From assembly GCA_900073065.1 (NCBI GenBank), contig FJOG01000058.1, positions 33,769-97,768 of the forward strand: DNA of 64,000 bases, read 5' to 3'. This document shows, piece after piece, positions 1-64,000 of the stretch. This DNA comes from Phialocephala subalpina. Lineage: Eukaryota; Ascomycota; Leotiomycetes; Helotiales; Mollisiaceae. The notes below the pieces were generated by a model that saw only the letters and a list, made by a program, of their open reading frames with translations, searched no databases and had not been told where the DNA came from. Every line of letters begins with the position of its first letter. The first letter of the stretch is position 1. The translations under genes and the position numbers were made by a program.

Positions 1-895
1 CCAGTGGTGCGCACTATGGAAGGAGCGAAATCCCCGACGTGTACTTGGTGAGGTTCATGTCTGGACCTGGGAAGCTGTAGCTAATCAGACTATGGACTGG
101 TCCCAAGCTAATCTTGCTGGGAGTGGACATTCACTCATCTGGATTTTGTGGCTGATCCTGTCGGAAGAGTAGAAGGGTGGGAGGAACAGAAGGAATTAGG
201 CCACATACCTTCGGGCAGTGAATTATAGGACCTTGGGGAAGAGGCGTCGGAGCAGGAAGAAGAAGAAGAAGAAGAAGANGAAGAAGAGTAAGAAGAAGCC
301 GGGTCTGCAGATCACGTAAGGACTACCAGCAACAATGACTCTGCCAACGACGAGAACACGGAGGAGGCTAAGGAGGCGATTATGTTACGGGGAACGAAAT
401 TGAGCTGGCCGAGGCAGCTAAAAGTATTGTTATTGGGGGTCGAGGAGTGCGAGTGAGCTCATGCAAAGGAGCCAGCCTTGCTGTATTAAAAGCCTTGAGA
501 TACGGTTAGGATTTCGAGGATTGTATGGAACTGTAATAGCTAGATAACCAGTGGACGGATACTAAACTTCAATAGCACTGACAGCCCGAGTCCTGTCCAT
601 GAAGTGTGATCATTCTATCTGTATACTTGAATAGGCAGCCCTGTTGTTCGTCGGAGCATGGAACACTTGCTGCCAGTTGCTGAACTCGGATACAAAATGA
701 ATTCCAACTATTCCAAAGGAATATAAGTGCACCAAGAAAGCTTTATCAGGTTCAGCAATTACTTAAGCCAACTTGTCGGCTTAGTGTTCTTGATGATAAG
801 GATGCGAAACATTAGAAGACTTCGGAAATACACGATGAGAGCCCCATGCTCATTATGAAGCCAGAAAATGCCACCTCTAGTCACCACGCAAAACT
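1..895. other. Gene-poor left edge
   Basis: I see no convincing gene here. Short open stretches exist but none shows a recognisable domain or a plausible exon chain. The only clear structure is a GAA-type microsatellite near 254-298. The left part (about 50-180) is open and tryptophan-rich in one forward frame and could be a relic of a transposase or another gene cut by the window edge, but I cannot identify it. Confidence 0.4.
254..298. repeat. (GAA)n microsatellite with one undetermined base
   Basis: A run of GAA/AAG triplets, with one ambiguous base (N) at position 279. The N inside the repeat suggests an assembly or consensus problem there. No coding role is apparent. Confidence 0.9.
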
Positions 896-987
896 TCAAG
901 TCTCCAATATCAATATTGACGATACTCGTACTGGTCTCACTAATCCTTTAATTGTTGCCAACTTCCTCTGCTTCTGAATCTCTGCCG

Positions 988-2119
988 TCACCTCGCCGTC
1001 TGTAACTGGTTGTTCGCATGTCTCAATGCATTCTGCTGAATCTGCTGCATGAGAGCTTGAATATGTGGCGGCGTGACCATCGGGATAATCTCCCTCTGAA
1101 CATCTCCTTTCTCTCTCCGAATCGGAATCTGATAGGATCTCAAAGCACGGTTGAGGTATGCCCATCCTTGAGAGGTGTTGGCGAGAATGTCCATAGCGCC
1201 ACCATTGATGAAGCCACGGAGGATCAGCAGAGGCATGGGGTTGGTGGGACCTCCTAAGTTTTCAGAGAGGAGGGATGAGAAAGTAGATCGGAGACCGCCG
1301 GATTGAGGCTGGTTTCGAGGTCGTTCACGGAGGATGTACTCAACTGAACAGAGATCATGGGCCTGTTTCAAGACACCGTCGGTCGTGGATTATTTATTGG
1401 CGAAGGCCGTTGTGTATGTGTTCCTCCCTAGGCTAAAGTTAGAAGAGTCTTGAAATATTACAAGAGGATCAAATGAACAATCTTCATGAGGTGAGCTGGA
1501 ACCTTTTCATTACAAGAAAAGCAGGTCCCACTGAAGGATACTAAGTCTTTCTAGTATGCTTACGGGTCCAGACATCGCCATCTAATAAAGAATCAATTTA
1601 CGTACATATATTTTGCTGAGCAGAATATCCTTGGGCTTCCATGAACGGAGAATAGGCCTCTGGGGTAAGAGATCCAGTTAGAGATGGATCTAGATAGGAA
1701 AATATTTGCTGCATCATCGCCACGAAAATTGGAGCAGGACTTGAATCTGGATTGAAAAGAGGCGTCCAAGGCCCGTTTTGGCCATTCGGCGGATTCGAAG
1801 CTTTAGGTGCGTATGAAGGAGGTTGTCTATTATTCTGCTGCCGTTGAAGAGGTGCATTTCCTGCTGGCTGAGGACCCACACCGCGCTGTCCGTTTCCAGA
1901 GCTCGGAACCAAGTCGGACTGAGGAGACGGATGAAGCTGACCACTAACCCCGCTATTTCTGACCAGAGTTAAAGGATGCTGCGCGGTATGATTGCCGGAG
2001 AATTGACCAAGGACATAACAATTCGTGCAGGAATCGTAATCAAGGCATGTCTGGCAGTGTATCCGAGCCTTCTGAGGTGGAATCTGCTGACGACAGCCAT
2101 CACAAATGAAATTTAACAT
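988..2119 (-). CDS. ZZ-type zinc-finger protein with EF-hand-like segment
   Basis: Predicted multi-exon gene. The first exon (from ATG at 2119 down to about 1604) begins with a Cys-rich ZZ finger: CDGC, then CQTC, CTNC and a closing His pair within the first 50 residues. A Pro/Gln/Asn-rich linker follows, then an EF-hand-like segment (SYLDPSLTGSLTPEAYSPFM). A donor GTACGT sits just after QQNI. A tiny exon reading YGDVWT bounded by a GTAAGC donor follows, and the frame resumes at DGVLKQAHDLCSVEYILRER to the stop at 988. ZZ fingers usually mediate protein-protein contacts; the combination with a calcium-hand-like motif occurs in fungal proteins of unknown role. I infer the exon joins by eye. 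The function is not known. Confidence 0.7.
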
Positions 2120-2342
2120 TTTTACAACACTGGATCTAAGAGATTGAGGAGTGTGGTCGCGATGAGATATTTCGTGAGGTCAAGAGAGAAGGTCGAGCAA
2201 AGTTTCGGTGACGCTGTTGCTTTTTCAGCTTTCACCCTGAGCGGTTTGCTGCCCAATCAGAAAAGAACTACCAAGCCAGAATGTCTCCAATTGGGACAAA
2301 TTGTAACACGCCACTTGAGTAAACAATAATTACAGTGGAGGG

Positions 2343-4948
2343 TCAATGCAAAGGTGTGTCACTGTAGCTATAAATGCATTTGGAAAATTGTAGCGCAAGT
2401 CTCTCATTGAGATTTATTTGCAACGGCCGTTTGTCTGTCCATTTGGGCCAATTACTTGCTGGGTTTGCTGTATTTGAATTTGATGAAGATGCACCGTTTG
2501 CAATCTCCTTGGGTATGGATTGACCATCGCTCACGATGAAATTGCCATATACTTCTGATATTTATTAATTCTCTTCACTTCTAAATACGTGAGAGGAGTT
2601 TTTCAAGAGACGGGAGCAAAAGATGGAAGCGTACTTCGAAAGGCAACCACAAAATCAGGCCCCTGATTGTCAGACGGGGGACCATAATAAGCCGAAGCAT
2701 CTGATCCATGAACGGCAAATGGAACAGAATACTGATAATGATATGCACTTTTGTTCGAGCCCGCAAATGCATTCGCAAGCCAGTAGCTTGGGCACACTGC
2801 TGCTGCTTCAGCGTACATGTTCTGAAGCACGTTAGCTCTTAGATCTCAGCTAATCTCCTGTCGGAATGCTCATACGTATCCTCGTTGCTGTTGTCCTATT
2901 CCAACCTGGCTGACATTGATGGCTGTCCCGGGGCCGTAACCATCCGTCTCGTACTTCGGGTCGTTCGGGTCGACGGGGTCGGGAGCGCTTTGGTAGACAG
3001 ACAGGAGTTCTGCGACGTTGGCGTCCGAGAAGTTCGGGAAGTTGCTTTTGATCCGGGTGATGAGATCATTTTGCGTGGTGATCTTGGCTAGAACGGCGAG
3101 CGAGCCTTCATTTGCGTTGTTCTATCGATCGTTAGTTTTAGATAGAGGTCAGAGAAAAGGCTCTTTGTGTCACCCCCATAAGCGCTCTCAACCCATTTAC
3201 GCGGTGCTGAAATAGCTGCGCACTCGGTAATCCCCTGATATAGGTTCCATCTGTAACTAGAATAAATACCCTTCAAAATCTTGTGAGTCGAAATCAATTA
3301 GGTCGGGTTGCTCTATGTGGAGTTGGAAGGTTGGTCGAAACTAAATTACTGGCATATTGCAATGTCGGAGAGACTTTGGCAACCAAGCAGTCAAATACTT
3401 TTCCTGTCGAAGGACAGCCAGCAGATCTAGCAAAATCGTAATAATGCTGCGTAGGAATTGGATCGCTGAAGTTTTGTTGTGGTGACAGGAATGGAGACGC
3501 GGATATCAGCTGGAAATTGAGGAAATATTAGCTATGCTGCTCAGTCCACTAGCATGACTTCGGACCAGTGGTTTGTACGATGATGGATCCGAAAACTTAC
3601 GTTCCTGAACAACATCGTCCCAATGGAACCATCTTGCGCTGTAGCATGCAACATAACGGAGCCTCCCCCTGCTGATTCTCCAGCGATAGTGACGCGATAA
3701 GGGTCGCCTCCAATTAAAGCAATGTATCGTTGCACCCACTACAATGCAAAGTTTTGGTCAAGTAGACCGGCATTCGGCTCACCGCGAGCATTGATCTCCG
3801 CTGAAGATGGAAACCCAAAAGCACCGAGCTGAATCGTCGGAGTCGGTTGAGCGAACTCTCAGACGTTGACACCTCTTGAACTTTTGAAGGGAAGACATAC
3901 CCGATATTGCATGGTGACAGCAATTAATTGATTTTCATTCGTGTTGATGAATGCGGATACATCTTGCGAAGCATCTCCTTGCCCATAGCCACCTCCATAA
4001 ATAGCTACCAAGACAGGCATATTAGTTCTGTCTGAAGGCACATATACATTGAGGAATAAACAGTCCTCATTACCAGGCCAGAAGGGAGCACCTTGAAATT
4101 GAGAGAAGGATTGAGGACAAGCGGATCCAAATGCATTGGCGATGACGGCTGTGCGATTGGTGGTCGGGGCTTTTGGTGCTTGCCATCGAAGTGTTCCAAG
4201 CGGTCAGGGTGTCCAATAAGTCATTCAATCAGTTATCGGTTGAAGGTAGACCCTCAATTGAATGACTGATTATAAAGGGCCCAATTAAATAATTGACCGT
4301 AATCAACTGATTAAGTATTAATCAGTTGAAAATGGGACCAAAAAGTTATATTACTAATAAAAACTTAAAAATATACTCGCAAAATCTAATAGCTTATTTA
4401 TACTTTAAACTCTTTTAAGTATAATAGACTTTTATAGCTATAACTATAAGTATTCTTAAAGCATTTCGGAGCTATTTTTAAGTCTTAAGATTTAGAGACT
4501 TTGCTTTTAAATTCTCGACTTTTTAAACAACTTTAGCCTTAAAATAGCTATATTTATACCTAAAAATAGAGTATTCCGAGGCTCTCTAACCAATCAATTA
4601 CTAATCAATTGAGTAAATAGCCAGCTGATTGATTGATTTAATTTAGAATGGTCAACTGAATGGCTTTAACTGACGAATGATCAGTTGACTGATCAGTTAA
4701 TTAACTTATTGGACAGCCTGCAAGCGGTGGAGAAGCGTACCGAATCCTATGCAGAGTCAACACTGCACCAACCCTTGAGTACCATGAGAAAGGCCAACAA
4801 ACCATTTCCAGACATTCAATCCTGTCGTCATATTCGCGAGGCCCGTGTAGATCCCATACCCAAGATCAATCGTAAGTCCTTGAGCATGATTAGAGCTGAC
4901 GAAACAGAGCAGGCTCGAAGCGACGAGCAGAAATGGCTGGATAGTCAT
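2343..4948 (-). pseudogene. Secreted type-B carboxylesterase, interrupted by a MITE
   Basis: The start at 4948 gives a signal peptide (hydrophobic core LLVASSLLCFVSS) and the mature N-terminus LTIDLGYGIYTGLANMT. After a short intron the frame reads WIRYASPPL and is then cut by a 516-bp insertion. Beyond it the frame resumes as GTLRWQAPKAP. The oxyanion-hole region (AIYGGGYGQGD, near 4000), the nucleophile elbow GESAGGGS (near 3675) and the late histidine region (VPFAVHGSDASAYYG) are all present, and the C-terminus ends NPASNWPKWTDKRPLQINLN. This fits the alpha/beta-hydrolase carboxylesterase B family (Ser-Glu-His triad) acting outside the cell on esters or lipids. The rest of the exons look open, so the MITE is the only clear lesion, and the event may be recent. 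Exon borders are by eye. Unless the insert is spliced, the gene cannot give a full enzyme. Confidence 0.85.
4205..4720. mobile_element. hAT-type MITE in the carboxylesterase exon
   Basis: A 516-bp AT-rich element with terminal inverted repeats CAGGGTGTCCAATAAGT at the left and, reverse-complemented, CAGGCTGTCCAATAAGT at the right. It is flanked by a perfect 8-bp direct repeat CAAGCGGT (4197-4204 and 4721-4728). Eight-base duplications and CAGG termini are hallmarks of the hAT superfamily. The subterminal zones carry many copies of short motifs such as TCAGTTGA and CAATTGA in both orientations, as hAT transposases require. There is no coding capacity, so it is non-autonomous. Removing the element plus one target copy restores an uninterrupted esterase frame. 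Confidence 0.9.
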
Positions 4949-5483
4949 CGTGATCTTTCTGTCACTAAACGATCACCGACTCCAGAAGTTCGAAGTTCGA
5001 GGAGGTTAAATGAGGGACTGCTGCTGGCTTTGCACTTGCACAATCAGCCTCATGCCCACTTCGTTTACCGAAGTCGGGTAAAAAGGCGGCAATGTAAAGT
5101 TTCGGCACTTCTCTGGACCCTACATTCTAGTATGATAGTGATGGAAGCCTCTCTGAAGTTCCTAGACTCCAATACTGGTACATGATAATCCCTGTGGAGG
5201 CCAAATTGGGAGGTAGCTGCCTGGCATGGTCACGTGGAAACGAGACAACCCCCATTCCAAACAACTCGAGCTTGACTCAAAAGCACTTACAAGAGACTTC
5301 TTGTCTCTGCGGACCGACATATGCACAGTAAAAGTAAACACCCAATTCAGTTTTATTCTCGACACAATTCCTCCTGTTCAATTATTCTCACTTCCCGTAC
5401 GCAGACCTCGTCAACTCATCCCTAGAATCCTCCTAGTCTTACTTACCAACCATGTTCCCGAGTGCCGTTCCTTGAACATATGA

Positions 5484-7355
5484 TCAATAGGAATCTTGCA
5501 ACAAATTCACCATATCTTCAGTTCGCAAGCGCAAATCTGCTCCTACGCCGAAGCCCTTTCCCGTACCTGAAAAATATATATCTGTATCGAGGTCATTTAT
5601 AATTCGAAGCGTCGTTAGTAAATATGCTTACGGAAAGGGAACCATTGCTAGCGTAATGAAAGCTAATACCGCTGTTGCCCAGTCATATCCAAGCTTGTTG
5701 TACACTATCAAATAGATTTAGTACATGGAATCTCATGTCCTTGGACGTACGTTACTTACTCTGAATCCCGAAAAGGGGAAATATAGCACCAAAACAACTT
5801 CTTGTAAAGCTGTTGGCTGCAAGTCCGCTGGCAGCATATAGAGGATAAGCGTCAACCAGAAATGTCCAAGTCCCCGAGAAGGACAGGAAGATGCTGCATC
5901 AAAAAATGTTAGCTTTTCTGAGTCAGAAAATAGGAACCATTTGTACTTACCCCATGCCAAAAACTCCGCTTGCTATTATTGGCACAATGTAATGTACCGT
6001 TTCGTATGTCGTGAAGCCAAAGAAGAATAGCCCAACAGGAACAAGCACTGCTCCTGCTATGACTTGAGGCAAGCGAAACTCTGGCTGGCCCTTTCCATCA
6101 TCATTTTCTGTTCTCTTTGCTTTCTCAATGAAACGCAAGTACTGGCTCTGCCAATAGGATGTTGTTGCGATACCACAAAGTATCCCGACTGCTAGTCCCA
6201 AGAATGTGAGGCCAACCTGCCATAGATTGAAGCCATGATTGTTTGCGAAGACCAATGGGAATGCCCCGAAGAACAGGTACAGGATTCCAAGGAGGACTGC
6301 AGAGTGAAGACAAAGACAGAGACACATGGGCTCAAGGACCAGCATTTTGAATGGCCTGAGAAGTGACCGAAGTACGGTGTTCAGGACCGTGCCTTTGGGT
6401 ACGAAGTCGCTCCTGATATGGTACCGATGATCATTCTTCTCCTTTCTCAATTTCTCGACTCTGAGACGAAGGACGACAGGTCGGTATGTCTCCGGCACAA
6501 AGAAGACGGTTGCTATGAGACCAATGCTTGTCCAAATTAGCATGAAGTAGTAAGTCCAATGCCAAGTTGCATAATAGTTGATGAAACCACCAATTATCGG
6601 GCCCATTTCTGGGCCCATAAATTGGATCCCAGAATAAATCGTCATCGGGAGTTGAAGCTCGTGGTGCTCAAACAGATCACCTGCATTTGCTCCAGCCACG
6701 CTGAGGAATGCGGCGCCTGAAAGCCCACCCAGTAGTCGGGCAATGATTATAGTCTGTACATTCTTGGCAAAGACGCAGACAATCAGCCAAATCACGCTGA
6801 ACAGGAGAGAGATAACGTAGATTGGTCGTCTTCCGTAGAACTAGGCAAACTTAGCAAAGGGAAAATTATTGGAAGAGTGTAAGTACCTCCGATAAAGGTG
6901 ACAGAAATAGAGGAGAGATTCCCATCCCAAGAATGAAAGTTGATAACCCAACGGTTGCCATCAGCTCCGAGCAGTGAAATTCGGTTGTTATTTGAGTATA
7001 TGTTGCAGTATATATTGCAGAATCGCAGGCACTACCTTGTAAGTAAGTTTGTTCTCTGGAGTATGGACTCTTGGAAACCGGAGACTTACACAGATGCCGA
7101 GCTCAGAGAAACAATTACCATAATGGTCCATTTCTTCAACTCGCTAAAGGTTTTCGGATTCTCAGGATCATCCCTCTCTCTGAACTGTACCTCGAATTCA
7201 TCATCTCCATTACTTGCAAAAGGAACCTCAATCTTATCCGGTGAGTTAGACGTGCTTCCAGGACTCGGCATAGCTTCCATTTGGCGAACGAAGTCACCAT
7301 TGAATCTCCTCAAAGTATGGTTCCCGCTTTCAGAATCGAGGGTTCGAGAGGACAT
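5484..7355 (-). CDS. MFS transporter, DHA1 drug/polyamine exporter type
   Basis: Multi-exon gene. The N-terminal cytoplasmic tail is acidic and ends in the DPENPKTFSELKKW motif typical of fungal DHA1 (TPO/FLU1-like) exporters, followed by the first membrane span. The long central exon (6795-5947) covers spans with GPEMGPIIGGFI (motif C-like region of drug:H+ antiporters), WHWTYYFMLIW and the FGAFPLVFANNHGFN segment, then the second half of the barrel. Short 3' exons add a final span and the tail GVGADLRLRTEDMVNLL, ending at 5484. I chose the ATG at 7355 because the upstream in-frame ATG at 7421 would add 22 unusual residues. The substrate cannot be told; efflux of toxic compounds or polyamines is likely by family. 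No lesion seen. Confidence 0.82.
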
Positions 7356-8101
7356 TGCGTGTAGAGTACAAACGAACGGAATGTCGAGACAAAATCGATA
7401 ACGCCACTGTGGTGTTGTCAAAAGGAAGAAGGTGTTGTACAGTACTTTATTTGATTATGTTCATTGGGTTAAATAAACTTCAAATCTACAAGCAGCCGAG
7501 TGATTCCATTTATCATCATGATTTCGCCGAAGAGTAGTGGCTCCACTTTGTCGGCGTTAATAGGAGATTTACCTCTTTGCATTAACCGAGGGAGCACTCG
7601 ATTAAGCAGGAAAGATTTCCGCTTTAGGCGAAATTTAAAGCTCCCTGACTTTGTACTTTGCATAATAAATATCCTTTGAAAAGTTACTTTACTAATAATT
7701 GAAATTGATTGAAGAGCAGCTTAGAAACCAACTCTCCAACCTTTTATACATATCCCCTTTAAGAAGTCTGTATACATGTTGTGTATTTGGCTACTAAGAA
7801 GAACTACCACCTGTCGCTACTGTAGAGAGGCATCATGTCGCTCTCGACTTTGCGAATCCACGCAGAATCTCTCGTCCTGAAAGTGTGAAGTAAAATTCAA
7901 GTAGCGAAGGTGAAAAAACTCTAATTTGCTTGATAGCATTCGAATGATAGACCTTATATCTATCTAAAAACTCTATGTAACAAATAGACAATACCGAAGA
8001 AAAAATCGACCAGGTTTATGAACTCAAAGCAATGCCCAGTATCCTATCATCTAACCCCCCCAAAACATATCTGAAACCCATGGCTAACGTCTAGGGTGCT
8101 C

Positions 8102-9189
8102 TTACGAAGAGCTTCTAAGTTGCTCCACGGCCATCAACGAAATCACTTCCTTGCTAGCTCCTGACGAGGAAACTGGCTCATACTCAAGATTGTTGAACTT
8201 GTTCTGGAAACCAAAGCCGGGGTGGAAGAAAATTAGAGCGAAGACTGCGACAGTGATCATGCTGAACCAATCGATTAGCTCTGAAGGTAATTCTCCACAC
8301 AGGTACAACTTACCAAGACTCAAGAATGATGAACGGAGTTTCCTCTCTCATTAACTTGTTGTTCCATCCTCCGCCCAATTCAATCACTCGGTATACGCAT
8401 CTCGTAAAGATTGTCATGAACGACACGATCAATGCCCACAAAAAGCCTTTGAATCTCGTGCTGGCTCTGAGTTTTTTGAATCCGGGGTTCTTCCAGCTCT
8501 GATATCTTCTCACTCGAATCGCAAAGTCAATACAGGCAATGGCAAAGAAAATCAAGGATATAATTTGAATGATAAGACCAGCGAGCATAAGGTGGTTGCC
8601 GAGTTCCATGGTGGATTGCTTGGTTGCCGAGGATGCGACGCCACCGCCCGCGCCTTGGAGTGAGAGAGATATGATATCGCAGTTGATAAAGAAGCGCGTG
8701 TACCAGACTGGTCGGACTCTGGAGACTTCTTCGCCGTAGACAATGACTCTGGAACTTCATTAGAACTTGCGATCTTGCATGTGAGAGGTGGACTTGCATT
8801 CGTGAAAGGCAGAGATATATTCCTGCTGAATAGAAAGCCGGCGCCGTAGTAAGACTGACGATCTGGACAAGGAAACTGCGCCAATGGTAAGTAAAATACA
8901 AAAAATCTGTTAGAATTGGAGTTTGGAATGCTTACGTGCTCAAGCGATATGGGTTATTGTGCATGAGAATTCTTCCCAAGTACCCCACAACTTCTGAACT
9001 TGAGCCTAACAACATAGCAATCATAAAGGTCCAAGTTTTGTATTTCCATCCCAGAACGAGATGGCCAACAGACGAGAGACCAAAGAGTCCCATGAAAATG
9101 ACACTTGCCGCCACACTAGGCGCGTAGCCAAGGGGAGACCCATCAGAAGGACAGCCTGGTCCTATTTGTTTACATGGAATATCTGCCAT
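8102..9189 (-). CDS. RTA1-like (lipid-translocating exporter family) membrane protein
   Basis: Four exons by eye. The N-terminus (MADIPCKQIGPGCPSDGSPL) precedes a hydrophobic span and the conserved segment EVVGYLGRILMHNNPY. The next exons read FLVQIVSLTTAPAFYSAGIY and VIVYGEEVSRVRPVWYTRFF followed by the GAGGGVAS motif, all diagnostic of fungal RTA1-like seven-span proteins. The C-terminus is hydrophilic and ends EQLRSSS at 8102. Length (roughly 330 residues) is normal. Yeast relatives (RTA1, RSB1) are linked to resistance to 7-aminocholesterol or to sphingoid-base movement; the exact role here is inferred only from family. Intact as far as I can see. The neighbouring MFS exporter lies on the same strand 0.7 kb downstream, without sign of co-transcription. 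Confidence 0.85.
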
Positions 9190-10077
9190 GATGGAAGTGT
9201 TGCGCTTGAAAGAAGAATTCGATTGCCGACAGGAAATGAAAGAAGAGTATCACCTCTGATTTGTAAACAGTAACGAATGCTGAAAAAGTTATCAAGCAAA
9301 GGCGAAGTTGGCTGAATAATTTGGTGGACCACGGATAATAAATATATAGATAGATATGCCCTCATGAACTCAGGGTCTTGACCAAGGAACAAGACATGTT
9401 GAGAGAACTCACCCAAAATACTTTGAACGGCTGAGGCTCATCATTCCTTGAGCATTCTTCTCATAGGCTAGACCGCAAAATCTTCCGCAATGAGTTTAGG
9501 GAGAACAAAGGAGATCGTTCCTGCGACTTGCAAGAGAACCAATCGAACGAGCCTCCCTTGAGATCATCGCGTGGCTGAATATGCATGCATGAACTCGCAT
9601 TTGAAGGCGTAGACAATGAGATGATGCCGAAGGACGGAGCAAGGAGAGCTGGCAAGATTAGGGCGCGGATCACATGATATAAGCACTAGGCAGAACTGGG
9701 AACTTTTCGCGACAGGGCTCTCCGTGGACCGGCCGTAAAATCGAGTGGAGAGGCTTACTAAGCATACGACGCCCCTTCATTTTGAAGCTGTCGTGATCTA
9801 ACTTTCCCATGCCGTCGACCTAACGTTTCGTATTTTCAGCTCCATGGATTTAAGGTTGCCAAGCAGGTCAGTGCTGAGAGATTGCTGAAATCTTCAGCTG
9901 CGATGATAGAGTGATACGGGCAAGCCGTGAACAGGGACGGATTTGAAGAGCCGGATATAGCACAGAGCTTCTTTTGCAATTCATAAAAGCTTGGAGGCTG
10001 CATCTGGAAACTTTCACGAAGACCGCTCAAGAACGCCATCCTGCCGGAGTTGCTCATTAAAGTTCAGGTGCATCAAG
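9190..10077. other. Intergenic, divergent promoter region
   Basis: About 0.9 kb between the RTA1-like gene (leftward) and the Zn2Cys6 gene (rightward). I see no gene, tRNA or repeat in it. It must hold both promoters, but no specific site can be supported. Confidence 0.5.
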
Positions 10078-11687
10078 ATGGCCCGCCTTACCGGAAGAAG
10101 TAGAGGTTGTCAAACTTGCATCAAACGAAGGATAAAGGTAGGTACGACGCGAACATGCCGTTGATTCGTCGGAGACCAAATGCTAGTAAATAGTAGCTGA
10201 TTAAAGATAGTGCAATGAGGAGACACCAGCCTGCTATCAATGCGTAAGTGCGGGCTGGGATTGTCCTGGTCCCGTTGAAGGTGTGATATTTGTCGACATG
10301 TCAGAAGGCGTCCGACAGAAGCGGACCCGACATACCTCCAGACCTTCCAATAAGAAGCTCCAGAATACACGAAAAAGCAATTCATCTCCAGACTCCACAG
10401 TAACAGCTCCAATTTTGGATTCTGTCGAACGCGGGAACTTAATATTCCAAGCTTCGAAGCTTCCAACGTCGTATCAACCGAGTCGAGGAGACATATTCCG
10501 GGACCTGTACCTTGCCAACTTCATTTCCTTGCAAGATGCATCCATGCACCCCTGGATCAACCATTTACCGAAGCTTGCTTCTTCTTCCACAGGCCATTCG
10601 GAACTGTATGGGATCAGAGCAGCAACCCTTGCTTTGTACGCAAAACTCTCTCACAACCAAGATCTCGAGTTAGAGGCTGCCAAATGGTACTCAAAGGGCC
10701 TTGATGCTCAGCGAGAACAACTCCCATTGGCCGCGAAGTCTCAGAGTTATTCTCCATGCATTCACAAAGCGGTTGGGGCTGCCCTGATGTTTTCATATTT
10801 TGAATCCGTCATATGTACTCTGCCAATGGGTTGGATGCAACATTACGCAGCAGCTATTAAGATGTTTGAAATTGCTGGGCCCGAGAACTGCCAAACCGGG
10901 CTGATGCACATGTTCTTTTGCTCAATGAGAGTTGCTGCGGTAAGAAATCCGACCTCTCTGCCTTGAGACCTGCTGACGAGTTCAGTTCATAACAGCATTG
11001 ACAGAAGATCAACCCTCTGTTTTTGCCTCGATACTCTGGTGCACCGTTCCATTTCAGCAGACCGAAAAGACCCCATTTGACAAACTTGTCGACATCCTCT
11101 TGCAGTTACCGTCATGTCTCCCATACCGCAACGAAATGAGAAAGACTAGAAATTCTCATGTAACCACATCCGAATCTTTGAGAAGATACCTTGAGACCAC
11201 TGCGAGCCATATACTTAGTCAACTTGATGAATTTTGGCAAGAGAATAAGGACGCTATCGATCCTGACTACGATCAACGTCTCATCCAAACGATTACCTCT
11301 CATTCCTCAAACAAAGTAGATGGTCAGCAGTCAATCCCATTTACGAGCCCTGCGAACGCCTACTTCACCTCTATGTACGATGCTGGGAGATTCATCACAT
11401 TGGGCTTGTTAGAAGCAGCTTCTTTGGTGCCAAGTTTGTATAACCAAGCTGTCATTATGCATGGCGCTTCAATATTGAGTTCTGCTGTGTATTGCGAAAC
11501 ACAAGGACTCTTCAATGGCGTTTCTTTCTCGATGGTATTCCCCATCAAACTGGTCTGTTTGCTTTCGCCGTCTGAATTGCAAAGGTCACTGGCTCAAGAT
11601 ACGCTCTTGAAGTGGGGCTCTGAGAGGGGACTGTCTGGTATTTGTAAAGTTGCAGCACCATCGTATCTTGATCGGAGCCATGGATAG
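10078..11687 (+). CDS. Zn2Cys6 fungal transcription factor
   Basis: The first exon reads MARLTGRSRGCQTCIKRRIK and ends at a GTAGGT donor (10138). The acceptor at 10210 is followed by CNEETPACYQCVSAGWDC. Joined, the six cysteines have the spacing C-x2-C-x6-C-x6-C-x2-C-x6-C, exactly that of a GAL4-type binuclear zinc cluster. The intron therefore splits the DNA-binding domain at the third cysteine. A basic serine-rich linker and the Fungal_TF_MHR-like helical region follow (SLQDASMHPWINHLPKLASS, later SYFESVICTLP). A second intron lies near 10940-10992. The gene ends 68 bp before the convergent alcohol dehydrogenase. Nuclear regulator; the targets are not known. It is intact. Confidence 0.88.
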
Positions 11688-11754
11688 CGGAAGCTTTGGG
11701 CTCGGGTTGACGAGATAGTCATATTTGTGTGTAGTAGTACTTTGAGATCATAGG

Positions 11755-12723
11755 TTATTTGTTGGGTCGGGTGAATAACCTCCCATTGACCTCGCTTCTT
11801 TCCACACGCTTCAATCCCTCCACAACATCTGTGAACGGTATCTCCTCCAATACCGGATCTATTTGCCCCTTCGAAATCAACTCCAAGACTTGGCTAAACT
11901 CTGGAATGCTAGCGCCCAGCGAGCCACGAATTTGAATCCTCCGAGTGACAATAGCCAGGATCGAGAGCTCCATGGTTGGTACACCCATACCAACAAGAAT
12001 GACACGACCTCCAGCTTTGACGGCCCTCACAGCTGCCGCCGTCGTAGTACCCACTCCTGCGAAATCGAGAATTGCATCAAACTTGACGTGCGGAACCTGA
12101 TCGAAGCTGGAGAAACAGGCTTTCGCGCCTTGCTTAAGAGCTCCATCAAACTTCCTCTCATCGATGTCAATTCCGTAGACTGTCCCACCCTGAAGAGCAG
12201 CAACACGAACACCATTCAGCCCCACTCCACCTAGTCCAATGACTGCCACCGTCTTACTTGAATCCACCTCTGCCTCATGAACAACAGCATGATATGCTGT
12301 GAGAATCGAATCTCCGGCCACTGCCGCTTGCTCGAAACTGACATTGTCCGGAATTGGAACAACATATCTCGTCGCAACCGTCATGTATTCCGCATAGCCA
12401 CCATCAAAGCCCATTCCGACAGCATTGTCCCAATCTGGCTCCTCTGTCGAATGACCTGGAAGACTGACAGCAACCCTGTCTCCGACAGCGAAACGTGTCA
12501 CTTCAGATCCGACCTTGTTGATGATTCCAGCTACTTCGTGACCGAGCGTGATGGGACGCTTTCGAACCCAGTCATCGACGTGACCACCGATTATGTGACA
12601 GTCTGTGTGGCATAGTCCTGCTGCTTCTACTCGGAGTAGGACTTCACCAGCTTGAGGTGTGGGGATTGGGACATCCCGGAGCTGGAGGCCAGTCGCTGCA
12701 TCTTCCCACTGGTATGCCTTCAT
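11755..12723 (-). CDS. Zinc-type alcohol dehydrogenase (MDR family) lacking the structural-zinc lobe
   Basis: Single-exon, 322 residues. The catalytic-zinc signature is visible (GLCHTDCHI, then GHEVAGI) as is the Rossmann motif GLGGVGLNGV with an acidic residue (GIDID) at the end of the second strand, which suggests NAD(H) use. Between VGDRVAVSLPG and GFDGGYAEY there is no four-cysteine loop, so the structural zinc site found in most alcohol dehydrogenases is absent. I recall a subgroup of microbial medium-chain dehydrogenases with this trait, so it is more likely a family feature than a deletion. Cytosolic oxidation of an alcohol or polyol is inferred; the substrate is unknown. It converges on the Zn2Cys6 gene with only a 67-bp gap. 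Confidence 0.88.
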   Translation of the reverse strand: MKAYQWEDAATGLQLRDVPIPTPQAGEVLLRVEAAGLCHTDCHIIGGHVDDWVRKRPITLGHEVAGIINKVGSEVTRFAVGDRVAVSLPGHSTEEPDWDNAVGMGFDGGYAEYMTVATRYVVPIPDNVSFEQAAVAGDSILTAYHAVVHEAEVDSSKTVAVIGLGGVGLNGVRVAALQGGTVYGIDIDERKFDGALKQGAKACFSSFDQVPHVKFDAILDFAGVGTTTAAAVRAVKAGGRVILVGMGVPTMELSILAIVTRRIQIRGSLGASIPEFSQVLELISKGQIDPVLEEIPFTDVVEGLKRVERSEVNGRLFTRPNK

Positions 12724-13373
12724 TCTTGCGTTTAGAAAGCGTTAAGAAGACAGAGAACTGTAAGATTCGTGAGGCAACGTTCTTGTCGGATGTATAGCCT
12801 TTTCCAAACTCTAATATTCAAAAATATCGGGATTCCCCCAGCACTACCCCACACTGCCCATGGACCAGGCGCAAATATTCTTAAACCGCTCAAAAGCAGT
12901 CAAGATTGATGATGTGTTTTTCGATGTTCAAGCAACAGATTAAAGAGATGAAATCGGAGTAAAAGATTCGTTCATTATGACGTGACTTGGATGTTTGAAA
13001 AATGTGAAGAGAACTGAAATATCTTGAGTTGGTGGTGACAGCCCCACATACTGTACTGTACCCCGCCCCCTGAATTTAGCGACCACAATTACGCGACCGT
13101 AGAGTCTAGGGGGCTTCGATAGGGGGAACATCGCTATGCGAAAATTTCAAACCACAACCATTCCTACCTACTTGCTATGCTGAAGGCTACCTCACGGTCC
13201 TCACGATTGCAGCTGCAGTGAATGAGAGAGAGGAATGTTTTGAAATGACCGAGCTTTTTGTTTGGGCTGAATAAATGGTGCTAAAAATTGCAAGTTCCGA
13301 AGACGACTAGCATGGTTTCTCCCGAGTGCTCCGCCGAACTAACGTCTCTGGTACGCATGCTTCTGACCTAACA
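12724..13373. other. Intergenic, no gene seen
   Basis: About 650 bp upstream of the alcohol dehydrogenase and downstream of the cupin pseudogene. There is a C/G-rich patch with short homopolymers but no frame with recognisable content, and no RNA gene. Confidence 0.5.
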
Positions 13374-14952
13374 TTACAAGTAGGCAGGAGGAATGGCATA
13401 CTTCCACGGGACACTCTTGGCGACCAACTCATCTACCAAACCATGAAGGTTCCCCAAAGTTGAATTTCACGGAACGATAGCAGGACCAACGAAAGCTTTC
13501 GTGAAAGTGACTTTACTCCAGTATTTGAAAGAGACTTCCGCTGCCACAACAGCAGTATTTCCAGCCCCAACACAGCAACCTCTCCTACCATCTCAACTTG
13601 CAACGCCCCTTGCAACACTCTTATAATTTAAGTTGTGCTATTGGAAACCCGCTCGATGATGGTAACATTCCGTTCTCTTCTCCACATGGCGGTGGTGGCT
13701 TTGCCCAAAGCACCATTCGACTCCGCAGGCGTCATATACACGGCAACAACTTACCCAAGCTCCCGATGCAAGTATTACAGTCCCCAATTCTCAGCTACAA
13801 AATACGGCACGGCCGCATTTGGCAGCGTATTATCCCTATCATGCAAAGGTATCTCTGGATCAGATGTTCCATTCACAACCTCAAAGTTGCTCTGATAATC
13901 CGTCGGGATGAAATCATAAAAAGTCCCCGTAGCAGCCTTTAATTTCTCCTGATCAATCTCCTCCGGCTGATCAGGAGGGAAAGCCGCCATCGAAGCTGGC
14001 ATATAAAGCGTCCCAATCACCTGAGAAAAACTGAATCCTCCCGGTGTAACGGGACCAATGACCTCTGTATCTGGCTCCAGAGGCTGGAGCGAATGATTTT
14101 GGTTCACCGGTACACTTGCAAAATCGAGTGGACCTACAGTGAGTGGCCATAAGTCTGCGCGGTTCGCGAAAAATCGCGAAAATCACACTAAAAATAGCTA
14201 AAATCGCGATTTCTAAATCAATGAATACTAGCGTTTTAATATATATAACCGTTATTCCTTTGGGCAAACGATAAATAACTACCTCTTATATTATATACTT
14301 AGATCTTAGTTTTCTAGAACGTTAATTATAATTATTATGTAACTTTTTAGATTTTACTTTTTGATTTTCTCGATTTTCTCGCTTATTTACATAGTAAATT
14401 CACAAATCTATAAATATGCTCGCTATTATCTTATTTTATAGCTTAAAAGAGGATAAAACGTAAAATTCCGAGTACGTGGAAGCATTCGCCGTGTAAATAC
14501 GAAGGAAGTCCCTAAATCTAAGGTAGATTTTGGCCCGAGAACCCCTCTAAATCTCGAAGTGCCATAGGGGCATTTAGGCGTAAAAGAGCCCAGCGTTTAG
14601 ACTTATGGCTACCCACTGTAAGCGACGAGTTTGGTTCTGGCCGAGAACATGAGTGCACCTCTGACGACGAAAAATGTCTCGCGGTATCGGATGTGGTAGT
14701 GTGGTGATCTTGCCAGAAGTTTGGCCGTGGAGGGTTACGAGGGAGATGGTGCCGGCTGCTGAGACGTTCGTGACTTGGAAGCGGAGGACGTAGTCACCGG
14801 CTTGGACGGCTGAGCCGTAGAGGTGTGATCACGTAGGGGCGGACGTAACTTGGTTCTTATTGTGTCCAGAGGTATGAGTCAGAGCCATGGCCTTTGCTGA
14901 GCTGAATGAATGAGAGCAACGCAGAGAAAATGTAACAAGGGGTCTTGAACAT
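13374..14952 (-). pseudogene. Quercetinase-like bicupin dioxygenase, dead
   Basis: The ATG at 14952 starts a signal peptide (MFKTPCYIFSALLSFIQLSKG). The quercetin 2,3-dioxygenase pattern is recognisable: PSYVRPYVI, GSAVQAGDYVLRFQVTN, then LDFASVPVNQNHSLQPLEPD, EVIGPVTPGGF, VPYFVAENWG and, at the end, FKYWSKVTFTKAF. The frame is broken by a TAA soon after the signal peptide, a shift near PYVI, a 482-bp MITE at 14137-14618, a stop after NVTIIERVSNSTT, a further shift in the C-terminal cupin and another stop before NSTLGNLHGL. The active enzyme would be a secreted copper or other metal-dependent flavonol-ring cleaver. The many lesions say it is a pseudogene. The end point (13374) is the first stop after the last recognisable stretch. 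Confidence 0.75.
14137..14618. mobile_element. TA-flanked MITE (Tc1/mariner-like) in the cupin pseudogene
   Basis: The element starts CAGTGAGTGGCCATAAGTCT and its reverse complement starts CAGTGGGTAGCCATAAGTCT: a 20-bp imperfect inverted repeat with two differences, both transitions. TA dinucleotides flank it (14135-14136 and 14619-14620), as for Tc1/mariner/pogo elements. It is 482 bp and very AT-rich inside with no open frame. Taking it out with one TA joins the cupin codons in frame (NQTRRL to GPLDFAS), showing insertion into coding sequence. Confidence 0.82.
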
Positions 14953-15653
14953 CTTCACTTTAAATAGCGCGATGAGAAATTTGAAGATGGATTGGTGGCC
15001 GAATGGGTGACCTGGAGGCTACATCTTACTTATATAATTTTGGACATCGAGTGACATGCGGATAAATCGGATAAGAAATGAATTTGAGAGATAGAGCTTC
15101 GAAGGATCTCATAATCGTGACGTACTCATGATGGTTATTCAAGCGACCGTTGAGACAATGCTAATCAATGTTAGACTTTGAGATCCTAAATGTCGACTTA
15201 AGACCTATGATTGTGTGGCGCATTGCTTTATTGAGCCAAACCGCATAAACTATCTTTGATCGCGATAGCTTACTGATTGAGAAGCTTGGCAAGGAGCTGC
15301 CACAAGCTTAAGCTTTCGAAGGCGTGAGGCTCATCCCTTCACATCAAACTCTCGGCACGGAGTAAGACCAATAAAGTGGCTGAGCTCGCACTCGCTTACT
15401 GAACTCTAAGATGCTTCCTAGCTGATTAAGCCTGACTAGCAACTGACCCTACTTTCCTATATGTCCAGAAGTTCGAGCTTGGAGCCCTGTTATCATCGCC
15501 TCAAGACCAGCGACCCCCTCTCAAGTCCATGCGAAGGAATACCGACGTAACTAGAAGTGACAAAGCTCTGTTGACGCATGCTCTCATCGCCGAATGAGAG
15601 GCTAACTCAGTCAGCCAATTCATCAATCACAAAAGCCTCGCTCGACATCCCCC
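14953..15653. other. Intergenic, no gene seen
   Basis: Seven hundred bases between the cupin pseudogene and the Dal5-type transporter. No open frame with a known motif, no repeat with clear ends, no tRNA. Confidence 0.5.
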
Positions 15654-17571
15654 TCACAACACCTCAGCACTCACTTCCTCTTCCGGTTCCGGCCCCAACT
15701 CCCTCAAACTTCTTTTCTTCTTCTCCCACCTATGCAACCAAGCCACTGTCCCAGTAATGCCAAACTGCGCCACAAACGCGCAAGTACTATACACGAATCC
15801 CTTCCTGAACTTCGGAGCTTGCTTCACAGGATAGGTCAATAGTGGAAGCCATGCATTGAATGCGTAACCGGAAGCGTTCATGACACCGAGAACGATAGCT
15901 CGCTCTTCTGCGTCGGCGCCGCACTACAAAAAGTTAGTATGTGGTTTCAAAGGATGCTGAGGAGTCGAAGAGTCGAGCTCTTTGGGAGCTCGACTCCCTA
16001 CGGTATAGTAAATTCAGGTCAGGATTTATACATACGATTTCGTTCGCCCATGACATGCTGAGAGGACCGTAGGGGACGGCGGCTCGACTGATAAAGTAGG
16101 CGAACCACTTTAAGCCGCTGGGAACGGCCCAGATTGCGAGGACGAGGGAGGAAAAGAAGCCAAAGAACTGGAAAGGTCAGTGTGGGGAATGAGAGGGATT
16201 TTGGGAAACGGACTGTGGAGATGGACATCACAGCTGGTCTGTTGCGGAGGAAGTCGCTCAACATTGCGAAACTGACTGTTGTGACGAGTTGGACCGCGCT
16301 TTGGCCTGTTGGGATGATGTTCTTCTTTATTAGCTTTAGCTCGCTTATTTTCTGGAGATTGACTTGCGATTTCAGTAACAGGCCACCCCGTGGACTTCAG
16401 CCACAGTGCTAAAGGTGAGACACTTGACGAAGGACCGGTGTTGATGAAGATGATGTACAACACGGTCAAGGCATACACGTGCCATCTCGTAAACACTCTC
16501 CTCAGAATCGACCATCCCAGCTTCCTTCTCGGAGATCGTCCAACATCATCCATCCTCTTCCTCGCCAATGCTGCATCATCGTTGGTCAGGTAGAATGCTC
16601 TAGTATTCTCGGGTAGGTCAGGGATCAAGAAGAAGCCCGCGAGACAAATGGGTGTACTGATTACTCCATCCATGATGAAGAGCCATTGCCAGCCAGCCTT
16701 TCCGAGATGACCGTTGAGCCCTTTGTATACAGCTGCTTGCAAGTACCCTGAGAACATTCCGGCGGCGGCGGATGAGGCGTGAAAAATGCAAGCTCTCTTA
16801 CCCAACTCAGAAGGCTTGCTGCGGGAAATCTCGGAGTTAGTATTACTTCTTCAAGGCGGGTTTCAAGAAGAACAGGGCTGAATGAGGAGGAGGAAGTATG
16901 TTTCGGGACGTGCATTATGTCTCACGGCTCCAGAAACAAGCTGAATGGGGAATAAATAACTCAGAGAACACCCACTACCATGACCCGATCAGGAAGTGCG
17001 CTGCTGGGTAGAAGATTGACTCAACCAATCCAACAAAGAAGCGAATTGCGATGACTTGATTTGAAGTCGTTGCGGCTGCGAGACAGAAAGTGAGGATCGT
17101 CCAGACCAGCTCACATGACGGGATCCATATTGAGGGACGGACTTTGGTCAGGATGAATTGTGAGGGAAGCTGGCCGACGACATATCCTGTGGTCCAGGCT
17201 ACATCGATGAGGTTCAGTTGGTTGGCATTCATCTTCAGCTGCTCTTTCATTCCGGAAACGTAGGCGTTGGAGATGTTGGTTTGGTCTAGGTTCTTGATGA
17301 AATAGCCTAGGGAGAGAATGGTGAGAAGTCCGAAGTCGAGCTTCTGAAGGAATTTGATCTCTTGATGAGGTCTTCCTGGATCGTAGTCCTGTCCATGGTA
17401 AGTGATGCTTCATCATAATGATGCTGAAGGTCAACGCACCCAGACATAGGACCACCAAGGAGCCTTCTTTTCGTTGAGCACATCAGAGCCGCTACCTTCA
17501 GACTCAAACTCAGTAGTTACTGCTCGTGCATTGCCGTCTATCCGTTTGTCGTCAGATTTATCGTCCGACAT
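15654..17571 (-). CDS. MFS anion:cation symporter of the Dal5/allantoate-permease type
   Basis: The start at 17571 (MSDDKSDDKRID) is preferred because the tail that follows is hydrophilic and leads directly into the first span. Recognisable segments are NLIDVAWTTGYVVGQLPSQ (span 2 and the conserved GQ), the RFFVGLVESIFYPAAHFLI stretch, then GWQWLFIMDGVIS and LPENTRAFYL, all typical of the fungal ACS family. Later exons read NIIPTGQSAVQLVTT and NASGYAFNAWLPLLTYP; the C-terminus is GPEPEEEVSAEVL. Yeast relatives Seo1 and Yil166c are thought to carry sulfonates or sulfur compounds. It is divergent from a TauD-type dioxygenase, which supports uptake of an organosulfonate. One intron (15924-16035) is an introner-like element. 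No lesion was seen in the exons. Confidence 0.83.
15924..16035 (-). mobile_element. Introner-like element, copy A (intron of Dal5-type transporter)
   Basis: A 112-nt intron in gene orientation starting GTATGTATAAATCCTGACCT and ending in a TTTTTGTAG acceptor after a branch-point-like CATACTAAC. Its centre has a perfect 11-bp inverted repeat (GAGTCGAGCTC, five-base loop, GAGCTCGACTC). It aligns without gaps to the 112-nt intron at 49076-49187 in an unrelated gene, with 91 of 112 matches by my count. It sits between codons for Ile and Cys. Confidence 0.9.
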
Positions 17572-18369
17572 GGCTACTAAACTGTAGGAGTGCCTCGGTC
17601 TCGAGCTCTGTGGCGTCCTCCTGGGAAACATGCGTGGGCCCGACATCCATTTTATTGAATGCAGAATCGCAGAGAAAGGGAGTATGGCGCCCAGCTTCAG
17701 CTCCGCCGTAAGGCCCGTAAAAGTGGATGATGTGAATTGCCAACTCGGATGTCAAATTGCGTGCTGAGGATGACCACAGGATGCCGGAGTTTTGAAGCTG
17801 CGATCACCCCGTCAAAGTTGTTCTTTGTAAGGAAGCAACGACCCAGAGTTCCAGAAATGCAACCATCCCGCCGCTGCATGCGTGTCGTGCTTAGGGAGGG
17901 ATGCCACGAGATCCGGATGAGATCCGCTCAGGCGAAGCCCTATTCGACGCAGACGGGCATTCCGGTAAGATAACAGATGCGATGGCCTTTCAACGACTCG
18001 GCCGCCAATCATTTAGGTGGGATATGGATTGCTAGGACGAGGTTGTGAGTAGTTGAAAGTGTCGTGAGGATAAGGTTGAAGCACGCAATCCGCAAACCCC
18101 ACACTTCGCGAACCACTCAGGGGCGTCGCATACCAGATCAACAACACAGCTACCCCTCGTCTACCCCTCATTTAAAAGACGCCATTGGTGATCGAAAGTG
18201 CGGAATGAAGATAATTAGAAATCAACAACGCGTCTCGTACGATTACTCCGTGTCAACGATAAGGTTTCCGAGTAAATAAGTGTTCAAGTGCTCCCAGCAA
18301 CCACTTGGCGATATCAATAGTAATTATCAAGTACATCCAGAAACAGAACATCAATCACCAATAATCAAC
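17572..18369. promoter_or_regulatory. Divergent intergenic region, Dal5-type transporter / TauD-type dioxygenase
   Basis: About 800 bp shared by two divergently transcribed genes that probably work together. No motif can be assigned with confidence by eye. A common regulator responding to sulfur limitation is an inference from the gene pair only. Confidence 0.4.
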
Positions 18370-19656
18370 ATGGCTCCATCAGCAACAGAACCTACTGTCC
18401 TCCCAATCGATTCTCGAATCAAAGACTTCGTCGTCCAAAAGAAAGACACGGTCCCCCTCCCCACCTCCGCACGTGCTCGTCTCGAGAAGTCCGGCATCGA
18501 TCTCAGCAACGGCTACCCAGAACGCCCCGCCAAGCCCCTCTACCTCCAAGATGCCATTGAGATCCGAAACGTGGATCGTGAGCACGTCGATGCTGGAGCA
18601 AGAGCCGACAAGTCCAAGAGTGCTCTGTTCTCTGCTGCAAAGGAGATCATTGATCTGACAAAGCATATTGGGACTGAGATTGTGGGCTTGCAGTTGAAGG
18701 ATCTGAATGATAAGCAGAGAGATGAGTTGGCGTTGTTGATTGCGGAGAGGAGTGTGGTGTTTTTCAGGGATCAGGATTTGACTCCTCAAGACCAGAAGAA
18801 GCTCGGGGAGCACTTTGGCGAGGTTGAGATTCATGTAAGTGTTGAATTCGCTTTGCATAGCCTTGCTGATCAATTGTAGCCTCAAGTTCCGCATGTGCCT
18901 GGTGTGCCTGGTGTGACTATCATCTGGCCTGCACTGATGGCTACGGAGAGGAAGGCATCTTTCAGACAGCCAGGAGGTGCTTCAAGATGGCACACGTATG
19001 TTCTAACCTAAACGCGTTGAATTTTGACTGACATTGGTAGTGATCTTGTCCATGAGAAGCACCCCGCAGGTATCACTCACCTCCACAATGACACCGTTCC
19101 ATCAATCGGTGGTGACACCCTCTGGGCCAGTGGCTACGCAGCATATTCAAAGCTTTCTCCAGAATTTCGCAAGATCATCGACGGTAGACAAGCCATCTAC
19201 GTTTCCGCACACACCTACCTCGACCGCAACGACCCAAATGCTGGACCAAAGCACATCGAGCGCATCCACCCTATTGTTCGAGTCCATCCCGCAACTGGTT
19301 GGAAGTCACTGTGGGTCAATCGAGCTATGACAAAGTCGATTGTGGGCTTGGATAAGGCCGAGAGTGATGTCATTTTGAATTATTTGTACGATGTGTATGA
19401 GAACAATGTCGATATTCAGGTGAGGTTTAAGTGGACGCCTAAGACGAGTGCTTTGTGGTAAGTACATACCAAGTTCATCGCGGGATGAGAAATTGACGAG
19501 GACAGGGATAACCGCATTACGATTCACAATGCTTCTTGGGATTACGAGGGATCCGAGCCGAGACATGGGACGAGAGTTACGTCTTTGGCCGAGAAGCCAT
19601 ACTTCGTTGCTGATGCACCATCAAGAAGACAGGCGTTGGGCTTGCAAGATGATTAG
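18370..19656 (+). CDS. TauD/TfdA-family Fe(II)/2-oxoglutarate dioxygenase (sulfonate type)
   Basis: Exon 1 (18370 to about 18834) runs from MAPSATEPTV through HIGTEIVGLQLKDLND and RSVVFFRDQDLTPQDQKKLG, the usual TauD N-terminal half. After an intron, PGVTIIWPA and SRWHT meet DLVHEK across the next splice site, giving the iron-binding H-x-D (WHTD). Exon 3 has GGDTLWASGYAAYSKLSPEF; the last exon has TIHNASWDYEG (distal His) and RHGTRVTSLAEKPY (2-oxoglutarate-binding Arg). All catalytic positions are present and the length is normal (about 380 residues). The yeast homologue JLP1 releases sulfite from sulfonates and sulfate esters. With the divergent Dal5-type transporter it probably lets the cell use an organosulfonate as sulfur source. 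Confidence 0.88.
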
Positions 19657-20043
19657 ATCACGAGTCCATGTAACCCGCATATCTTTGGGAAGGAGCGACC
19701 ATCAATGCATAAGTTCCTTCTGAGAAGATATTAACTTTATGCTGCAGGCGCTACCATCGCCAAGCCTGGCCGAAGTGATAAGTGCAACTGGACAAATTCA
19801 TTTTGGAAGGAACGAGCTCGCTTTTGCCACGAGACATTCAACTGGTTCAGGAAAGATCACATCAATCATACGTTCACCTTTACCTTCAAACTTCCACGAA
19901 AAAGAGCTTCTCTACCCCACATAACCCACCGAGTGCTTCAAAACCTGCCCGGGCGTCTCATCATACCCCGTCAGTACCATCCATTCCTTCACACTCTTCA
20001 CCCTTGTTGGTAAAATCTCATCCAGCAACCCATAATCCCTCTT

Positions 20044-20976
20044 TTACAAATTATCCTTCCAACTATTCCAAAAATTCTCCCTAATCGTAAACAACGTCGG
20101 ATCATTTAAATTGCCACCCTCATTCGTGACCTTCGCCTCTGGATTCGGGAAGATGGGAAAGCTGAAATACTGATCTAGTGAGACGTCCATATAGATGGCT
20201 TTCTTGCCAGTTATGGAAGAGAAAGGGGAAGCGAGATCGGCCCATGAGATGTCTTCTGTTGCGACGTTAAGGTATAGGCCGTTCGAGAGAGGGGGTGTCG
20301 AACATCCAGCGGACGTGGAGGGCGTAGTCTTGTAGGTATATTAGAAAACATTTGCTGGCTCCGAGGGGGATGGCGAACACTAGTGTGTCGGGTTCGGAAG
20401 GGCGGGGGAAGGGTTGCATGAGTTCGTTTAGACCTTCGATGTAGAGACAGGATGTCAAGATACTCCATTTCATAGGGGATGTTGGTTGAGCGGAGATGTA
20501 GTCTGAAACTTTGCCTTTGCCGTCGAGATATCCAGTTCGGTACTTTGGGTCGAAGTTCCCGAGCTTGGAGGCATAGATGAGACCTGCGTAGAGGAAGTGC
20601 TTGACTTTAAACTCGGCTGCGAGCTCATAGACGCGGATTTCCCAGTAGATTTCTGCTTTCTCGCCGAGGGCGAAGCCGTTGGTGTTGGTGAAGGCATAGG
20701 TGCAGCCGCTGAATGCTTGGCGAAGAGTAGGTTCGTGGTAGCTGTCGCCTTCGAAAAGCTCAACACCCGGGAGGGAGGAAAGGGCTTTGGCGGACTCAGA
20801 GGTGGAGGATCGAGTAAGGACTCGACAGGAATACTTGCCGTCCGCAACAAGTGCTTGCTCGAAAAGTGAGTCTGTTGAAATGTTTTGGGGAGGAGGATAA
20901 TTGAGGTACCCTTGACGACTGAATTTCCTTGTGCACCTGTGCCACCAATAATTAGCACGAGGTTCTGAGAAGACAT
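20044..20976 (-). pseudogene. NmrA-like NAD(P)-binding protein, one frameshift
   Basis: MSSQNLVLIIGGTGAQGNSV shows the NmrA Rossmann signature GGTGxQG. An intron follows, and then the frame gives VRVLT-like text, LPGVELFEGDSYHEPTLRQA, CTYAFTNTNGFALGEKAEIY and KVKHFLYAGLIYASKLG, all family-typical. PFPRPSEPDTLVFAIPLG is present, but after the segment WMFDTPS the frame is lost and NGLYLNVATEDISWADLAS continues one base out, to the stop at 20044. The shift lies at or next to a run of five G (plus strand 20291-20295). This may be a true pseudogene or a homopolymer error; everything else looks sound. NmrA-like proteins sense NAD(P) or act as atypical reductases. Confidence 0.7.
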
Positions 20977-22280
20977 AACGAGATATTGCTGATAAACCTT
21001 CGCCAGGAAAAGAAGACTAAATTTGTTAATGAGAAGTCGTGTTCGAGCAGGAGGTAGAACAGGATCTAGACATTTATACCCTCATCTTTACCTCGTAGAT
21101 TTGAATGAAAACTGTCTACGTATCGTAAACTTGCCTTTCTAGCCTTAAATTGAAATCTTGGCCAATACGCACGGAGAAAGCTCAAAATGTGGAGGTGGAG
21201 TAAGTCCCGCGGATCGCTCATGGACCAAATTAGTCATAGTGCTGGGAATTTAAGGCCTTCGTGACGGAGAACACCCTCACTCAGCTTGGAAAGGAAATTG
21301 CGTTGATTACTATTCCTTGATGGTGCAAATATGCATGCGTCTGACTGTCCTTCTCTACCTGAATACAGCGCGAAACCTGCAGCGCCAGCCACGACTTTAA
21401 ACGTGGCGTTTAACCTCGTTATTCTGCTCGTCGTCAATACTAACATTCGCTGGCTCTCTCATATCGTGGGCGACCTTATTGTCGAAGCCCTTATAAGATC
21501 CTTATTCTATTCTAGGTACTCTTAGTATTGATCAAAGTGATGCAAGCAGCAAAACGTCGTCAAAAATTCTATTCCCGGCCAGCCTGTTCATGACCGATTG
21601 GAGACTTACCTTGTAATCGAAAAGCACGACTTCAACATCTTTCCAGATAATGAACCTAACCCGGTTAAATGCTTCCAATTTATTTATTATTCAACCAGGT
21701 GACAGATAGCCACGTGATATACATCCTCGTAGGAAATGTTTACGTAGAAAGGCAAGGTGAAGTATTTTACTATTTCAGTCAGACTTTCTTTTTCTTTCAG
21801 CCAAAAAAAAAAAAAGTTAAGGAAATTTATTAATCTGGCAGCCTGCGGATGCTCTGTTCATGCTCCCCTCTAAACTTCAGCTCTTGGCAAGCTAAGCTTG
21901 GCGAGACATGGGTAGCGCGTTTGACGCGTTTGGTTTTCGCATCTCAACTCTCTTTCTCGAATTGCCATTCATTGCAAAGCAGAGCACGATGTGTTTTTTG
22001 TCATTGGCACAGCGATTTGCCCCCAAAAATGCCATGCCCAGACTTCGGTGAACGACGCGACTGATGAAGCTTTAGATGAGAAGTTGGGAGGCTATCACAA
22101 ACGTTTCAGGCCCACGTCGGCGTCAACGCGAGTCAGGCGAAAAGTGTACACAAGAGATGATCTGTATACATTTTCCCATTCGACTGCACCGGAATCGAGC
22201 CGATCGCACGATGTCTTGGCCAAGACGTTGATGTTGTTGACTTCCGTTTTCACCGACGATGCCGGTGAAGGCTGTGGATC
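20977..22280. other. Intergenic, no gene seen
   Basis: About 1.3 kb. It contains an A13-type tract near 21803-21815 and scattered short frames on both strands without recognisable content. A forward frame at 21991-22314 has low support. Confidence 0.5.
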
Positions 22281-23042
22281 CTATCTCGGAGACCTTGAAT
22301 CACCAGGAGTTTGAGATCTTCCGAATGCCATGTCTTTCCCTGTAAGCAGCTTCCCCTCTGTTGCAGCATCCTTTGGGATCCAGATCCTGTCTTCTGCTCT
22401 CAATATACCCTTGACAACTCTGCTGATTCCGGGACTCGTAATTAGCAACTTCAAAACAACATTCATCGTGGGATCTGCCACTATTTCTCTCAATTTCCAA
22501 ACGACCAATTCAATCTGCGCACGCCACTGCTCTTTTTCGAAGAGTGAGACGCCATCAATGATGCAGAACAGAATAATCCCTGGTAGCTGTGCTACAATTC
22601 TGTGGAACAAGTTGCATAAGACGAGCGGATCTTGTTTTTCGAGATGTTCATACCATCGACCGGAGTCCATAAAGCTGAGATCGAGTTCGTATCTTGCTAG
22701 AACCTGGATAATCAAACTCCTGATAAGACCTGTAGGTCCGGCGAGATCATCACCACTTGTATTGTGGGCGCCGCAAAAGAAATGAACGACTAGCGTTCCG
22801 TCTCGCTTTGCCAGTCCCTGGGCGAGTACCGCGCACATCAGGGTCATCGGCGAACATCGTGCCATCCCATATTGCTCTGAATTTCCATCTGCTAGGAGAA
22901 CATCGCTCCTGCTCGAGCAAAGCCAGTCTTGAAAACGGGCTGAGCGAAGTAACCATCGGCCTTGGCTTTGCGCTTGAACGTCGATGCTTTGAGCTTGCCG
23001 TAACATGAAAGTAAGATCATGATTCGCCGCCTCTTCATCCAC
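22281..23042 (-). CDS. STAND-like (NACHT-related) protein fragment
   Basis: Reads AQSQGRWLLRSARFQDWLCS, then SDVLLADGNSE (a loop at the place of the Walker A but not a canonical GxxxxGKS), then LVVHFFCGAH and LAGPTGLIRSLIIQVL. The pattern resembles the N-terminal part of fungal STAND/NACHT-type proteins that carry a degenerate P-loop. A hydrophobic strand ending in an acidic residue (IILFCIIDGVSLFEKEQW) sits at the Walker B position. The frame can be followed further upstream (TQTLRAVAQSRFPAQLGY, near 23050-23120), so the true start lies upstream of 23042 and possibly near 23350. It ends early at 22281 with no repeat domain, so it may be a short family form or a truncated relic. Such proteins often act in non-self recognition; that is inference. 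Confidence 0.55.
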   Translation of the reverse strand: MDEEAANHDLTFMLRQAQSIDVQAQSQGRWLLRSARFQDWLCSSRSDVLLADGNSEQYGMARCSPMTLMCAVLAQGLAKRDGTLVVHFFCGAHNTSGDDLAGPTGLIRSLIIQVLARYELDLSFMDSGRWYEHLEKQDPLVLCNLFHRIVAQLPGIILFCIIDGVSLFEKEQWRAQIELVVWKLREIVADPTMNVVLKLLITSPGISRVVKGILRAEDRIWIPKDAATEGKLLTGKDMAFGRSQTPGDSRSPR

Positions 23043-23912
23043 AGCAAGAATTTTCAGGAGATTTTCTCTTTGATACCCTAGTTGTGCTGGAAAGCGAGAT
23101 TGGGCGACTGCTCTGAGAGTTTGGGTTTGAGCCTCTATTCGTTTTGTGTTCCCTGTACCTCATCGGTCTTCTATTCAGCAGCTGGCTAGACAAGGACGTT
23201 CACATTCGGCAAAGTCGAGAATTCCTTGCAAAATACTCGCCAGGTTCTTCGTTGCCTCTGTGCTTGCTTCAATCTGTGCATTTACTCTGCTCAAAGCCTT
23301 GAAAGAGTTCCTTTGTTATTGATTGGTCCTGGAAGCTGGCTGGAGGACTAAGTGCAACATATAGTTCTTGGAAATGTCAATTTACGATCTTCGACCATGT
23401 ACTGCAACAGCTGCGAAGAAGTCCTGGAAATGTCAACTCTGAACTTAAAACCCGATCAATTACCTTTGAACAATGTGACTAAGGTCCGAGATTACAACGT
23501 TCCAATCCACTCCCTGCTACAGTCTGTAGTATTCTACTTGATTTTTCCTCATGGTTAAACAACGAAAATCGCAGCTCGAATTCGACCCCTCAAGCCCCCT
23601 TTCCATACTTCGCTAAGCATTTTCGAAGCCACTTCGAAAGTTGCTGGCTCTTAACCACCTTCGTTCTCCATCTTTTTAACGTCAAAGGTAGCAATACTAC
23701 AGGCAACATAGCATCTCAGTTGCTCTTCGTTGCGCTCACAATTGTAGATTATCTGAGAAGGTTCCGAAGAAAATTTCAGGTCAAACGCCAGCACGTGACC
23801 AGCACTTGATAGATTTGCGACGTGAACCCTGTTGATTGCGCCGATCAATACTATCAGAACTCAAAAGAAGAATGTTCTGAAATGGCGCTGTATTAAATTC
23901 AAGCCCGGCTAT
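23043..23912. other. Upstream remnant of the STAND-like gene and spacer
   Basis: 23043-23350 on the minus strand reads VNAQIEASTEATKNLASIL and similar coiled-coil-like text, probably the N-terminal exon(s) of the STAND-like gene, with an unclear splice or break near 23170. From about 23350 to 23912 I see nothing of note. Confidence 0.4.
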
Positions 23913-24981
23913 TTAGCTACCCATCCCTGGCGTCCCATTATACCTCCCAACTGAGCTCGCGCCATTAAACCGATCCAACATCCAAGCATGTAGTTTCCTA
24001 AAATTTCGACAAGTATGCTTCGTATCACTCAACACATAGTTCCTATCAATGGCTTTGAAATACCTCGTTGGAGTTGGAGTCATATCTCCGTGGCACATTA
24101 TGTATTGGCGAACATGTTCAATGTAGTGATCTCTGTGCGGGAGGGCATAATCAGGCATCTTTGGCGCGGTTTTGGGGTAGTAGATCTCTGGGTAATAGGC
24201 TCGGCGGAAGTGATTCACACAATGGAGTGTATGGGACATTTCAATTCTATGTTCGGAAATTCTTGTCAGAGTCTTGATTGGGATGGAATGTGGGAGTAAC
24301 GCACCCAGTGACATATGCTTCAAATTGAGGATCCCAGTACTCCATGTAATTCTCACCAAAAGACTCATAAGCTTCTTGTTCTGTGATGCGGAAGTATCGC
24401 CCTTAGAACGAGTATGTGATGAGTGTCTTTCTGTGCAAATCAATAGAAGTAAAGACTTACCATCAATGAGCTCCTCCCAGTTTGCGTTGACGTCGGGATA
24501 CTTATGGGGGATCTCCCGCATATCGTACTGGACCTGGATTCGGCGCATACATGGTGCCGTTGTCTCTGAACTCAGGACCCCAATCGAACCATGTCTCCAC
24601 GATTTCGATATGTTTGCGAGCATCAGCTGTAAGTCGAAGTCAGTGACTGCTTTTTGATGACTATGGTCCGAGATAATGACTGACCAAATTCGGTCTTGAA
24701 GCCCGTCTCGAACGTGCCGAGGTCGCTTGAAACAGATGTGCCAATCCTATGATTCAGACATAGAATAGCAAGTAAAATAATGTTGAGCTACCGAAGAGTG
24801 CTGTCAATCCCCACGGAAGTACAACCCAGAAACTCCCTTTATGCCTGGTACGTGTCTGTTTGCCGCCATCGAGTGATGTTTCGGACTCGGAACCGTCTTC
24901 TTGGCCCGAGACCGGAGAATTTTTCATTCGTGACACCTTTTCCGCGAGAAGGAATTGTCCAAAGCTGGGCTCTTTAGACAT
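23913..24981 (-). pseudogene. UstYa-like (DUF3328) protein, damaged
   Basis: The start at 24981 gives a cytosolic tail (MSKEPSFGQFLLAEKVS) and one membrane span (SFWVVLPWGLTALFG). Further exons give IEIVETWFDWGPEFRDNGTM, WEELIDG, then GRYFRITEQEAYESFG and finally HTLHCVNHFRRAYYPEIY and EHVRQYIMCHGDMTPT. The first HxxHC motif is kept (HTLHC), but the second reads HRDHY where the family has His-Cys: the Cys codon TGC has become TAC. In addition the join between PGPVRYAGDP and HKYPDVNANWEELIDG needs one base less in a run of five G (24506-24510). UstYa-type proteins perform oxidative cyclisation or chlorination in ribosomal-peptide and other secondary pathways. I see no precursor peptide nearby. 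A hAT transposon sits 43 bp upstream of the ATG. Confidence 0.75.
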
Positions 24982-25024
24982 TGCGAGGGCTCTTGTTGTG
25001 GTGACTTAGATGGAACTTCGAATG

Positions 25025-28000
25025 CAGTGTGAGAAATTGAGTAGTACTCAATAGCGAACTAAGTGCTACTCAACTCAACTCAACCAAAATCTTAGGCTAC
25101 TCTACTTAACTCAATAGCTAATGAGTAGTATTGAGTAGGCTATTGAGTAGAATCACGTGGTTTGGAGCCGCAGCACTTAATTGGCTAAATTAGCGAAGGG
25201 GCCTAAGAGTAGGCCTAATTGGGTAGAGCGCCTCGCTTATTTAAGCTCTGAAGGTTTTGCCGATGCCGAAAACCAAGAACCCTCCGATAATTAACTCGAA
25301 GGATTTAATTAATAATAAACCGAATAAATTGTTCAAAAATATATCCTCCGGGACTTAAGGTCTCTCGGACACTTAGAATAACCTCCGAAAATTAAAGAGC
25401 CGAAATATTGTTCAGTTTATTAAATAATATATATAATTCGACGATTTCCTCGAAAATAATTATTATTCTCAATACAAACAATTCAATAACAACTCAACTA
25501 CATAATATATCTTCGAGATTTTTTTATCAAAATACTCTTTATTACTTGATAATGGCTTTTGAAACTATTAACTCTTTCAATCGAGCTCAAAATACTCTTA
25601 AATTTGAGCTTAATAATCCTTCCGAATAAAGTTCTTTTTTCAAGGCTAGTCTTTTCAAGAAAAAACTTGAAAAAGTTCAATTTAACCCTAATAATCCAAG
25701 AATGGTTATTATATCTTATTGTAATTGCTCGTAAGTACTTATATTTTTAATATATTTTTTGTTTTTAATTTTAAAATATTTATTAATATTTATAGGAAAA
25801 AATGGCCTAAACAACTAATTAATCATTCTACGAGCAACTACAAAGCACATTTTAAGTCTAGCCATAAAGTACTTTATGCTAAGTATTTGAATCCTGAAGA
25901 TAATAGTATATTCTTTTATATTTGGATTTTTTAATAATTTACCAATATTTATTTAGATGATTCTTTTAATGCTTCTAATTCTCAAATGAGTATTATAGAC
26001 TCATTTTCTACTATGAGAACTAGCAAACGACCGAGAATAAAGACTCCACTTCCTTTATTTAATAAAGATACCTTTTGGAGATTATTATTGAATTTTTTGA
26101 TATTAAATAATATTTCCTTTCGAGCACTTTCTAGTGTAACTTTTCGAGCATTAATTGAATACTTTAATTCGTTTGTATATTACTTATTCTATAGTATTTT
26201 TTACTAATTGATTAATAGGAATATCCTTAAAATATATAGGGTTATTTTAAAAGAACGATTAGATCTTTTTTATATTTCGAAATTAGAGATAATTAAGCTC
26301 GAGTTACAAGAACAAATTAACTCCGGCGGAGGTTTCTCTTTGACTTTAGATGTTTAGACTGCTATTAATTAAGACGCATATCTCGGAATTATTATGTAAG
26401 TTTTTTCTTTTAAATTAATTAAAGAAATATTTATTAATTTTTAAATCATTTTATAAATAAAGATTTCCAAATGAAATCTTATTTATTGGCAATAAAAAAC
26501 CTTACTAAAAAGTATACCGGAGCTTATATGAATCAAGTATTATGCGATACATTAGAAGATTTTAATATTTAAGATAATATTATAAAGTAAAATTAATTAT
26601 TTAATTATTTATTAAAAGTATTTAAAATTAATTATTAATAGTATTACAAGAGATTATACTTCTTCTAACGATATTTTGATTGATGGATTTAAGAGGTATT
26701 ATTCTTCAAAAGCTAAGACTTTTCGAGGAGATATTTATTATTTTGCTTATATTTTTAATATTATTATTTAAGAGATATTAAAAAATATTATTAAAGGAGA
26801 TTATATTCTTTTTGATGATAGAAATATTTATGCAGAAGATGAAGAAGATGAAAATCCATTCGAAGATATCTTAAGTAAGTTAATTCTATTTTATTTAAAT
26901 AATTTTTTTAATAATTAATTTTTTAATTTAGATTTTTCGATTTGGAAAAAAATTCGAAAAATTATTATTAATATCCGATATTCTTTAGAGAATTTACGAG
27001 TATTTAAAGATCAAGTTAAAGCTATGAAAATAGAAAAGGCTCGAGTTCTTCAATTTAATAAGTTTTTTTAATTTAATTCTTTTTAAAAATATAAATATAA
27101 ATATTTTTAGATCAAAAAACTCGATAATACTCAATAGATTATATGTTGACTTACTTTTTAATAGTAATTAAAGCTATTAATATTACTATTCTTCAATTAA
27201 TATCTAAAGCTTTTAGAGATAATAAGCTTTTAATTAGCGAAAAAAAACTTAAATATTTAAAAATTTATAAACAAATTTTCGAAGTATTTACTCGAGCTAC
27301 AAAGAAAATACAAGCCGAGAAATATCCGACGATATATTACTTAATGCCTGAAGTTTTTCAAGTATATAAAAATCTTAATAAACTTAAAAAAGAAATAAAT
27401 ATAAGTATTTTTTTAATTATTTAATTTTCGAATTAATTAATATTTAATTATTTATTTAATATTTATAAAGTAAATAACTAAAATTTTTTTAAAATAGGAT
27501 GCAAATATTACTCATGCAATTAATCAAGGTATAGCCAAACTAAGGAAATATTATCCTAAGGCTAGTATTATAAGCGATTCGAATAAAACTATATATATAA
27601 CTTTAGTTTTAGATCCTAGAATTAATCGAGATGGCTTAATTAGTCTAGGATTTGATTCTAGACAAATAAGTGACATTATTACTCTTTTAAAAAAAGAGTT
27701 TAATTTATAAGTTTATTTATTCTTTTCTTTAAATTTAAATTTTTAATTAATTTAAATTTTTAGTCTTAAGTAAGAATCTCGAATATCTTTACTTTCTAAT
27801 CAAGAGAATACTATTATAATAGAAGAAGATAATAATGATATCTATCTTACTACTATTAATATAGACGAAGATAATAAATTAAACGCTTATTTGGATTCTC
27901 TAAGAGTTATAAGAGAAATAAGTTTTAACTTTTTCACTTGAAATTTTTAACGTATTTTATTAATAAACTTTCTTATATTTTTTTATGGAAAAGTCGCTAA

Positions 28001-28567
28001 TACAAATTAGACTAAACTTTTAACTTAGTGGTTAAAAAACGGTTTACGTTTTCCTATTTTATCTCAAGTTATAAGAAGATATCTTCAAATTCTAGTAACT
28101 TCGGCACCTTCCGAGCGCTTTTTCTCTTAAGGAGCTTTGCTTATTACAAAGTACCGTAATAGAATATCTAAAGATACTCTAAAACAAGTTCTTTGCTTAA
28201 AAAGTTGGGGCGTAATTACAGAAGAAGAGTCTAAGGAAGAAAGGGAAGAAAAAGTAAAAAGGGAAAAAAAACTCTAAGAATTTGTTTTATATTGACGAGA
28301 AGTAGTTTTAGTTGTTTTCTTTAATTTAAACTATAGATTGTATTGGGTTTTAGTATTTAGATTAAAGGTTTTATTCTTTTATTAAAGATATTTCATTCTA
28401 TATAATTTTATATGTAATAGTCACGTGCTTCTACTCAATAGTATTGAGTAGCTACTCACTACTCAATTTAATAGCTTAGTCATAGCACTACTACTCATAC
28501 TCAACTCAACTCAACTCAATACTACTCAATAACTACTTAAGTAGTTGAGTATTTTTTTCTCACACTG
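25025..28567 (+). mobile_element. hAT transposon, complete but RIP-degraded
   Basis: A 3543-bp element starting CAGTGTGAGAAA and ending in its inverse TTTCTCACACTG. It is bounded by a perfect 8-bp target duplication TTCGAATG (25017-25024 and 28568-28575). The subterminal zones on both sides are packed with ACTCAATA/TATTGAGT and CAACTCAACT motifs, and each contains one CACGTG in inverted surroundings. The interior is extremely AT-rich and contains a decayed transposase reading rightward. The boundaries are certain to the base. High TpA content and loss of CAA/CAG/TGG codons point to RIP. Confidence 0.95.
25552..28277 (+). pseudogene. hAT transposase, inactivated by many stops
   Basis: Recognisable in pieces across all forward frames, with small introns. 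A BED-type finger region reads KWPKQLINHSTSNYKAHFKS followed by SH (near 25800-25870). The catalytic-core start is visible as FSLTLDV followed by a stop and DAYLGIIM (near 26330-26395), where an intact copy would have a Trp codon. ITRDYTSSNDILIDGF and YYFAYIFNIIIQ follow (near 26645-26770). ISDSNKTIYITLVLDPRINR is near 27570-27640. The C-terminal hAT dimerisation region is clear: TSAPSERFFS, a stop, then GALLITKYRNRISKDTLKQV (near 28090-28200). The stops lie where CAA, CAG or TGG codons are expected, the usual RIP signature. It is not functional. Confidence 0.88.
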
Positions 28568-28575
28568 TTCGAATG

Positions 28576-29457
28576 TGATGGAGTTGACTTTGAATTGCTT
28601 TGACGAAGCTTGCAACTCGCAAAATTCTTGACAAGATCCCCAAAAGTGCGACTGTTCGCGGCAGGCAAAAGCTTGCTGATCTTAAGTTTGCAAAAACAAA
28701 GATGCCCAAATTAAAAGATATTGCTCCCAACTGCCGTTCGTTGAAAGGATTAGAAACCTTGAAGACAAACTCAAGACCGATTCATACCTAGTAAGTGAAT
28801 AGCAGAAAATACGGCACACAAATGCGGCGAAGTCTCGTATCGAAGTTGAAGTTACAAAGATCTTCAATGTTTGTTTCTTCCGGAGTGAATACCCCTATAC
28901 CCCCGCCTACAGAAAACATATGCAGTTAAAGCAGCCAGAATGAGGGGCAAGACAAGCACTTTGAGGCTGAAATGACCCCTCACTACCCTAGGAAGTGACA
29001 TGGGATTATTGGAGAACCATACACCAGATGGCGCCTGCCGCGTGGTCGTTACCAAAGACTGAACCACCAATGGAAAAAAATGTCTATGCAGTCAGCACAA
29101 AATGTTGCTCAACGTCTTCAGCCAGACGCCGGAGCGAACGAAGACTGACCTCATGACTTGAATGTCCAGATTTCAGCTGTGGAGAGACGATACAAAGATA
29201 CACGTACCTGAATTTAGCATCTGCGGTTGCCTGAGCTGTGCCTCTCTTCTGCGTCGTTCAGTGCCCCTGACCTCGTATCGGAAACAGCCCTCACTTGGGT
29301 TCCACGACGTCGAGAATCAACTTCTCAACTCTCTTCCTTCGACTCGTAATCGCGATTGCATCCAAATTCGCCGAAATCACCTTCGATTCATCCGAGCAAC
29401 TATCTCGAACACCTCCGAGTGACCAATTCGAGTTTAACCCACAAAACATAAACAACC
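28576..29457. other. Intergenic, no gene seen
   Basis: About 880 bp that used to be the upstream region of the UstYa-like gene before the hAT insertion, and the promoter side of the GNAT gene. No gene found. A short Lys-rich forward frame (28600-28791) has no recognisable content. Confidence 0.5.
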
Positions 29458-30183
29458 ATGGCACCCTCCGGTCCCTCCCCCACATTCACAACCCTCTTCC
29501 GCTCACCCCACCTCACCTACCGACCCCTCACCTCCTCCACAACCGATAAGTCCTTCCTCTACCGCGTCCTATCAACCGAGCCCAACACCTGGGCCCAGAG
29601 TACAAACCGGCTCTTACAGCCCCTCACCCAAGAAGACATCGACAAACATGTCGACGGCCTTGCCGGCTCCCTACTCGCCGTAATAATCTGTCTCCCTCCT
29701 GCTGTTGTTATAAATCGAAAAGCTTTGGCGAAGAAGGGTAAAGAGGTAGAAACTTCAGGGAAAGATGGGGAAAACCGTCAAGATAAAGACACACCCATAG
29801 GCTGGTTAACCCTCTCGCTGCACCCCCTCTCTGCTCACCACCGTTCCGCCACCCTCGGAATCATAATTTCAGAGCCCTATCAACGGAAAGGTTACGGAAC
29901 CGAATCCATAACCTGGGCTATAGAATGGGCATTCTCGGTAGCCTCCATGCATTCCATCCGCTTAACCTGTTTTTCGTTCAATGATGGCGCTTTGAGATTG
30001 TATAGGAGGATGGGGTTTAAGGAGGAGGGGAGGAATAGGGAGGCTTATAGGTATGCGGGACGGTGGTGGGATAGGGTTTTGTTTAGTGTTTTGGAGGATG
30101 AGTGGGGGGTGTTGAAGGTTAGGAAGGAGTTGATGAGGGGGGAGGAGTGGGGTGGTGGTGGGGAGAGGGCGAGGGTGGATTGA
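29458..30183 (+). CDS. GNAT-family N-acetyltransferase
   Basis: Single exon of 241 residues. The acetyl-CoA-binding motif A is clear: LGIIISEPYQRKGYGTESI (the R/Q-x-x-G-x-G/A pattern), preceded by a beta-strand region GWLTLSLHPLS. The late motif B region is FNDGALRLYRRMGFKEEGRN. The N-terminus FTTLFRSPHLTYRPLTSSTT resembles RimJ/RimL-type GNATs, and an extra charged loop (about residues 85-110) is present. The substrate may be a protein N-terminus, an amine or an aminoglycoside-like molecule; the sequence does not say. The start at 29458 follows a CATAAACAACC leader and is convincing. The frame is intact. Confidence 0.87.
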   Translation: MAPSGPSPTFTTLFRSPHLTYRPLTSSTTDKSFLYRVLSTEPNTWAQSTNRLLQPLTQEDIDKHVDGLAGSLLAVIICLPPAVVINRKALAKKGKEVETSGKDGENRQDKDTPIGWLTLSLHPLSAHHRSATLGIIISEPYQRKGYGTESITWAIEWAFSVASMHSIRLTCFSFNDGALRLYRRMGFKEEGRNREAYRYAGRWWDRVLFSVLEDEWGVLKVRKELMRGEEWGGGGERARVD

Positions 30184-30607
30184 GAGATGGACGGGTGGGT
30201 TTAAGTGTGGAGATGCATTGTTGTGCAATCGTGAAGCAAGGAATAGTATAGCAAAAAAGAGTGGATTCTAGAGGGTTGAATTGCGGGGAAAGACTTCTTC
30301 TTTGATAATATCTAAGCATGTCATGTCTGTGGCTATGGTCGTGTCCCCCTCTGAACATTTGTCTTCGGAGAACGGAGTTTGATTGCACCGAATGCTGACA
30401 ACGAATACAAGAGGTTTGAATAACGGACTTTACGTACAATGAATGCTGAAGAATCAAAAACATATGGCTCGACAAAATGAGAAAGAAAGTAGAAGAGCCT
30501 CAACTCACCTCATGAAATCCTGTAATGCCCTTGCGCTCACCTTTGCCCCGTTCCAGAAAACAAGGCTGATACGAAGAATACTGCCGAAGCAAGCGAATCG
30601 TCGAACA

Positions 30608-31679
30608 ATGGTGTCCATATCTCAAATCCGAGCTTCAAATGCACGAATTGACGAGACTCATACGCCCCGTGTTGCCGTTTTCGTCGGCGCGACCGCTGGG
30701 ATCGGACGAGCTGCCTTGACTGCATTGCTCTCCAAGAGATTGCCGATCAAGCTATATATCATCGGCCGTGACGAGGCCAATCGCAGGTCATGGCTAGAGG
30801 AATTGCAACAGTCCAATCCCAAAGCCGAGATCAACTGGCTAGAGGGCCAGGTAACGCTACTCGCTGAGGTGAAGCGGTTGTGTCTGAAGATTAAGAGTCA
30901 CGAGGAGAGTATCGACCTTCTCTTCCTCTCAGCGGGGTTTCTTCCCTTTGATGGGCGGCACGGTATGTATGATCCTCCAATGGCATTTGACCAAGATCCC
31001 AATCCAGAGAGTACAGTTGGCTCAAAACCCCGTAGAGACCTCCGAGGGCTTCGAAACGTCTCTGGCCCTCTTGTACTGGAGTCGCATTCTTTCCATCCAT
31101 CATCTGTTGCCTCTTCTGATCATGTCGTCTTCCACACGTCCAAAGTATAGCCCCCGAATTATAAACATTCTAGGTACAGGCTTCGAATCCGCCGATATTC
31201 CCCTCGATGATCTCGACCTTCGCAATCCACAGAACTTCAGCTTTCAGGGAGTTGTAAAGCAAGCCGGCACGCTCACCACACTCGCAATGACACACCTAGC
31301 GGCAGAACCTGCCAACCGGAATATTGTATTCATTCACAATCACCCGGGCGAGGTGAAGACTGAAATCCTGAGGAATGGTTGGGGTGTGAAGCCTGCGGGG
31401 ATGCCGGTGTCTGCGAAGACTGGTATGAATCCAGAGATGTCTGGTGAGAGGAGTTTGTATTTGATATCGAGTGCGCAATTCAGTGGGAAGGGAGCGTCGT
31501 TGCTGAAGGATGTGGCAGGCGGCTTGACGGTATCGAAGACGGACAGCGGTGCATTATTCTTGGTCGACGAGAAGATCGAGTGTATACAGCAAGATGAGGT
31601 GCTTGGAAAGCTGGAGTTGAGGAATGCGAAGGAGACGGTCTGGCGGAAGATGCAAGAGATGTTAGCACCATATCTTTGA
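30608..31679 (+). CDS. Short-chain dehydrogenase/reductase
   Basis: Two exons. Exon 1 (30608-30962) has the Rossmann signature VFVGATAGIGRAALTAL (TGxxxGxG variant GATAGIG) and the segment IDLLFLSAGFLPFDGRH, equivalent to the NAG motif. The intron 30963-31035 runs from GTATGT to CCGTAG. Exon 2 resumes ETSEGFETSLALLYWSRI and goes to MLAPYL. A standard YxxxK triad is not obvious (after IINILGTGFES comes FQGVVKQAGTLTTLAMTHLA), so the catalytic Tyr may be missing or replaced, as in many fungal SDRs of this NAD-binding subgroup. An upstream in-frame ATG at 30443 exists, but the ATG at 30608 places the beta-strand at a normal distance. The role is unknown. Confidence 0.78.
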
Positions 31680-31763
31680 GGAAGGTCTTTAGGAATGGAG
31701 CGACTCTGGTCTCAACCCTGTCCCCAAGCTTCCTGTTATTCAGCCTTCTATGCACTAAGAGAT

Positions 31764-31850
31764 GTGAAAGCCGTTTAGTAACCACGAAACAAAGCCCAAC
31801 TGCCGTGCAGACCCCGAAGCCTGATCTTAGATACTGGCGTCTGTTGTGTG
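31764..31850. repeat. Dispersed repeat, copy 1
   Basis: Matches 34257-34343 in the same orientation, including an identical core CCGTGCAGACCCCGAAGCCT. Most differences are C/T or G/A transitions. Probably a fragment of an old mobile element or a local duplication. Confidence 0.8.
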
Positions 31851-32668
31851 TGAAGTTGCAAATACCCTACGGCAGACTCTCTCAGCTCAGGCTTCTAGCA
31901 CCTCCGTCGGAAGCCAAGCCACGGAGATCACGTGCACATCTCTACCAATGAAGCGCATCGCTTCTCGTCTCCAACGTTCCTCGTTCCCTGCACCAGATAT
32001 TCATGCAAGCCATTATTTATATCTTCACAGCCACTGCGCCTTCTTGAAGGTCGTGGGGCTCTGCTATGAAGGTGGGTCACACCTCTTGTTTTAGCCCCTT
32101 CTGTCCCCTTTCTAATTTCCTGTCCTTCACTCCAATTCACTCTCGCATCTCAAAATCCTGCTCCCACGCTGAAGCTGTGATCTCTATTGTTGAACATCTG
32201 ATCGTTGAGAATTCGAGCATTTCCTTGTCATTCAGTGCAGTTCGTCTCTTCTTATTATAGGTCTCAAGTCTTGCACCGATGTCGCGAACCTTCTCGCATG
32301 GCTCCCAATTCCCGGGAAGCCTCAGCCTCCCCTTCAGACGGTTTTGGCGGATCGAGATAAACCTTATTTCGTCAGACCATGCCATCTAACAGGAGCCACT
32401 ATGTAGCCTGTGCGGGTTGCGAAAGCTGCCAAAGGGCCAAATCTTACATTTGAAATCGAGCATCAAACCCCCTGGCATCCCAATGTGGCATCCGATAATT
32501 ACGAACTTCATGCCGAACAAACCCGCCGCCGGGCTCCTGACTCAAGTACGGCCATTATGAAGTCCATGCAGCCCTATAATCTCATCAGAATCATCTAAGC
32601 CAAGTTGAATTCACTCTTTTACTTCGGCATTTCTTTACGACGTCCACCGGTCTTTTCCGGTATGTGAG
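31851..32668. other. Intergenic, no gene seen
   Basis: Roughly 800 bp between the dispersed repeat and the GPCR gene. Only short frames, none recognisable. It should contain the GPCR promoter. Confidence 0.45.
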
Positions 32669-34009
32669 ATGAGCGAATTCTATGATCCTGCTGTTGCAAT
32701 ACCTACGCTGGTCGGAAGTTTGTTATCTTGTATATCTTCAGGGTTGATTTTTGTTTGCTATATTGTCCTTCCACAGATACCCCACTTCCGACATGTTCTC
32801 ATTCTCAATCTTGCCGGCGCAGGTACCATGCATCTTCTCCTCCCTAATACCACAAATTGCTAACCTAGGTAGACTTCTTTAATGCTTTAAACAACTCCAT
32901 ATCGGGAATATATTTATTTGCCAAAGGTCGTCTATCACCAGGGCCATTGTGTACGGCAAATGGCTTCTTTGGCCAAATGACAGTTCAAGGAACTGATTTT
33001 TCAATCTTGCTGATTGCTTTCGCGACGGTCTTTGCTTTGCGGGGCAGACATCCAGCGATCTCAAACGTTTCATGGAAAAGCAAGCTTTTGGTTACACTTT
33101 GCGTATGGTTTGTGCCAGTCACCACAGGTAAGATCACATCGCGCAGCTTGAACACTCACGCCAAAATGCTAACATCATCCAACAGCACTCACCGGCGTTG
33201 GTCTTCAAGCCTATCGCCCCGTTTCAGGCAACTGGTGTTGGATTTCCCAATCCAAACCCGTGCTCCGCTACGCTCTGAACCACGGCTGGCGCTTCGCAAT
33301 CATCTTCGTAACCATCTCCCTCTACGTATACCTCTACTTCTACTTCCGCTCTCAATTCCACGAAATTCGCGACCTCTCACAAACGCGTCCTCCTCAGCTC
33401 GCGCTCAACAAACTGCGACCCATTGGCGAAGACGCGGAACTGACGATCGATTCATACCCTATCAATACGAAATTCCCTTACCCGGATCCGAATGAGGTTT
33501 ACAGGCAAACGGGGTTCCGAGACGGCGATGACGATTTTGATTTCGCTCTGCGCAGGAAGGAAACTTTGGAGAGGGCTATTGGGAGTCGGAGCGATAATGT
33601 ACCAATCTCATCTTCCAAAGCTCTCACGAACATAACATCATACGCGCAATCGCTCTCCTCGCCCTCCAGCATTACGCCGTTCTCATACTCTCACACTGCG
33701 TCACTTGAGCGCAAACAACACGAGATCCGGAAAACGTTACTTCTCAACGCATACCCTATCGCGTACGTCATCCTCTGGATCCCAGGAATCGCGAACAGGG
33801 TTTTGGAGTTGAGTGGTGGACAGAGTAGGGTTCTGAACATATTGCAGAGTTCGACGCAGTTTGTTGGATTGGCGAATGCGGTTACGTACGGATATAATGA
33901 AGGGATCAAGAGACAGGCAGGCGCCTGGTGGGAGAGGCGAAAGCATGGGCCTGGGAGCACCTTTGGAGGAAATGAGAGTTGGCCGAACTCAAGGGATGGG
34001 AGTATGTAA
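32669..34009 (+). CDS. G-protein-coupled receptor, Git3/cAMP-receptor-like
   Basis: Three exons by eye. Exon 1 gives the first two spans (PTLVGSLLSCISSGLIFVCY, then HFRHVLILNLAGA). Exon 2 continues DFFNALNNSISGIYLFAKG, the extracellular Cys of PLCTANGFFGQM, and two more spans ending LVTLCVWFVPVTT. Exon 3 begins ALTGVGLQAYRPVSGNWCWI, has span 5 (AIIFVTISLYVYLYFYFRS), a long hydrophilic third loop of about 130 residues, then spans 6 and 7 (AYPIAYVILWIPGIANRVLE, TQFVGLANAVTYGYNEGIKR). This topology and the motifs match fungal Git3/GPR1-type nutrient receptors or cAMP-receptor-like proteins at the plasma membrane signalling through a G-alpha. The ligand is unknown. Confidence 0.82.
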
Positions 34010-34256
34010 TTGACTGGAATGGACCAGATTGAATCGATGGATATTGAAGCAAGAGATCTTAGAGGTCCAAGATTTTTAGCTTTCCCACGTGAAAGTCAGC
34101 CTCCGACGTCACCAATGACATTTTCAGCCGCTTTCCTGTCTGCCAGGCCCTTGAATGTCAGCTTCGAAAAAGGAGCATGCCCGGGCCTTGCTATGATCGC
34201 AACGCAGCTCAGTTGTTGGTCAGCTTGATATAGAGGATGTACCGAATACTGTGAAC

Positions 34257-34343
34257 GTGAAAGTCGTTCAGTAATCACGAAACTAACACCCAATTGCCGT
34301 GCAGACCCCGAAGCCTGATCTCAGATGCCGGCGATTGTTGTGC
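34257..34343. repeat. Dispersed repeat, copy 2
   Basis: Second copy of the repeat at 31764-31850, same orientation, 2.49 kb away, so that the two copies flank the GPCR gene. The similarity fades after about 87 bp but short matches (such as AATACCC) continue. Confidence 0.8.
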
Positions 34344-35187
34344 TTTGCTGTTGTGGATTGGTTGGTGAAGTGAACAATACCCCGCGAATGCTGGTGCGGG
34401 CAGGGGCAAAGAGGCTATCCGCGCTTCAAGTGCCCCGCGGACAAGCACCATGCCACTTAGATGCCCTCCAAACTCCGATAGCCTCCTTCTCGCGTGAAGA
34501 TTTCAACCATCTTCGTCAACGTTTGTCGAGCTATCGATGAAAATGCGCCCACGGTCTGATAAGTCGTGGAACTGAGGACAGAGAGGCTATGCGAGATACA
34601 TCGAGCAAGTGTCGCATATGCTGAGATGAAAGTCGTCGTTGAGTTCTGTTGCTTGCGTTGATATTTCCTGCGATTTTGAGAGCATTCAGAAAATCTTGCA
34701 CGTGCAAGCCTGAGCCAAGAAGAGCCCCTGCCCGCAGTTGCGGAGGGACACCTGCAGCTCCGCACGTTCGGGAATCGCGACCCTGGTGCGCTCCAGATGG
34801 AGTAAGCAAGATCTTTCAGTTCGAGCTCGAGCTTCATGATGAATCTGATACGTGCTTGCAACGATGCTCAATTTTGAGAATACCGTCACAGCTCCTACGA
34901 CCGTACGGTAACATCAAGCAAGTATGCTTTATCATCACATCTGCATTGCTTCTCGTTGCGTTTGTATAAAGATCTCCATCATGTCCTCTCTATTCAGTCC
35001 ATCATCATTCAAACAACCTCATCAATACATCAACGCAACCAGCACTTTGAATTCGCAGCTTCTCGACATCCACCATAGTCTCCCAACAGCAGCCGGAAAC
35101 ATTATACACCAGTTTGAGCCACCCTAAGTTTTCATCGATTTCCCGCAATATCTCTGTCACAGCCACAAGTTCTCAGCATCTGCTCCC
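34344..35187. other. Intergenic, no gene seen
   Basis: About 840 bp holding the promoter of the MFS gene at 35188. A minus-strand frame of 134 residues at 34457-34861 shows no domain and I do not regard it as a gene. Confidence 0.45.
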
Positions 35188-36933
35188 ATGGCGGACATCA
35201 TTCGAGAAGCGCCTCTGGGCCACGTCCTCCGTCTGCTATCTAGCAATCGACTCTTTCAGTACCCAGAAGAGCGAGCTGATTTCGTCCTCCCTGCACAATA
35301 TGTCGCTCAACTCAATGCTAGCGATGAGAAGCAGCAACCAATCTCACGCACACCAACCTCGACTTCCTCATCAGATGCGGAAACTGATCTCGAAAGTCTC
35401 GGCATGTCCCGAACCAAGAGCAGAGCAGAGACCATGCCATACAGCAACGAGCGATTCGAAGCAGAGCAACAACTAGCACTCGAGCGCACGAAGACCATTC
35501 CTATTGTGCCGAAGAAGACGAGCGATGGAATCATCCTCGTCGACTGGTACACTACCGATGACCCCGCCAACCCTCAGAATTGGTCCAGCGGCAAGAGAGC
35601 TTTCGTCACATTTGTAATGTGTGCCTACACTTGGGTTGTTTATACCGGATCATCTATCTATGCTGCCAGTGAGGGAGGTGTCATGGAGCAGTTCACTGTC
35701 AACCCCACCGAAGCTGTCCTGCCCTTGTCCCTCTACGTCTTAGCGTATGGTGTCGGACCTCTTATCTTTGCTCCTCTCAGCGAGATTCCTATCATCGGAC
35801 GGAACTCTATCTACTACTTGACATTCATCTTGTTCTTCGCCTTGTCATTCCCGACCGCTGTCGTCGATAACTTTGCCGGCCTCTTAGTTTTGCGATTTCT
35901 CCAAGGATTCTTTGGTAGCCCAGCTCTGGCAAATGCGGGGGCAACTTTCTCCGACATGTACTCGCTGTTGTACGTGCCGTATACACTCTCTTGGTGGGTA
36001 TTTGCAGCATGGGGAGGACCGGCTCTTGGGCCTTTGATGGCTGGTTTTGCAGTCTCGGCCGAGAACTGGAGGTGGTCGCTTTGGGAAATCGTCTGGATGG
36101 CAGCACCAATGCTCATCATTCTCCTCACCGTCACACCAGAGACCTCGACGCCAAACATCCTACTCAGACGCGCCCAACGACTTCGAAAGCTCACCGGAGA
36201 CTCTCGACTCCAAGCTCAAAGTGAGATCGATCAACGTCATCTTACCGTCACTGGTATTGCTATCGACGCACTTATCAAACCCATCGAGATCACCATCAAA
36301 GACCCAGCAATCTTCTTCGTCAACGTCTACACTGCGCTATTTTATGGGATCTATTACACGTTCTTCGAAGTGTTTCCTCTCGTCTTTCCTCCTATGTATG
36401 GCTTCAACCTCGGAGAAATCGGCCTCGCATTCCTCGCCTGCCAAGTCGGAGCAACCCTAGGTGTGATCATCTACTTCTCCTACTTGCATTGGTACATGAT
36501 ACCCGATAACATCAAAAACGGTCTCCGACAACAAGAACATCGCCTTGTGCCCGCAATCTGTGGTTCTTTTCTCCTCCCCACCGGTCTCTTCCTATTCGCC
36601 TGGACATCGAGACCAGATATTCACTGGATCGTACCCCTCATCGGTGTCGTAATCTTCGTCCTCGGCACTTTCCTCATTCTTCAAAGTATCTTCGTTTATG
36701 TCCCGCTTTCCTATCCGAAGTACGCTGCTTCGTTGTTCGCTGGCAACGATTTGTGTCGGTCTGCAATGGCTGCGGGGTCGATTATGTACGCACGACCCCT
36801 CTTCATCAACCTAGGCATTGGAAAGGGCGTCAGTGTCCTCGCTGGATTGAGCACGTTGGGGATCTTTGGCATGGTCGCTATTTACCTCACGGGTGCGAAG
36901 CTGAGAGCTAGATCTAAGTTTGCGCAATCTTAG
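35188..36933 (+). CDS. MFS multidrug exporter, DHA1 (FLU1/CAF5-like)
   Basis: Single-exon gene, 581 residues, intact. The hydrophilic N-terminal tail ends with DWYTTDDPANPQNWSSGKRA, the typical fungal DHA1 pre-TM1 signature (DPxNPxNW). TM1 follows, with VYTGSSIYAASEGGVMEQF. The motif A region reads FAPLSEIPIIGRNSIYYL and motif C GPALGPLMAGFAV. The central loop has PETSTPNILLRRAQRLRKLT; the second half includes YTFFEVFPLVFPPMYGFNLG and the near-C-terminal FAGNDLCRSAMAAGS, the usual last conserved block. Proton-driven export of drugs, polyamines or metabolites at the plasma membrane is expected. Nearest neighbours (GPCR, DUF3433 protein) give no pathway clue. The start ATG follows a CTCCC leader and puts no extra residues before the tail. 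Confidence 0.92.
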   Translation: MADIIREAPLGHVLRLLSSNRLFQYPEERADFVLPAQYVAQLNASDEKQQPISRTPTSTSSSDAETDLESLGMSRTKSRAETMPYSNERFEAEQQLALERTKTIPIVPKKTSDGIILVDWYTTDDPANPQNWSSGKRAFVTFVMCAYTWVVYTGSSIYAASEGGVMEQFTVNPTEAVLPLSLYVLAYGVGPLIFAPLSEIPIIGRNSIYYLTFILFFALSFPTAVVDNFAGLLVLRFLQGFFGSPALANAGATFSDMYSLLYVPYTLSWWVFAAWGGPALGPLMAGFAVSAENWRWSLWEIVWMAAPMLIILLTVTPETSTPNILLRRAQRLRKLTGDSRLQAQSEIDQRHLTVTGIAIDALIKPIEITIKDPAIFFVNVYTALFYGIYYTFFEVFPLVFPPMYGFNLGEIGLAFLACQVGATLGVIIYFSYLHWYMIPDNIKNGLRQQEHRLVPAICGSFLLPTGLFLFAWTSRPDIHWIVPLIGVVIFVLGTFLILQSIFVYVPLSYPKYAASLFAGNDLCRSAMAAGSIMYARPLFINLGIGKGVSVLAGLSTLGIFGMVAIYLTGAKLRARSKFAQS

Positions 36934-37610
36934 ATGGACATCTTCGTTCGCTCCTGAAATTGCCGTGTCGAACACCATGAAATGGTGAACGACGTACAGT
37001 ATCTTGAATTAAGGTCTTGGTTTTTGTACATTTTGCGTTCCTTGCTTGCTTTTCTGTTTCAGATCCTTCTCATTTGGAGATACCTTGTATTAGTACGCTG
37101 CTTTCTTGCTTTGGGTTGCTGGCGTTTTCGATACTGCGTCAATAGAGAAAACTTAGAGTTTAGAGAGTAATAGAAAGTTGAATAACTAGAAATAATATAA
37201 TGCATGCCCTTCTACACAACTCTTGGACTGCTCGTTGTGCAGCAGCTACCAGTCCCCTGACTTCAAGCTACATAGTTTGAGTATGGACGCAGACTCTAGA
37301 CTCCAGATCAAACTAAGTCTCTGTCCAAAATGCTTCACAACATTCGATTGTTTTCAACATCGGCGTTCACTGAGAAGTGCGATGGCGGGGCAAGGATTAC
37401 CCCGCACTTAACGAGTAAACACGTCGCTAAGTTTCTAGGCTTTAACAGCTATAATTATAGGCTTTATTCGCTAAATTTTCGGGCTACGATCACTAAAACA
37501 ATGGCACAGCTTACGCTAGCTGAACTAAACCTTTTCATTCTCTCGCCACAACTTCATTCAAAGTGCATAAAATTCAGCGAATCTGGTATTACTATTACTA
37601 TTTATCTCCC
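36934..37610. other. Intergenic, convergent 3' ends
   Basis: About 680 bp between convergent genes. It has a small GC hairpin (GCGGGG / CCCCGC, near 37385-37407) followed by AT-rich sequence, possibly a repeat remnant. No gene. Confidence 0.4.
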
Positions 37611-40600
37611 TCATCTTCTCATACTCAAAAGCTCATGCCCATCACTAAAACTATCCGCACCCTGCGAAGCCCTCTTTCCCCCATCCAGGCCATCCACAAG
37701 TTCAATCCCCCACCTCGTATCCCCATGACTGCCTTGGAAGTACCCAATAACCGCCTTCGTATCCTCGCTCCCCGGCTGCGTATATCCCGATCCCTTTGCA
37801 TTTTCCGCAAGGAGTTGATTCTGCTCTACCATTGCTCGAAGCTTTGGACTGTCATACACCAATGCTAGAACAGATGCTAGAGAATCGACGTCTCTTGGTA
37901 AGGTCTTAAAATAATTGTGGTCGACGAGGAAGATGACGACGGTGATGAAAGCTAGACAGACGAGGATACCTAGACAGATTGCTACTGCCGCGATGGACAT
38001 GTCCAATCTATACGCTGGTTTCGAAAGAGTTGCTCGCACCACATTGCTGACATTTGCTGAACTATTCGAGTCCTGGTATGCTGAAATCCCTTTCAGATCT
38101 GCGTTTACAATAGGACCCAGATCTCCCGGAAGACTGTAATTCAAGAGCTGATAGGCGCGCCCACCTCCACTTGCTGAATTCTCAGCGACAAAATGTTGAA
38201 AAAAGGTCGTGAAGACTGAGCTTGCGCTAGTCTCCAGTATAGAAGGGTCCAACAATGCCGAGATGTTTCCATTCAAAGAAGTCCAAATAGCGTAGGACAT
38301 CAAGTCGGCATTGAGACCGGGCATCTTGATGCTGTACATGCGATCATGGAGGGGCTCGTCCTCATAGCCCCATCTCGAAGTGGATACGAAGCGTTGGGAG
38401 TCTGCCGCACCAAGCATTGCATCCATGAACAGATAACCATAACTAGATGATGTTAGACGTAGCCTCTTAGCAAGGGTCCTCGACATCAAGCCTTACCTGA
38501 CTGTTATGTTCACCGTCCAGCCCACATGGTATAATCCCAATGGTTGGACTGTTCCATTGGCACCCGGTGTGGTATTATGCTTGAGGTAGTAGTCGCTCCA
38601 GGCAGGCTGATGCGCTTCCGGTTGCTCCAGTAGTTCGAAATCAACAACAGATTCATCCTCTTGTTTCACTGTCACTTCCGCTCTGGAAGACTCAATCACG
38701 GGCTGACAAGTCAGCACATTCACCTCCGGTATCTCTGACCAAAGAAATGGCCCCGAGGTCTGATTGACCTGCGTCCATTGCCATGGAAAAGGCTTACCCA
38801 CGACCCACTTGACTGTGATGTTTCGTGAAAGTGAGCCGCGGCCGTCCACAGTTTCGTCTTGAGCACCATGTCCAGGATGACTTAGTATCAGGTCCTCTGC
38901 AACTCCCAGAGGTGCCCAATAACCGAGAGCTGTGAGGCCAGGTTCGCCATCGGTCTCGTTTGCACAGCATTGGACTCTCGATGGATTTGAGAAGAAGGTA
39001 CTTGCTGATCCGGTCGAGGTATTTGTATCGGAGGACAACCAGAAATACGTTTCCACCTCGCCTCCAAAGAAAGAACCAAGTTCGTATCCTTTCTTGTATT
39101 TTCTTGCGGTATCATCAACTGAAGAAAGATTCCAAACAGAACTATTTGTCAAGTCCCATGTATAGAGCCAGTTGCTCACGTTTCTCATGTCAACCGGTTG
39201 GCACTCCAGTCTGCCTCGCAAGCCAAACGTCTCGAGAGTGATATTTGCGGACTCATTCGGGATAGAAGCATCTGAAGCACTGGGTGTTGTCACAGATGAG
39301 CTGCTCACGTTGATAGGTGTGAAGCTCCAGTCGGATTGTGTCCAGGGAAGATTTGCTCCAGCGTACGAAAGCTCGTTGACAGCTCCATACATCCAGCTTA
39401 GGAACACTTCACTATCTCCATATAACTGAGATAGTATCGAGTAATCTTCAGGGTCCCCAGAATCAGGATCGTCTGGAACAGGGACATTGAAAACCTGAGG
39501 AACATCGCGCAGCATTAAGGTTCGAGGCAATTCAACATTGCTCTGTCGGCTCCCAATATTCCGTTGCCACAAGGCAGACATGCTGACGGTAACTATTCAT
39601 GGTCAAACACGGAGCATCAAATTCGCCAAAAGGTTGACTTACAGACATCCACAAGTGCTGCACCGATACAAACAAATGCCAACAACCAGTGGCGATGGCG
39701 GGCTGCTTTCCATACTGAATACACTGGCGGAAGGGTATTATAGGACAAGGCTGGTCCAGCAGAGAGAGCAACAGGCCGTTTTGCCATACTGACATACGGC
39801 TGCACTCGCTTGAAAGTACTTTCAAGTCCTCTCCACCAGAATCTGACACCCACTGCGACAAGAGTCGGGATTATTGAATACGGCGCCAGCGAAGTGACGT
39901 AAAGATTCTTGAAGGTGATCGAATGCGAATACACTAGACCGGTTTCATAGAGTCCAGGTATTCGAGACTTTGCAAACAGAACGCTCAAGGCGGTTATCAA
40001 AGATGCAAGTGCTAGAATGAGGGACAAGCCACCCCATCCCTTGAGGACGAACGGACGCCAATCCTTCGAGTACGCCTTGGCAGGCGGCGGTGGGAAAGCT
40101 TTCGAAGCTGGAAGCAGTCAGTCGATGAGCTCGTATAAAAGCACACTCCATCCCCTAGTATTGCCTGGACTTTCTGTCTGAGATCTCTTAAAAGAAAAGC
40201 AGCCAGGAATTCCTGGTGAGGCTAGCTGCTGAAAGAATTTGACGCGTACGAAGGTCAGAAAGGTGACATACAATCTTGTTCCATGCCTCTATCGTCAACC
40301 ATGAGACTCCCACGATCTAGAGCAAAGGTCAAGGCTTCCAATTTCTTCCTAATCAGAACATCAGGTAAGCGATCGAGACCTCGAAAGTGAGAGGAAGTCG
40401 CCTCAAGCTTCAGAAGTGAGGTTACCGCCGCAGCTGGTCCGGGATCCCGATCTAAGTTCAACGGTCGACGTGAAAGTCTGGAGTGATAGAAAACCAGAGC
40501 AGTCAGGATGGAAGTGCCCAGAAGGATAACCGCTAGAGTTGCCCCGATTCCGAAACTTGCAACGATCCTCTGTTTACTTTTTGTTGTCGACCCGAGTAGA

Positions 40601-42390
40601 GAGGGCGAGGTCACTGGCGTGCTTTTCCCGTATGCAGCAAGTACTGACTCCCCGAAGAAGCGTTGTGCTACCTGCTGAGCTTTCATGACGATCTCTTGAT
40701 CATCAAGCATGGCGTCGACGTCGTAACCATACATGGCAGCAAGTGGAAGTGCTGGACCGACGTAGGATCTTCCTTGTCCACTTACGTTGAGTTTGTCCAT
40801 CCAGTAATTGCTGAAAAAAGCGTCGTCGAACATTGTAAAATTGAGGTGAGCTGAAGGCACAGTACTGGTGCTTTTGTTGAACAATTTTTCGTTGAGTCCA
40901 AGTGATGTGTTGAGGCTTGAGACGGCAACATCGACACTCAAGTTAGCTGAAAAATAGTTTGTGTTGCATAAATAGCTGCGAAGTCGGAACCCAGTGGTGT
41001 TCGTTATGATTGTAGTGCCGTTGATGTAGTAATCTTCATTGCTATATGTTACATTAAAAGGTGTGTTGATGCCCAGAATGTAGCGGCCCTGGCATTCTTG
41101 GGATACGTTCGTCAATGAAGTTTGGTTGTATTGACTCGTCATCATGCTTGTTGAGAAATCCGATGCGGAAATCGCAGTACTGACCCACCAGGCGCCGGCC
41201 TCCTTGATCGGGTAATACGTTGGTAGAGACTCGGTATACGTTGGGGCGCTTTCGAGTGGATTGGGCGTTGGAGCTGCCCCAACCGCAACTTCGACTCCCA
41301 CCGTGCAGCCGTCTTCGGATGAGAGCTGAAAGGATGTTTGAGCTAGGTTGTTTAAGGTCATTGGCATACAATCCAGCTGGACTTGGAGAACAGGCGTGTT
41401 TGCAGTCCAGTTCTGAGGGGTTTCGGGCACTGTCGCTCCTAAGGGTGCTTCGCTTAACGTTGATGTCCAAAAAGGAGTGATGGTGTGGTTGTCGGTCAGC
41501 CAGACAGAAGTACTCAGATTCAAGACCAACGCTGAGACGGTTTTGAAGTATGTCTCATCATCTGGGCTGATTGGCAGCGTGGCATTCTGTATCGATTGAA
41601 AGGTCCTGAAAGTTGATCTTTCTGACATAGGAGTCAACTCGGAAGATAGAAATGCTGCTGATAGCGGGGAGAGGACGAAAGATCCGACAATGTTCATGAT
41701 CGCTGCATAGAACAATGTCTGGCTCAGTAGACCACCATTCTTCTTGCGGCTCAAGGCATCGATTGGATCGTTCCACCAGGATCGAGATGTCGCCAAGACA
41801 GTGGTTGCCGCATTTCCTGGGCAAGGACTCGACAACCGGGCGAAAACCTCTGTTCGACGAACATCTTCCAACAACAAAGTCTCCAAGATGACAAAGAGGA
41901 CAGCGACGAGTGTTGGCGTGAACCTCCAGCCAAAAAGCAATATAGAGCTGCCATTATCATCACCTAGTCCACTCCGAGACCATGATAACCAAGTTAAGAG
42001 GATGATTATGACGGCGAGAGCTGTCGAGATGATACCAAGAATGAGTAGGTAGCTCAATCGTAACGTATACGGAATCCAATCATGTGATACAAGAGTTTGA
42101 TCGATAGCATATGGCGATTCTTTCACAGGCGTGTGTGAAAGGGTCTCATAGGTTGTTGACGTGATATCCAGGGCAGAAACCTTCAAAGTTGAGATCGTGG
42201 CATCTTTGCTCTCTAGGGGAGATGCTCCCGTGATTCCAGAAGCCGGACTGTGAATGAATGGCTCATTCTCAGGTCCATCAAAGTTGGGACTCCAGATCGT
42301 TGCATCATTCGAGGATATAGCGCTCACTCGATCACTGTGAGATTCGAAACTCGAGGGTAATGGGCGTCGTTTGACACGGTAACCATCCAT
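37611..42390 (-). CDS. Large DUF3433 membrane glycoprotein
   Basis: Four exons, about 1,500 residues. Exon 1 (42390 to about 40265) holds a hydrophilic tail, spans such as LSYLLILGIISTALAVIIIL, a lumenal domain rich in N-glycosylation sites, and a span before SRRPLNLDRDPGPAAAVTSL. The splice at EQD rejoins SSKAFPPPPAKAYSKDWRPF and a second, similar unit: VLKGWGGLSLILALASLITA, a second glycosylated lumenal domain, a span (MSIAAVAICLGILVCLAFIT) and LPRDVDSLASVLALVYDSPK. Thus the protein contains two tandem copies of the same architecture (spans, lumenal domain, span, DPxS-type cytosolic motif), as is usual in DUF3433 proteins. It acts at a membrane of the secretory pathway or surface; function unknown. 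All frames are open. Confidence 0.85.
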
Positions 42391-43474
42391 GACACGGCAG
42401 CTGTTTATGATAGCGGAGTCGATGACGACACTAGCAGCAATAGCTCATGCATTGGTCCTGGATATGATTGATGGAAATCAAGAGTCAAGTCTTCGAAAGG
42501 TTTTGTCGTTGAGTATGAGAAGGATTGAAGGAGGCGCATATAAGCTTTGGATCAAACTTGGAGCCTCATGCTGTGCCGCAACAGCCTCACCCAGGGACTG
42601 CATGAGGCAGAGACAATCATTGGTGTGTTGAACCCGATTGCACAGCCTCAACGTTTTCGCCCAATCGTGAAACCCAAAAACTTCACCGCTGCAGTAAGCA
42701 TGCACTATGGAACGAAAATAGAATCCAGGATGTGGCGCCATTTGAGCGTCAAGATCAGCACAAATGAGAAATGCTCACACCATATAGTGCTCCGGTATCA
42801 GATTGACTTGTAACTTCACGAGGCCATTCCACTTTTCACAAGTGTGTCTGCTCAAAATTCTGAGCAGTCGTCCCACTTTCAGGGCATTCGTGACCCCGCA
42901 CCTCGCTTGACACACTGGAATTGTAACCATCGAGCCCTGAAAACAATCTGACTTCGACGGAAGAATAAAATACTTTTCGATTTACATGTCAGATATTTCC
43001 AATACAGGCGAACTTTCACATACGGCCGAATGTGTACACAGAATGCCAAAGTTACGAAGTCAATAATAAAAGCCGAACAGTAAAAGGAGGCAGGAGAACT
43101 TTCGCTCGCTTAACTCGACTCTCCCTGAATTTGAACTTTGGGAACAATTTACATCGAAGGAACATGATTCCAAAATCGAATGTTGCGAACTAGACTCTCT
43201 GATAAAGTGATAGTGATCGCTCTGCATCATATAAAATTATGATGAAGCTCTGTCTCACGATGCTGCTTATTGGTCACGTGTAAGTTACTCGATCCCCTTC
43301 CGATTCGAAATTTCCTCCCAACTGATTCAAGATGAATGGAAAATACAAAACTGGACCACCTCGATTTTTAGGATTCCGTTTTAATATTTAGAAGCAAATT
43401 CGAGGGAAAAAGAATAAGGAAGTTCAATTGATTCGCGTGTCGTGAAGGTCACCGCCAATCTTCGCTTCCACCAC
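42391..43474. other. Intergenic, no protein gene seen
   Basis: About 1.1 kb, AT-rich toward the right, between the start of the DUF3433 gene and the 5S rRNA gene. A short inverted GCATGAGGC/GCCTCATGC pair sits near 42566-42608. No gene found. Confidence 0.45.
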
Positions 43475-43484
43475 AAAAAAAAAA
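43475..43484 (-). terminator. RNA polymerase III terminator of the 5S gene
   Basis: A run of ten T on the minus strand, three bases after the 3' end of the 5S rRNA. Runs of T end polymerase III transcripts. Confidence 0.85.
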
Positions 43485-43487
43485 GAA

Positions 43488-43606
43488 ACATACAACAGTA
43501 GGGATTCGCTGGTGGTCACCCACCCAACTACTAGTCTACCGATCTGAGGCTTATGTATGGCAGAGCGGACGGGATGCCCAGTTTTCCTCAGTCTATGGTC
43601 GTATGT
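43488..43606 (-). rRNA. 5S ribosomal RNA
   Basis: On the minus strand the sequence begins ACATACGACCATAGACTGAG and ends CTACTGTTGTATGTT, so the two ends pair (helix I). The interior contains the highly conserved fungal 5S blocks TCCCGTCCGCTCTGCCAT and GTTGGGTGGGTGACCACC followed by GCGAATCCCTAC. Length is 119 nt, normal. Some helix positions differ from common ascomycete 5S but change in pairs (GACTGAGG with CCTCAGATC), which suggests a functional gene rather than a relic. A dispersed single 5S gene, not linked to the rDNA unit, is usual in Pezizomycotina. Confidence 0.93.
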
Positions 43607-44196
43607 TGCAGTTAATCTCACTATTTTACATTATATAACCTGGTCTTCTTTAGTTTACGGTCCTTCACAATCAATCGTAGATCAATGATTGGTTTTCCGA
43701 ACCCCAAGACCAAGAGTTTTCGTTACCGCTTCTCGATGAGACTCACTAATCGAGGACGCACAAGCTCGAGCACCGAGCTGCAGAACAAATCTGCAGGTAC
43801 AGCTCTTACGTCGTCATCTTCACCCCCCATTGCTCCTTCAGCTCCTCATGCCTCCTTTGCAAGCGCTCGGCACGCTCGAAACGACTTCCTCTCAACCTTG
43901 TGTTTATAACAAGCTTTCTTCCCTGTCAGAGCTACGTAAAACATGCAACCCCGATCTGATCTGCGATCCAAATTACCCAAACAGGCAAGTACCTACTAAC
44001 CACCCCCAATCTTACTTTACCATCCTGCCAATGAGTACCAACAACCAACCACTTGAATAATGGAAACAGAGCAGTGAGAAGGATTGAATTGGGCTGCAGG
44101 AGGTATGTTCCATCGAGCGTACATAAATACAATGGCTGGAGCTCCTCCCTTCGACGTCCTTGATCGCCTACCACACGCTCACCAGATTCTCATATC
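43607..44196. other. Spacer, no gene seen
   Basis: About 590 bp between the 5' end of the 5S gene and the modin-like pseudogene. Ser-rich short frames only. Confidence 0.45.
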
Positions 44197-46424
44197 ATGA
44201 CTGACAGCGCGACAGTCATCGCGTTGATAGTCTCTCTTTTTGCGCTCTTCGTGTCTTTCCTACAGCTGATCGGTCAAATATTCGGCACAGCAGACGGCTA
44301 CCGACGCTGCAGAAGACCCTTCATCGAGCCCTAGTGCATTTTCACTAGAGGTCATTGGCTGTGGTCAGAGTTTCGGTATGAAACATTCTACACAACGCCC
44401 GAGATTCTACTCGTAGAGAACTCGGCATCGACTGGGACACCGACAGCCAACCATCTCTGGGGATTGGACTTGCCGCATTTCAATGCGCGCTCGAAACGTG
44501 TGCAACTTCGCAAAGATCCAACTTTTCTGACGGTCCACTGCAAAGAAGCCGAGAAACTACACAATCTTCCATGGAGAGAACGGCTACCACGAATATGTCA
44601 GAATCTACTCAAGGGAATCAAGCGCTATACTTGTCTGCTATTCTATTCCGGTGATGTTGAAGAGGATGAGGAAGACAGAGGAGAAACCGCCGAACTTGTT
44701 GTTTCTAGGATACAGCTGTTGAGAGAGCTCCACGACCTATATCGTGAGTACGACTTGGAAAAGAAATGTCAGTGTTTTTCTCAGGCCGACCGCAAGGAGA
44801 AGTGGGAAGTCCAGCGAAAATCCCATTCTTCTGCTCACGAGACGTCTGTCGCCGTTCGGCATCGCAGGTACTCCTAGGACCTTATTCCTCAGGGCATCAA
44901 CCAACCACTAGCAACTGCACGCGTCAGTGATGTAGTGATACTCGCACTGCCCCTTGAGATGGAATGGCGCGAGCTCAAGCCTCAAGACTCGAAAATGTAC
45001 GCCGATGGCAATGGCTACAGCATCCGCTCCTTGGATATTAAAGCAGCTGGATGGGTGCTGGCTTTCGAGAAATTCAGAGTACGTTCGTCAGGCGGACTTT
45101 CGCCAGATCCAGAGACCACAGGGCATCCTCTTTATATCCCTAGCTCCATAGTAGACGCCATGGCCTGTGGTGTGCTATCTGCTTGCCCAAGGTTGGTACG
45201 AAGACGAATCGAGACGAATGATCCAGCGAACGAGAAGTCAACCGCGAAGTCTGAACAGAGTGCTGAACCGAGTCGCTTCATCTTGATTGACAAAGAATGC
45301 ATAGTTCGCGTTAAAATCCCATTGGGCTTCCTTAACGTGCCTAATACGATATGGGGCGGTGGTAGTGACCTGGTAAGTCCCACCTTCTCGGAGCAATATT
45401 TTCTCTATTGCGCTGTCTTGCGAGTCTTGAAACATTCAATTACTCCTGCCAATGTCCCGCTACTCCTGGAACTCTCTCAAATGTCCGAAAGAAGCATACT
45501 AATTCCGAGATTTTGGGAAACAGGGTCTCCCTGCAATTGCACCCGAACGCCGACTTGGGGCTTGGTTAAGACCATGGCGACGAACCGCGTTCAACGATCT
45601 GATCTTCCTAATTACGCCATTCCTGCCAGTCGATGGTGTGCCTCCGATCAGAGCGCTGTTCAACGGATTCTGCGGCATGCAGGCCATGAGTGTTTTCAAC
45701 TACTTCGAAGCTCGTACGACTCTGATCATGCGCATTGAGAAGCGCTGTCAACTGCTTCTGGACTCAAAGTCTGTGTCGCAACTGGATCCCGACGAGAGAG
45801 ATCTCATAGATGTCCATGATAAACCCCAGAGTCTCGAGCGAGACCGGGGAGGAGACTTCTATATGAAGACGCTCGGAAGCCCCGCAGCTGTTGGCTATGG
45901 TTGAGCCGGGGAGGGGCTCAATCAAGAAAGGTGACTTGACTTGACTTGATCAAATTTCGCAAGGAGAAGCACGACAAACGACAGATTACTTCGAAAACCT
46001 GCAAAGTTCGACAAACTTAGCTTCAAAAAGGTGCTAAATGCTCACGTTACCATGGCTGCGAAGGCTTCGATTGAGATGCGAGGAGATTGGGACAAGACCA
46101 ACGGTGGAAAACGACGAGGAATGGAGGAAACTCTATCCAGGCAAAACACCATACACGGCGCGTAGTCATCGTGCTCCCTGGGATCTTGGTGTTCGGGAAC
46201 TTTTTGCCATTTCGTGGAGGTATGTCGATTACGTTGAGAGAAGAGACTTGCATCAACATTTGCAGGGGAAGTTTGACTGCAAGCTGTCGTCGATAAAGCT
46301 CGAAGCCGTTTGGTGGCATTTGATGCTTCGCGGTGTCGTGCAGTTGATGGCTGTGAAGTTTGAGGATAGCAAAGTTGTTTTGTCGTATATTTATGGTGAT
46401 AACACGACAGTGTATTTTACATGA
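44197..46424 (+). pseudogene. Modin-like membrane-anchored fungal protein, dead
   Basis: From the ATG at 44197 the frame reads MTDSATVIALIVSLFALFVS, one membrane span, then GTADGYRRCRRPFIEP and a TAG (44332-44334) exactly where relatives have Trp. The same frame goes on with LWSEFRYETFYTTPEILLVE, until a second TAG after HRRYS (44875-44877) and continues again (VVILALPLEMEWRELKP). Near 45525 the frame shifts: PAIAPERRLGAWLRPWRRTA is one base out. The C-terminal block RPTVENDEEWRKLYPGKTPY and WDLGVRELFAISWRYVDYVE closes it at 46424. The whole resembles Podospora modin and its many fungal relatives, as I remember them; their function is poorly known. Two W-to-TAG changes fit C-to-T mutation on the opposite strand. 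Confidence 0.65.
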
Positions 46425-47400
46425 TAGCAATTTTTTGATTTCCCCTATTATCGTTGGATTGTTAGTTTGCTTTATTTCGAGGAAATTTTCCAATGCCCGT
46501 ATTATCTGGTTCGGCGTACTTCGACACCCTTATTTGGGTATTTGGGCACCCTAACGTGGTCGTATTTACTTTCGATTTTGAGGTTGAAGTATGACCCAAA
46601 TGTCAGGAAGTCGACACTTACTAAATCCGGGTCAAGCATTTGTACTACGGATCACGATAAACGGGAGCCTCTACCTAGGACCTCGTTCTACAGAAAGCTC
46701 AGTCGCTTATTAGTCTTACGCACATTGGAAATGAGACATGGCTCAGCTGTACTTTCTCCTGCCATGTCAAATAATCGATCTGATTTCATGCTCTATTTGG
46801 AGACCAAACTAGATAAATGGAGAATTTGCAAGGTATTCAACCCCCACTATCTACAAAAGATCAGGAATTGCTAATTATCGGTGCTGTGCCTAATCCGAAA
46901 TTCTCATTCGAAACTTCTGAATGTTTCCCCGGAGTGAGCGCTGTACCTCCGTACTCGAAGCTTAGCGGAACGATCTATCCTAGGTCGCAGCTAAGCTTTT
47001 AACCCACGTTCTCCCTTTCCCCGCATCGGGTATATAGATCCTCAAAGAAATCATCATCGATCTGCGGAATTTTAGTGTTTCTCAACGTGGGCATCTTTGT
47101 AACTCGCTGCTTTGAATCCCGAACTACGTTCGTTCGGGAGGAATTATCCCGTTCGACTAGGTTTACTTGGAGTGTTTCTTGACTCTCGCCTCTATTCTTC
47201 CTACTCATGACATAAACTCTGGCAAAAATGGGGGCACTACCAGATTAAATGCTTCATCCCCTTTCAGTCTCACTGGAGGATCATGGTAAGCTAATCATTC
47301 CCCCGCATACCCCTCCATCCCCAAATTTCCGCCAAGTAAATAAAAGGACATCCATCTTGTTTCTGCGACATCATATCACAAATATTCGCTTTAAATCATT
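46425..47400. other. Intergenic, no gene seen
   Basis: About 1 kb upstream of the sugar porter. A 135-codon forward frame (46467-46874) lacks any recognisable content. The last 100 bp contain the probable 5' leader (AAATATTCGCTTTAAATC) of the porter. Confidence 0.45.
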
Positions 47401-49522
47401 ATGAAGCCTGGATTGTATCAGTGGTTGATCGGTTGCTTTGCAGCGCTGGGATCATTTCTTTTCGGATTCGATCTTGGAGTTATTGCTGAGGTTGTAGCTT
47501 CTGATTCATTCAAGGCTTTGTTTTTGCAGAAAGATGCCGACTCGAGGTCTGGGACTGTGGTGGCCCTGTTTACAGGTGGCTGTTTCGTAGGAGGTAAGAT
47601 ATCTCTGCCCATTGTAACACTTCGCTCTCAGTCTTCCATCTAAATATTAGCGGCATGCTAGATGACTGACGTAAATTTTTAGCTCTCGGAGCAGGCTTCT
47701 CGGATAGACTTGGTCGAAGAGGGACAATACTTATGGCGTGTTGTATCTTCGTCGTTGGTGGTGTTATTCAGACTGCTGGAGTGGCTATTGCTATGCTATA
47801 TGTAGGCAGACTCATTGCCGGTATTGGAGTCGGTTTTCTGACTGTGAGTGGGATAATCTCCTCTCATCAAGTTTGAATTAACTCGAAGGCAGATGATCAT
47901 TCCCATCTACCAAGCAGAGATCTCCCATCGCAAACTCAGGGGTAGAGTCACTAGTCTACAGCAACTCTTCAATGCTCTTGGTCAGATCTTCGCTACATGG
48001 ACGGGATACGGATGCTACATGACTTGGACAGGAACTGGGGATAGCCGCGAATGGAGGATACCTCTCGCAATTCAGATCATCCCGGCACTCTTCCTCGGGG
48101 GCTTGGTCTATCTGTTCCCTGAATCTCCACGATGTATGCGTTGGGCGAGAACCCATGTCCTATTTTGTACTGTCTCGTGACTTTCTAACGAGAAGATGTC
48201 CCACTTTCCCCTGAAACAGTATTTATCGAGCGATTGCTGACTTCCCCGATACCTAGGGCTGTGCGATCATGATTACGCTGATCAAGGACTCAAGAATCTC
48301 GCCCAATTACACTCTCATGGCGATACAACGGATCCTTATGTCGTCGCGGAGTTCAAGCTCATTCAGGCGCAAATTGCGGTTGAGCACGCTCAGGAGTCAA
48401 AGACATATCTAGATCTTTTCAGAGGCTGGCCGAATCTCCGTCGCACGATTCTTGTGATGATGATACAAGCCGAATGCCGTAAATCATCCACATCCAAGAT
48501 CTAGACAGCTCAACAGTCACAATCTGACAAATTAAACAGAAATGACAGGTGTCTCAGCGATCCAATACTTCTCCCCCCAAATCTTCGCCCAAATCGGAAT
48601 TCCCAGTACGTGAACTTTTGCCTTTTATTTCAAGAGACGAGCTCTTCGCCAGAACTATGAACTCGGCTCCTCAGCTCCTCGACTCCCAAACCATACTTCA
48701 TATCTCATACTGATTTATCTATAGCTGGCACGACCCTCCTCCTCCAAGCCGTGAATGCCATAATAGCCTTTCTAGGCACTGCCGTATGCATCTCAATCAT
48801 CGACAAAGTAGGCCGCCGACCCATGGAAATCTGGGGCGCTGGAATAATGTGCATAACATTCATCATCAACGCCTCCCTCATCAAGATCTATCCCGCGACC
48901 TCCACCAACACTGGAGCACATTGGTCGTTCATCACCATGACATGGGTTTTCAACTTCGTGTTCTTCATCACGAGCGGTCCCCTTTCCTGGGCAATCCCAG
49001 CTGAGCTTTTCGGCACAGCGCTTCGCACGAAAGGTGTCTCATGGGGAGCGATGACGAGCTTTGCATTTAATACCAGTATGTATAAATCCCGCCCTGATTC
49101 TACCAGATTGTAGGAAATTGAGCTTCCGAAGAGTTCGGCTCCTCGACTCCTCAGTATCCTTTGAAACTACTTATTAACTTCTTGTAGTGATTGGACAGGT
49201 TACTCCAATTGCAATTACGGCGATTGGTTGGCGATTCTATGTCATTTTTATTATTTGTAATGCGGTGAATGGGGTGTTTTTCTGGGCATTCTTGCCGGAG
49301 ACTAAAGGGTTGAATTTGGAGGATATGGATGAGTTGTTTCGTGACTCTCCAACTTTTGTCCCCGGCTCCAAGTGGCAACCTAGCTCGCATATTGATGCTG
49401 ATGCTGAGACTATAGCGGAGCAGGAGGCGAGATTGGGGTTAGGGAATGGGAAGGCTGGTTGGGATGAAAGCATGCAGATAAGTGAGCATGATGAAAATGG
49501 TAAGGGTGGGGATTTGGATTAA
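47401..49522 (+). CDS. MFS sugar porter (hexose-transporter type)
   Basis: About seven exons. TM1 region YQWLIGCFAALGSFLFGFDL includes the GFDxG-type motif. Then LGAGFSDRLGRRGTILMAC (the D/N-R-x-GRR motif A), LYVGRLIAGIGVGFL, IPIYQAEISHRKLRGRVTSL (the PxYxxE-x-R motif), and PESPRW rebuilt across an intron with LCDHDYADQGLKNLAQ. The second half has SAIQYFSPQIFAQIG, KVGRRPMEIWGAGIM (second GRR), SGPLSWAIPAELFGTALRTK and PETKGLNLEDMDELF. The C-terminus is a long acidic tail. No lesion. A plasma-membrane hexose, quinate or galacturonate importer is expected; the sugar cannot be told. Two of its introns (48606-48724 and 49076-49187) are of the introner type. Confidence 0.88.
48606..48724 (+). mobile_element. 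Introner-like element, copy C (diverged, tentative)
   Basis: A 119-nt intron starting GTACGTGAAC and ending TCTATAG. The centre contains GACGAGCTCTTCG and CTCGGCTCCTCAGCTCCTCG, the same vocabulary as the other copies, but the ends do not align closely. It may be an older member or chance similarity. Confidence 0.5.
49076..49187 (+). mobile_element. Introner-like element, copy B (intron of sugar porter)
   Basis: A 112-nt intron, GTATGTATAAATCCCGCCCT at the 5' end and TATTAACTTCTTGTAG at the 3' end, matching copy A along its full length without gaps (91 of 112 by hand). It lies inside a Met codon (A, then TG) in NTMIGQ. The central stem is eroded by C-to-T and G-to-A changes relative to copy A. 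Confidence 0.9.
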
Positions 49523-50067
49523 GTTTGGTTATTTTGAAGAATTCTGAGACTGTTGATAGAGAGAGCTTAGAGGTAGGAGTTGGGCTGGGTTATGAACACA
49601 GAAAGCCACCTACTTCTCCTGGTAAATGTTGCTGGTAGAGAATCTTATACTCGAGCGCTTTGGCTGCAATTTTCATAGTATCTTCGAGCAAAATGTTTTT
49701 GGCAAGGCCTGTTTGCCAATGTCTCCGTCTTCGCCCTTGGTTCTCTCACCTTCCTCTTCCCGAGCTGGCTGCCTTGATTATCTCGGTGGAGTGTCTCGCA
49801 CGCTGTCCTTGTATCAGTAAGGGTCTGTCTGCGACGTGCGTGGAGTGAGTGCCGTGTTAATAAGTTGATGTTAATCTAGACAGCGCATTTCTCGAGCGAT
49901 CTTTGTGCGGATCGTGCCCAGAAGTTTTCTATGAGAATGATAGTACTGGTCTGGGAAAGATTCAATTTGCTAACACTACCACTACGGACATGAGTTTGTA
50001 CGTATAAAACAAGCCTGCCTTCTCGGAATCGCGTTTCCAATCGAATTTCATAATAACAGTTTAATGT
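49523..50067. other. Intergenic between convergent porters
   Basis: About 545 bp between the intact and the decayed sugar porter, which are tail to tail. Nothing recognisable. Confidence 0.5.
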
Positions 50068-52040
50068 TCACCGAGTTACCCATAATTGTAAACATCTAAC
50101 CTTCAGCTTTGCCTTTGAAAATCCTTCGTCAGTATCAGGAGTAGCTTGATGAAGAATGTCCGAGTCATTGCGTGTATTTCTGAACACGTCATCGGCCCAT
50201 AATAAGTCGATTTCTTCAAGCGTAAAATCTTTTGCTAAAATTGAAAAAGGCACTAAGTCAGCTCAAGTTTCAACGATACTGTCTCAATGTCTCGTATCTG
50301 TCATACTTACTTTCGACGACGAATATCTACGATAAGGCTGTTATGACACCTCTACCAAGACAGAACCAGATGTAAATGAGAGCGCCGACTTTGGGATTGC
50401 TGGCAGCCTGTCCGCCAAAGTAAACGGCTAGGAAGGCTACGAACCAAAAGACCAGGTTCGAGCCGGCCTGTACTTGACTTCTATACTGGAGAGGAAGGAT
50501 CTCAACGGCGTATAGAAATGCTAAAAAGTTCGTGAATAACCATTAATCCTACATCGTACTGAGGAAAAGGAGAATAGAACGTACCTAACCAAATCCAGCT
50601 GGCGCCATTGATAATATTGAAAAGGATAAGTACTACCACAGAACCCCACTGAGTGCTCTTCGAAGGATTCTTGTTGTTTGCGAGTCCAGTATAAATGCAC
50701 ATGAGTGTAGTGAGAGCCTTGAAAAGCGAAGTTGGTCAGTACTTTATACTCTTCTACGGGTCTGCTTCCTGTCAGACATACCGTTCCGCCCCAGCAAAGC
50801 ATCAAGCGTCTTCCAATCAGGGGTAGAATAACAAAACTGAGAGCCATTCCGATGGGTATGGCGGTATTGATAGCAGCCAGCGCTAAAGTTACCTGATCTC
50901 CCTGAATTCCAACGCCTTGGAGCAGAGCCTGTCCGTAAAATGTGATCAATTGGGCTCCGAAAAAGGGGCCTGCGATATTGATGAGGATAGAGATCCTAAG
51001 ATGTACGGGTCGTTAGCAAGATGACGAAAAAGCAAAAGTACACGAGCAAAAGGAAGCTAACCAGATGCGTCGCAAGTTCTTGGTTGGACTACCGTCACCT
51101 GTGAAAAGAACCTTCAGAGTCAGTCGCTTCGTCTGCTCACGCTCTAGCGCGATGGAGGTCAGGATGTCCCCTTTGACTTGGATGAAGCGTCCATCTGTCT
51201 CGTCACAATCGATCGGGCGTTTTATGGCGTTGTCAGCCTCTCCTTCCCGGCCACTGGCAAGCAACCACCTAATACAATATCAGTAATAGTCCATGAGTGG
51301 GCGTAATTGTAAGATCTACAAAGGACATGTGGGAGGGAAATGATCCAAAACATAAATGTAGGTAGATTTGTAACACACACCTCGGAGAATCAGGACAACC
51401 ATAAACCAAAATAAGACTTATGACCAGAAAAAGTGCCTGCATTGCCATGCGTCATGGTTTGGCGCCTTCAGCATAGCATAATCAAACCATGTAGCGACTG
51501 AGATACCGCCAATTCCCCAAAGCACCATGATCATCGTATCAACTGTCCGTAGTTTTCCCACAACACTGGACTCTTGCAAATATATCGGAGTGGTTGCAGC
51601 TAGGGCTGATATGAGTTAGTAAATATCTCGTCGTCGAAAAATGAGGGTATATGTATGTCCCCTTGTGAGCCACACTTACGCCCATTCGCGATACCATGAA
51701 TGACTCTTCCGACTAAAATCTGGACGGCACTATATCAAGAGTAAGTGATTAGTAGAATCTCCTCGAGAGATATGAAGAGAGAAGGCTTTAATTCACGAAT
51801 AAGCTGTGGTCTGCAGGATGACTCCGACTATTGCGATCCAGCAGCATAAAATGACTGTTCTCCGTCTTCCAAGGCGCCAACTTAAAGGAGCAACGACAGC
51901 AAGGCCAAGCACATCCCCGAGTAGAATACCGGCAGCAATGAAGGTGATGTATCTCGAGTCCGACGGATTGCCAATTGCGTCCAAGAAGGGTTGGCCAGGA
52001 CACCACCAATTACACCTTCACAGCGACAAAACAAACAGTG
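50068..52040 (-). pseudogene. MFS sugar porter, decayed
   Basis: Family text in order: VIGGVLANPS, then (one base out) DAIGNPSDSRYITFIAAGIL, LSWRLGRRRTVILCCWIAI, YLQESSVVGKLRTVDTMIMV, KAPNHDAW, then a frame change near 51445 to AMQALFLVISLILVYGCPDS, WLLASGREGEADNAIKRP, a transmembrane block FYGQALLQGVGIQGDQVTLA, GRRLMLCWGG, NIINGASWIWLG, EILPLQYRSQVQAGSNLVFW, GALIYIWFCLG, a stop (TAG at 50327-50329) and finally FTLEEIDLLWADDVFR. So there are at least two frameshifts and one nonsense codon. The pattern PESPRW is CPDSPR-WL here. It differs clearly from the neighbour at 47401-49522, so it is not a recent duplicate. The exact 5' end is unclear. Confidence 0.75.
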
Positions 52041-52911
52041 TCAGCCGGATGCCAGGAACATTCTCTTTGGGCGAGGACAGAACTCCTTATCTCTGAGACT
52101 GTCGGGACGCACACATACGCCATCGGGAACATGAGGCTGTCGCAAGGGCACAGCACAACCCCTGAGAATTTCTTGGCGTGGTATTTCAAGGCAGGACCCT
52201 GTAGAGCCTGACTATGTGCATGACAGATAAGAGCGATCCTGATCGGAACAGCATGGGAATAAATTTATTCCGTGCAAAACTCGGATGAATCACAGCTGCA
52301 AGATTGTCGATTCTATGAATCTAGGACAATAAAGTGGCTCTAGCTACATAACGTGTTATTCACGAGGCGTCTTCTGGATGTATATGAGGTGTTGCCAAGT
52401 TCGCTGGCTGGGATCCATAACGGCCATTCTGCTGTAAAGTATCGGCTTCAAGCACTCTAGAGCACTGCGGCTCTACCGAGTACCACTGCACTCGATCAGA
52501 GCCTGAGGTTTGAAACGGAATGATGACGGCCCTAGAATCTGTGCCACGGGAAGTCACTCCCGCGATGAGTTACACAGTAGAAAGGCACATCACTTATCTT
52601 AAATTTCAAGCATACCCTGTGCGACTCTATCTCTGCCATGAGAGGTCTCTCAAGCTATGACTTACAGAGTGTTGGTTGAGAACAATACTACTCAAGCGGA
52701 GTTGAATTTTCTGGAGAACACACCTCAAAACTTGGTAGACTCATCTTCTTTGACTTGCAATGTAGCTACTATCTTGCCTAATACGTCTGGTTATCGTCCA
52801 TTCTGATCTCCCGGTGGACTATCAACAAACTGAAAGCTTCCATCTCTGGTCGTGTAATGTGATGGAGCCGATTCTGGAAATACATGTATCTAAAAAAAGC
52901 ACCTTCCTCGC
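52041..52911. other. Intergenic, no gene seen
   Basis: About 870 bp upstream of the decayed porter and downstream of the decarboxylase-like gene. I see no motif-bearing frame, and no repeat with clear ends. Confidence 0.45.
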
Positions 52912-53572
52912 TCACAGCTTCCAAATACGCTCTCCTTCAGGAGCCCCAATAATCCCGGCATTGAGCGTCACTCCGTGAAGACTATAATATGCCACGAGTT
53001 GGATGACGTGCAGAGTCTGTTCCTTTCCCAATATAGCATTAGCCCGCTCCCATAGGTCCTACTCCAAAGGCTTGCCACCCTTGACCAACCGAATAGCCAA
53101 GTCGAAAGCCACGCCCTCCTTTTCACCCAGATCTGCAGGCTTCTCCCCTTGTGTGATCTTTCTCATCTGCTCTTCCGTCAATAATTCCTTGCCCACAGCG
53201 ATTCTCGAGTGTGAGTAGATAAGGAAGCCCCCAAAAGACCCAGTGTAGTGCCCCTGAGTTGCCAAGATTGCAACCTCGGTTACTGCTGGCTCCAACGCCG
53301 GGAGATTCAAGACCTCATTGTTCAAGCGCATCGTGTGTTTTGAATACTCTGGAGTATACATCATGATGGAGAGAGGCCCCAGAAGCCCGCCATCTTTTCC
53401 TTGTAAGGTGAATCTACAAATTTCTTAGTATTTGTTTGTCTCGCCAAGTGTATGCAGACACTAACGAAGATCCAAAGCCATTGCGTATCTTCTCTGTCAT
53501 ATCATTGTGGAAAACCCGCTGCTCGGGGGTCAACTTCTCTGGAGGTATTGCAGGATAGCGCGGTCCCGACAT
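52912..53572 (-). pseudogene. Carboxymuconolactone-decarboxylase-like (AhpD fold) protein with an internal stop
   Basis: The ATG at 53572 gives MSGPRYPAIPPEKLTPEQRV. After an intron (about 53413-53465) comes FTLQGKDGGLLGPLSIMMYT, then YSKHTMRLNNEVLNLPALEP and TEVAILATQGHYTGSFG, typical of fungal CMD-like proteins. The frame meets a TAG (53059-53061) after KGGKPLE, but the same frame goes on sensibly beyond it: DLWERANAILGKEQTLHVIQ and YYSLHGVTLNAGI, to the stop at 52912. A CAG-to-TAG change would explain it. Without the last 50 residues the fold would lack helices, so it is probably inactive. The family's CxxC redox pair is not seen. It is divergent from the P450 pseudogene, sharing a 375-bp region, which suggests a former joint pathway. 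Confidence 0.75.
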
Positions 53573-53946
53573 GTTGAGAAAGAGAAAAAAGTCCACATTC
53601 CCCAGAAAAGAGAAGTCAAGGCCTATTCTTACACACAAAAGGCGGGACCAAAGTTTTTCCAACGAGAGTTTACCACCCACGTTAAATCTTATCAGAAACT
53701 ATCATTAACTGTCGGCTGCTTGTCAGTCGCGGCCCGCGCACGACGGTGTTGTCCGCGTTGGCTCAACCCATCGGGTGCCGCCCATTGACCCAGGTCCGCA
53801 TCGTAAATGGGGGTTTGATAGGATGCCGTCTTCCGACAGCACACGATCCGGAAGACACAAAGACACGAAAAGAAGCAATGCCTCCTCCGAAATAGGGTTG
53901 CAAGGCCTGAATGACCCTGCTCTAGGCAATCAAAGAGTTCAAGATC

Positions 53947-55803
53947 ATGTTGCCCATGGACGCTTCCCTTCCAGTGCCCTTGTCGATAGCGCTGGTGGCT
54001 TCGTGGCTGTTGTATACCTATTTCAAGCCAAAGTCACGCTACCATCCTGGACCTACGGGATTGCCAATTATTGGAAGCCTGCTTGAAATCAATAACGAGA
54101 GACCTTGGATTACCTATGGAGAATGGGCCACGCAATACGGTGAGTCCCACGATCCATAAGACAACAAACCCATCGGTAACCAATGCTTACGATTCTCTGC
54201 AGGCGACATTGTTATGTACTGGGTGATGGGGAAGCCTGTGATCTTGCTGGGAAAGGTGGAACACGCACATAATCTAATACAGAAGCGAATGATGAATTAC
54301 GGAGACCGTCCCGAGTTAGTTGTGGCACAGGAGCTTGTTACTCAGAACGGATGGTATGTTGGCACGGCGAGAACAAAACACGACACGCATAGAAAGCAAC
54401 GGAGGATACTTGGCGAACGTCTTCGCGCGAGCACGCTGCGAGACTGGGCACACCCTGTGGAGATCCCCGAACTGCATCTCTTTCTTCAGCGTCTCACCCA
54501 ACATCCTGAGCGATTCGTTAGAATTATCAAGTGCTTCACAGTTAATGTCATGTTAAACACAACGTTTACTCACAGATCAATGCCCAGCCTAGACAATCCT
54601 CTCATCTCTCGCATCAACGAGGCTACGGATCACCAATTCACCTCACAAGTACAGAGGCGATTTTGGGTGGATTATTTACCATTCTTGAAGCATCTCCCAA
54701 CATAGCTACCCAGCATGGGCTGAAAGAAACAGGGACTCCAATGGCGAGAGGAGATGGATACGCTCTACCGCGAGCTGTGGGATGCTGCGAAAATGCGGAC
54801 TGGGGAGGACGGAGAAAGACCTCCATCTCTCGTAGAGTCCCTGCTCAAGACTTAAATGCACCAGATCACCGAAGCCGAGGGCGCAACGATTAGCGCAGCT
54901 ATGGTCGACACTGGAACGGACACACTGACTGGCACAACAGTAGTCTTGTGAGTAGAACATTATCAACAAAAACTGACGTTTCTTGGCTGATTGACGGCTA
55001 GCATGATTATCTTCATGTGCTTACCCCACACTTTGAAAAAGGCACAGGCAATAGTCGACGGAGCAGTCGGAAGAGATCGGCTGCCGAACTTTGACGACCT
55101 CGGACGAATCCCTTACATCACTGCTATGATTCGCGAAGCTTTCCGTTGGCGTACAGTCGCTCCAGTAGCGATTCCGCATGCCGTGGTTGCAGACGACGTC
55201 TACGACGGCTACTTTATTCCCAAAGGTGCAACTGTGTTTGCATTGTCGCAACATATTTACGAAGACGAGGAGCTCTATCCGGACCATGAGGAATTCAAGC
55301 CAGAAAGATTCCTAGACGATCATGGACAACTGAACACCCTGCCCCATGCTGGCTTTGGCTTGTGAGCTTGAAATCTTGCTCGCTATGAATCCGAACCTCA
55401 TCACTAATGCAGATTCTTATAGTGGAAGCCGCAAATGCCTCGGTCAGCACTTTGCTGAGCAAACTTTGTTCATTTGTAAGTTTCCGGCCTCGAACAGAGC
55501 TTGAAAGTGTGAAGTCATCACTGACAACAGTTCTGGAATTCAGTGATCTCAAGTTTCGTGTGGGCTTTCGATATAACAGCTCCTGTTGATGGCAAGGGAC
55601 AAAAGATTCCGCCAAGTTTGGACCCTATGGACTGGGGTGCTTTCATAGCCTCGTAAGTATACTTTCCTGCCGGTTCAAGTCTGCAACCTACCTGTGACTA
55701 ATTTGTTCGAAGACCGCCACCGATGGATTTTCAAGCCGTTATTACTCCACGTTCCCAAGCTGCAGTTGACGTAATTAACCGTGCAGTCGAAGGGGATAAG
55801 TAA
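53947..55803 (+). pseudogene. Cytochrome P450, inactivated by nonsense codons
   Basis: An N-terminal anchor (SIALVASWLLYTYFK) and a proline-rich hinge (YHPGPTGLPIIGSLLEI) start the protein. The middle has WITYGEWATQYGDIVMYWVM and THRKQRRILGERL. Three in-frame stops follow: TAG after FLKHLPT (54703-54705), TGA a few codons later and TAA after SLLKT (near 54853). Text around them stays readable (LQWREEMDTLYRELWDAAKM). The I-helix region reads AAMVDTGTDTLTGTTVV. The K-helix E-x-x-R is in MIREAFRWR, and the haem loop is FGLGSRKCLGQHFAEQTLF with its Cys ligand. So it once was a full E-class P450; two of the stops are W codons changed TGG to TAG and TGA. ER-membrane monooxygenase of a secondary pathway is inferred. 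Closest family group: OrdA/CYP64-like, tentative. Confidence 0.83.
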
Positions 55804-56084
55804 TTGAAATATATACTATACCCGGATCGGAGATACAAAGCTTCTTTTATACGACCGCATGGAATGGAATTCGAACTTTGGACTTCTTAGTGAAAGCAGA
55901 GAGCCGGCTCTGTCTGCGGGTGTACTTTCTCTTAATGTCTTAACTACAATTGGTGCACGTGATAAGGAGATCGTGGATCTGGGGTAGATTAGTTTCCCCC
56001 CACATAGTTCCGTCTGTGTCACAGGTTTCAGGTATATATCGTTGAACGGAATCTGTCATGAAATTTGACTATGCAGGTCAGTAT

Positions 56085-57968
56085 TTACTGCAGAGCTTTC
56101 TTCTCCAACCAAGCCTTGAACAGATGTAATGCCTCCACTGGCTTGTCCCACGGCACCATATGTCCGGCTCCATGAATTCTCACATATCTCAACAGGCCGC
56201 TCTCCCACCATAAGCCACCGCTCCAGGCTTGCTTGTTGTTTTCCTGCTGATAACGGAAGTCAGGCATGCCGTTCCACTTGAGTGATCCGAAGACTCGTTC
56301 ATTGCCCACAAAGTTACAAATCCAGTCGTAAGTACCGACATAGATGAGGACCCGAATTCCTGAATGAAGCAGAGCAGCAACGTAAGGTCGGGTGTCGATG
56401 ATGTAGTCATTGACTTTGCTGAATTCTTCGCCAACCTTATTGCTACACCCCTGGAATTGTGGTGCTTCCGGGTCAACTCCGAATGCGTTGCGGACTTTAT
56501 CGGTTCGCAAGAACTTGGTGACTGAGTTTATGATAGGGTAACACAGGTACCCGTCGCAAGGCTTACTGATGTCGTAATAGTTTCGTCCAGACCTGACATA
56601 CGGCATGTCAAGCTCCTCGCCGCAAAATTCGGCTGAAGCCTGGCAAATGAGAGGGTCCGGGTAGTCGTGGCATGCTGACAGTAAGTATTCGCATCTGCCC
56701 ACCGCTTCAGACATCCGACTGCAGACGGTTTCGTCGAGAAGAGGACCAATTCCAGTGACGTTGGTGCATGAGATATCGTAAGAAGAGCTTCCTTGCTTGG
56801 CATCACTGAAGATGCCATTTCCAATGAGAACGGACTCGAGCGGAATTTGCTCATCGGGGGTAGCGATCTTGTTCATTTCGTTGATGTGTTCCGCAAAGAC
56901 TGGGATGTAGTGTCCTCCGTAACTTTCCCCAGCAATTGAGAAAGGTAGCGACTTTGACTCGGGAAATGCTTTGTACCAAAGTCTCCTAAATCTGAGTCAG
57001 CATGCTTCTTCGTACACTTCGTTAGATTCAAATATTCCAGTGGTGCTGAGCCATGCATGTGCCTGAAAGTGACTGTCGGCTGCAAAATCTACCAACAATA
57101 AAGAGTAGGGAAGAATACTCCGAGAAGATGGGCTTCTTACATGAATGCATAGATGTCCTCGCTTGCTGCAAAAGTACCTCCTTGACCACCAGGAGCAGAA
57201 TGGTTCGTTGAGTAGGAAAATCCAACTCCAATTGGCTGGTCAAGGAAAAATACATTTGCTGCATTGATCCAGCTGTCGGGATTCTCTCTAGCCGAGTCCC
57301 CTCCTTCATTCACAGTACACGGGCCCAGTTCCATAAATAGACCCATCACTACAACATGTCAGCATGGGGTTTCAGAAGGTTGCTTCGGAGTCGAGGAACC
57401 GAGCTCTTTGAGCGCTCAAGACATGTTCCAAGAGCTCGACTCTCTACGAAATGGCAGATTCAGGACAGGAAGTATACATACTACTCGAACACCCAGGCCC
57501 TCCATTGAGCCATAGAACTAAGGGATCTGAGGCTGTATTCGTTCGCGACTCGAAGTAGGCAAAGTAAAAGTGCTTGGGCCCTGATTTCAGATATCCTGCA
57601 CCCCACGAACTTAAGTTAGTTTAATTCATTCATGCAATCTGGGGAGTACGGACTCTCGAGACAAGGGTGTAAGAAACAAGACAGAAAACTGGGGGTTTAC
57701 CCGTGTAACCCGACGTCGCTCCTGGGCATACATCAGCTAAGCTGGGCTGATCTCCTTTGACCAAAGGTTCAATGGAGTTATGGGCGTTGATTATGAGACT
57801 ATGTTCTGGGTGAGACTCGTGAGTGAGGACCCTGACTGGAGAGTCCCCAAAGGGTGTGGAAGATAGCTCAGAGGATGATCCAGCCCCAAATGCTATGGGT
57901 GTCTGGGACAAGAAGGAAGCTGATGTGCTTAAAGCAAGGGCGAGCAACGGAACGAACAGCCGAATCAT
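56085..57968 (-). CDS. Secreted serine carboxypeptidase (S10 family)
   Basis: Signal peptide [20 protein letters not shown]. Exons by eye give [20 protein letters not shown] then PGCSS; across an introner-like intron [59 protein letters not shown] and [12 protein letters not shown] (nucleophile Ser); ICNFVGN within [19 protein letters not shown] (Asp region); and [16 protein letters not shown] (His). The end is [12 protein letters not shown] at 56085. All three catalytic residues and the substrate-carboxylate-binding [10 protein letters not shown] are present; length is normal for carboxypeptidase Y-like enzymes. It removes C-terminal residues from peptides in the vacuole or outside the cell. 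The start at 57968 is chosen because it begins the signal peptide. It looks intact in an otherwise decayed neighbourhood. Confidence 0.9.
57349..57481 (-). mobile_element. Introner-like element, copy D (intron of serine carboxypeptidase)
   Basis: A 133-nt intron starting GTATGTATACTTCCTGTCCT and ending GCTGACATGTTGTAG. It matches copy A at both ends and in the GAGTCGAGCTC and CTCGACTCC stem segments, with about 20 extra bases in the loop. It interrupts the Met codon (A, then TG) of the sequence GPGCSSMMG, right after the substrate-binding motif. Confidence 0.88.
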
Positions 57969-58497
57969 CTTGGACGCGTTTGAATGCGAAATGTATAATC
58001 GCCGGCGATTACTGTTGCTGTACGTCGAAAGAAGGCACGAATGGAGAGGTTGGTGATAAGGAGAGATGATTTTACGATAACGGGATGGCTGAAACACCTC
58101 CAACGCTAGCCTGTATCTGATCTAGCTGATGCGAGTCAGCGGCCGCGTCAAAGACCCAGGCAGGTGCGGAGGTACGTGACAGCAGCGGTGCTGACCGAAG
58201 GATCGGATAAGATTACAAGATTCTTCATACTGCCGCATCGGGTTGAACTCGACTCTAGACCGTATTCCTTTCGGAGGATATGTCTCGGGTGGCTTGTGTT
58301 TGTGGCTGAGGCTGGGTGCAGCAGCTGAACCTAATCTGGGCATCGTCGGCCGCCACCACAGTCAGCCGGAGTAAGCTGAAAAACAAACAAGCTTCATAAT
58401 CTTCAACTCTCGGATTCTTGGATTCTTGGATTCCTTCCCATTGTCAGCCCTACGACTTCAGAATATAACCAGCACACTCGCCCTTCTCACAGTCACC
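57969..58497. other. Divergent promoter region
   Basis: About 530 bp between the carboxypeptidase (leftward) and the MARVEL-like gene (rightward). No other gene. Contains a NotI-type GCGGCCGC palindrome at 58139-58146; significance unknown. Confidence 0.45.
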
Positions 58498-59360
58498 ATG
58501 CCTTCATCAGGGTCCTATAATGCGCTACCCCAGACGCCAAGAATGTATCCACCATCAGACCCAAGCAGTATACCGGGCTTCGAAGTTCGAAAGAAGATAG
58601 AAGAGGAGGCAATCACGAGGCAAAACCACGTATTTACACCTCAAGACTCGCAGCAAAGACGAGATCTAATAATAGATAACAGGCCCTCAAATCCAAAATC
58701 CGACGTCTCCGTTTCTTCGCCCGCTTCTTCGCAACTGCCCTCGCAGTCCCCACTCTGATTCTGGAAACGCAGACACTCACTACCTTCTACTCTACCCACA
58801 ACACTATTCGTGATGGGCGTGGTCCTTGGGCCAAACAAACTTCTCTTTGGCCAGCTATCATGCTGGTATCCGCCTCAGGTGTTACTGTACTGCTTGGGTT
58901 GTTGATACTCGCGGCTTATACCTGGGGCTCCGTCCGCTCAGCCAATAAAGTGAATACGATGCAAACGACCGTCACCGTGGTGGTAGAACTTGTGCATATT
59001 GGACTTTGGATTGCGGTGAGTGTGCTGTATCGAGAGGGCAAGAACGGAAAGGATCTCTGGGGGTGGGCTTGCAGCGGGGCGGCGGACAAGATTCAGAAGA
59101 ATTTTGAAGGGGTGGTGGACTTCAATAAAGTGTGCAACAGAGGAGTGAGTTCTCTTTCCCTTTCCCCCTCCTTTCCTTTTGCAATGCCAAGTATTGATGC
59201 CGTGGTATCGCAGACTGCGAATTGGGTGCTCAGCATCGCCAATGCGGGGTTTACGATCTTTAATCTTTCGATTTGGTATTGGGTATTGAAGAGAAGGAGT
59301 TATGCGAAAGTGCAGGAGCAGATCTCGGAGAGAAGATTGCTGGACAGAACAGACTTCTGA
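58498..59360 (+). CDS. MARVEL-like four-span membrane protein
   Basis: The ATG at 58498 (after GTCACC) opens a Pro/Ser-rich cytosolic tail. A 53-nt intron (58630-58682, GTATTT to ATAACAG) joins ITRQNH to ALKSKIRRLRFFARFFATAL in phase 0. Four spans follow: FATALAVPTLILETQ, VSASGVTVLLGLLILAAYTW, VTVVVELVHIGLWIAVSVLY and, after a second intron, ANWVLSIANAGFTIFNLSIW. The segment YREGKNGKDLWGWACS and NFEGVVDFNKVC is characteristic of a common fungal membrane protein of unknown function with MARVEL-like topology. It ends at 59360. No lesion seen. Confidence 0.75.
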
Positions 59361-59849
59361 GGTATCACGTGCATCACTGTATAATGTGGCGCTTGACACT
59401 TGGACGAAAGCAGACGAGTATGCATTGACAAAAAGCAAATGCAAAATTCATTCAGGTCCTTGCTCTCACGTTCAAACGGTAGTACTTGCGAAGACAACTC
59501 GTTTTCGCGAGAGGATTCTTATTTCAAACCGAATTTGATTGATGCCAAGGAGATGTCAGAACTCAAGTCTACCAAACCTCTTTTGGAGGAGCTTATAGCA
59601 TCAGGTGCGGGGTTACCAGAAGATCCCGAAGATCGTAAGACCGCATCATGGGGAGCCGGGAGTGGTCCTAAGCTACCAACGGTAGATAATCGGCGTAGTA
59701 TTGTAAGTCTCTGAACAGTATGAGTCGTCTTGGCGCTGATGCAGAGACTCGACACACAGGGGACCGATCCTGTAAATGATAACCTCACTGATGCCTTCGT
59801 GCTCCGATATTCTTACAACTGGGACCCTGCCACGCATCATCCTACTCAG
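59361..59849. other. Spacer of uncertain content
   Basis: About 490 bp. A forward frame (59400-59714) contains LKSTKPLLEELIASGAGLPE but no domain I know. It could be 5' sequence of the methyltransferase pseudogene or a separate remnant. Confidence 0.35.
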
Positions 59850-61040
59850 TGAATTTAATGATCGATCAGAGCCTCCACGAGAATACGGTCAAGTGTCCAC
59901 GAGAATGTCAAGGGAAATGGCCGGACATACCAAGGCAGTATGTCTCCACCACTTCGGGAACCAGATTGAGAGCCGAATTTGACTGAATCTCAGAATACAA
60001 CCTACCAAATGACGATGTAAGTACAACGTCACGGAGGAAATGATTCGAGTCTAATCTAACCTCGCATGCTATTTGACAGCAAGAAATAGAGAGAGACTAG
60101 GTGCGTTGCAAGCCTGTCGAGTCCTTCTCAAATTAATGATTGATGTGATGAAAGGACTTCAACACACTTTATTTAACATTATTCTTGATGAGAAAATCTT
60201 TCTGGCGCCAATTCGTCTTAATCCACGCAATGTCCTTGATCTTGCAACTGGTAACATTCCACATCAATGTCTAATGCACTCCATGCTAGTCCTCGAATAG
60301 GAATTGGTATTGGGCAATTGAATTTGGTAAGTCATTCACTGGTGTTTTCAGGTTTTGACTGACATCTCACAGCAAAGCTATTCTCATCAGCTCAAGTCGT
60401 TGGGACAAATCTGAGTCCAATCCAGCTACTCAAGTATTACCCCGCTAGACAACCCCGCCAACACCCCACTCACGAGAAAACAGCAATCCGCCAAATTGAA
60501 GTTTCCAAATCGAAGATGCAGAGGACGAATTGAGATTCGTCGAGAAGTTCGACTACATTCACGGTCGCGCTCTTCTCTCTTGCTTCAACGATCCAAGCAC
60601 GTGATCAACGAAGCCTTCAAATCCCTCGCCCCGGGCGGCCATCTCGAACTCCGAGATGCGGTATTTCCCTTCGAATACATCAGCGAGCTACCCTTACATT
60701 CAGGCCTGTATCGCCGGAACAATCTGTGTATCGAGGGATCCACAAAAATTGGACGACCGTGGATGAATGTTGTCAACTACAAGCGCTGGATGGAGGAGCT
60801 AGGGTTCAAGGATGTAGTCGAAAAGACGTTCTACTGGCCAACGAGCATGTGAGTCGAAGGGAGATATTACCAACCGGTTGCGGCGTATTTCCAGGCGCAT
60901 ATTTTGAATGGAATTGAGGGCATGAGTTCGAAGGTGATTGGGTCGTTATGCTGGACTGCTGATGAGATTCGTGCTTTCATCGTTGGGGTGAAGAAAGATC
61001 TTCAGAATACCTCTATCACTTCTGACTTGTTTATGTGAGT
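59850..61040 (+). pseudogene. LaeA/UMTA-type SAM methyltransferase, decayed
   Basis: Readable pieces in order: SSVHENVKGNGRTYQG, then YNLPNDD, then RERLGLQHTLFNIILDEKIF and LAPIRLNPRNVLDLATG (motif I region, where family members go on TGIWAI). Here an extra 45-50 bases and a lost T destroy the motif. VVGTNLSPIQ (motif II), FQIEDAEDELRFVEKFDYIH, GRALLSCFNDPST, then one base out VINEAFKSLAPGGHLELRDA, the block WMEELGFKDVVEKTFYWPTS and, after a TGA in place of a Trp, VEGRYYQPVAAYFQAHILNG and EGMSSKVIGS. The family includes LaeA-like regulators and secondary-metabolite methyltransferases. At least two frameshifts, one insertion and one stop are present. The start is not found; borders are approximate. 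Confidence 0.75.
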
Positions 61041-62151
61041 CTTCTTTTGTCGAAGTCGTTCTTTTCCTTTCCCCAGAGACGTTCGTTATTCAGTCCTCCT
61101 ACCACAAAATCCATCAGCCTGCAATCCTCATCTAAATAAGCCAACGAATTCTTGGCAGTTGCCAGCTCCGAAATATCTCTCATCACAACCTGCGACGCAT
61201 CCCACTTCGTACCTGTCTCTCTCCCCGCCTCCTCCCAAAGCTTCGTCCAGCTCCCCTCATCATGCAACCCCATCGTAAGACCACCTTTCTCATAGCACAC
61301 AAACCCCGCACCAACGGCCCCAGCATGGAATCCAACCACCATACTGCCGGACTTTAATAAAGGGATAATGGAGCGTAGGGCAGCGAGTTGCGTGGCCCAG
61401 TCCCATTGATGGAATACCTTGGAGATGTAGATTGCGTCAACTGTGCTGTTGAGAGCTGTTAAATCCTGACTAGGGTGCAGGATGTCTGCTTCGATGAAGT
61501 GGGCTTGGAAAGTCTGGCGGTCTTCAAACATGTCGTAGCCTACGTCCCGGTGGTTTGCGATATCTACTGCGTAGAGATTATTCGTTGGTGCTCCGTCGAA
61601 GGCCTGTCCGTGATGAGCCTCTAACCATCAGAAACGAACGTTTTAATAACTTCGTTGCTCACCAATCTTCTCATGTCATGCCCAATAAATCCCCCTATCT
61701 CCAGAAGCCTCTCTCAGGCCTTCAACTTCTTGAGCATTTCAGGATAGGCAGGACTCGTCGTTATCAAAGGCTTCAAGAATAGCCCTTGCCCGATACATGG
61801 GTAAGAACGAATTGCCTATGCTTTATTTCTCTTGGTTACAGCTTGTCAGACACCATATTGGGCATTTTGAAGAGAAGAAGGTGTGGAACGCACCATCTCA
61901 TACACCAGGAGAATAATCTTCTCGTCTGGAACTTTGCTATACGCAGTGAGGAACTTCCGAAACTGTATGATATTATTAGTTGAATGCATCTCTAGATTAT
62001 TCACTGAGGAATGAAGCTGTACAGGAAGAAGGGATGGATTAACTACCTCGGGAGTTACTTCCTCGTCGATATTATTGTAGTACCAGAATATACTCTTTCC
62101 GTCTTTTCCATGAGGATACTTCGGTTCGGATTCGTTGCCTGTCATCTTCAA
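61031..62151 (-). pseudogene. Meroterpenoid-type SAM methyltransferase (AusD/Trt5/AdrK-like), one nonsense codon
   Basis: Exon text by eye: MKMTGNESEPKYPHGKDGKS and FWYYNNIDEEVTPEVVNPSL; FRKFLTAYSKVPDEKIILLV; CIGQGLFLKPLITTSPAYPE; then the TGA (61714-61716) inside KKLKA-stop-ERLLEIGGFI; after an intron FDGAPTNNLYAVDIANHRDV; and YDMFEDRQTFQAHFIEADIL, then ISKVFHQWDWATQLAALRSI, to FVVGGLNNERLWGKEK. The glycine motif LEIGGFIGHD and the HQWDW block are as I remember for methyltransferases of fungal meroterpenoid clusters (austinol, terretonin, andrastin). The rest of the gene looks open, so the TGA could be a young lesion or a sequencing error. It overlaps the 3' end of the convergent methyltransferase pseudogene. 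Confidence 0.72.
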
Positions 62152-62756
62152 TATCGTGATAATTCCACATCACCTGAGAGAACGAGGTTTTGAAGCACTT
62201 GAATGGCATTGAGAAGCTCTCTAAGGAGAAGCAAAAAGGGTTAGACCAGAGGTGATGTGGTGAGAAATAAGCTTCATGCATGTCAAGTGTTAGCAGAGTG
62301 CAGTAACCAGTTGAAGCAAAGCAGATGGTGTAAAATACTTAGATCTGTAAGCGATAAGCGGGGAATACCTATGTACTGTTTTCTCGCGTTAAGCAGCCAA
62401 TTAATTCATTCGGATCGCAAACGTCTGAAGGTTGAAATTTTCGTAGTTGAGAAACGCATGATTTCGTTTTCCTGCAGAAGCAGACCCCTGGCTTTTGGGG
62501 AATGACAGCTATTTGCCGAAAAGAACGAGAAGTTGATCATGCCCAGTTCTGGATCCCAGTTCACTCCACACGTGGTGCCTTGATGGGCGCGTAGAACAAC
62601 ATTTCATGTCCCCTAAAACCGGAGATCTTCGTTGACAACGCACAATAAAGGGTCTGTCCATCTCATTCTCACACCTGCCTTTCAACCACTTCTTGAACTC
62701 CTTCACAAAAAATACCTCGACCGCTGCCTTGAAAGATCTGTTTATACGGTTAAAAT
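62152..62756. other. Divergent promoter region, no gene seen
   Basis: About 600 bp between the methyltransferase (leftward) and the SDR (rightward), probably a shared promoter region. No gene or repeat found. Confidence 0.45.
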
Positions 62757-63596
62757 ATGAATGTTCCCGAGGCAGAAATATTTCCCTTGCTCAAAGGCAA
62801 GGTCGCAATTGTGACTGGTGGCTCTCAAGGCATGGGGAAAGCAACCGCTTCGGTATTCTTGAGGGCTGGTGCAAAGGTTGTCATTGGTGACGTGAAGGAG
62901 AAAGAGGGGAATGAGACCGTGGCCGAGCTGTCACAACACGGCGATATCCTCTTCGTCCGAACCGACATCTCCAAATCGGAGGAAGTTCGAAATCTTGTTG
63001 CCCAGACAGTAGCAAGATTTAGAAAGCTGGACGTGGCCATCAACAATGCAGCTCTCACACCGGACAGCACACCGTTGATTGACTTCGACGAGACATATTG
63101 GAGTAAACTCATGGATATCAACTTGACGGGGACAGCCCTGTGTTGCAAATGGGAGATGCAGCAGATTATCAAGCAAGGTTCAAAGGGTTCTATTGTCAAC
63201 ATTGCTTCCATCAACGCATTTAAGACACTGCCAAATATGCCAGCATATACGGCGGCAAAACACGCTCTGATCGGTTTGACAAAGCATGCTGCCATGGAGG
63301 GCGGGCCAAAGGGTATTCGTGTCAACGCTATTGCTCCAGGTGCCATATTCGTAAGTCCTTATTCACCGTGTTGGTGCGCTGGAAGATGGGCTAATACATA
63401 CTAGAGTGACATGGCGGTATCCGCGTTGAAGATCATTGGTTCAACCGTGGAGGAGTTCGCCCCAACCGTGAGTTATCTGAATCGATTCGGCATGGCACAC
63501 GAGGTTGCTCATGGCTCGCTCTGGCTCTCTTCGGATTCTGCTTCGTACATCACAGGAGTTTGTCTACCTATCGATGGTGGTTGTTTGGCAAAGTAA
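62757..63596 (+). CDS. Short-chain dehydrogenase/reductase, classical type
   Basis: Two exons. The start at 62757 gives [20 protein letters not shown], then [11 protein letters not shown] (TGxxxGxG), GDV at the cofactor-specificity site, NNAAL (NNAG-like), the catalytic Ser region [19 protein letters not shown] and [16 protein letters not shown] (YxxxK). An intron near 63351-63404 follows NAIAPGAIF; the second exon gives SDMAVSALK and ends [18 protein letters not shown]. Length about 260 residues: standard. Asp at the end of the second strand suggests NAD preference. It lies between a meroterpenoid-type methyltransferase and a transcription factor, so it may be the last intact tailoring gene of a cluster. 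Active-site residues are all there. Confidence 0.9.
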
Positions 63597-63676
63597 TTTC
63601 GTGTCCCTTTGACTGCGAGAGAAGATCAAGTAGCACGGTCGAGTAGAATTCTATAAGGGGACAGAGAATACCAAAT

Positions 63677-64000
63677 CTAGGACATCAAATCCTCGTCGAG
63701 AATGCCCATCGTCTGCTGATTCTCATAAAACAACTCACCCAAGCGCTGATGCTGAGAATGCAACCCATACACCCCATCACCTTCAAAACTCGTCTCCACT
63801 CCGAAAGATGCAAGGTCGAGCATACTCAGATAATCCGTTGAGTCGACGCTTGCCTGGTTCATAGTATTTGATGAAGCATTTGACCTGATATACAGCCGTG
63901 CAACCTGGCAGAGGACGCGAAACAATTGATATAGACCTGCGGCCGAGTCTGAAGGTGAGGTTGCAGGCTGCAAGGATTCTGTGAACTTTTCTAAGCGTGA
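63677..64000 (-). CDS. C-terminus of a fungal transcription factor (partial)
   Basis: Runs off the window edge. The visible C-terminal part reads AGLYQLFRVLCQVARLYIRS, a low-complexity Ser/Asn stretch, then LGELFYENQQTMGILDEDLM. The ending (an acidic GILDEDL-like motif after an NQQ) is common at the C-terminus of Zn2Cys6 regulators with the fungal-specific middle region. The DNA-binding domain must lie outside the window. It is likely the regulator of the neighbouring SDR/methyltransferase genes, by position only. Confidence 0.6.
   Translation of the reverse strand, partial: SRLEKFTESLQPATSPSDSAAGLYQLFRVLCQVARLYIRSNASSNTMNQASVDSTDYLSMLDLASFGVETSFEGDGVYGLHSQHQRLGELFYENQQTMGILDEDLMS

Follow-up and report, generated by a model that had tools for sequence, protein, structure and literature searches.

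The introns A, B and D of the window, i.e. the whole analysed stretch of 64,000 nt from Phialocephala subalpina, are members of a single family of introner-like elements (ILE-1). This proposal of the sequence-only reading is supported by copy number, coding-gene context, exact borders and intron-less paralogues. ILE-1 is probably a multi-copy introner-like element that inserts exactly into exons at a site chosen on double-stranded DNA; within this reading, we infer the choice of site on double-stranded DNA, the action of a sequence-specific enzyme and a polarity set by one end of the element, the L-end.

The likeness of the three introns (Table 1) is far above chance expectation. Re-reading of the sequence reproduces the coordinates originally assigned to them and the identity of the two 112-nt introns, A and B, at 91 of 112 positions without gaps. 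D can be aligned with A along its whole length, with gaps, at 68% identity, and yields nine genome matches as a query, including itself, some of them partial; judged from these comparisons, D belongs to an older ILE-1 subfamily and has diverged. It interrupts a Met codon just after GPGCSS. As first described, TG stands directly 3′ of all three introns, and two of them, B and D, are preceded by the usual A, the base before copy A being C.

Table 1. ILE-1 and ILE-2 features in the window (the bar in a site marks the place of the intron).
Feature	Position	Strand	Description
ILE-1 copy A	15924..16035	minus	112-nt intron, minus-strand gene; site ACGAAATC|TGCGGCGC
L-end of copy A	16023..16035	minus	GTATGTATAAATC
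Decayed ILE-2 copy	48606..48724	plus	sugar-porter gene also hosting B; site AATTCCCA|CTGGCACG
Inverted L-end of ILE-2 copy	48712..48724	minus	CTATAGATAAATC on the minus strand = intron 3′ end GATTTATCTATAG
ILE-1 copy B	49076..49187	plus	112-nt intron, sugar-porter gene (Pfam Sugar_tr); site TAATACCA|TGATTGGA
L-end of copy B	49076..49088	plus	GTATGTATAAATC = intron 5′ end, adjoins the GANNCNA half-site
ILE-1 copy D	57349..57481	minus	133-nt intron, serine carboxypeptidase gene; site TTCGAGTA|TGATGGGT
L-end of copy D	57469..57481	minus	GTATGTATACTTC, diverged

Many further copies had been predicted for the genome, and numerous matches are indeed found. With copy A as the query, the best 40 of 90 candidates all match the full 112 nt with 81–100% identity (self included). 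A 30-nt pattern of the 3′ end, with up to 3 mismatches, occurs at 90 genomic places, and the same pattern read backwards at none. At least 95 distinct ILE-1 copies, with 95 distinct flank pairs, were collected in this one genome; this count, like the 43 copies of a second family, ILE-2, refers to copies collected and is a lower bound for the genome. Five loci (L071, L091, L093, L094 and L095) were left out, as no element in them passed the applied E cut-off; L093 holds a short ILE-like remnant, which is uncounted. The median pairwise identity of the 95 copies is 0.857, their likeness extends to both splice sites, and the tree is star-like, with 86.6% of its length terminal.

GT-AG ends are present in 94/95 ILE-1 copies and a branch-like motif in 89/95, and 87 of the 89 copies tested would stop all sense frames if retained. 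The ends read GTATGT...GTAG in ILE-1 and GTACGT...ATAG in ILE-2. The ILE-1 donor stands directly at the exon and is not nested, the element bringing both splice sites. From the GT-AG ends, the branch-like motif and the seamless proteins, the introns are predicted to be spliced out. The flanks of the 95 ILE-1 and 43 ILE-2 copies contain no target-site duplication (TSD), flank repeats being limited to 0–1 nt in 89/95 and 41/43 copies, respectively. ILE-1 likewise carries no near-terminal repeat or terminal inverted repeat (TIR); the longest near-terminal complement, 3–6 nt, does not exceed that of shuffles. The predicted folds are stable, with a mean z of −1.94 compared to 0.09 for exonic controls and values below −2 in 49/95 copies vs 3/94 controls. 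Selection preserving the hairpin after insertion was considered and rejected: the proportion of canonical pairs (0.916) equals the column-shuffle mean, and 6 two-sided changes are observed vs a shuffle mean of 7.0.

The matches had been expected to lie mainly in introns of coding genes, and the copies are mostly found in sense orientation in such genes, with 16/95 copies lacking an assignment. After intron removal, both flanks are free of stops over 90 nt or more for 74/95 copies in sense vs 37/95 in antisense. The best codon-bias frame is the sense frame in 74/89 copies, the bias being weak, with the two arms agreeing in frame in only 43. An open reading frame control with swapped flanks gives a mean of 51.5 (range 40–62) of 89 vs 69/89 observed; the high level of this control reflects the coding nature of most flanks. 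Pfam matches at E ≤ 0.01 were obtained for 17 of 20 ILE-1 host pieces, the families being unrelated; these 20 pieces and 10 later ones were picked as coding-looking, not randomly. Several hosts belong to one large family, the MFS transporters. The junction is gap-free in six aligned hosts (carboxypeptidase, lipase, Hsp70, U2AF23, a WD40/Rsa4-type protein and beta-galactosidase); the WD40 alignment shown has a one-residue gap 3 residues beyond the junction. Each of the 7 aligned homologues that span the junction of D has the Met there, and conserved residues at other sites include a TyrRS His, found in the best PDB match, and a lipase Trp. Since the Met of D and the lipase Trp are conserved in relatives, the TG most likely pre-dates the insertion. 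Intron-less paralogues run across the site for 7/9 ILE-1 hosts (B and 6/8 others; the remaining two gave no paralogue), and, judged from these paralogues, the gain of ILE-1 is recent.

The insertion site itself is strongly biased. TG occupies positions +1 and +2 after 82/95 ILE-1 copies and after 5/81 ordinary introns from this genome, among which CA and A|T occur once each; the latter 81 are heuristic, unannotated predictions, and TG appears once in a stricter selection of 26. With respect to age, TG follows 42/47 of the nearer copies and 40/48 of the farther ones. In leave-one-out scoring with the motif, the true site of 76/95 copies ranks among the highest 5% of the local exon positions. 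Per kb, the coding proxy contains about 1.8 times as many motif-grade sites as the remaining sequence, 41% of those in the window are noncoding, and within coding stretches their frequency on the template strand is similar to that on the coding strand. The motif alone fails to account for the sense placement in coding sequence. No target-complementary segment beyond chance is present in the ILE-1 consensus, 831/2000 shuffles being as good, and an intron-encoded guide pairing with the target was dismissed on the same comparison.

ILE-2 is represented in the window by a decayed copy lying some 350 nt 5′ of B; its intron is not followed by the usual T. Neither ILE-2 nor the mirror-image relation of its insertion motif to that of ILE-1 figures in the sequence-only reading. 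Two ILE-2 copies from different genes agree at every aligned position. Motif and consensus scoring used 39 ILE-2 copies; the phase-corrected test drew on 43, with usable frames in 39 of them and in 85/95 ILE-1 copies. L127, L139 and L141 were excluded from ILE-2, as the pattern gave no 3′ splice site. Judged from these collected sites, the insertion motifs of ILE-1 and ILE-2 are reverse complements. Under the ILE-1 motif, 33/39 ILE-2 sites score better in the reversed orientation, and the codon-phase-corrected correlation between the two motifs is 0.76 reversed vs 0.27 forward. This reversed correlation is reached by 0/2000 same-phase random site sets (1/2000 for the core six positions alone), and the outer positions give 0.63 reversed vs −0.40 forward (0/5000 permutations). 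The consensus sequences of the elements score 64 forward (shuffles 8.9, sd 8.1) and 44 reversed (shuffles 2.2, sd 8.6). Because the hairpin is palindromic and the forward alignment scores higher, the interior is regarded as forward-homologous, and the notion that ILE-2 is an end-to-end reverse complement of ILE-1 is rejected. With the consensuses aligning best in the same splice orientation, the L-end must consequently have switched terminus.

The L-end, S-TAT-NN-ATAAATC, lies on the GANNCNA side of the site. Next to GANNCNA stands the 5′ end of ILE-1 introns and, in inverted form, the 3′ end of ILE-2 introns. When the ILE-2 3′ end is inverted and compared with the 5′ end of ILE-1, a median of 10/12 positions agree, with 39 as well as with 43 copies, while ordinary 3′ ends (n = 81) match the ILE-1 5′ end at 7/12 at most. 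The uninverted ILE-2 5′ end gives a median of 7/12, and 5/81 ordinary 5′ ends reach 9 matches. The L-end was identified after the motifs were already known. At the opposite end of the element, no clear sequence common to the copies is apparent. One end-pattern search returned 38 matches (34 ILE copies and 4 members of another repeat) and no transposase or autonomous partner. A third L-end family at C2, C8, C19 and C68 was also discarded: the similarity lies on the opposite side and the end passes into an AATC-type tail, which indicates another repeat.

The mirrored motifs and the position of the L-end, as far as sequence comparison can tell, favour DNA-level site choice over the published reverse splicing. 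A sequence-specific enzyme would pick the site 5′-GANNCNA|TGGNT-3′ on double-stranded DNA and would fix the polarity of the element through the L-end, placed at the GANNCNA side. This end would serve as the donor end in ILE-1 and, inverted, as the acceptor end in ILE-2, and the inserted element would leave the transcript as a spliceosomal intron and later decay. A more general formulation, quite conceivable but held with less confidence, is that fungal introners can be DNA elements whose integrase recognises one 13-nt end and inserts without duplication at GANNCNA|TGG, giving two sister families of opposite polarity. Read in one direction, the 13-nt end would be a splice donor, and a change of its terminal base would make it a splice acceptor in the other; such dual use may lead to two sister intron families with a common DNA target and opposite polarity. 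Co-option of a host GTATG as the donor through a TSD was rejected, since it implies the loss of 3 nt from the host and the gap-free protein junctions are evidence against lost target nucleotides. Delivery of the TG by the element was rejected too, the Met of D and the conserved lipase Trp being already there.

Reverse splicing, the prevailing published view for fungal ILEs (PMC8469720; PMC3443670), is an RNA-based transposition in which the spliceosome inserts the excised ILE into another transcript or into R-loop DNA, followed by fixation in DNA. Besides the arguments put forward in those two sources, it is favoured by the stable predicted folds and by copies that are mostly sense in coding genes, exact, and without TSD or near-terminal repeat; the sense-in-coding bias is what led other authors to an RNA mechanism. 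For the present families this route is nevertheless rather unlikely. As intron ends have fixed roles in reverse splicing, both families would be expected to share target polarity on the coding strand, whereas their motifs are reverse complements and follow the L-end rather than the splice end; the chance-level complementarity between the consensus and its target also argues against it. Less likely still is the filling of sequence-prone double-strand breaks in transcribed exons by intron RNA or a DNA copy of it, with survival of only the sense, spliceable fillings. This idea, put forward for Xylariales (PMC12403724), is compatible with exact A|T insertion without TSD and with genic sense copies, but it predicts either orientation relative to an asymmetric motif, while each ILE family has a predominant polarity; moreover, the sites are reported as unbiased in the papers on Xylariales.

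It is very improbable that the exon motifs reflect splicing or coding constraint on retained introns instead of insertion targets. Splicing signals can reach into exons, the hosts are coding with codon periodicity, and phase 2 is rarer among TG copies (12/64) than among available TG (979/2129); however, the motif is absent from the 81 ordinary introns, the effect survives phase-corrected and same-phase controls, and the Met of D, the TyrRS His and the lipase Trp are conserved in relatives. Old common introns, or gene conversion between paralogous introns, would require no mobility, and the recurrence of MFS transporters among the hosts is in keeping with this. Such an origin has a negligible probability in view of the unrelated host families, the intron-less paralogues, the star-like tree and the pair of ILE-2 copies identical where aligned.

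ILE-1 can be set against known systems. The ILEs of Dothideomycetes (Cladosporium fulvum, Dothistroma, Zymoseptoria) are described as near-identical, quickly degenerating spliceosomal introns in unrelated genes (PMC4457414), with predicted stable structures and only co-linear with transcribed DNA (PMC3443670); an AG/GY insertion preference is ascribed by PMC8469720 to van der Burgt 2012. ILE-1 resembles them as a set of multi-copy similar introns in unrelated genes with a stable predicted fold and neither TSD nor TIR, and differs, by description, in its Leotiomycetes host, in the motif GANNCNA|TGGNT instead of AG/GY and in having two families whose motifs mirror each other. Sequence matches place the host probably in Helotiales, with Halenospora varia as the closest named match; a 5.8S rRNA search gave no match. 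In Hypoxylaceae/Xylariaceae, sister stwintrons and cropped sister introns are likewise proliferating, similar and seamless fungal introns, which work on the coding strand only. These introns possess 45–55-nt terminal inverted repeats or NTIRE-10 and are unbiased in their exons, whereas ILE-1 shows neither repeat and a strong exonic bias; lacking also a nested [D1,2] structure, ILE-1 is not a sister stwintron. DNA-transposon introners (e.g. in Symbiodinium, Chrysochromulina and Aureococcus) share multi-copy intron creation with site preference, in their case by DNA-level insertion. PMC9860276 gives TSDs in 49/130 families assessed and TIRs in 72/177, some of these introners co-opting a splice site from the TSD. 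With neither repeat and both splice sites on the element, ILE-1 is not of this TSD/TIR type. Spy transposons (PHIS superfamily) are cut-and-paste elements with a strong AAATTT target motif and no TSD (PMC4482050). They prefer another motif and encode a DDE transposase, of which none is linked to the ILEs; the likeness concerns the mode of working only. Helitrons insert at A|T without TSD and have 5′-TC ... CTRR-3′ ends, which the ends of ILE-1 and ILE-2 do not fit in either reading.

The origin of new spliceosomal introns is a long-standing question, for which PMC9860276 presents Ascomycete introners as an outlier without TSD or TIR and reads fungal introners as RNA-propagated. Two related families with mirror-image targets in one genome constitute an internal test of DNA- vs RNA-level site choice, and this test favours DNA. 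Owing to the sharp motif, new insertions, reporter assays and an enzyme search can be designed directly. The ILE-1/ILE-2 pattern suggests that new introns are placed on DNA, against the usual assumption of mRNA for fungi.

The near-identical introns A, B and D described by the sequence-only reading are present in the window, and the 91 identical positions of 112 counted by hand between A and B, without a gap, were obtained again. D is of the same kind as A (68% identity end to end, with gaps). When A was searched against the window's own genome (68.1 Mb, 119 contigs), at least 40 full-length matches including itself were returned at 81-100% identity (best 40 of 90 candidates); B likewise gave at least 40 matches, and D, a divergent copy, gave nine, part of them partial. 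A 17-nt 5'-end pattern (up to 2 mismatches) occurs at 110 places vs 41 for the backward-read control, with 0-1 mismatch at 83 of the places listed, one of which (L071) carries no element, and a 30-nt 3'-end pattern (up to 3 mismatches) occurs at 90 places vs 0 in the control. Ninety extracted copies, together with five added after the 3'-end search, make up the 95 copies of this introner-like element family, ILE-1, all of which differ in their flanks.

GT-AG termini are found in 94 of the 95 copies. Lengths range from 56 to 146 nt (112, 120 or 104 commonest) and are multiples of 8 in 68/95, owing to a variable stretch near CTCCTCGA; 8-nt steps inside this kind of stretch are seen, for example, in copies L050, L051, L023 and L053, and the near-identical L023 (120 nt) and L053 (104 nt) lie 16 nt apart in length. 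Pairwise identity has a median of 0.857 (best pair 0.982, n=95), identity to the consensus a median of 0.9375, and the tree is star-like, with terminal branches making up 86.6% of its length and D placed in an older subfamily. One copy, L055, ends in TAA, not TAG, and its host may mis-splice it or use another AG.

Once the element is removed, a frame stays open for 90 nt or more on each side in 74/95 copies in the sense orientation vs 37/95 in antisense. If one ordinary intron close by is allowed for, 5 of the 21 remaining sense cases are recovered (antisense 2/58), and 16/95 copies stay unassigned on this measure. With swapped flanks the mean is 51.5/89 vs 69/89 observed, the control being high because most flanks are coding; a retained element would stop every sense frame in 87 of the 89 copies tested. 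Among 20 host pieces picked out of 37 spliced, 17 match Pfam at E ≤ 0.01, part of the matches under the curated cut-off, the families including sugar transporters, GNAT, polyketide-synthase dehydratase, amino-acid permeases, NCS1 permease, TauD, AAA ATPase and aldo-keto reductase, among others. The host of L098, the U2AF small subunit, is itself a 3' splice-site recognition factor.

Positions of the features, and exon junctions of host genes after element removal as judged on alignments to solved structures
Feature	Position (strand)	Host, alignment or character	Junction
Intron A	window 15924-16035 (-)		
Intron B	window 49076-49187 (+)	sugar-porter gene	
Intron D	window 57349-57481 (-)	serine carboxypeptidase gene; carboxypeptidase Y alignment	no gap
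ILE-2 copy	window 48606-48724 (+)	sugar-porter gene of B	
L065		lipase alignment	no gap; junction Trp conserved
L097		Hsp70 alignment	no gap
L098	C51:2670360-2670990	U2AF 23-kDa subunit alignment	no gap
L040		WD40 protein, Rsa4 among matches	no gap; one-residue gap in the match shown, 3 residues beyond the junction
L088		beta-galactosidase alignment	no gap
L055	C54:324165-324780	ILE-1 copy	
L093	C46:2974221-2974836	short ILE-like remnant (GTACGTATAAATCCCGG ... TTTTGTAG), outside the 95 counted	
AT-rich stretch	window ~26380-27970	very AT-rich, diverged repeats, the pattern expected of RIP-mutated transposon remains	
Direct repeat	window 31795-31848 / 34289-34342	54 nt, 89% identity, 2494 nt apart	

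The claim of intron gain is supported for host B, whose two closest paralogues (47% and 58%) read through the insertion residue in a single open frame. For eight further host junctions, searched joined end to end, 6/8 have at least one stop-free paralogue across the junction, and no paralogue was found for the other two in that search. As far as paralogues can tell, the ILE-1 introns are therefore not old shared positions. The protein of host D shares 86% identity with Halenospora varia (Helotiales, Solenopeziaceae) and 80% with Mollisia scopiformis. The Met whose codon D splits is present in all seven homologues covering the position (nine aligned), five of them from Halenospora, Mollisia, Hyphodiscus, Glarea and Cudoniella; consequently, the TG after the intron is the host's own.

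The insertion site of ILE-1 is strongly biased. TG follows the element in 82/95 copies (T in 89/95) vs a background of 7.6%, A precedes it in 58/95, and C stands at -3 in 43/95. In 81 heuristically predicted ordinary introns, TG follows 5 and A|T is found at 1; in a stricter set of 26, TG follows 1. In a leave-one-out analysis, 76/95 true sites rank among the top 5% of the exon positions around them. No flank duplication longer than 3 nt occurs among the 95 copies, the value being 0-1 nt in 89/95. The 74 copies of resolved phase comprise 38 in phase 1, 21 in phase 0 and 15 in phase 2, the last under-represented in TG copies relative to TG availability. An AG/GY preference of introner-like elements has been reported (van der Burgt 2012, as quoted in PMC8469720).

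A second, related family, ILE-2, was first met through a weak profile match, from which the window copy and further copies were reached. With its window copy, the sugar-porter gene of B contains two introns of introner origin, separated by about 350 nt. As a genome query, one of these ILE-2 copies gave at least 40 matches including itself (best 40 of 64 candidates), with identity up to 92%; the aligned sets comprise 39 and later 43 copies. Frames are open in 31/39 copies in sense vs 13/39 in antisense, nine of ten host pieces (chosen, not random) match Pfam, and the TyrRS and asparaginase hosts show no junction gap. Two copies from different genes differ at no aligned position, their lengths being 3 nt apart, so ILE-2 probably moved recently. 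Contig C54 (1.02 Mb) carries eight ILE-1 copies vs 1.4 expected (Poisson tail 1.2e-4 for this contig alone) and eight of the best 40 ILE-2 matches (64 candidates), and is possibly a hot region.

CA precedes ILE-2 in 33/43 copies, and the motifs of the two families are reverse complements of each other. Under the ILE-1 matrix the reversed orientation scores better at 33/39 ILE-2 sites; reciprocally, 78/95 ILE-1 sites score better reversed under the ILE-2 motif. Because codon periodicity could mimic a mirrored motif, the test was redone with codon-position backgrounds. After this phase correction the two motifs correlate at 0.76 when one is reversed and at 0.27 in the forward direction; with the central six positions left out, the values are 0.63 and -0.40, respectively, with 0/5000 position permutations as high. 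Same-phase random sites in ILE-2 hosts reach the asymmetry in 0/2000 cases for all and for outer positions, and in 1/2000 for the core alone. Since the reverse-complement motifs survive these phase controls, both families use one target, GANNCNA|TGGNT, which lies on the coding strand at ILE-1 sites and on the template strand at ILE-2 sites. The motif is preferred rather than obligatory: copy A has no A before the intron, and the T that should follow the intron is missing in the window ILE-2 copy.

Were a single enzyme to set a given end of the element beside GANNCNA, ILE-1 would be expected to have its 5' end there, and ILE-2 its 3' end in inverted form. Inverted ILE-2 3' ends match GTATGTATAAATC (terminal base omitted) at a median of 10/12 positions, in the 39 and in the 43 copies, vs a median of 4 for 81 ordinary introns (maximum 7) and 4 for ILE-1. 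Uninverted 5' ends match in part (ILE-2 median 7; ordinary median 5, with 5/81 reaching 9) because the donor is in common. A genome pattern of C-N-A plus this end occurs at 38 places vs 1 in the control; their coordinates assign 18 to ILE-1, 16 to ILE-2 (4 new) and 4 to another repeat. As the pattern was designed after both ends were known, this count speaks for exclusivity and is not independent support. The other repeat (L142-L145; C2, C8, C19 and C68) is dispersed, its conserved stretch ending in GGAACCGAGTATGAATAAATC followed by an AATC-type tail, and is possibly a non-LTR or SINE-like element.

Collectively, the copies show exact, duplication-free insertion at one asymmetric target with family-specific polarity, which would point to a DNA-level, sequence-specific integrase-like step; transposons without target duplication exist, as described for Spy (PMC4482050). 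The usual proposal for fungal introner-like elements is reverse splicing (PMC8469720, PMC3443670), which does not predict mirrored targets, although the strong sense-in-coding bias remains for RNA or transcription to explain. Among the titles and abstract openings surveyed, no description of mirrored insertion motifs was found; for introners and Helotiales together, one paper was found, mentioning introner-like elements only in passing, and the species may already be on a published introner species list.

When window positions scoring no worse than the median true site were counted, the coding proxy had 9.2 per kb (127 on the coding strand, 138 on the template strand) and the remainder 5.2 per kb (182, or 41% of all in the window). 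The motif thus explains the genic bias partly at most, and the sense bias not at all; a further contribution from coupling to transcription, or from selection, is required.
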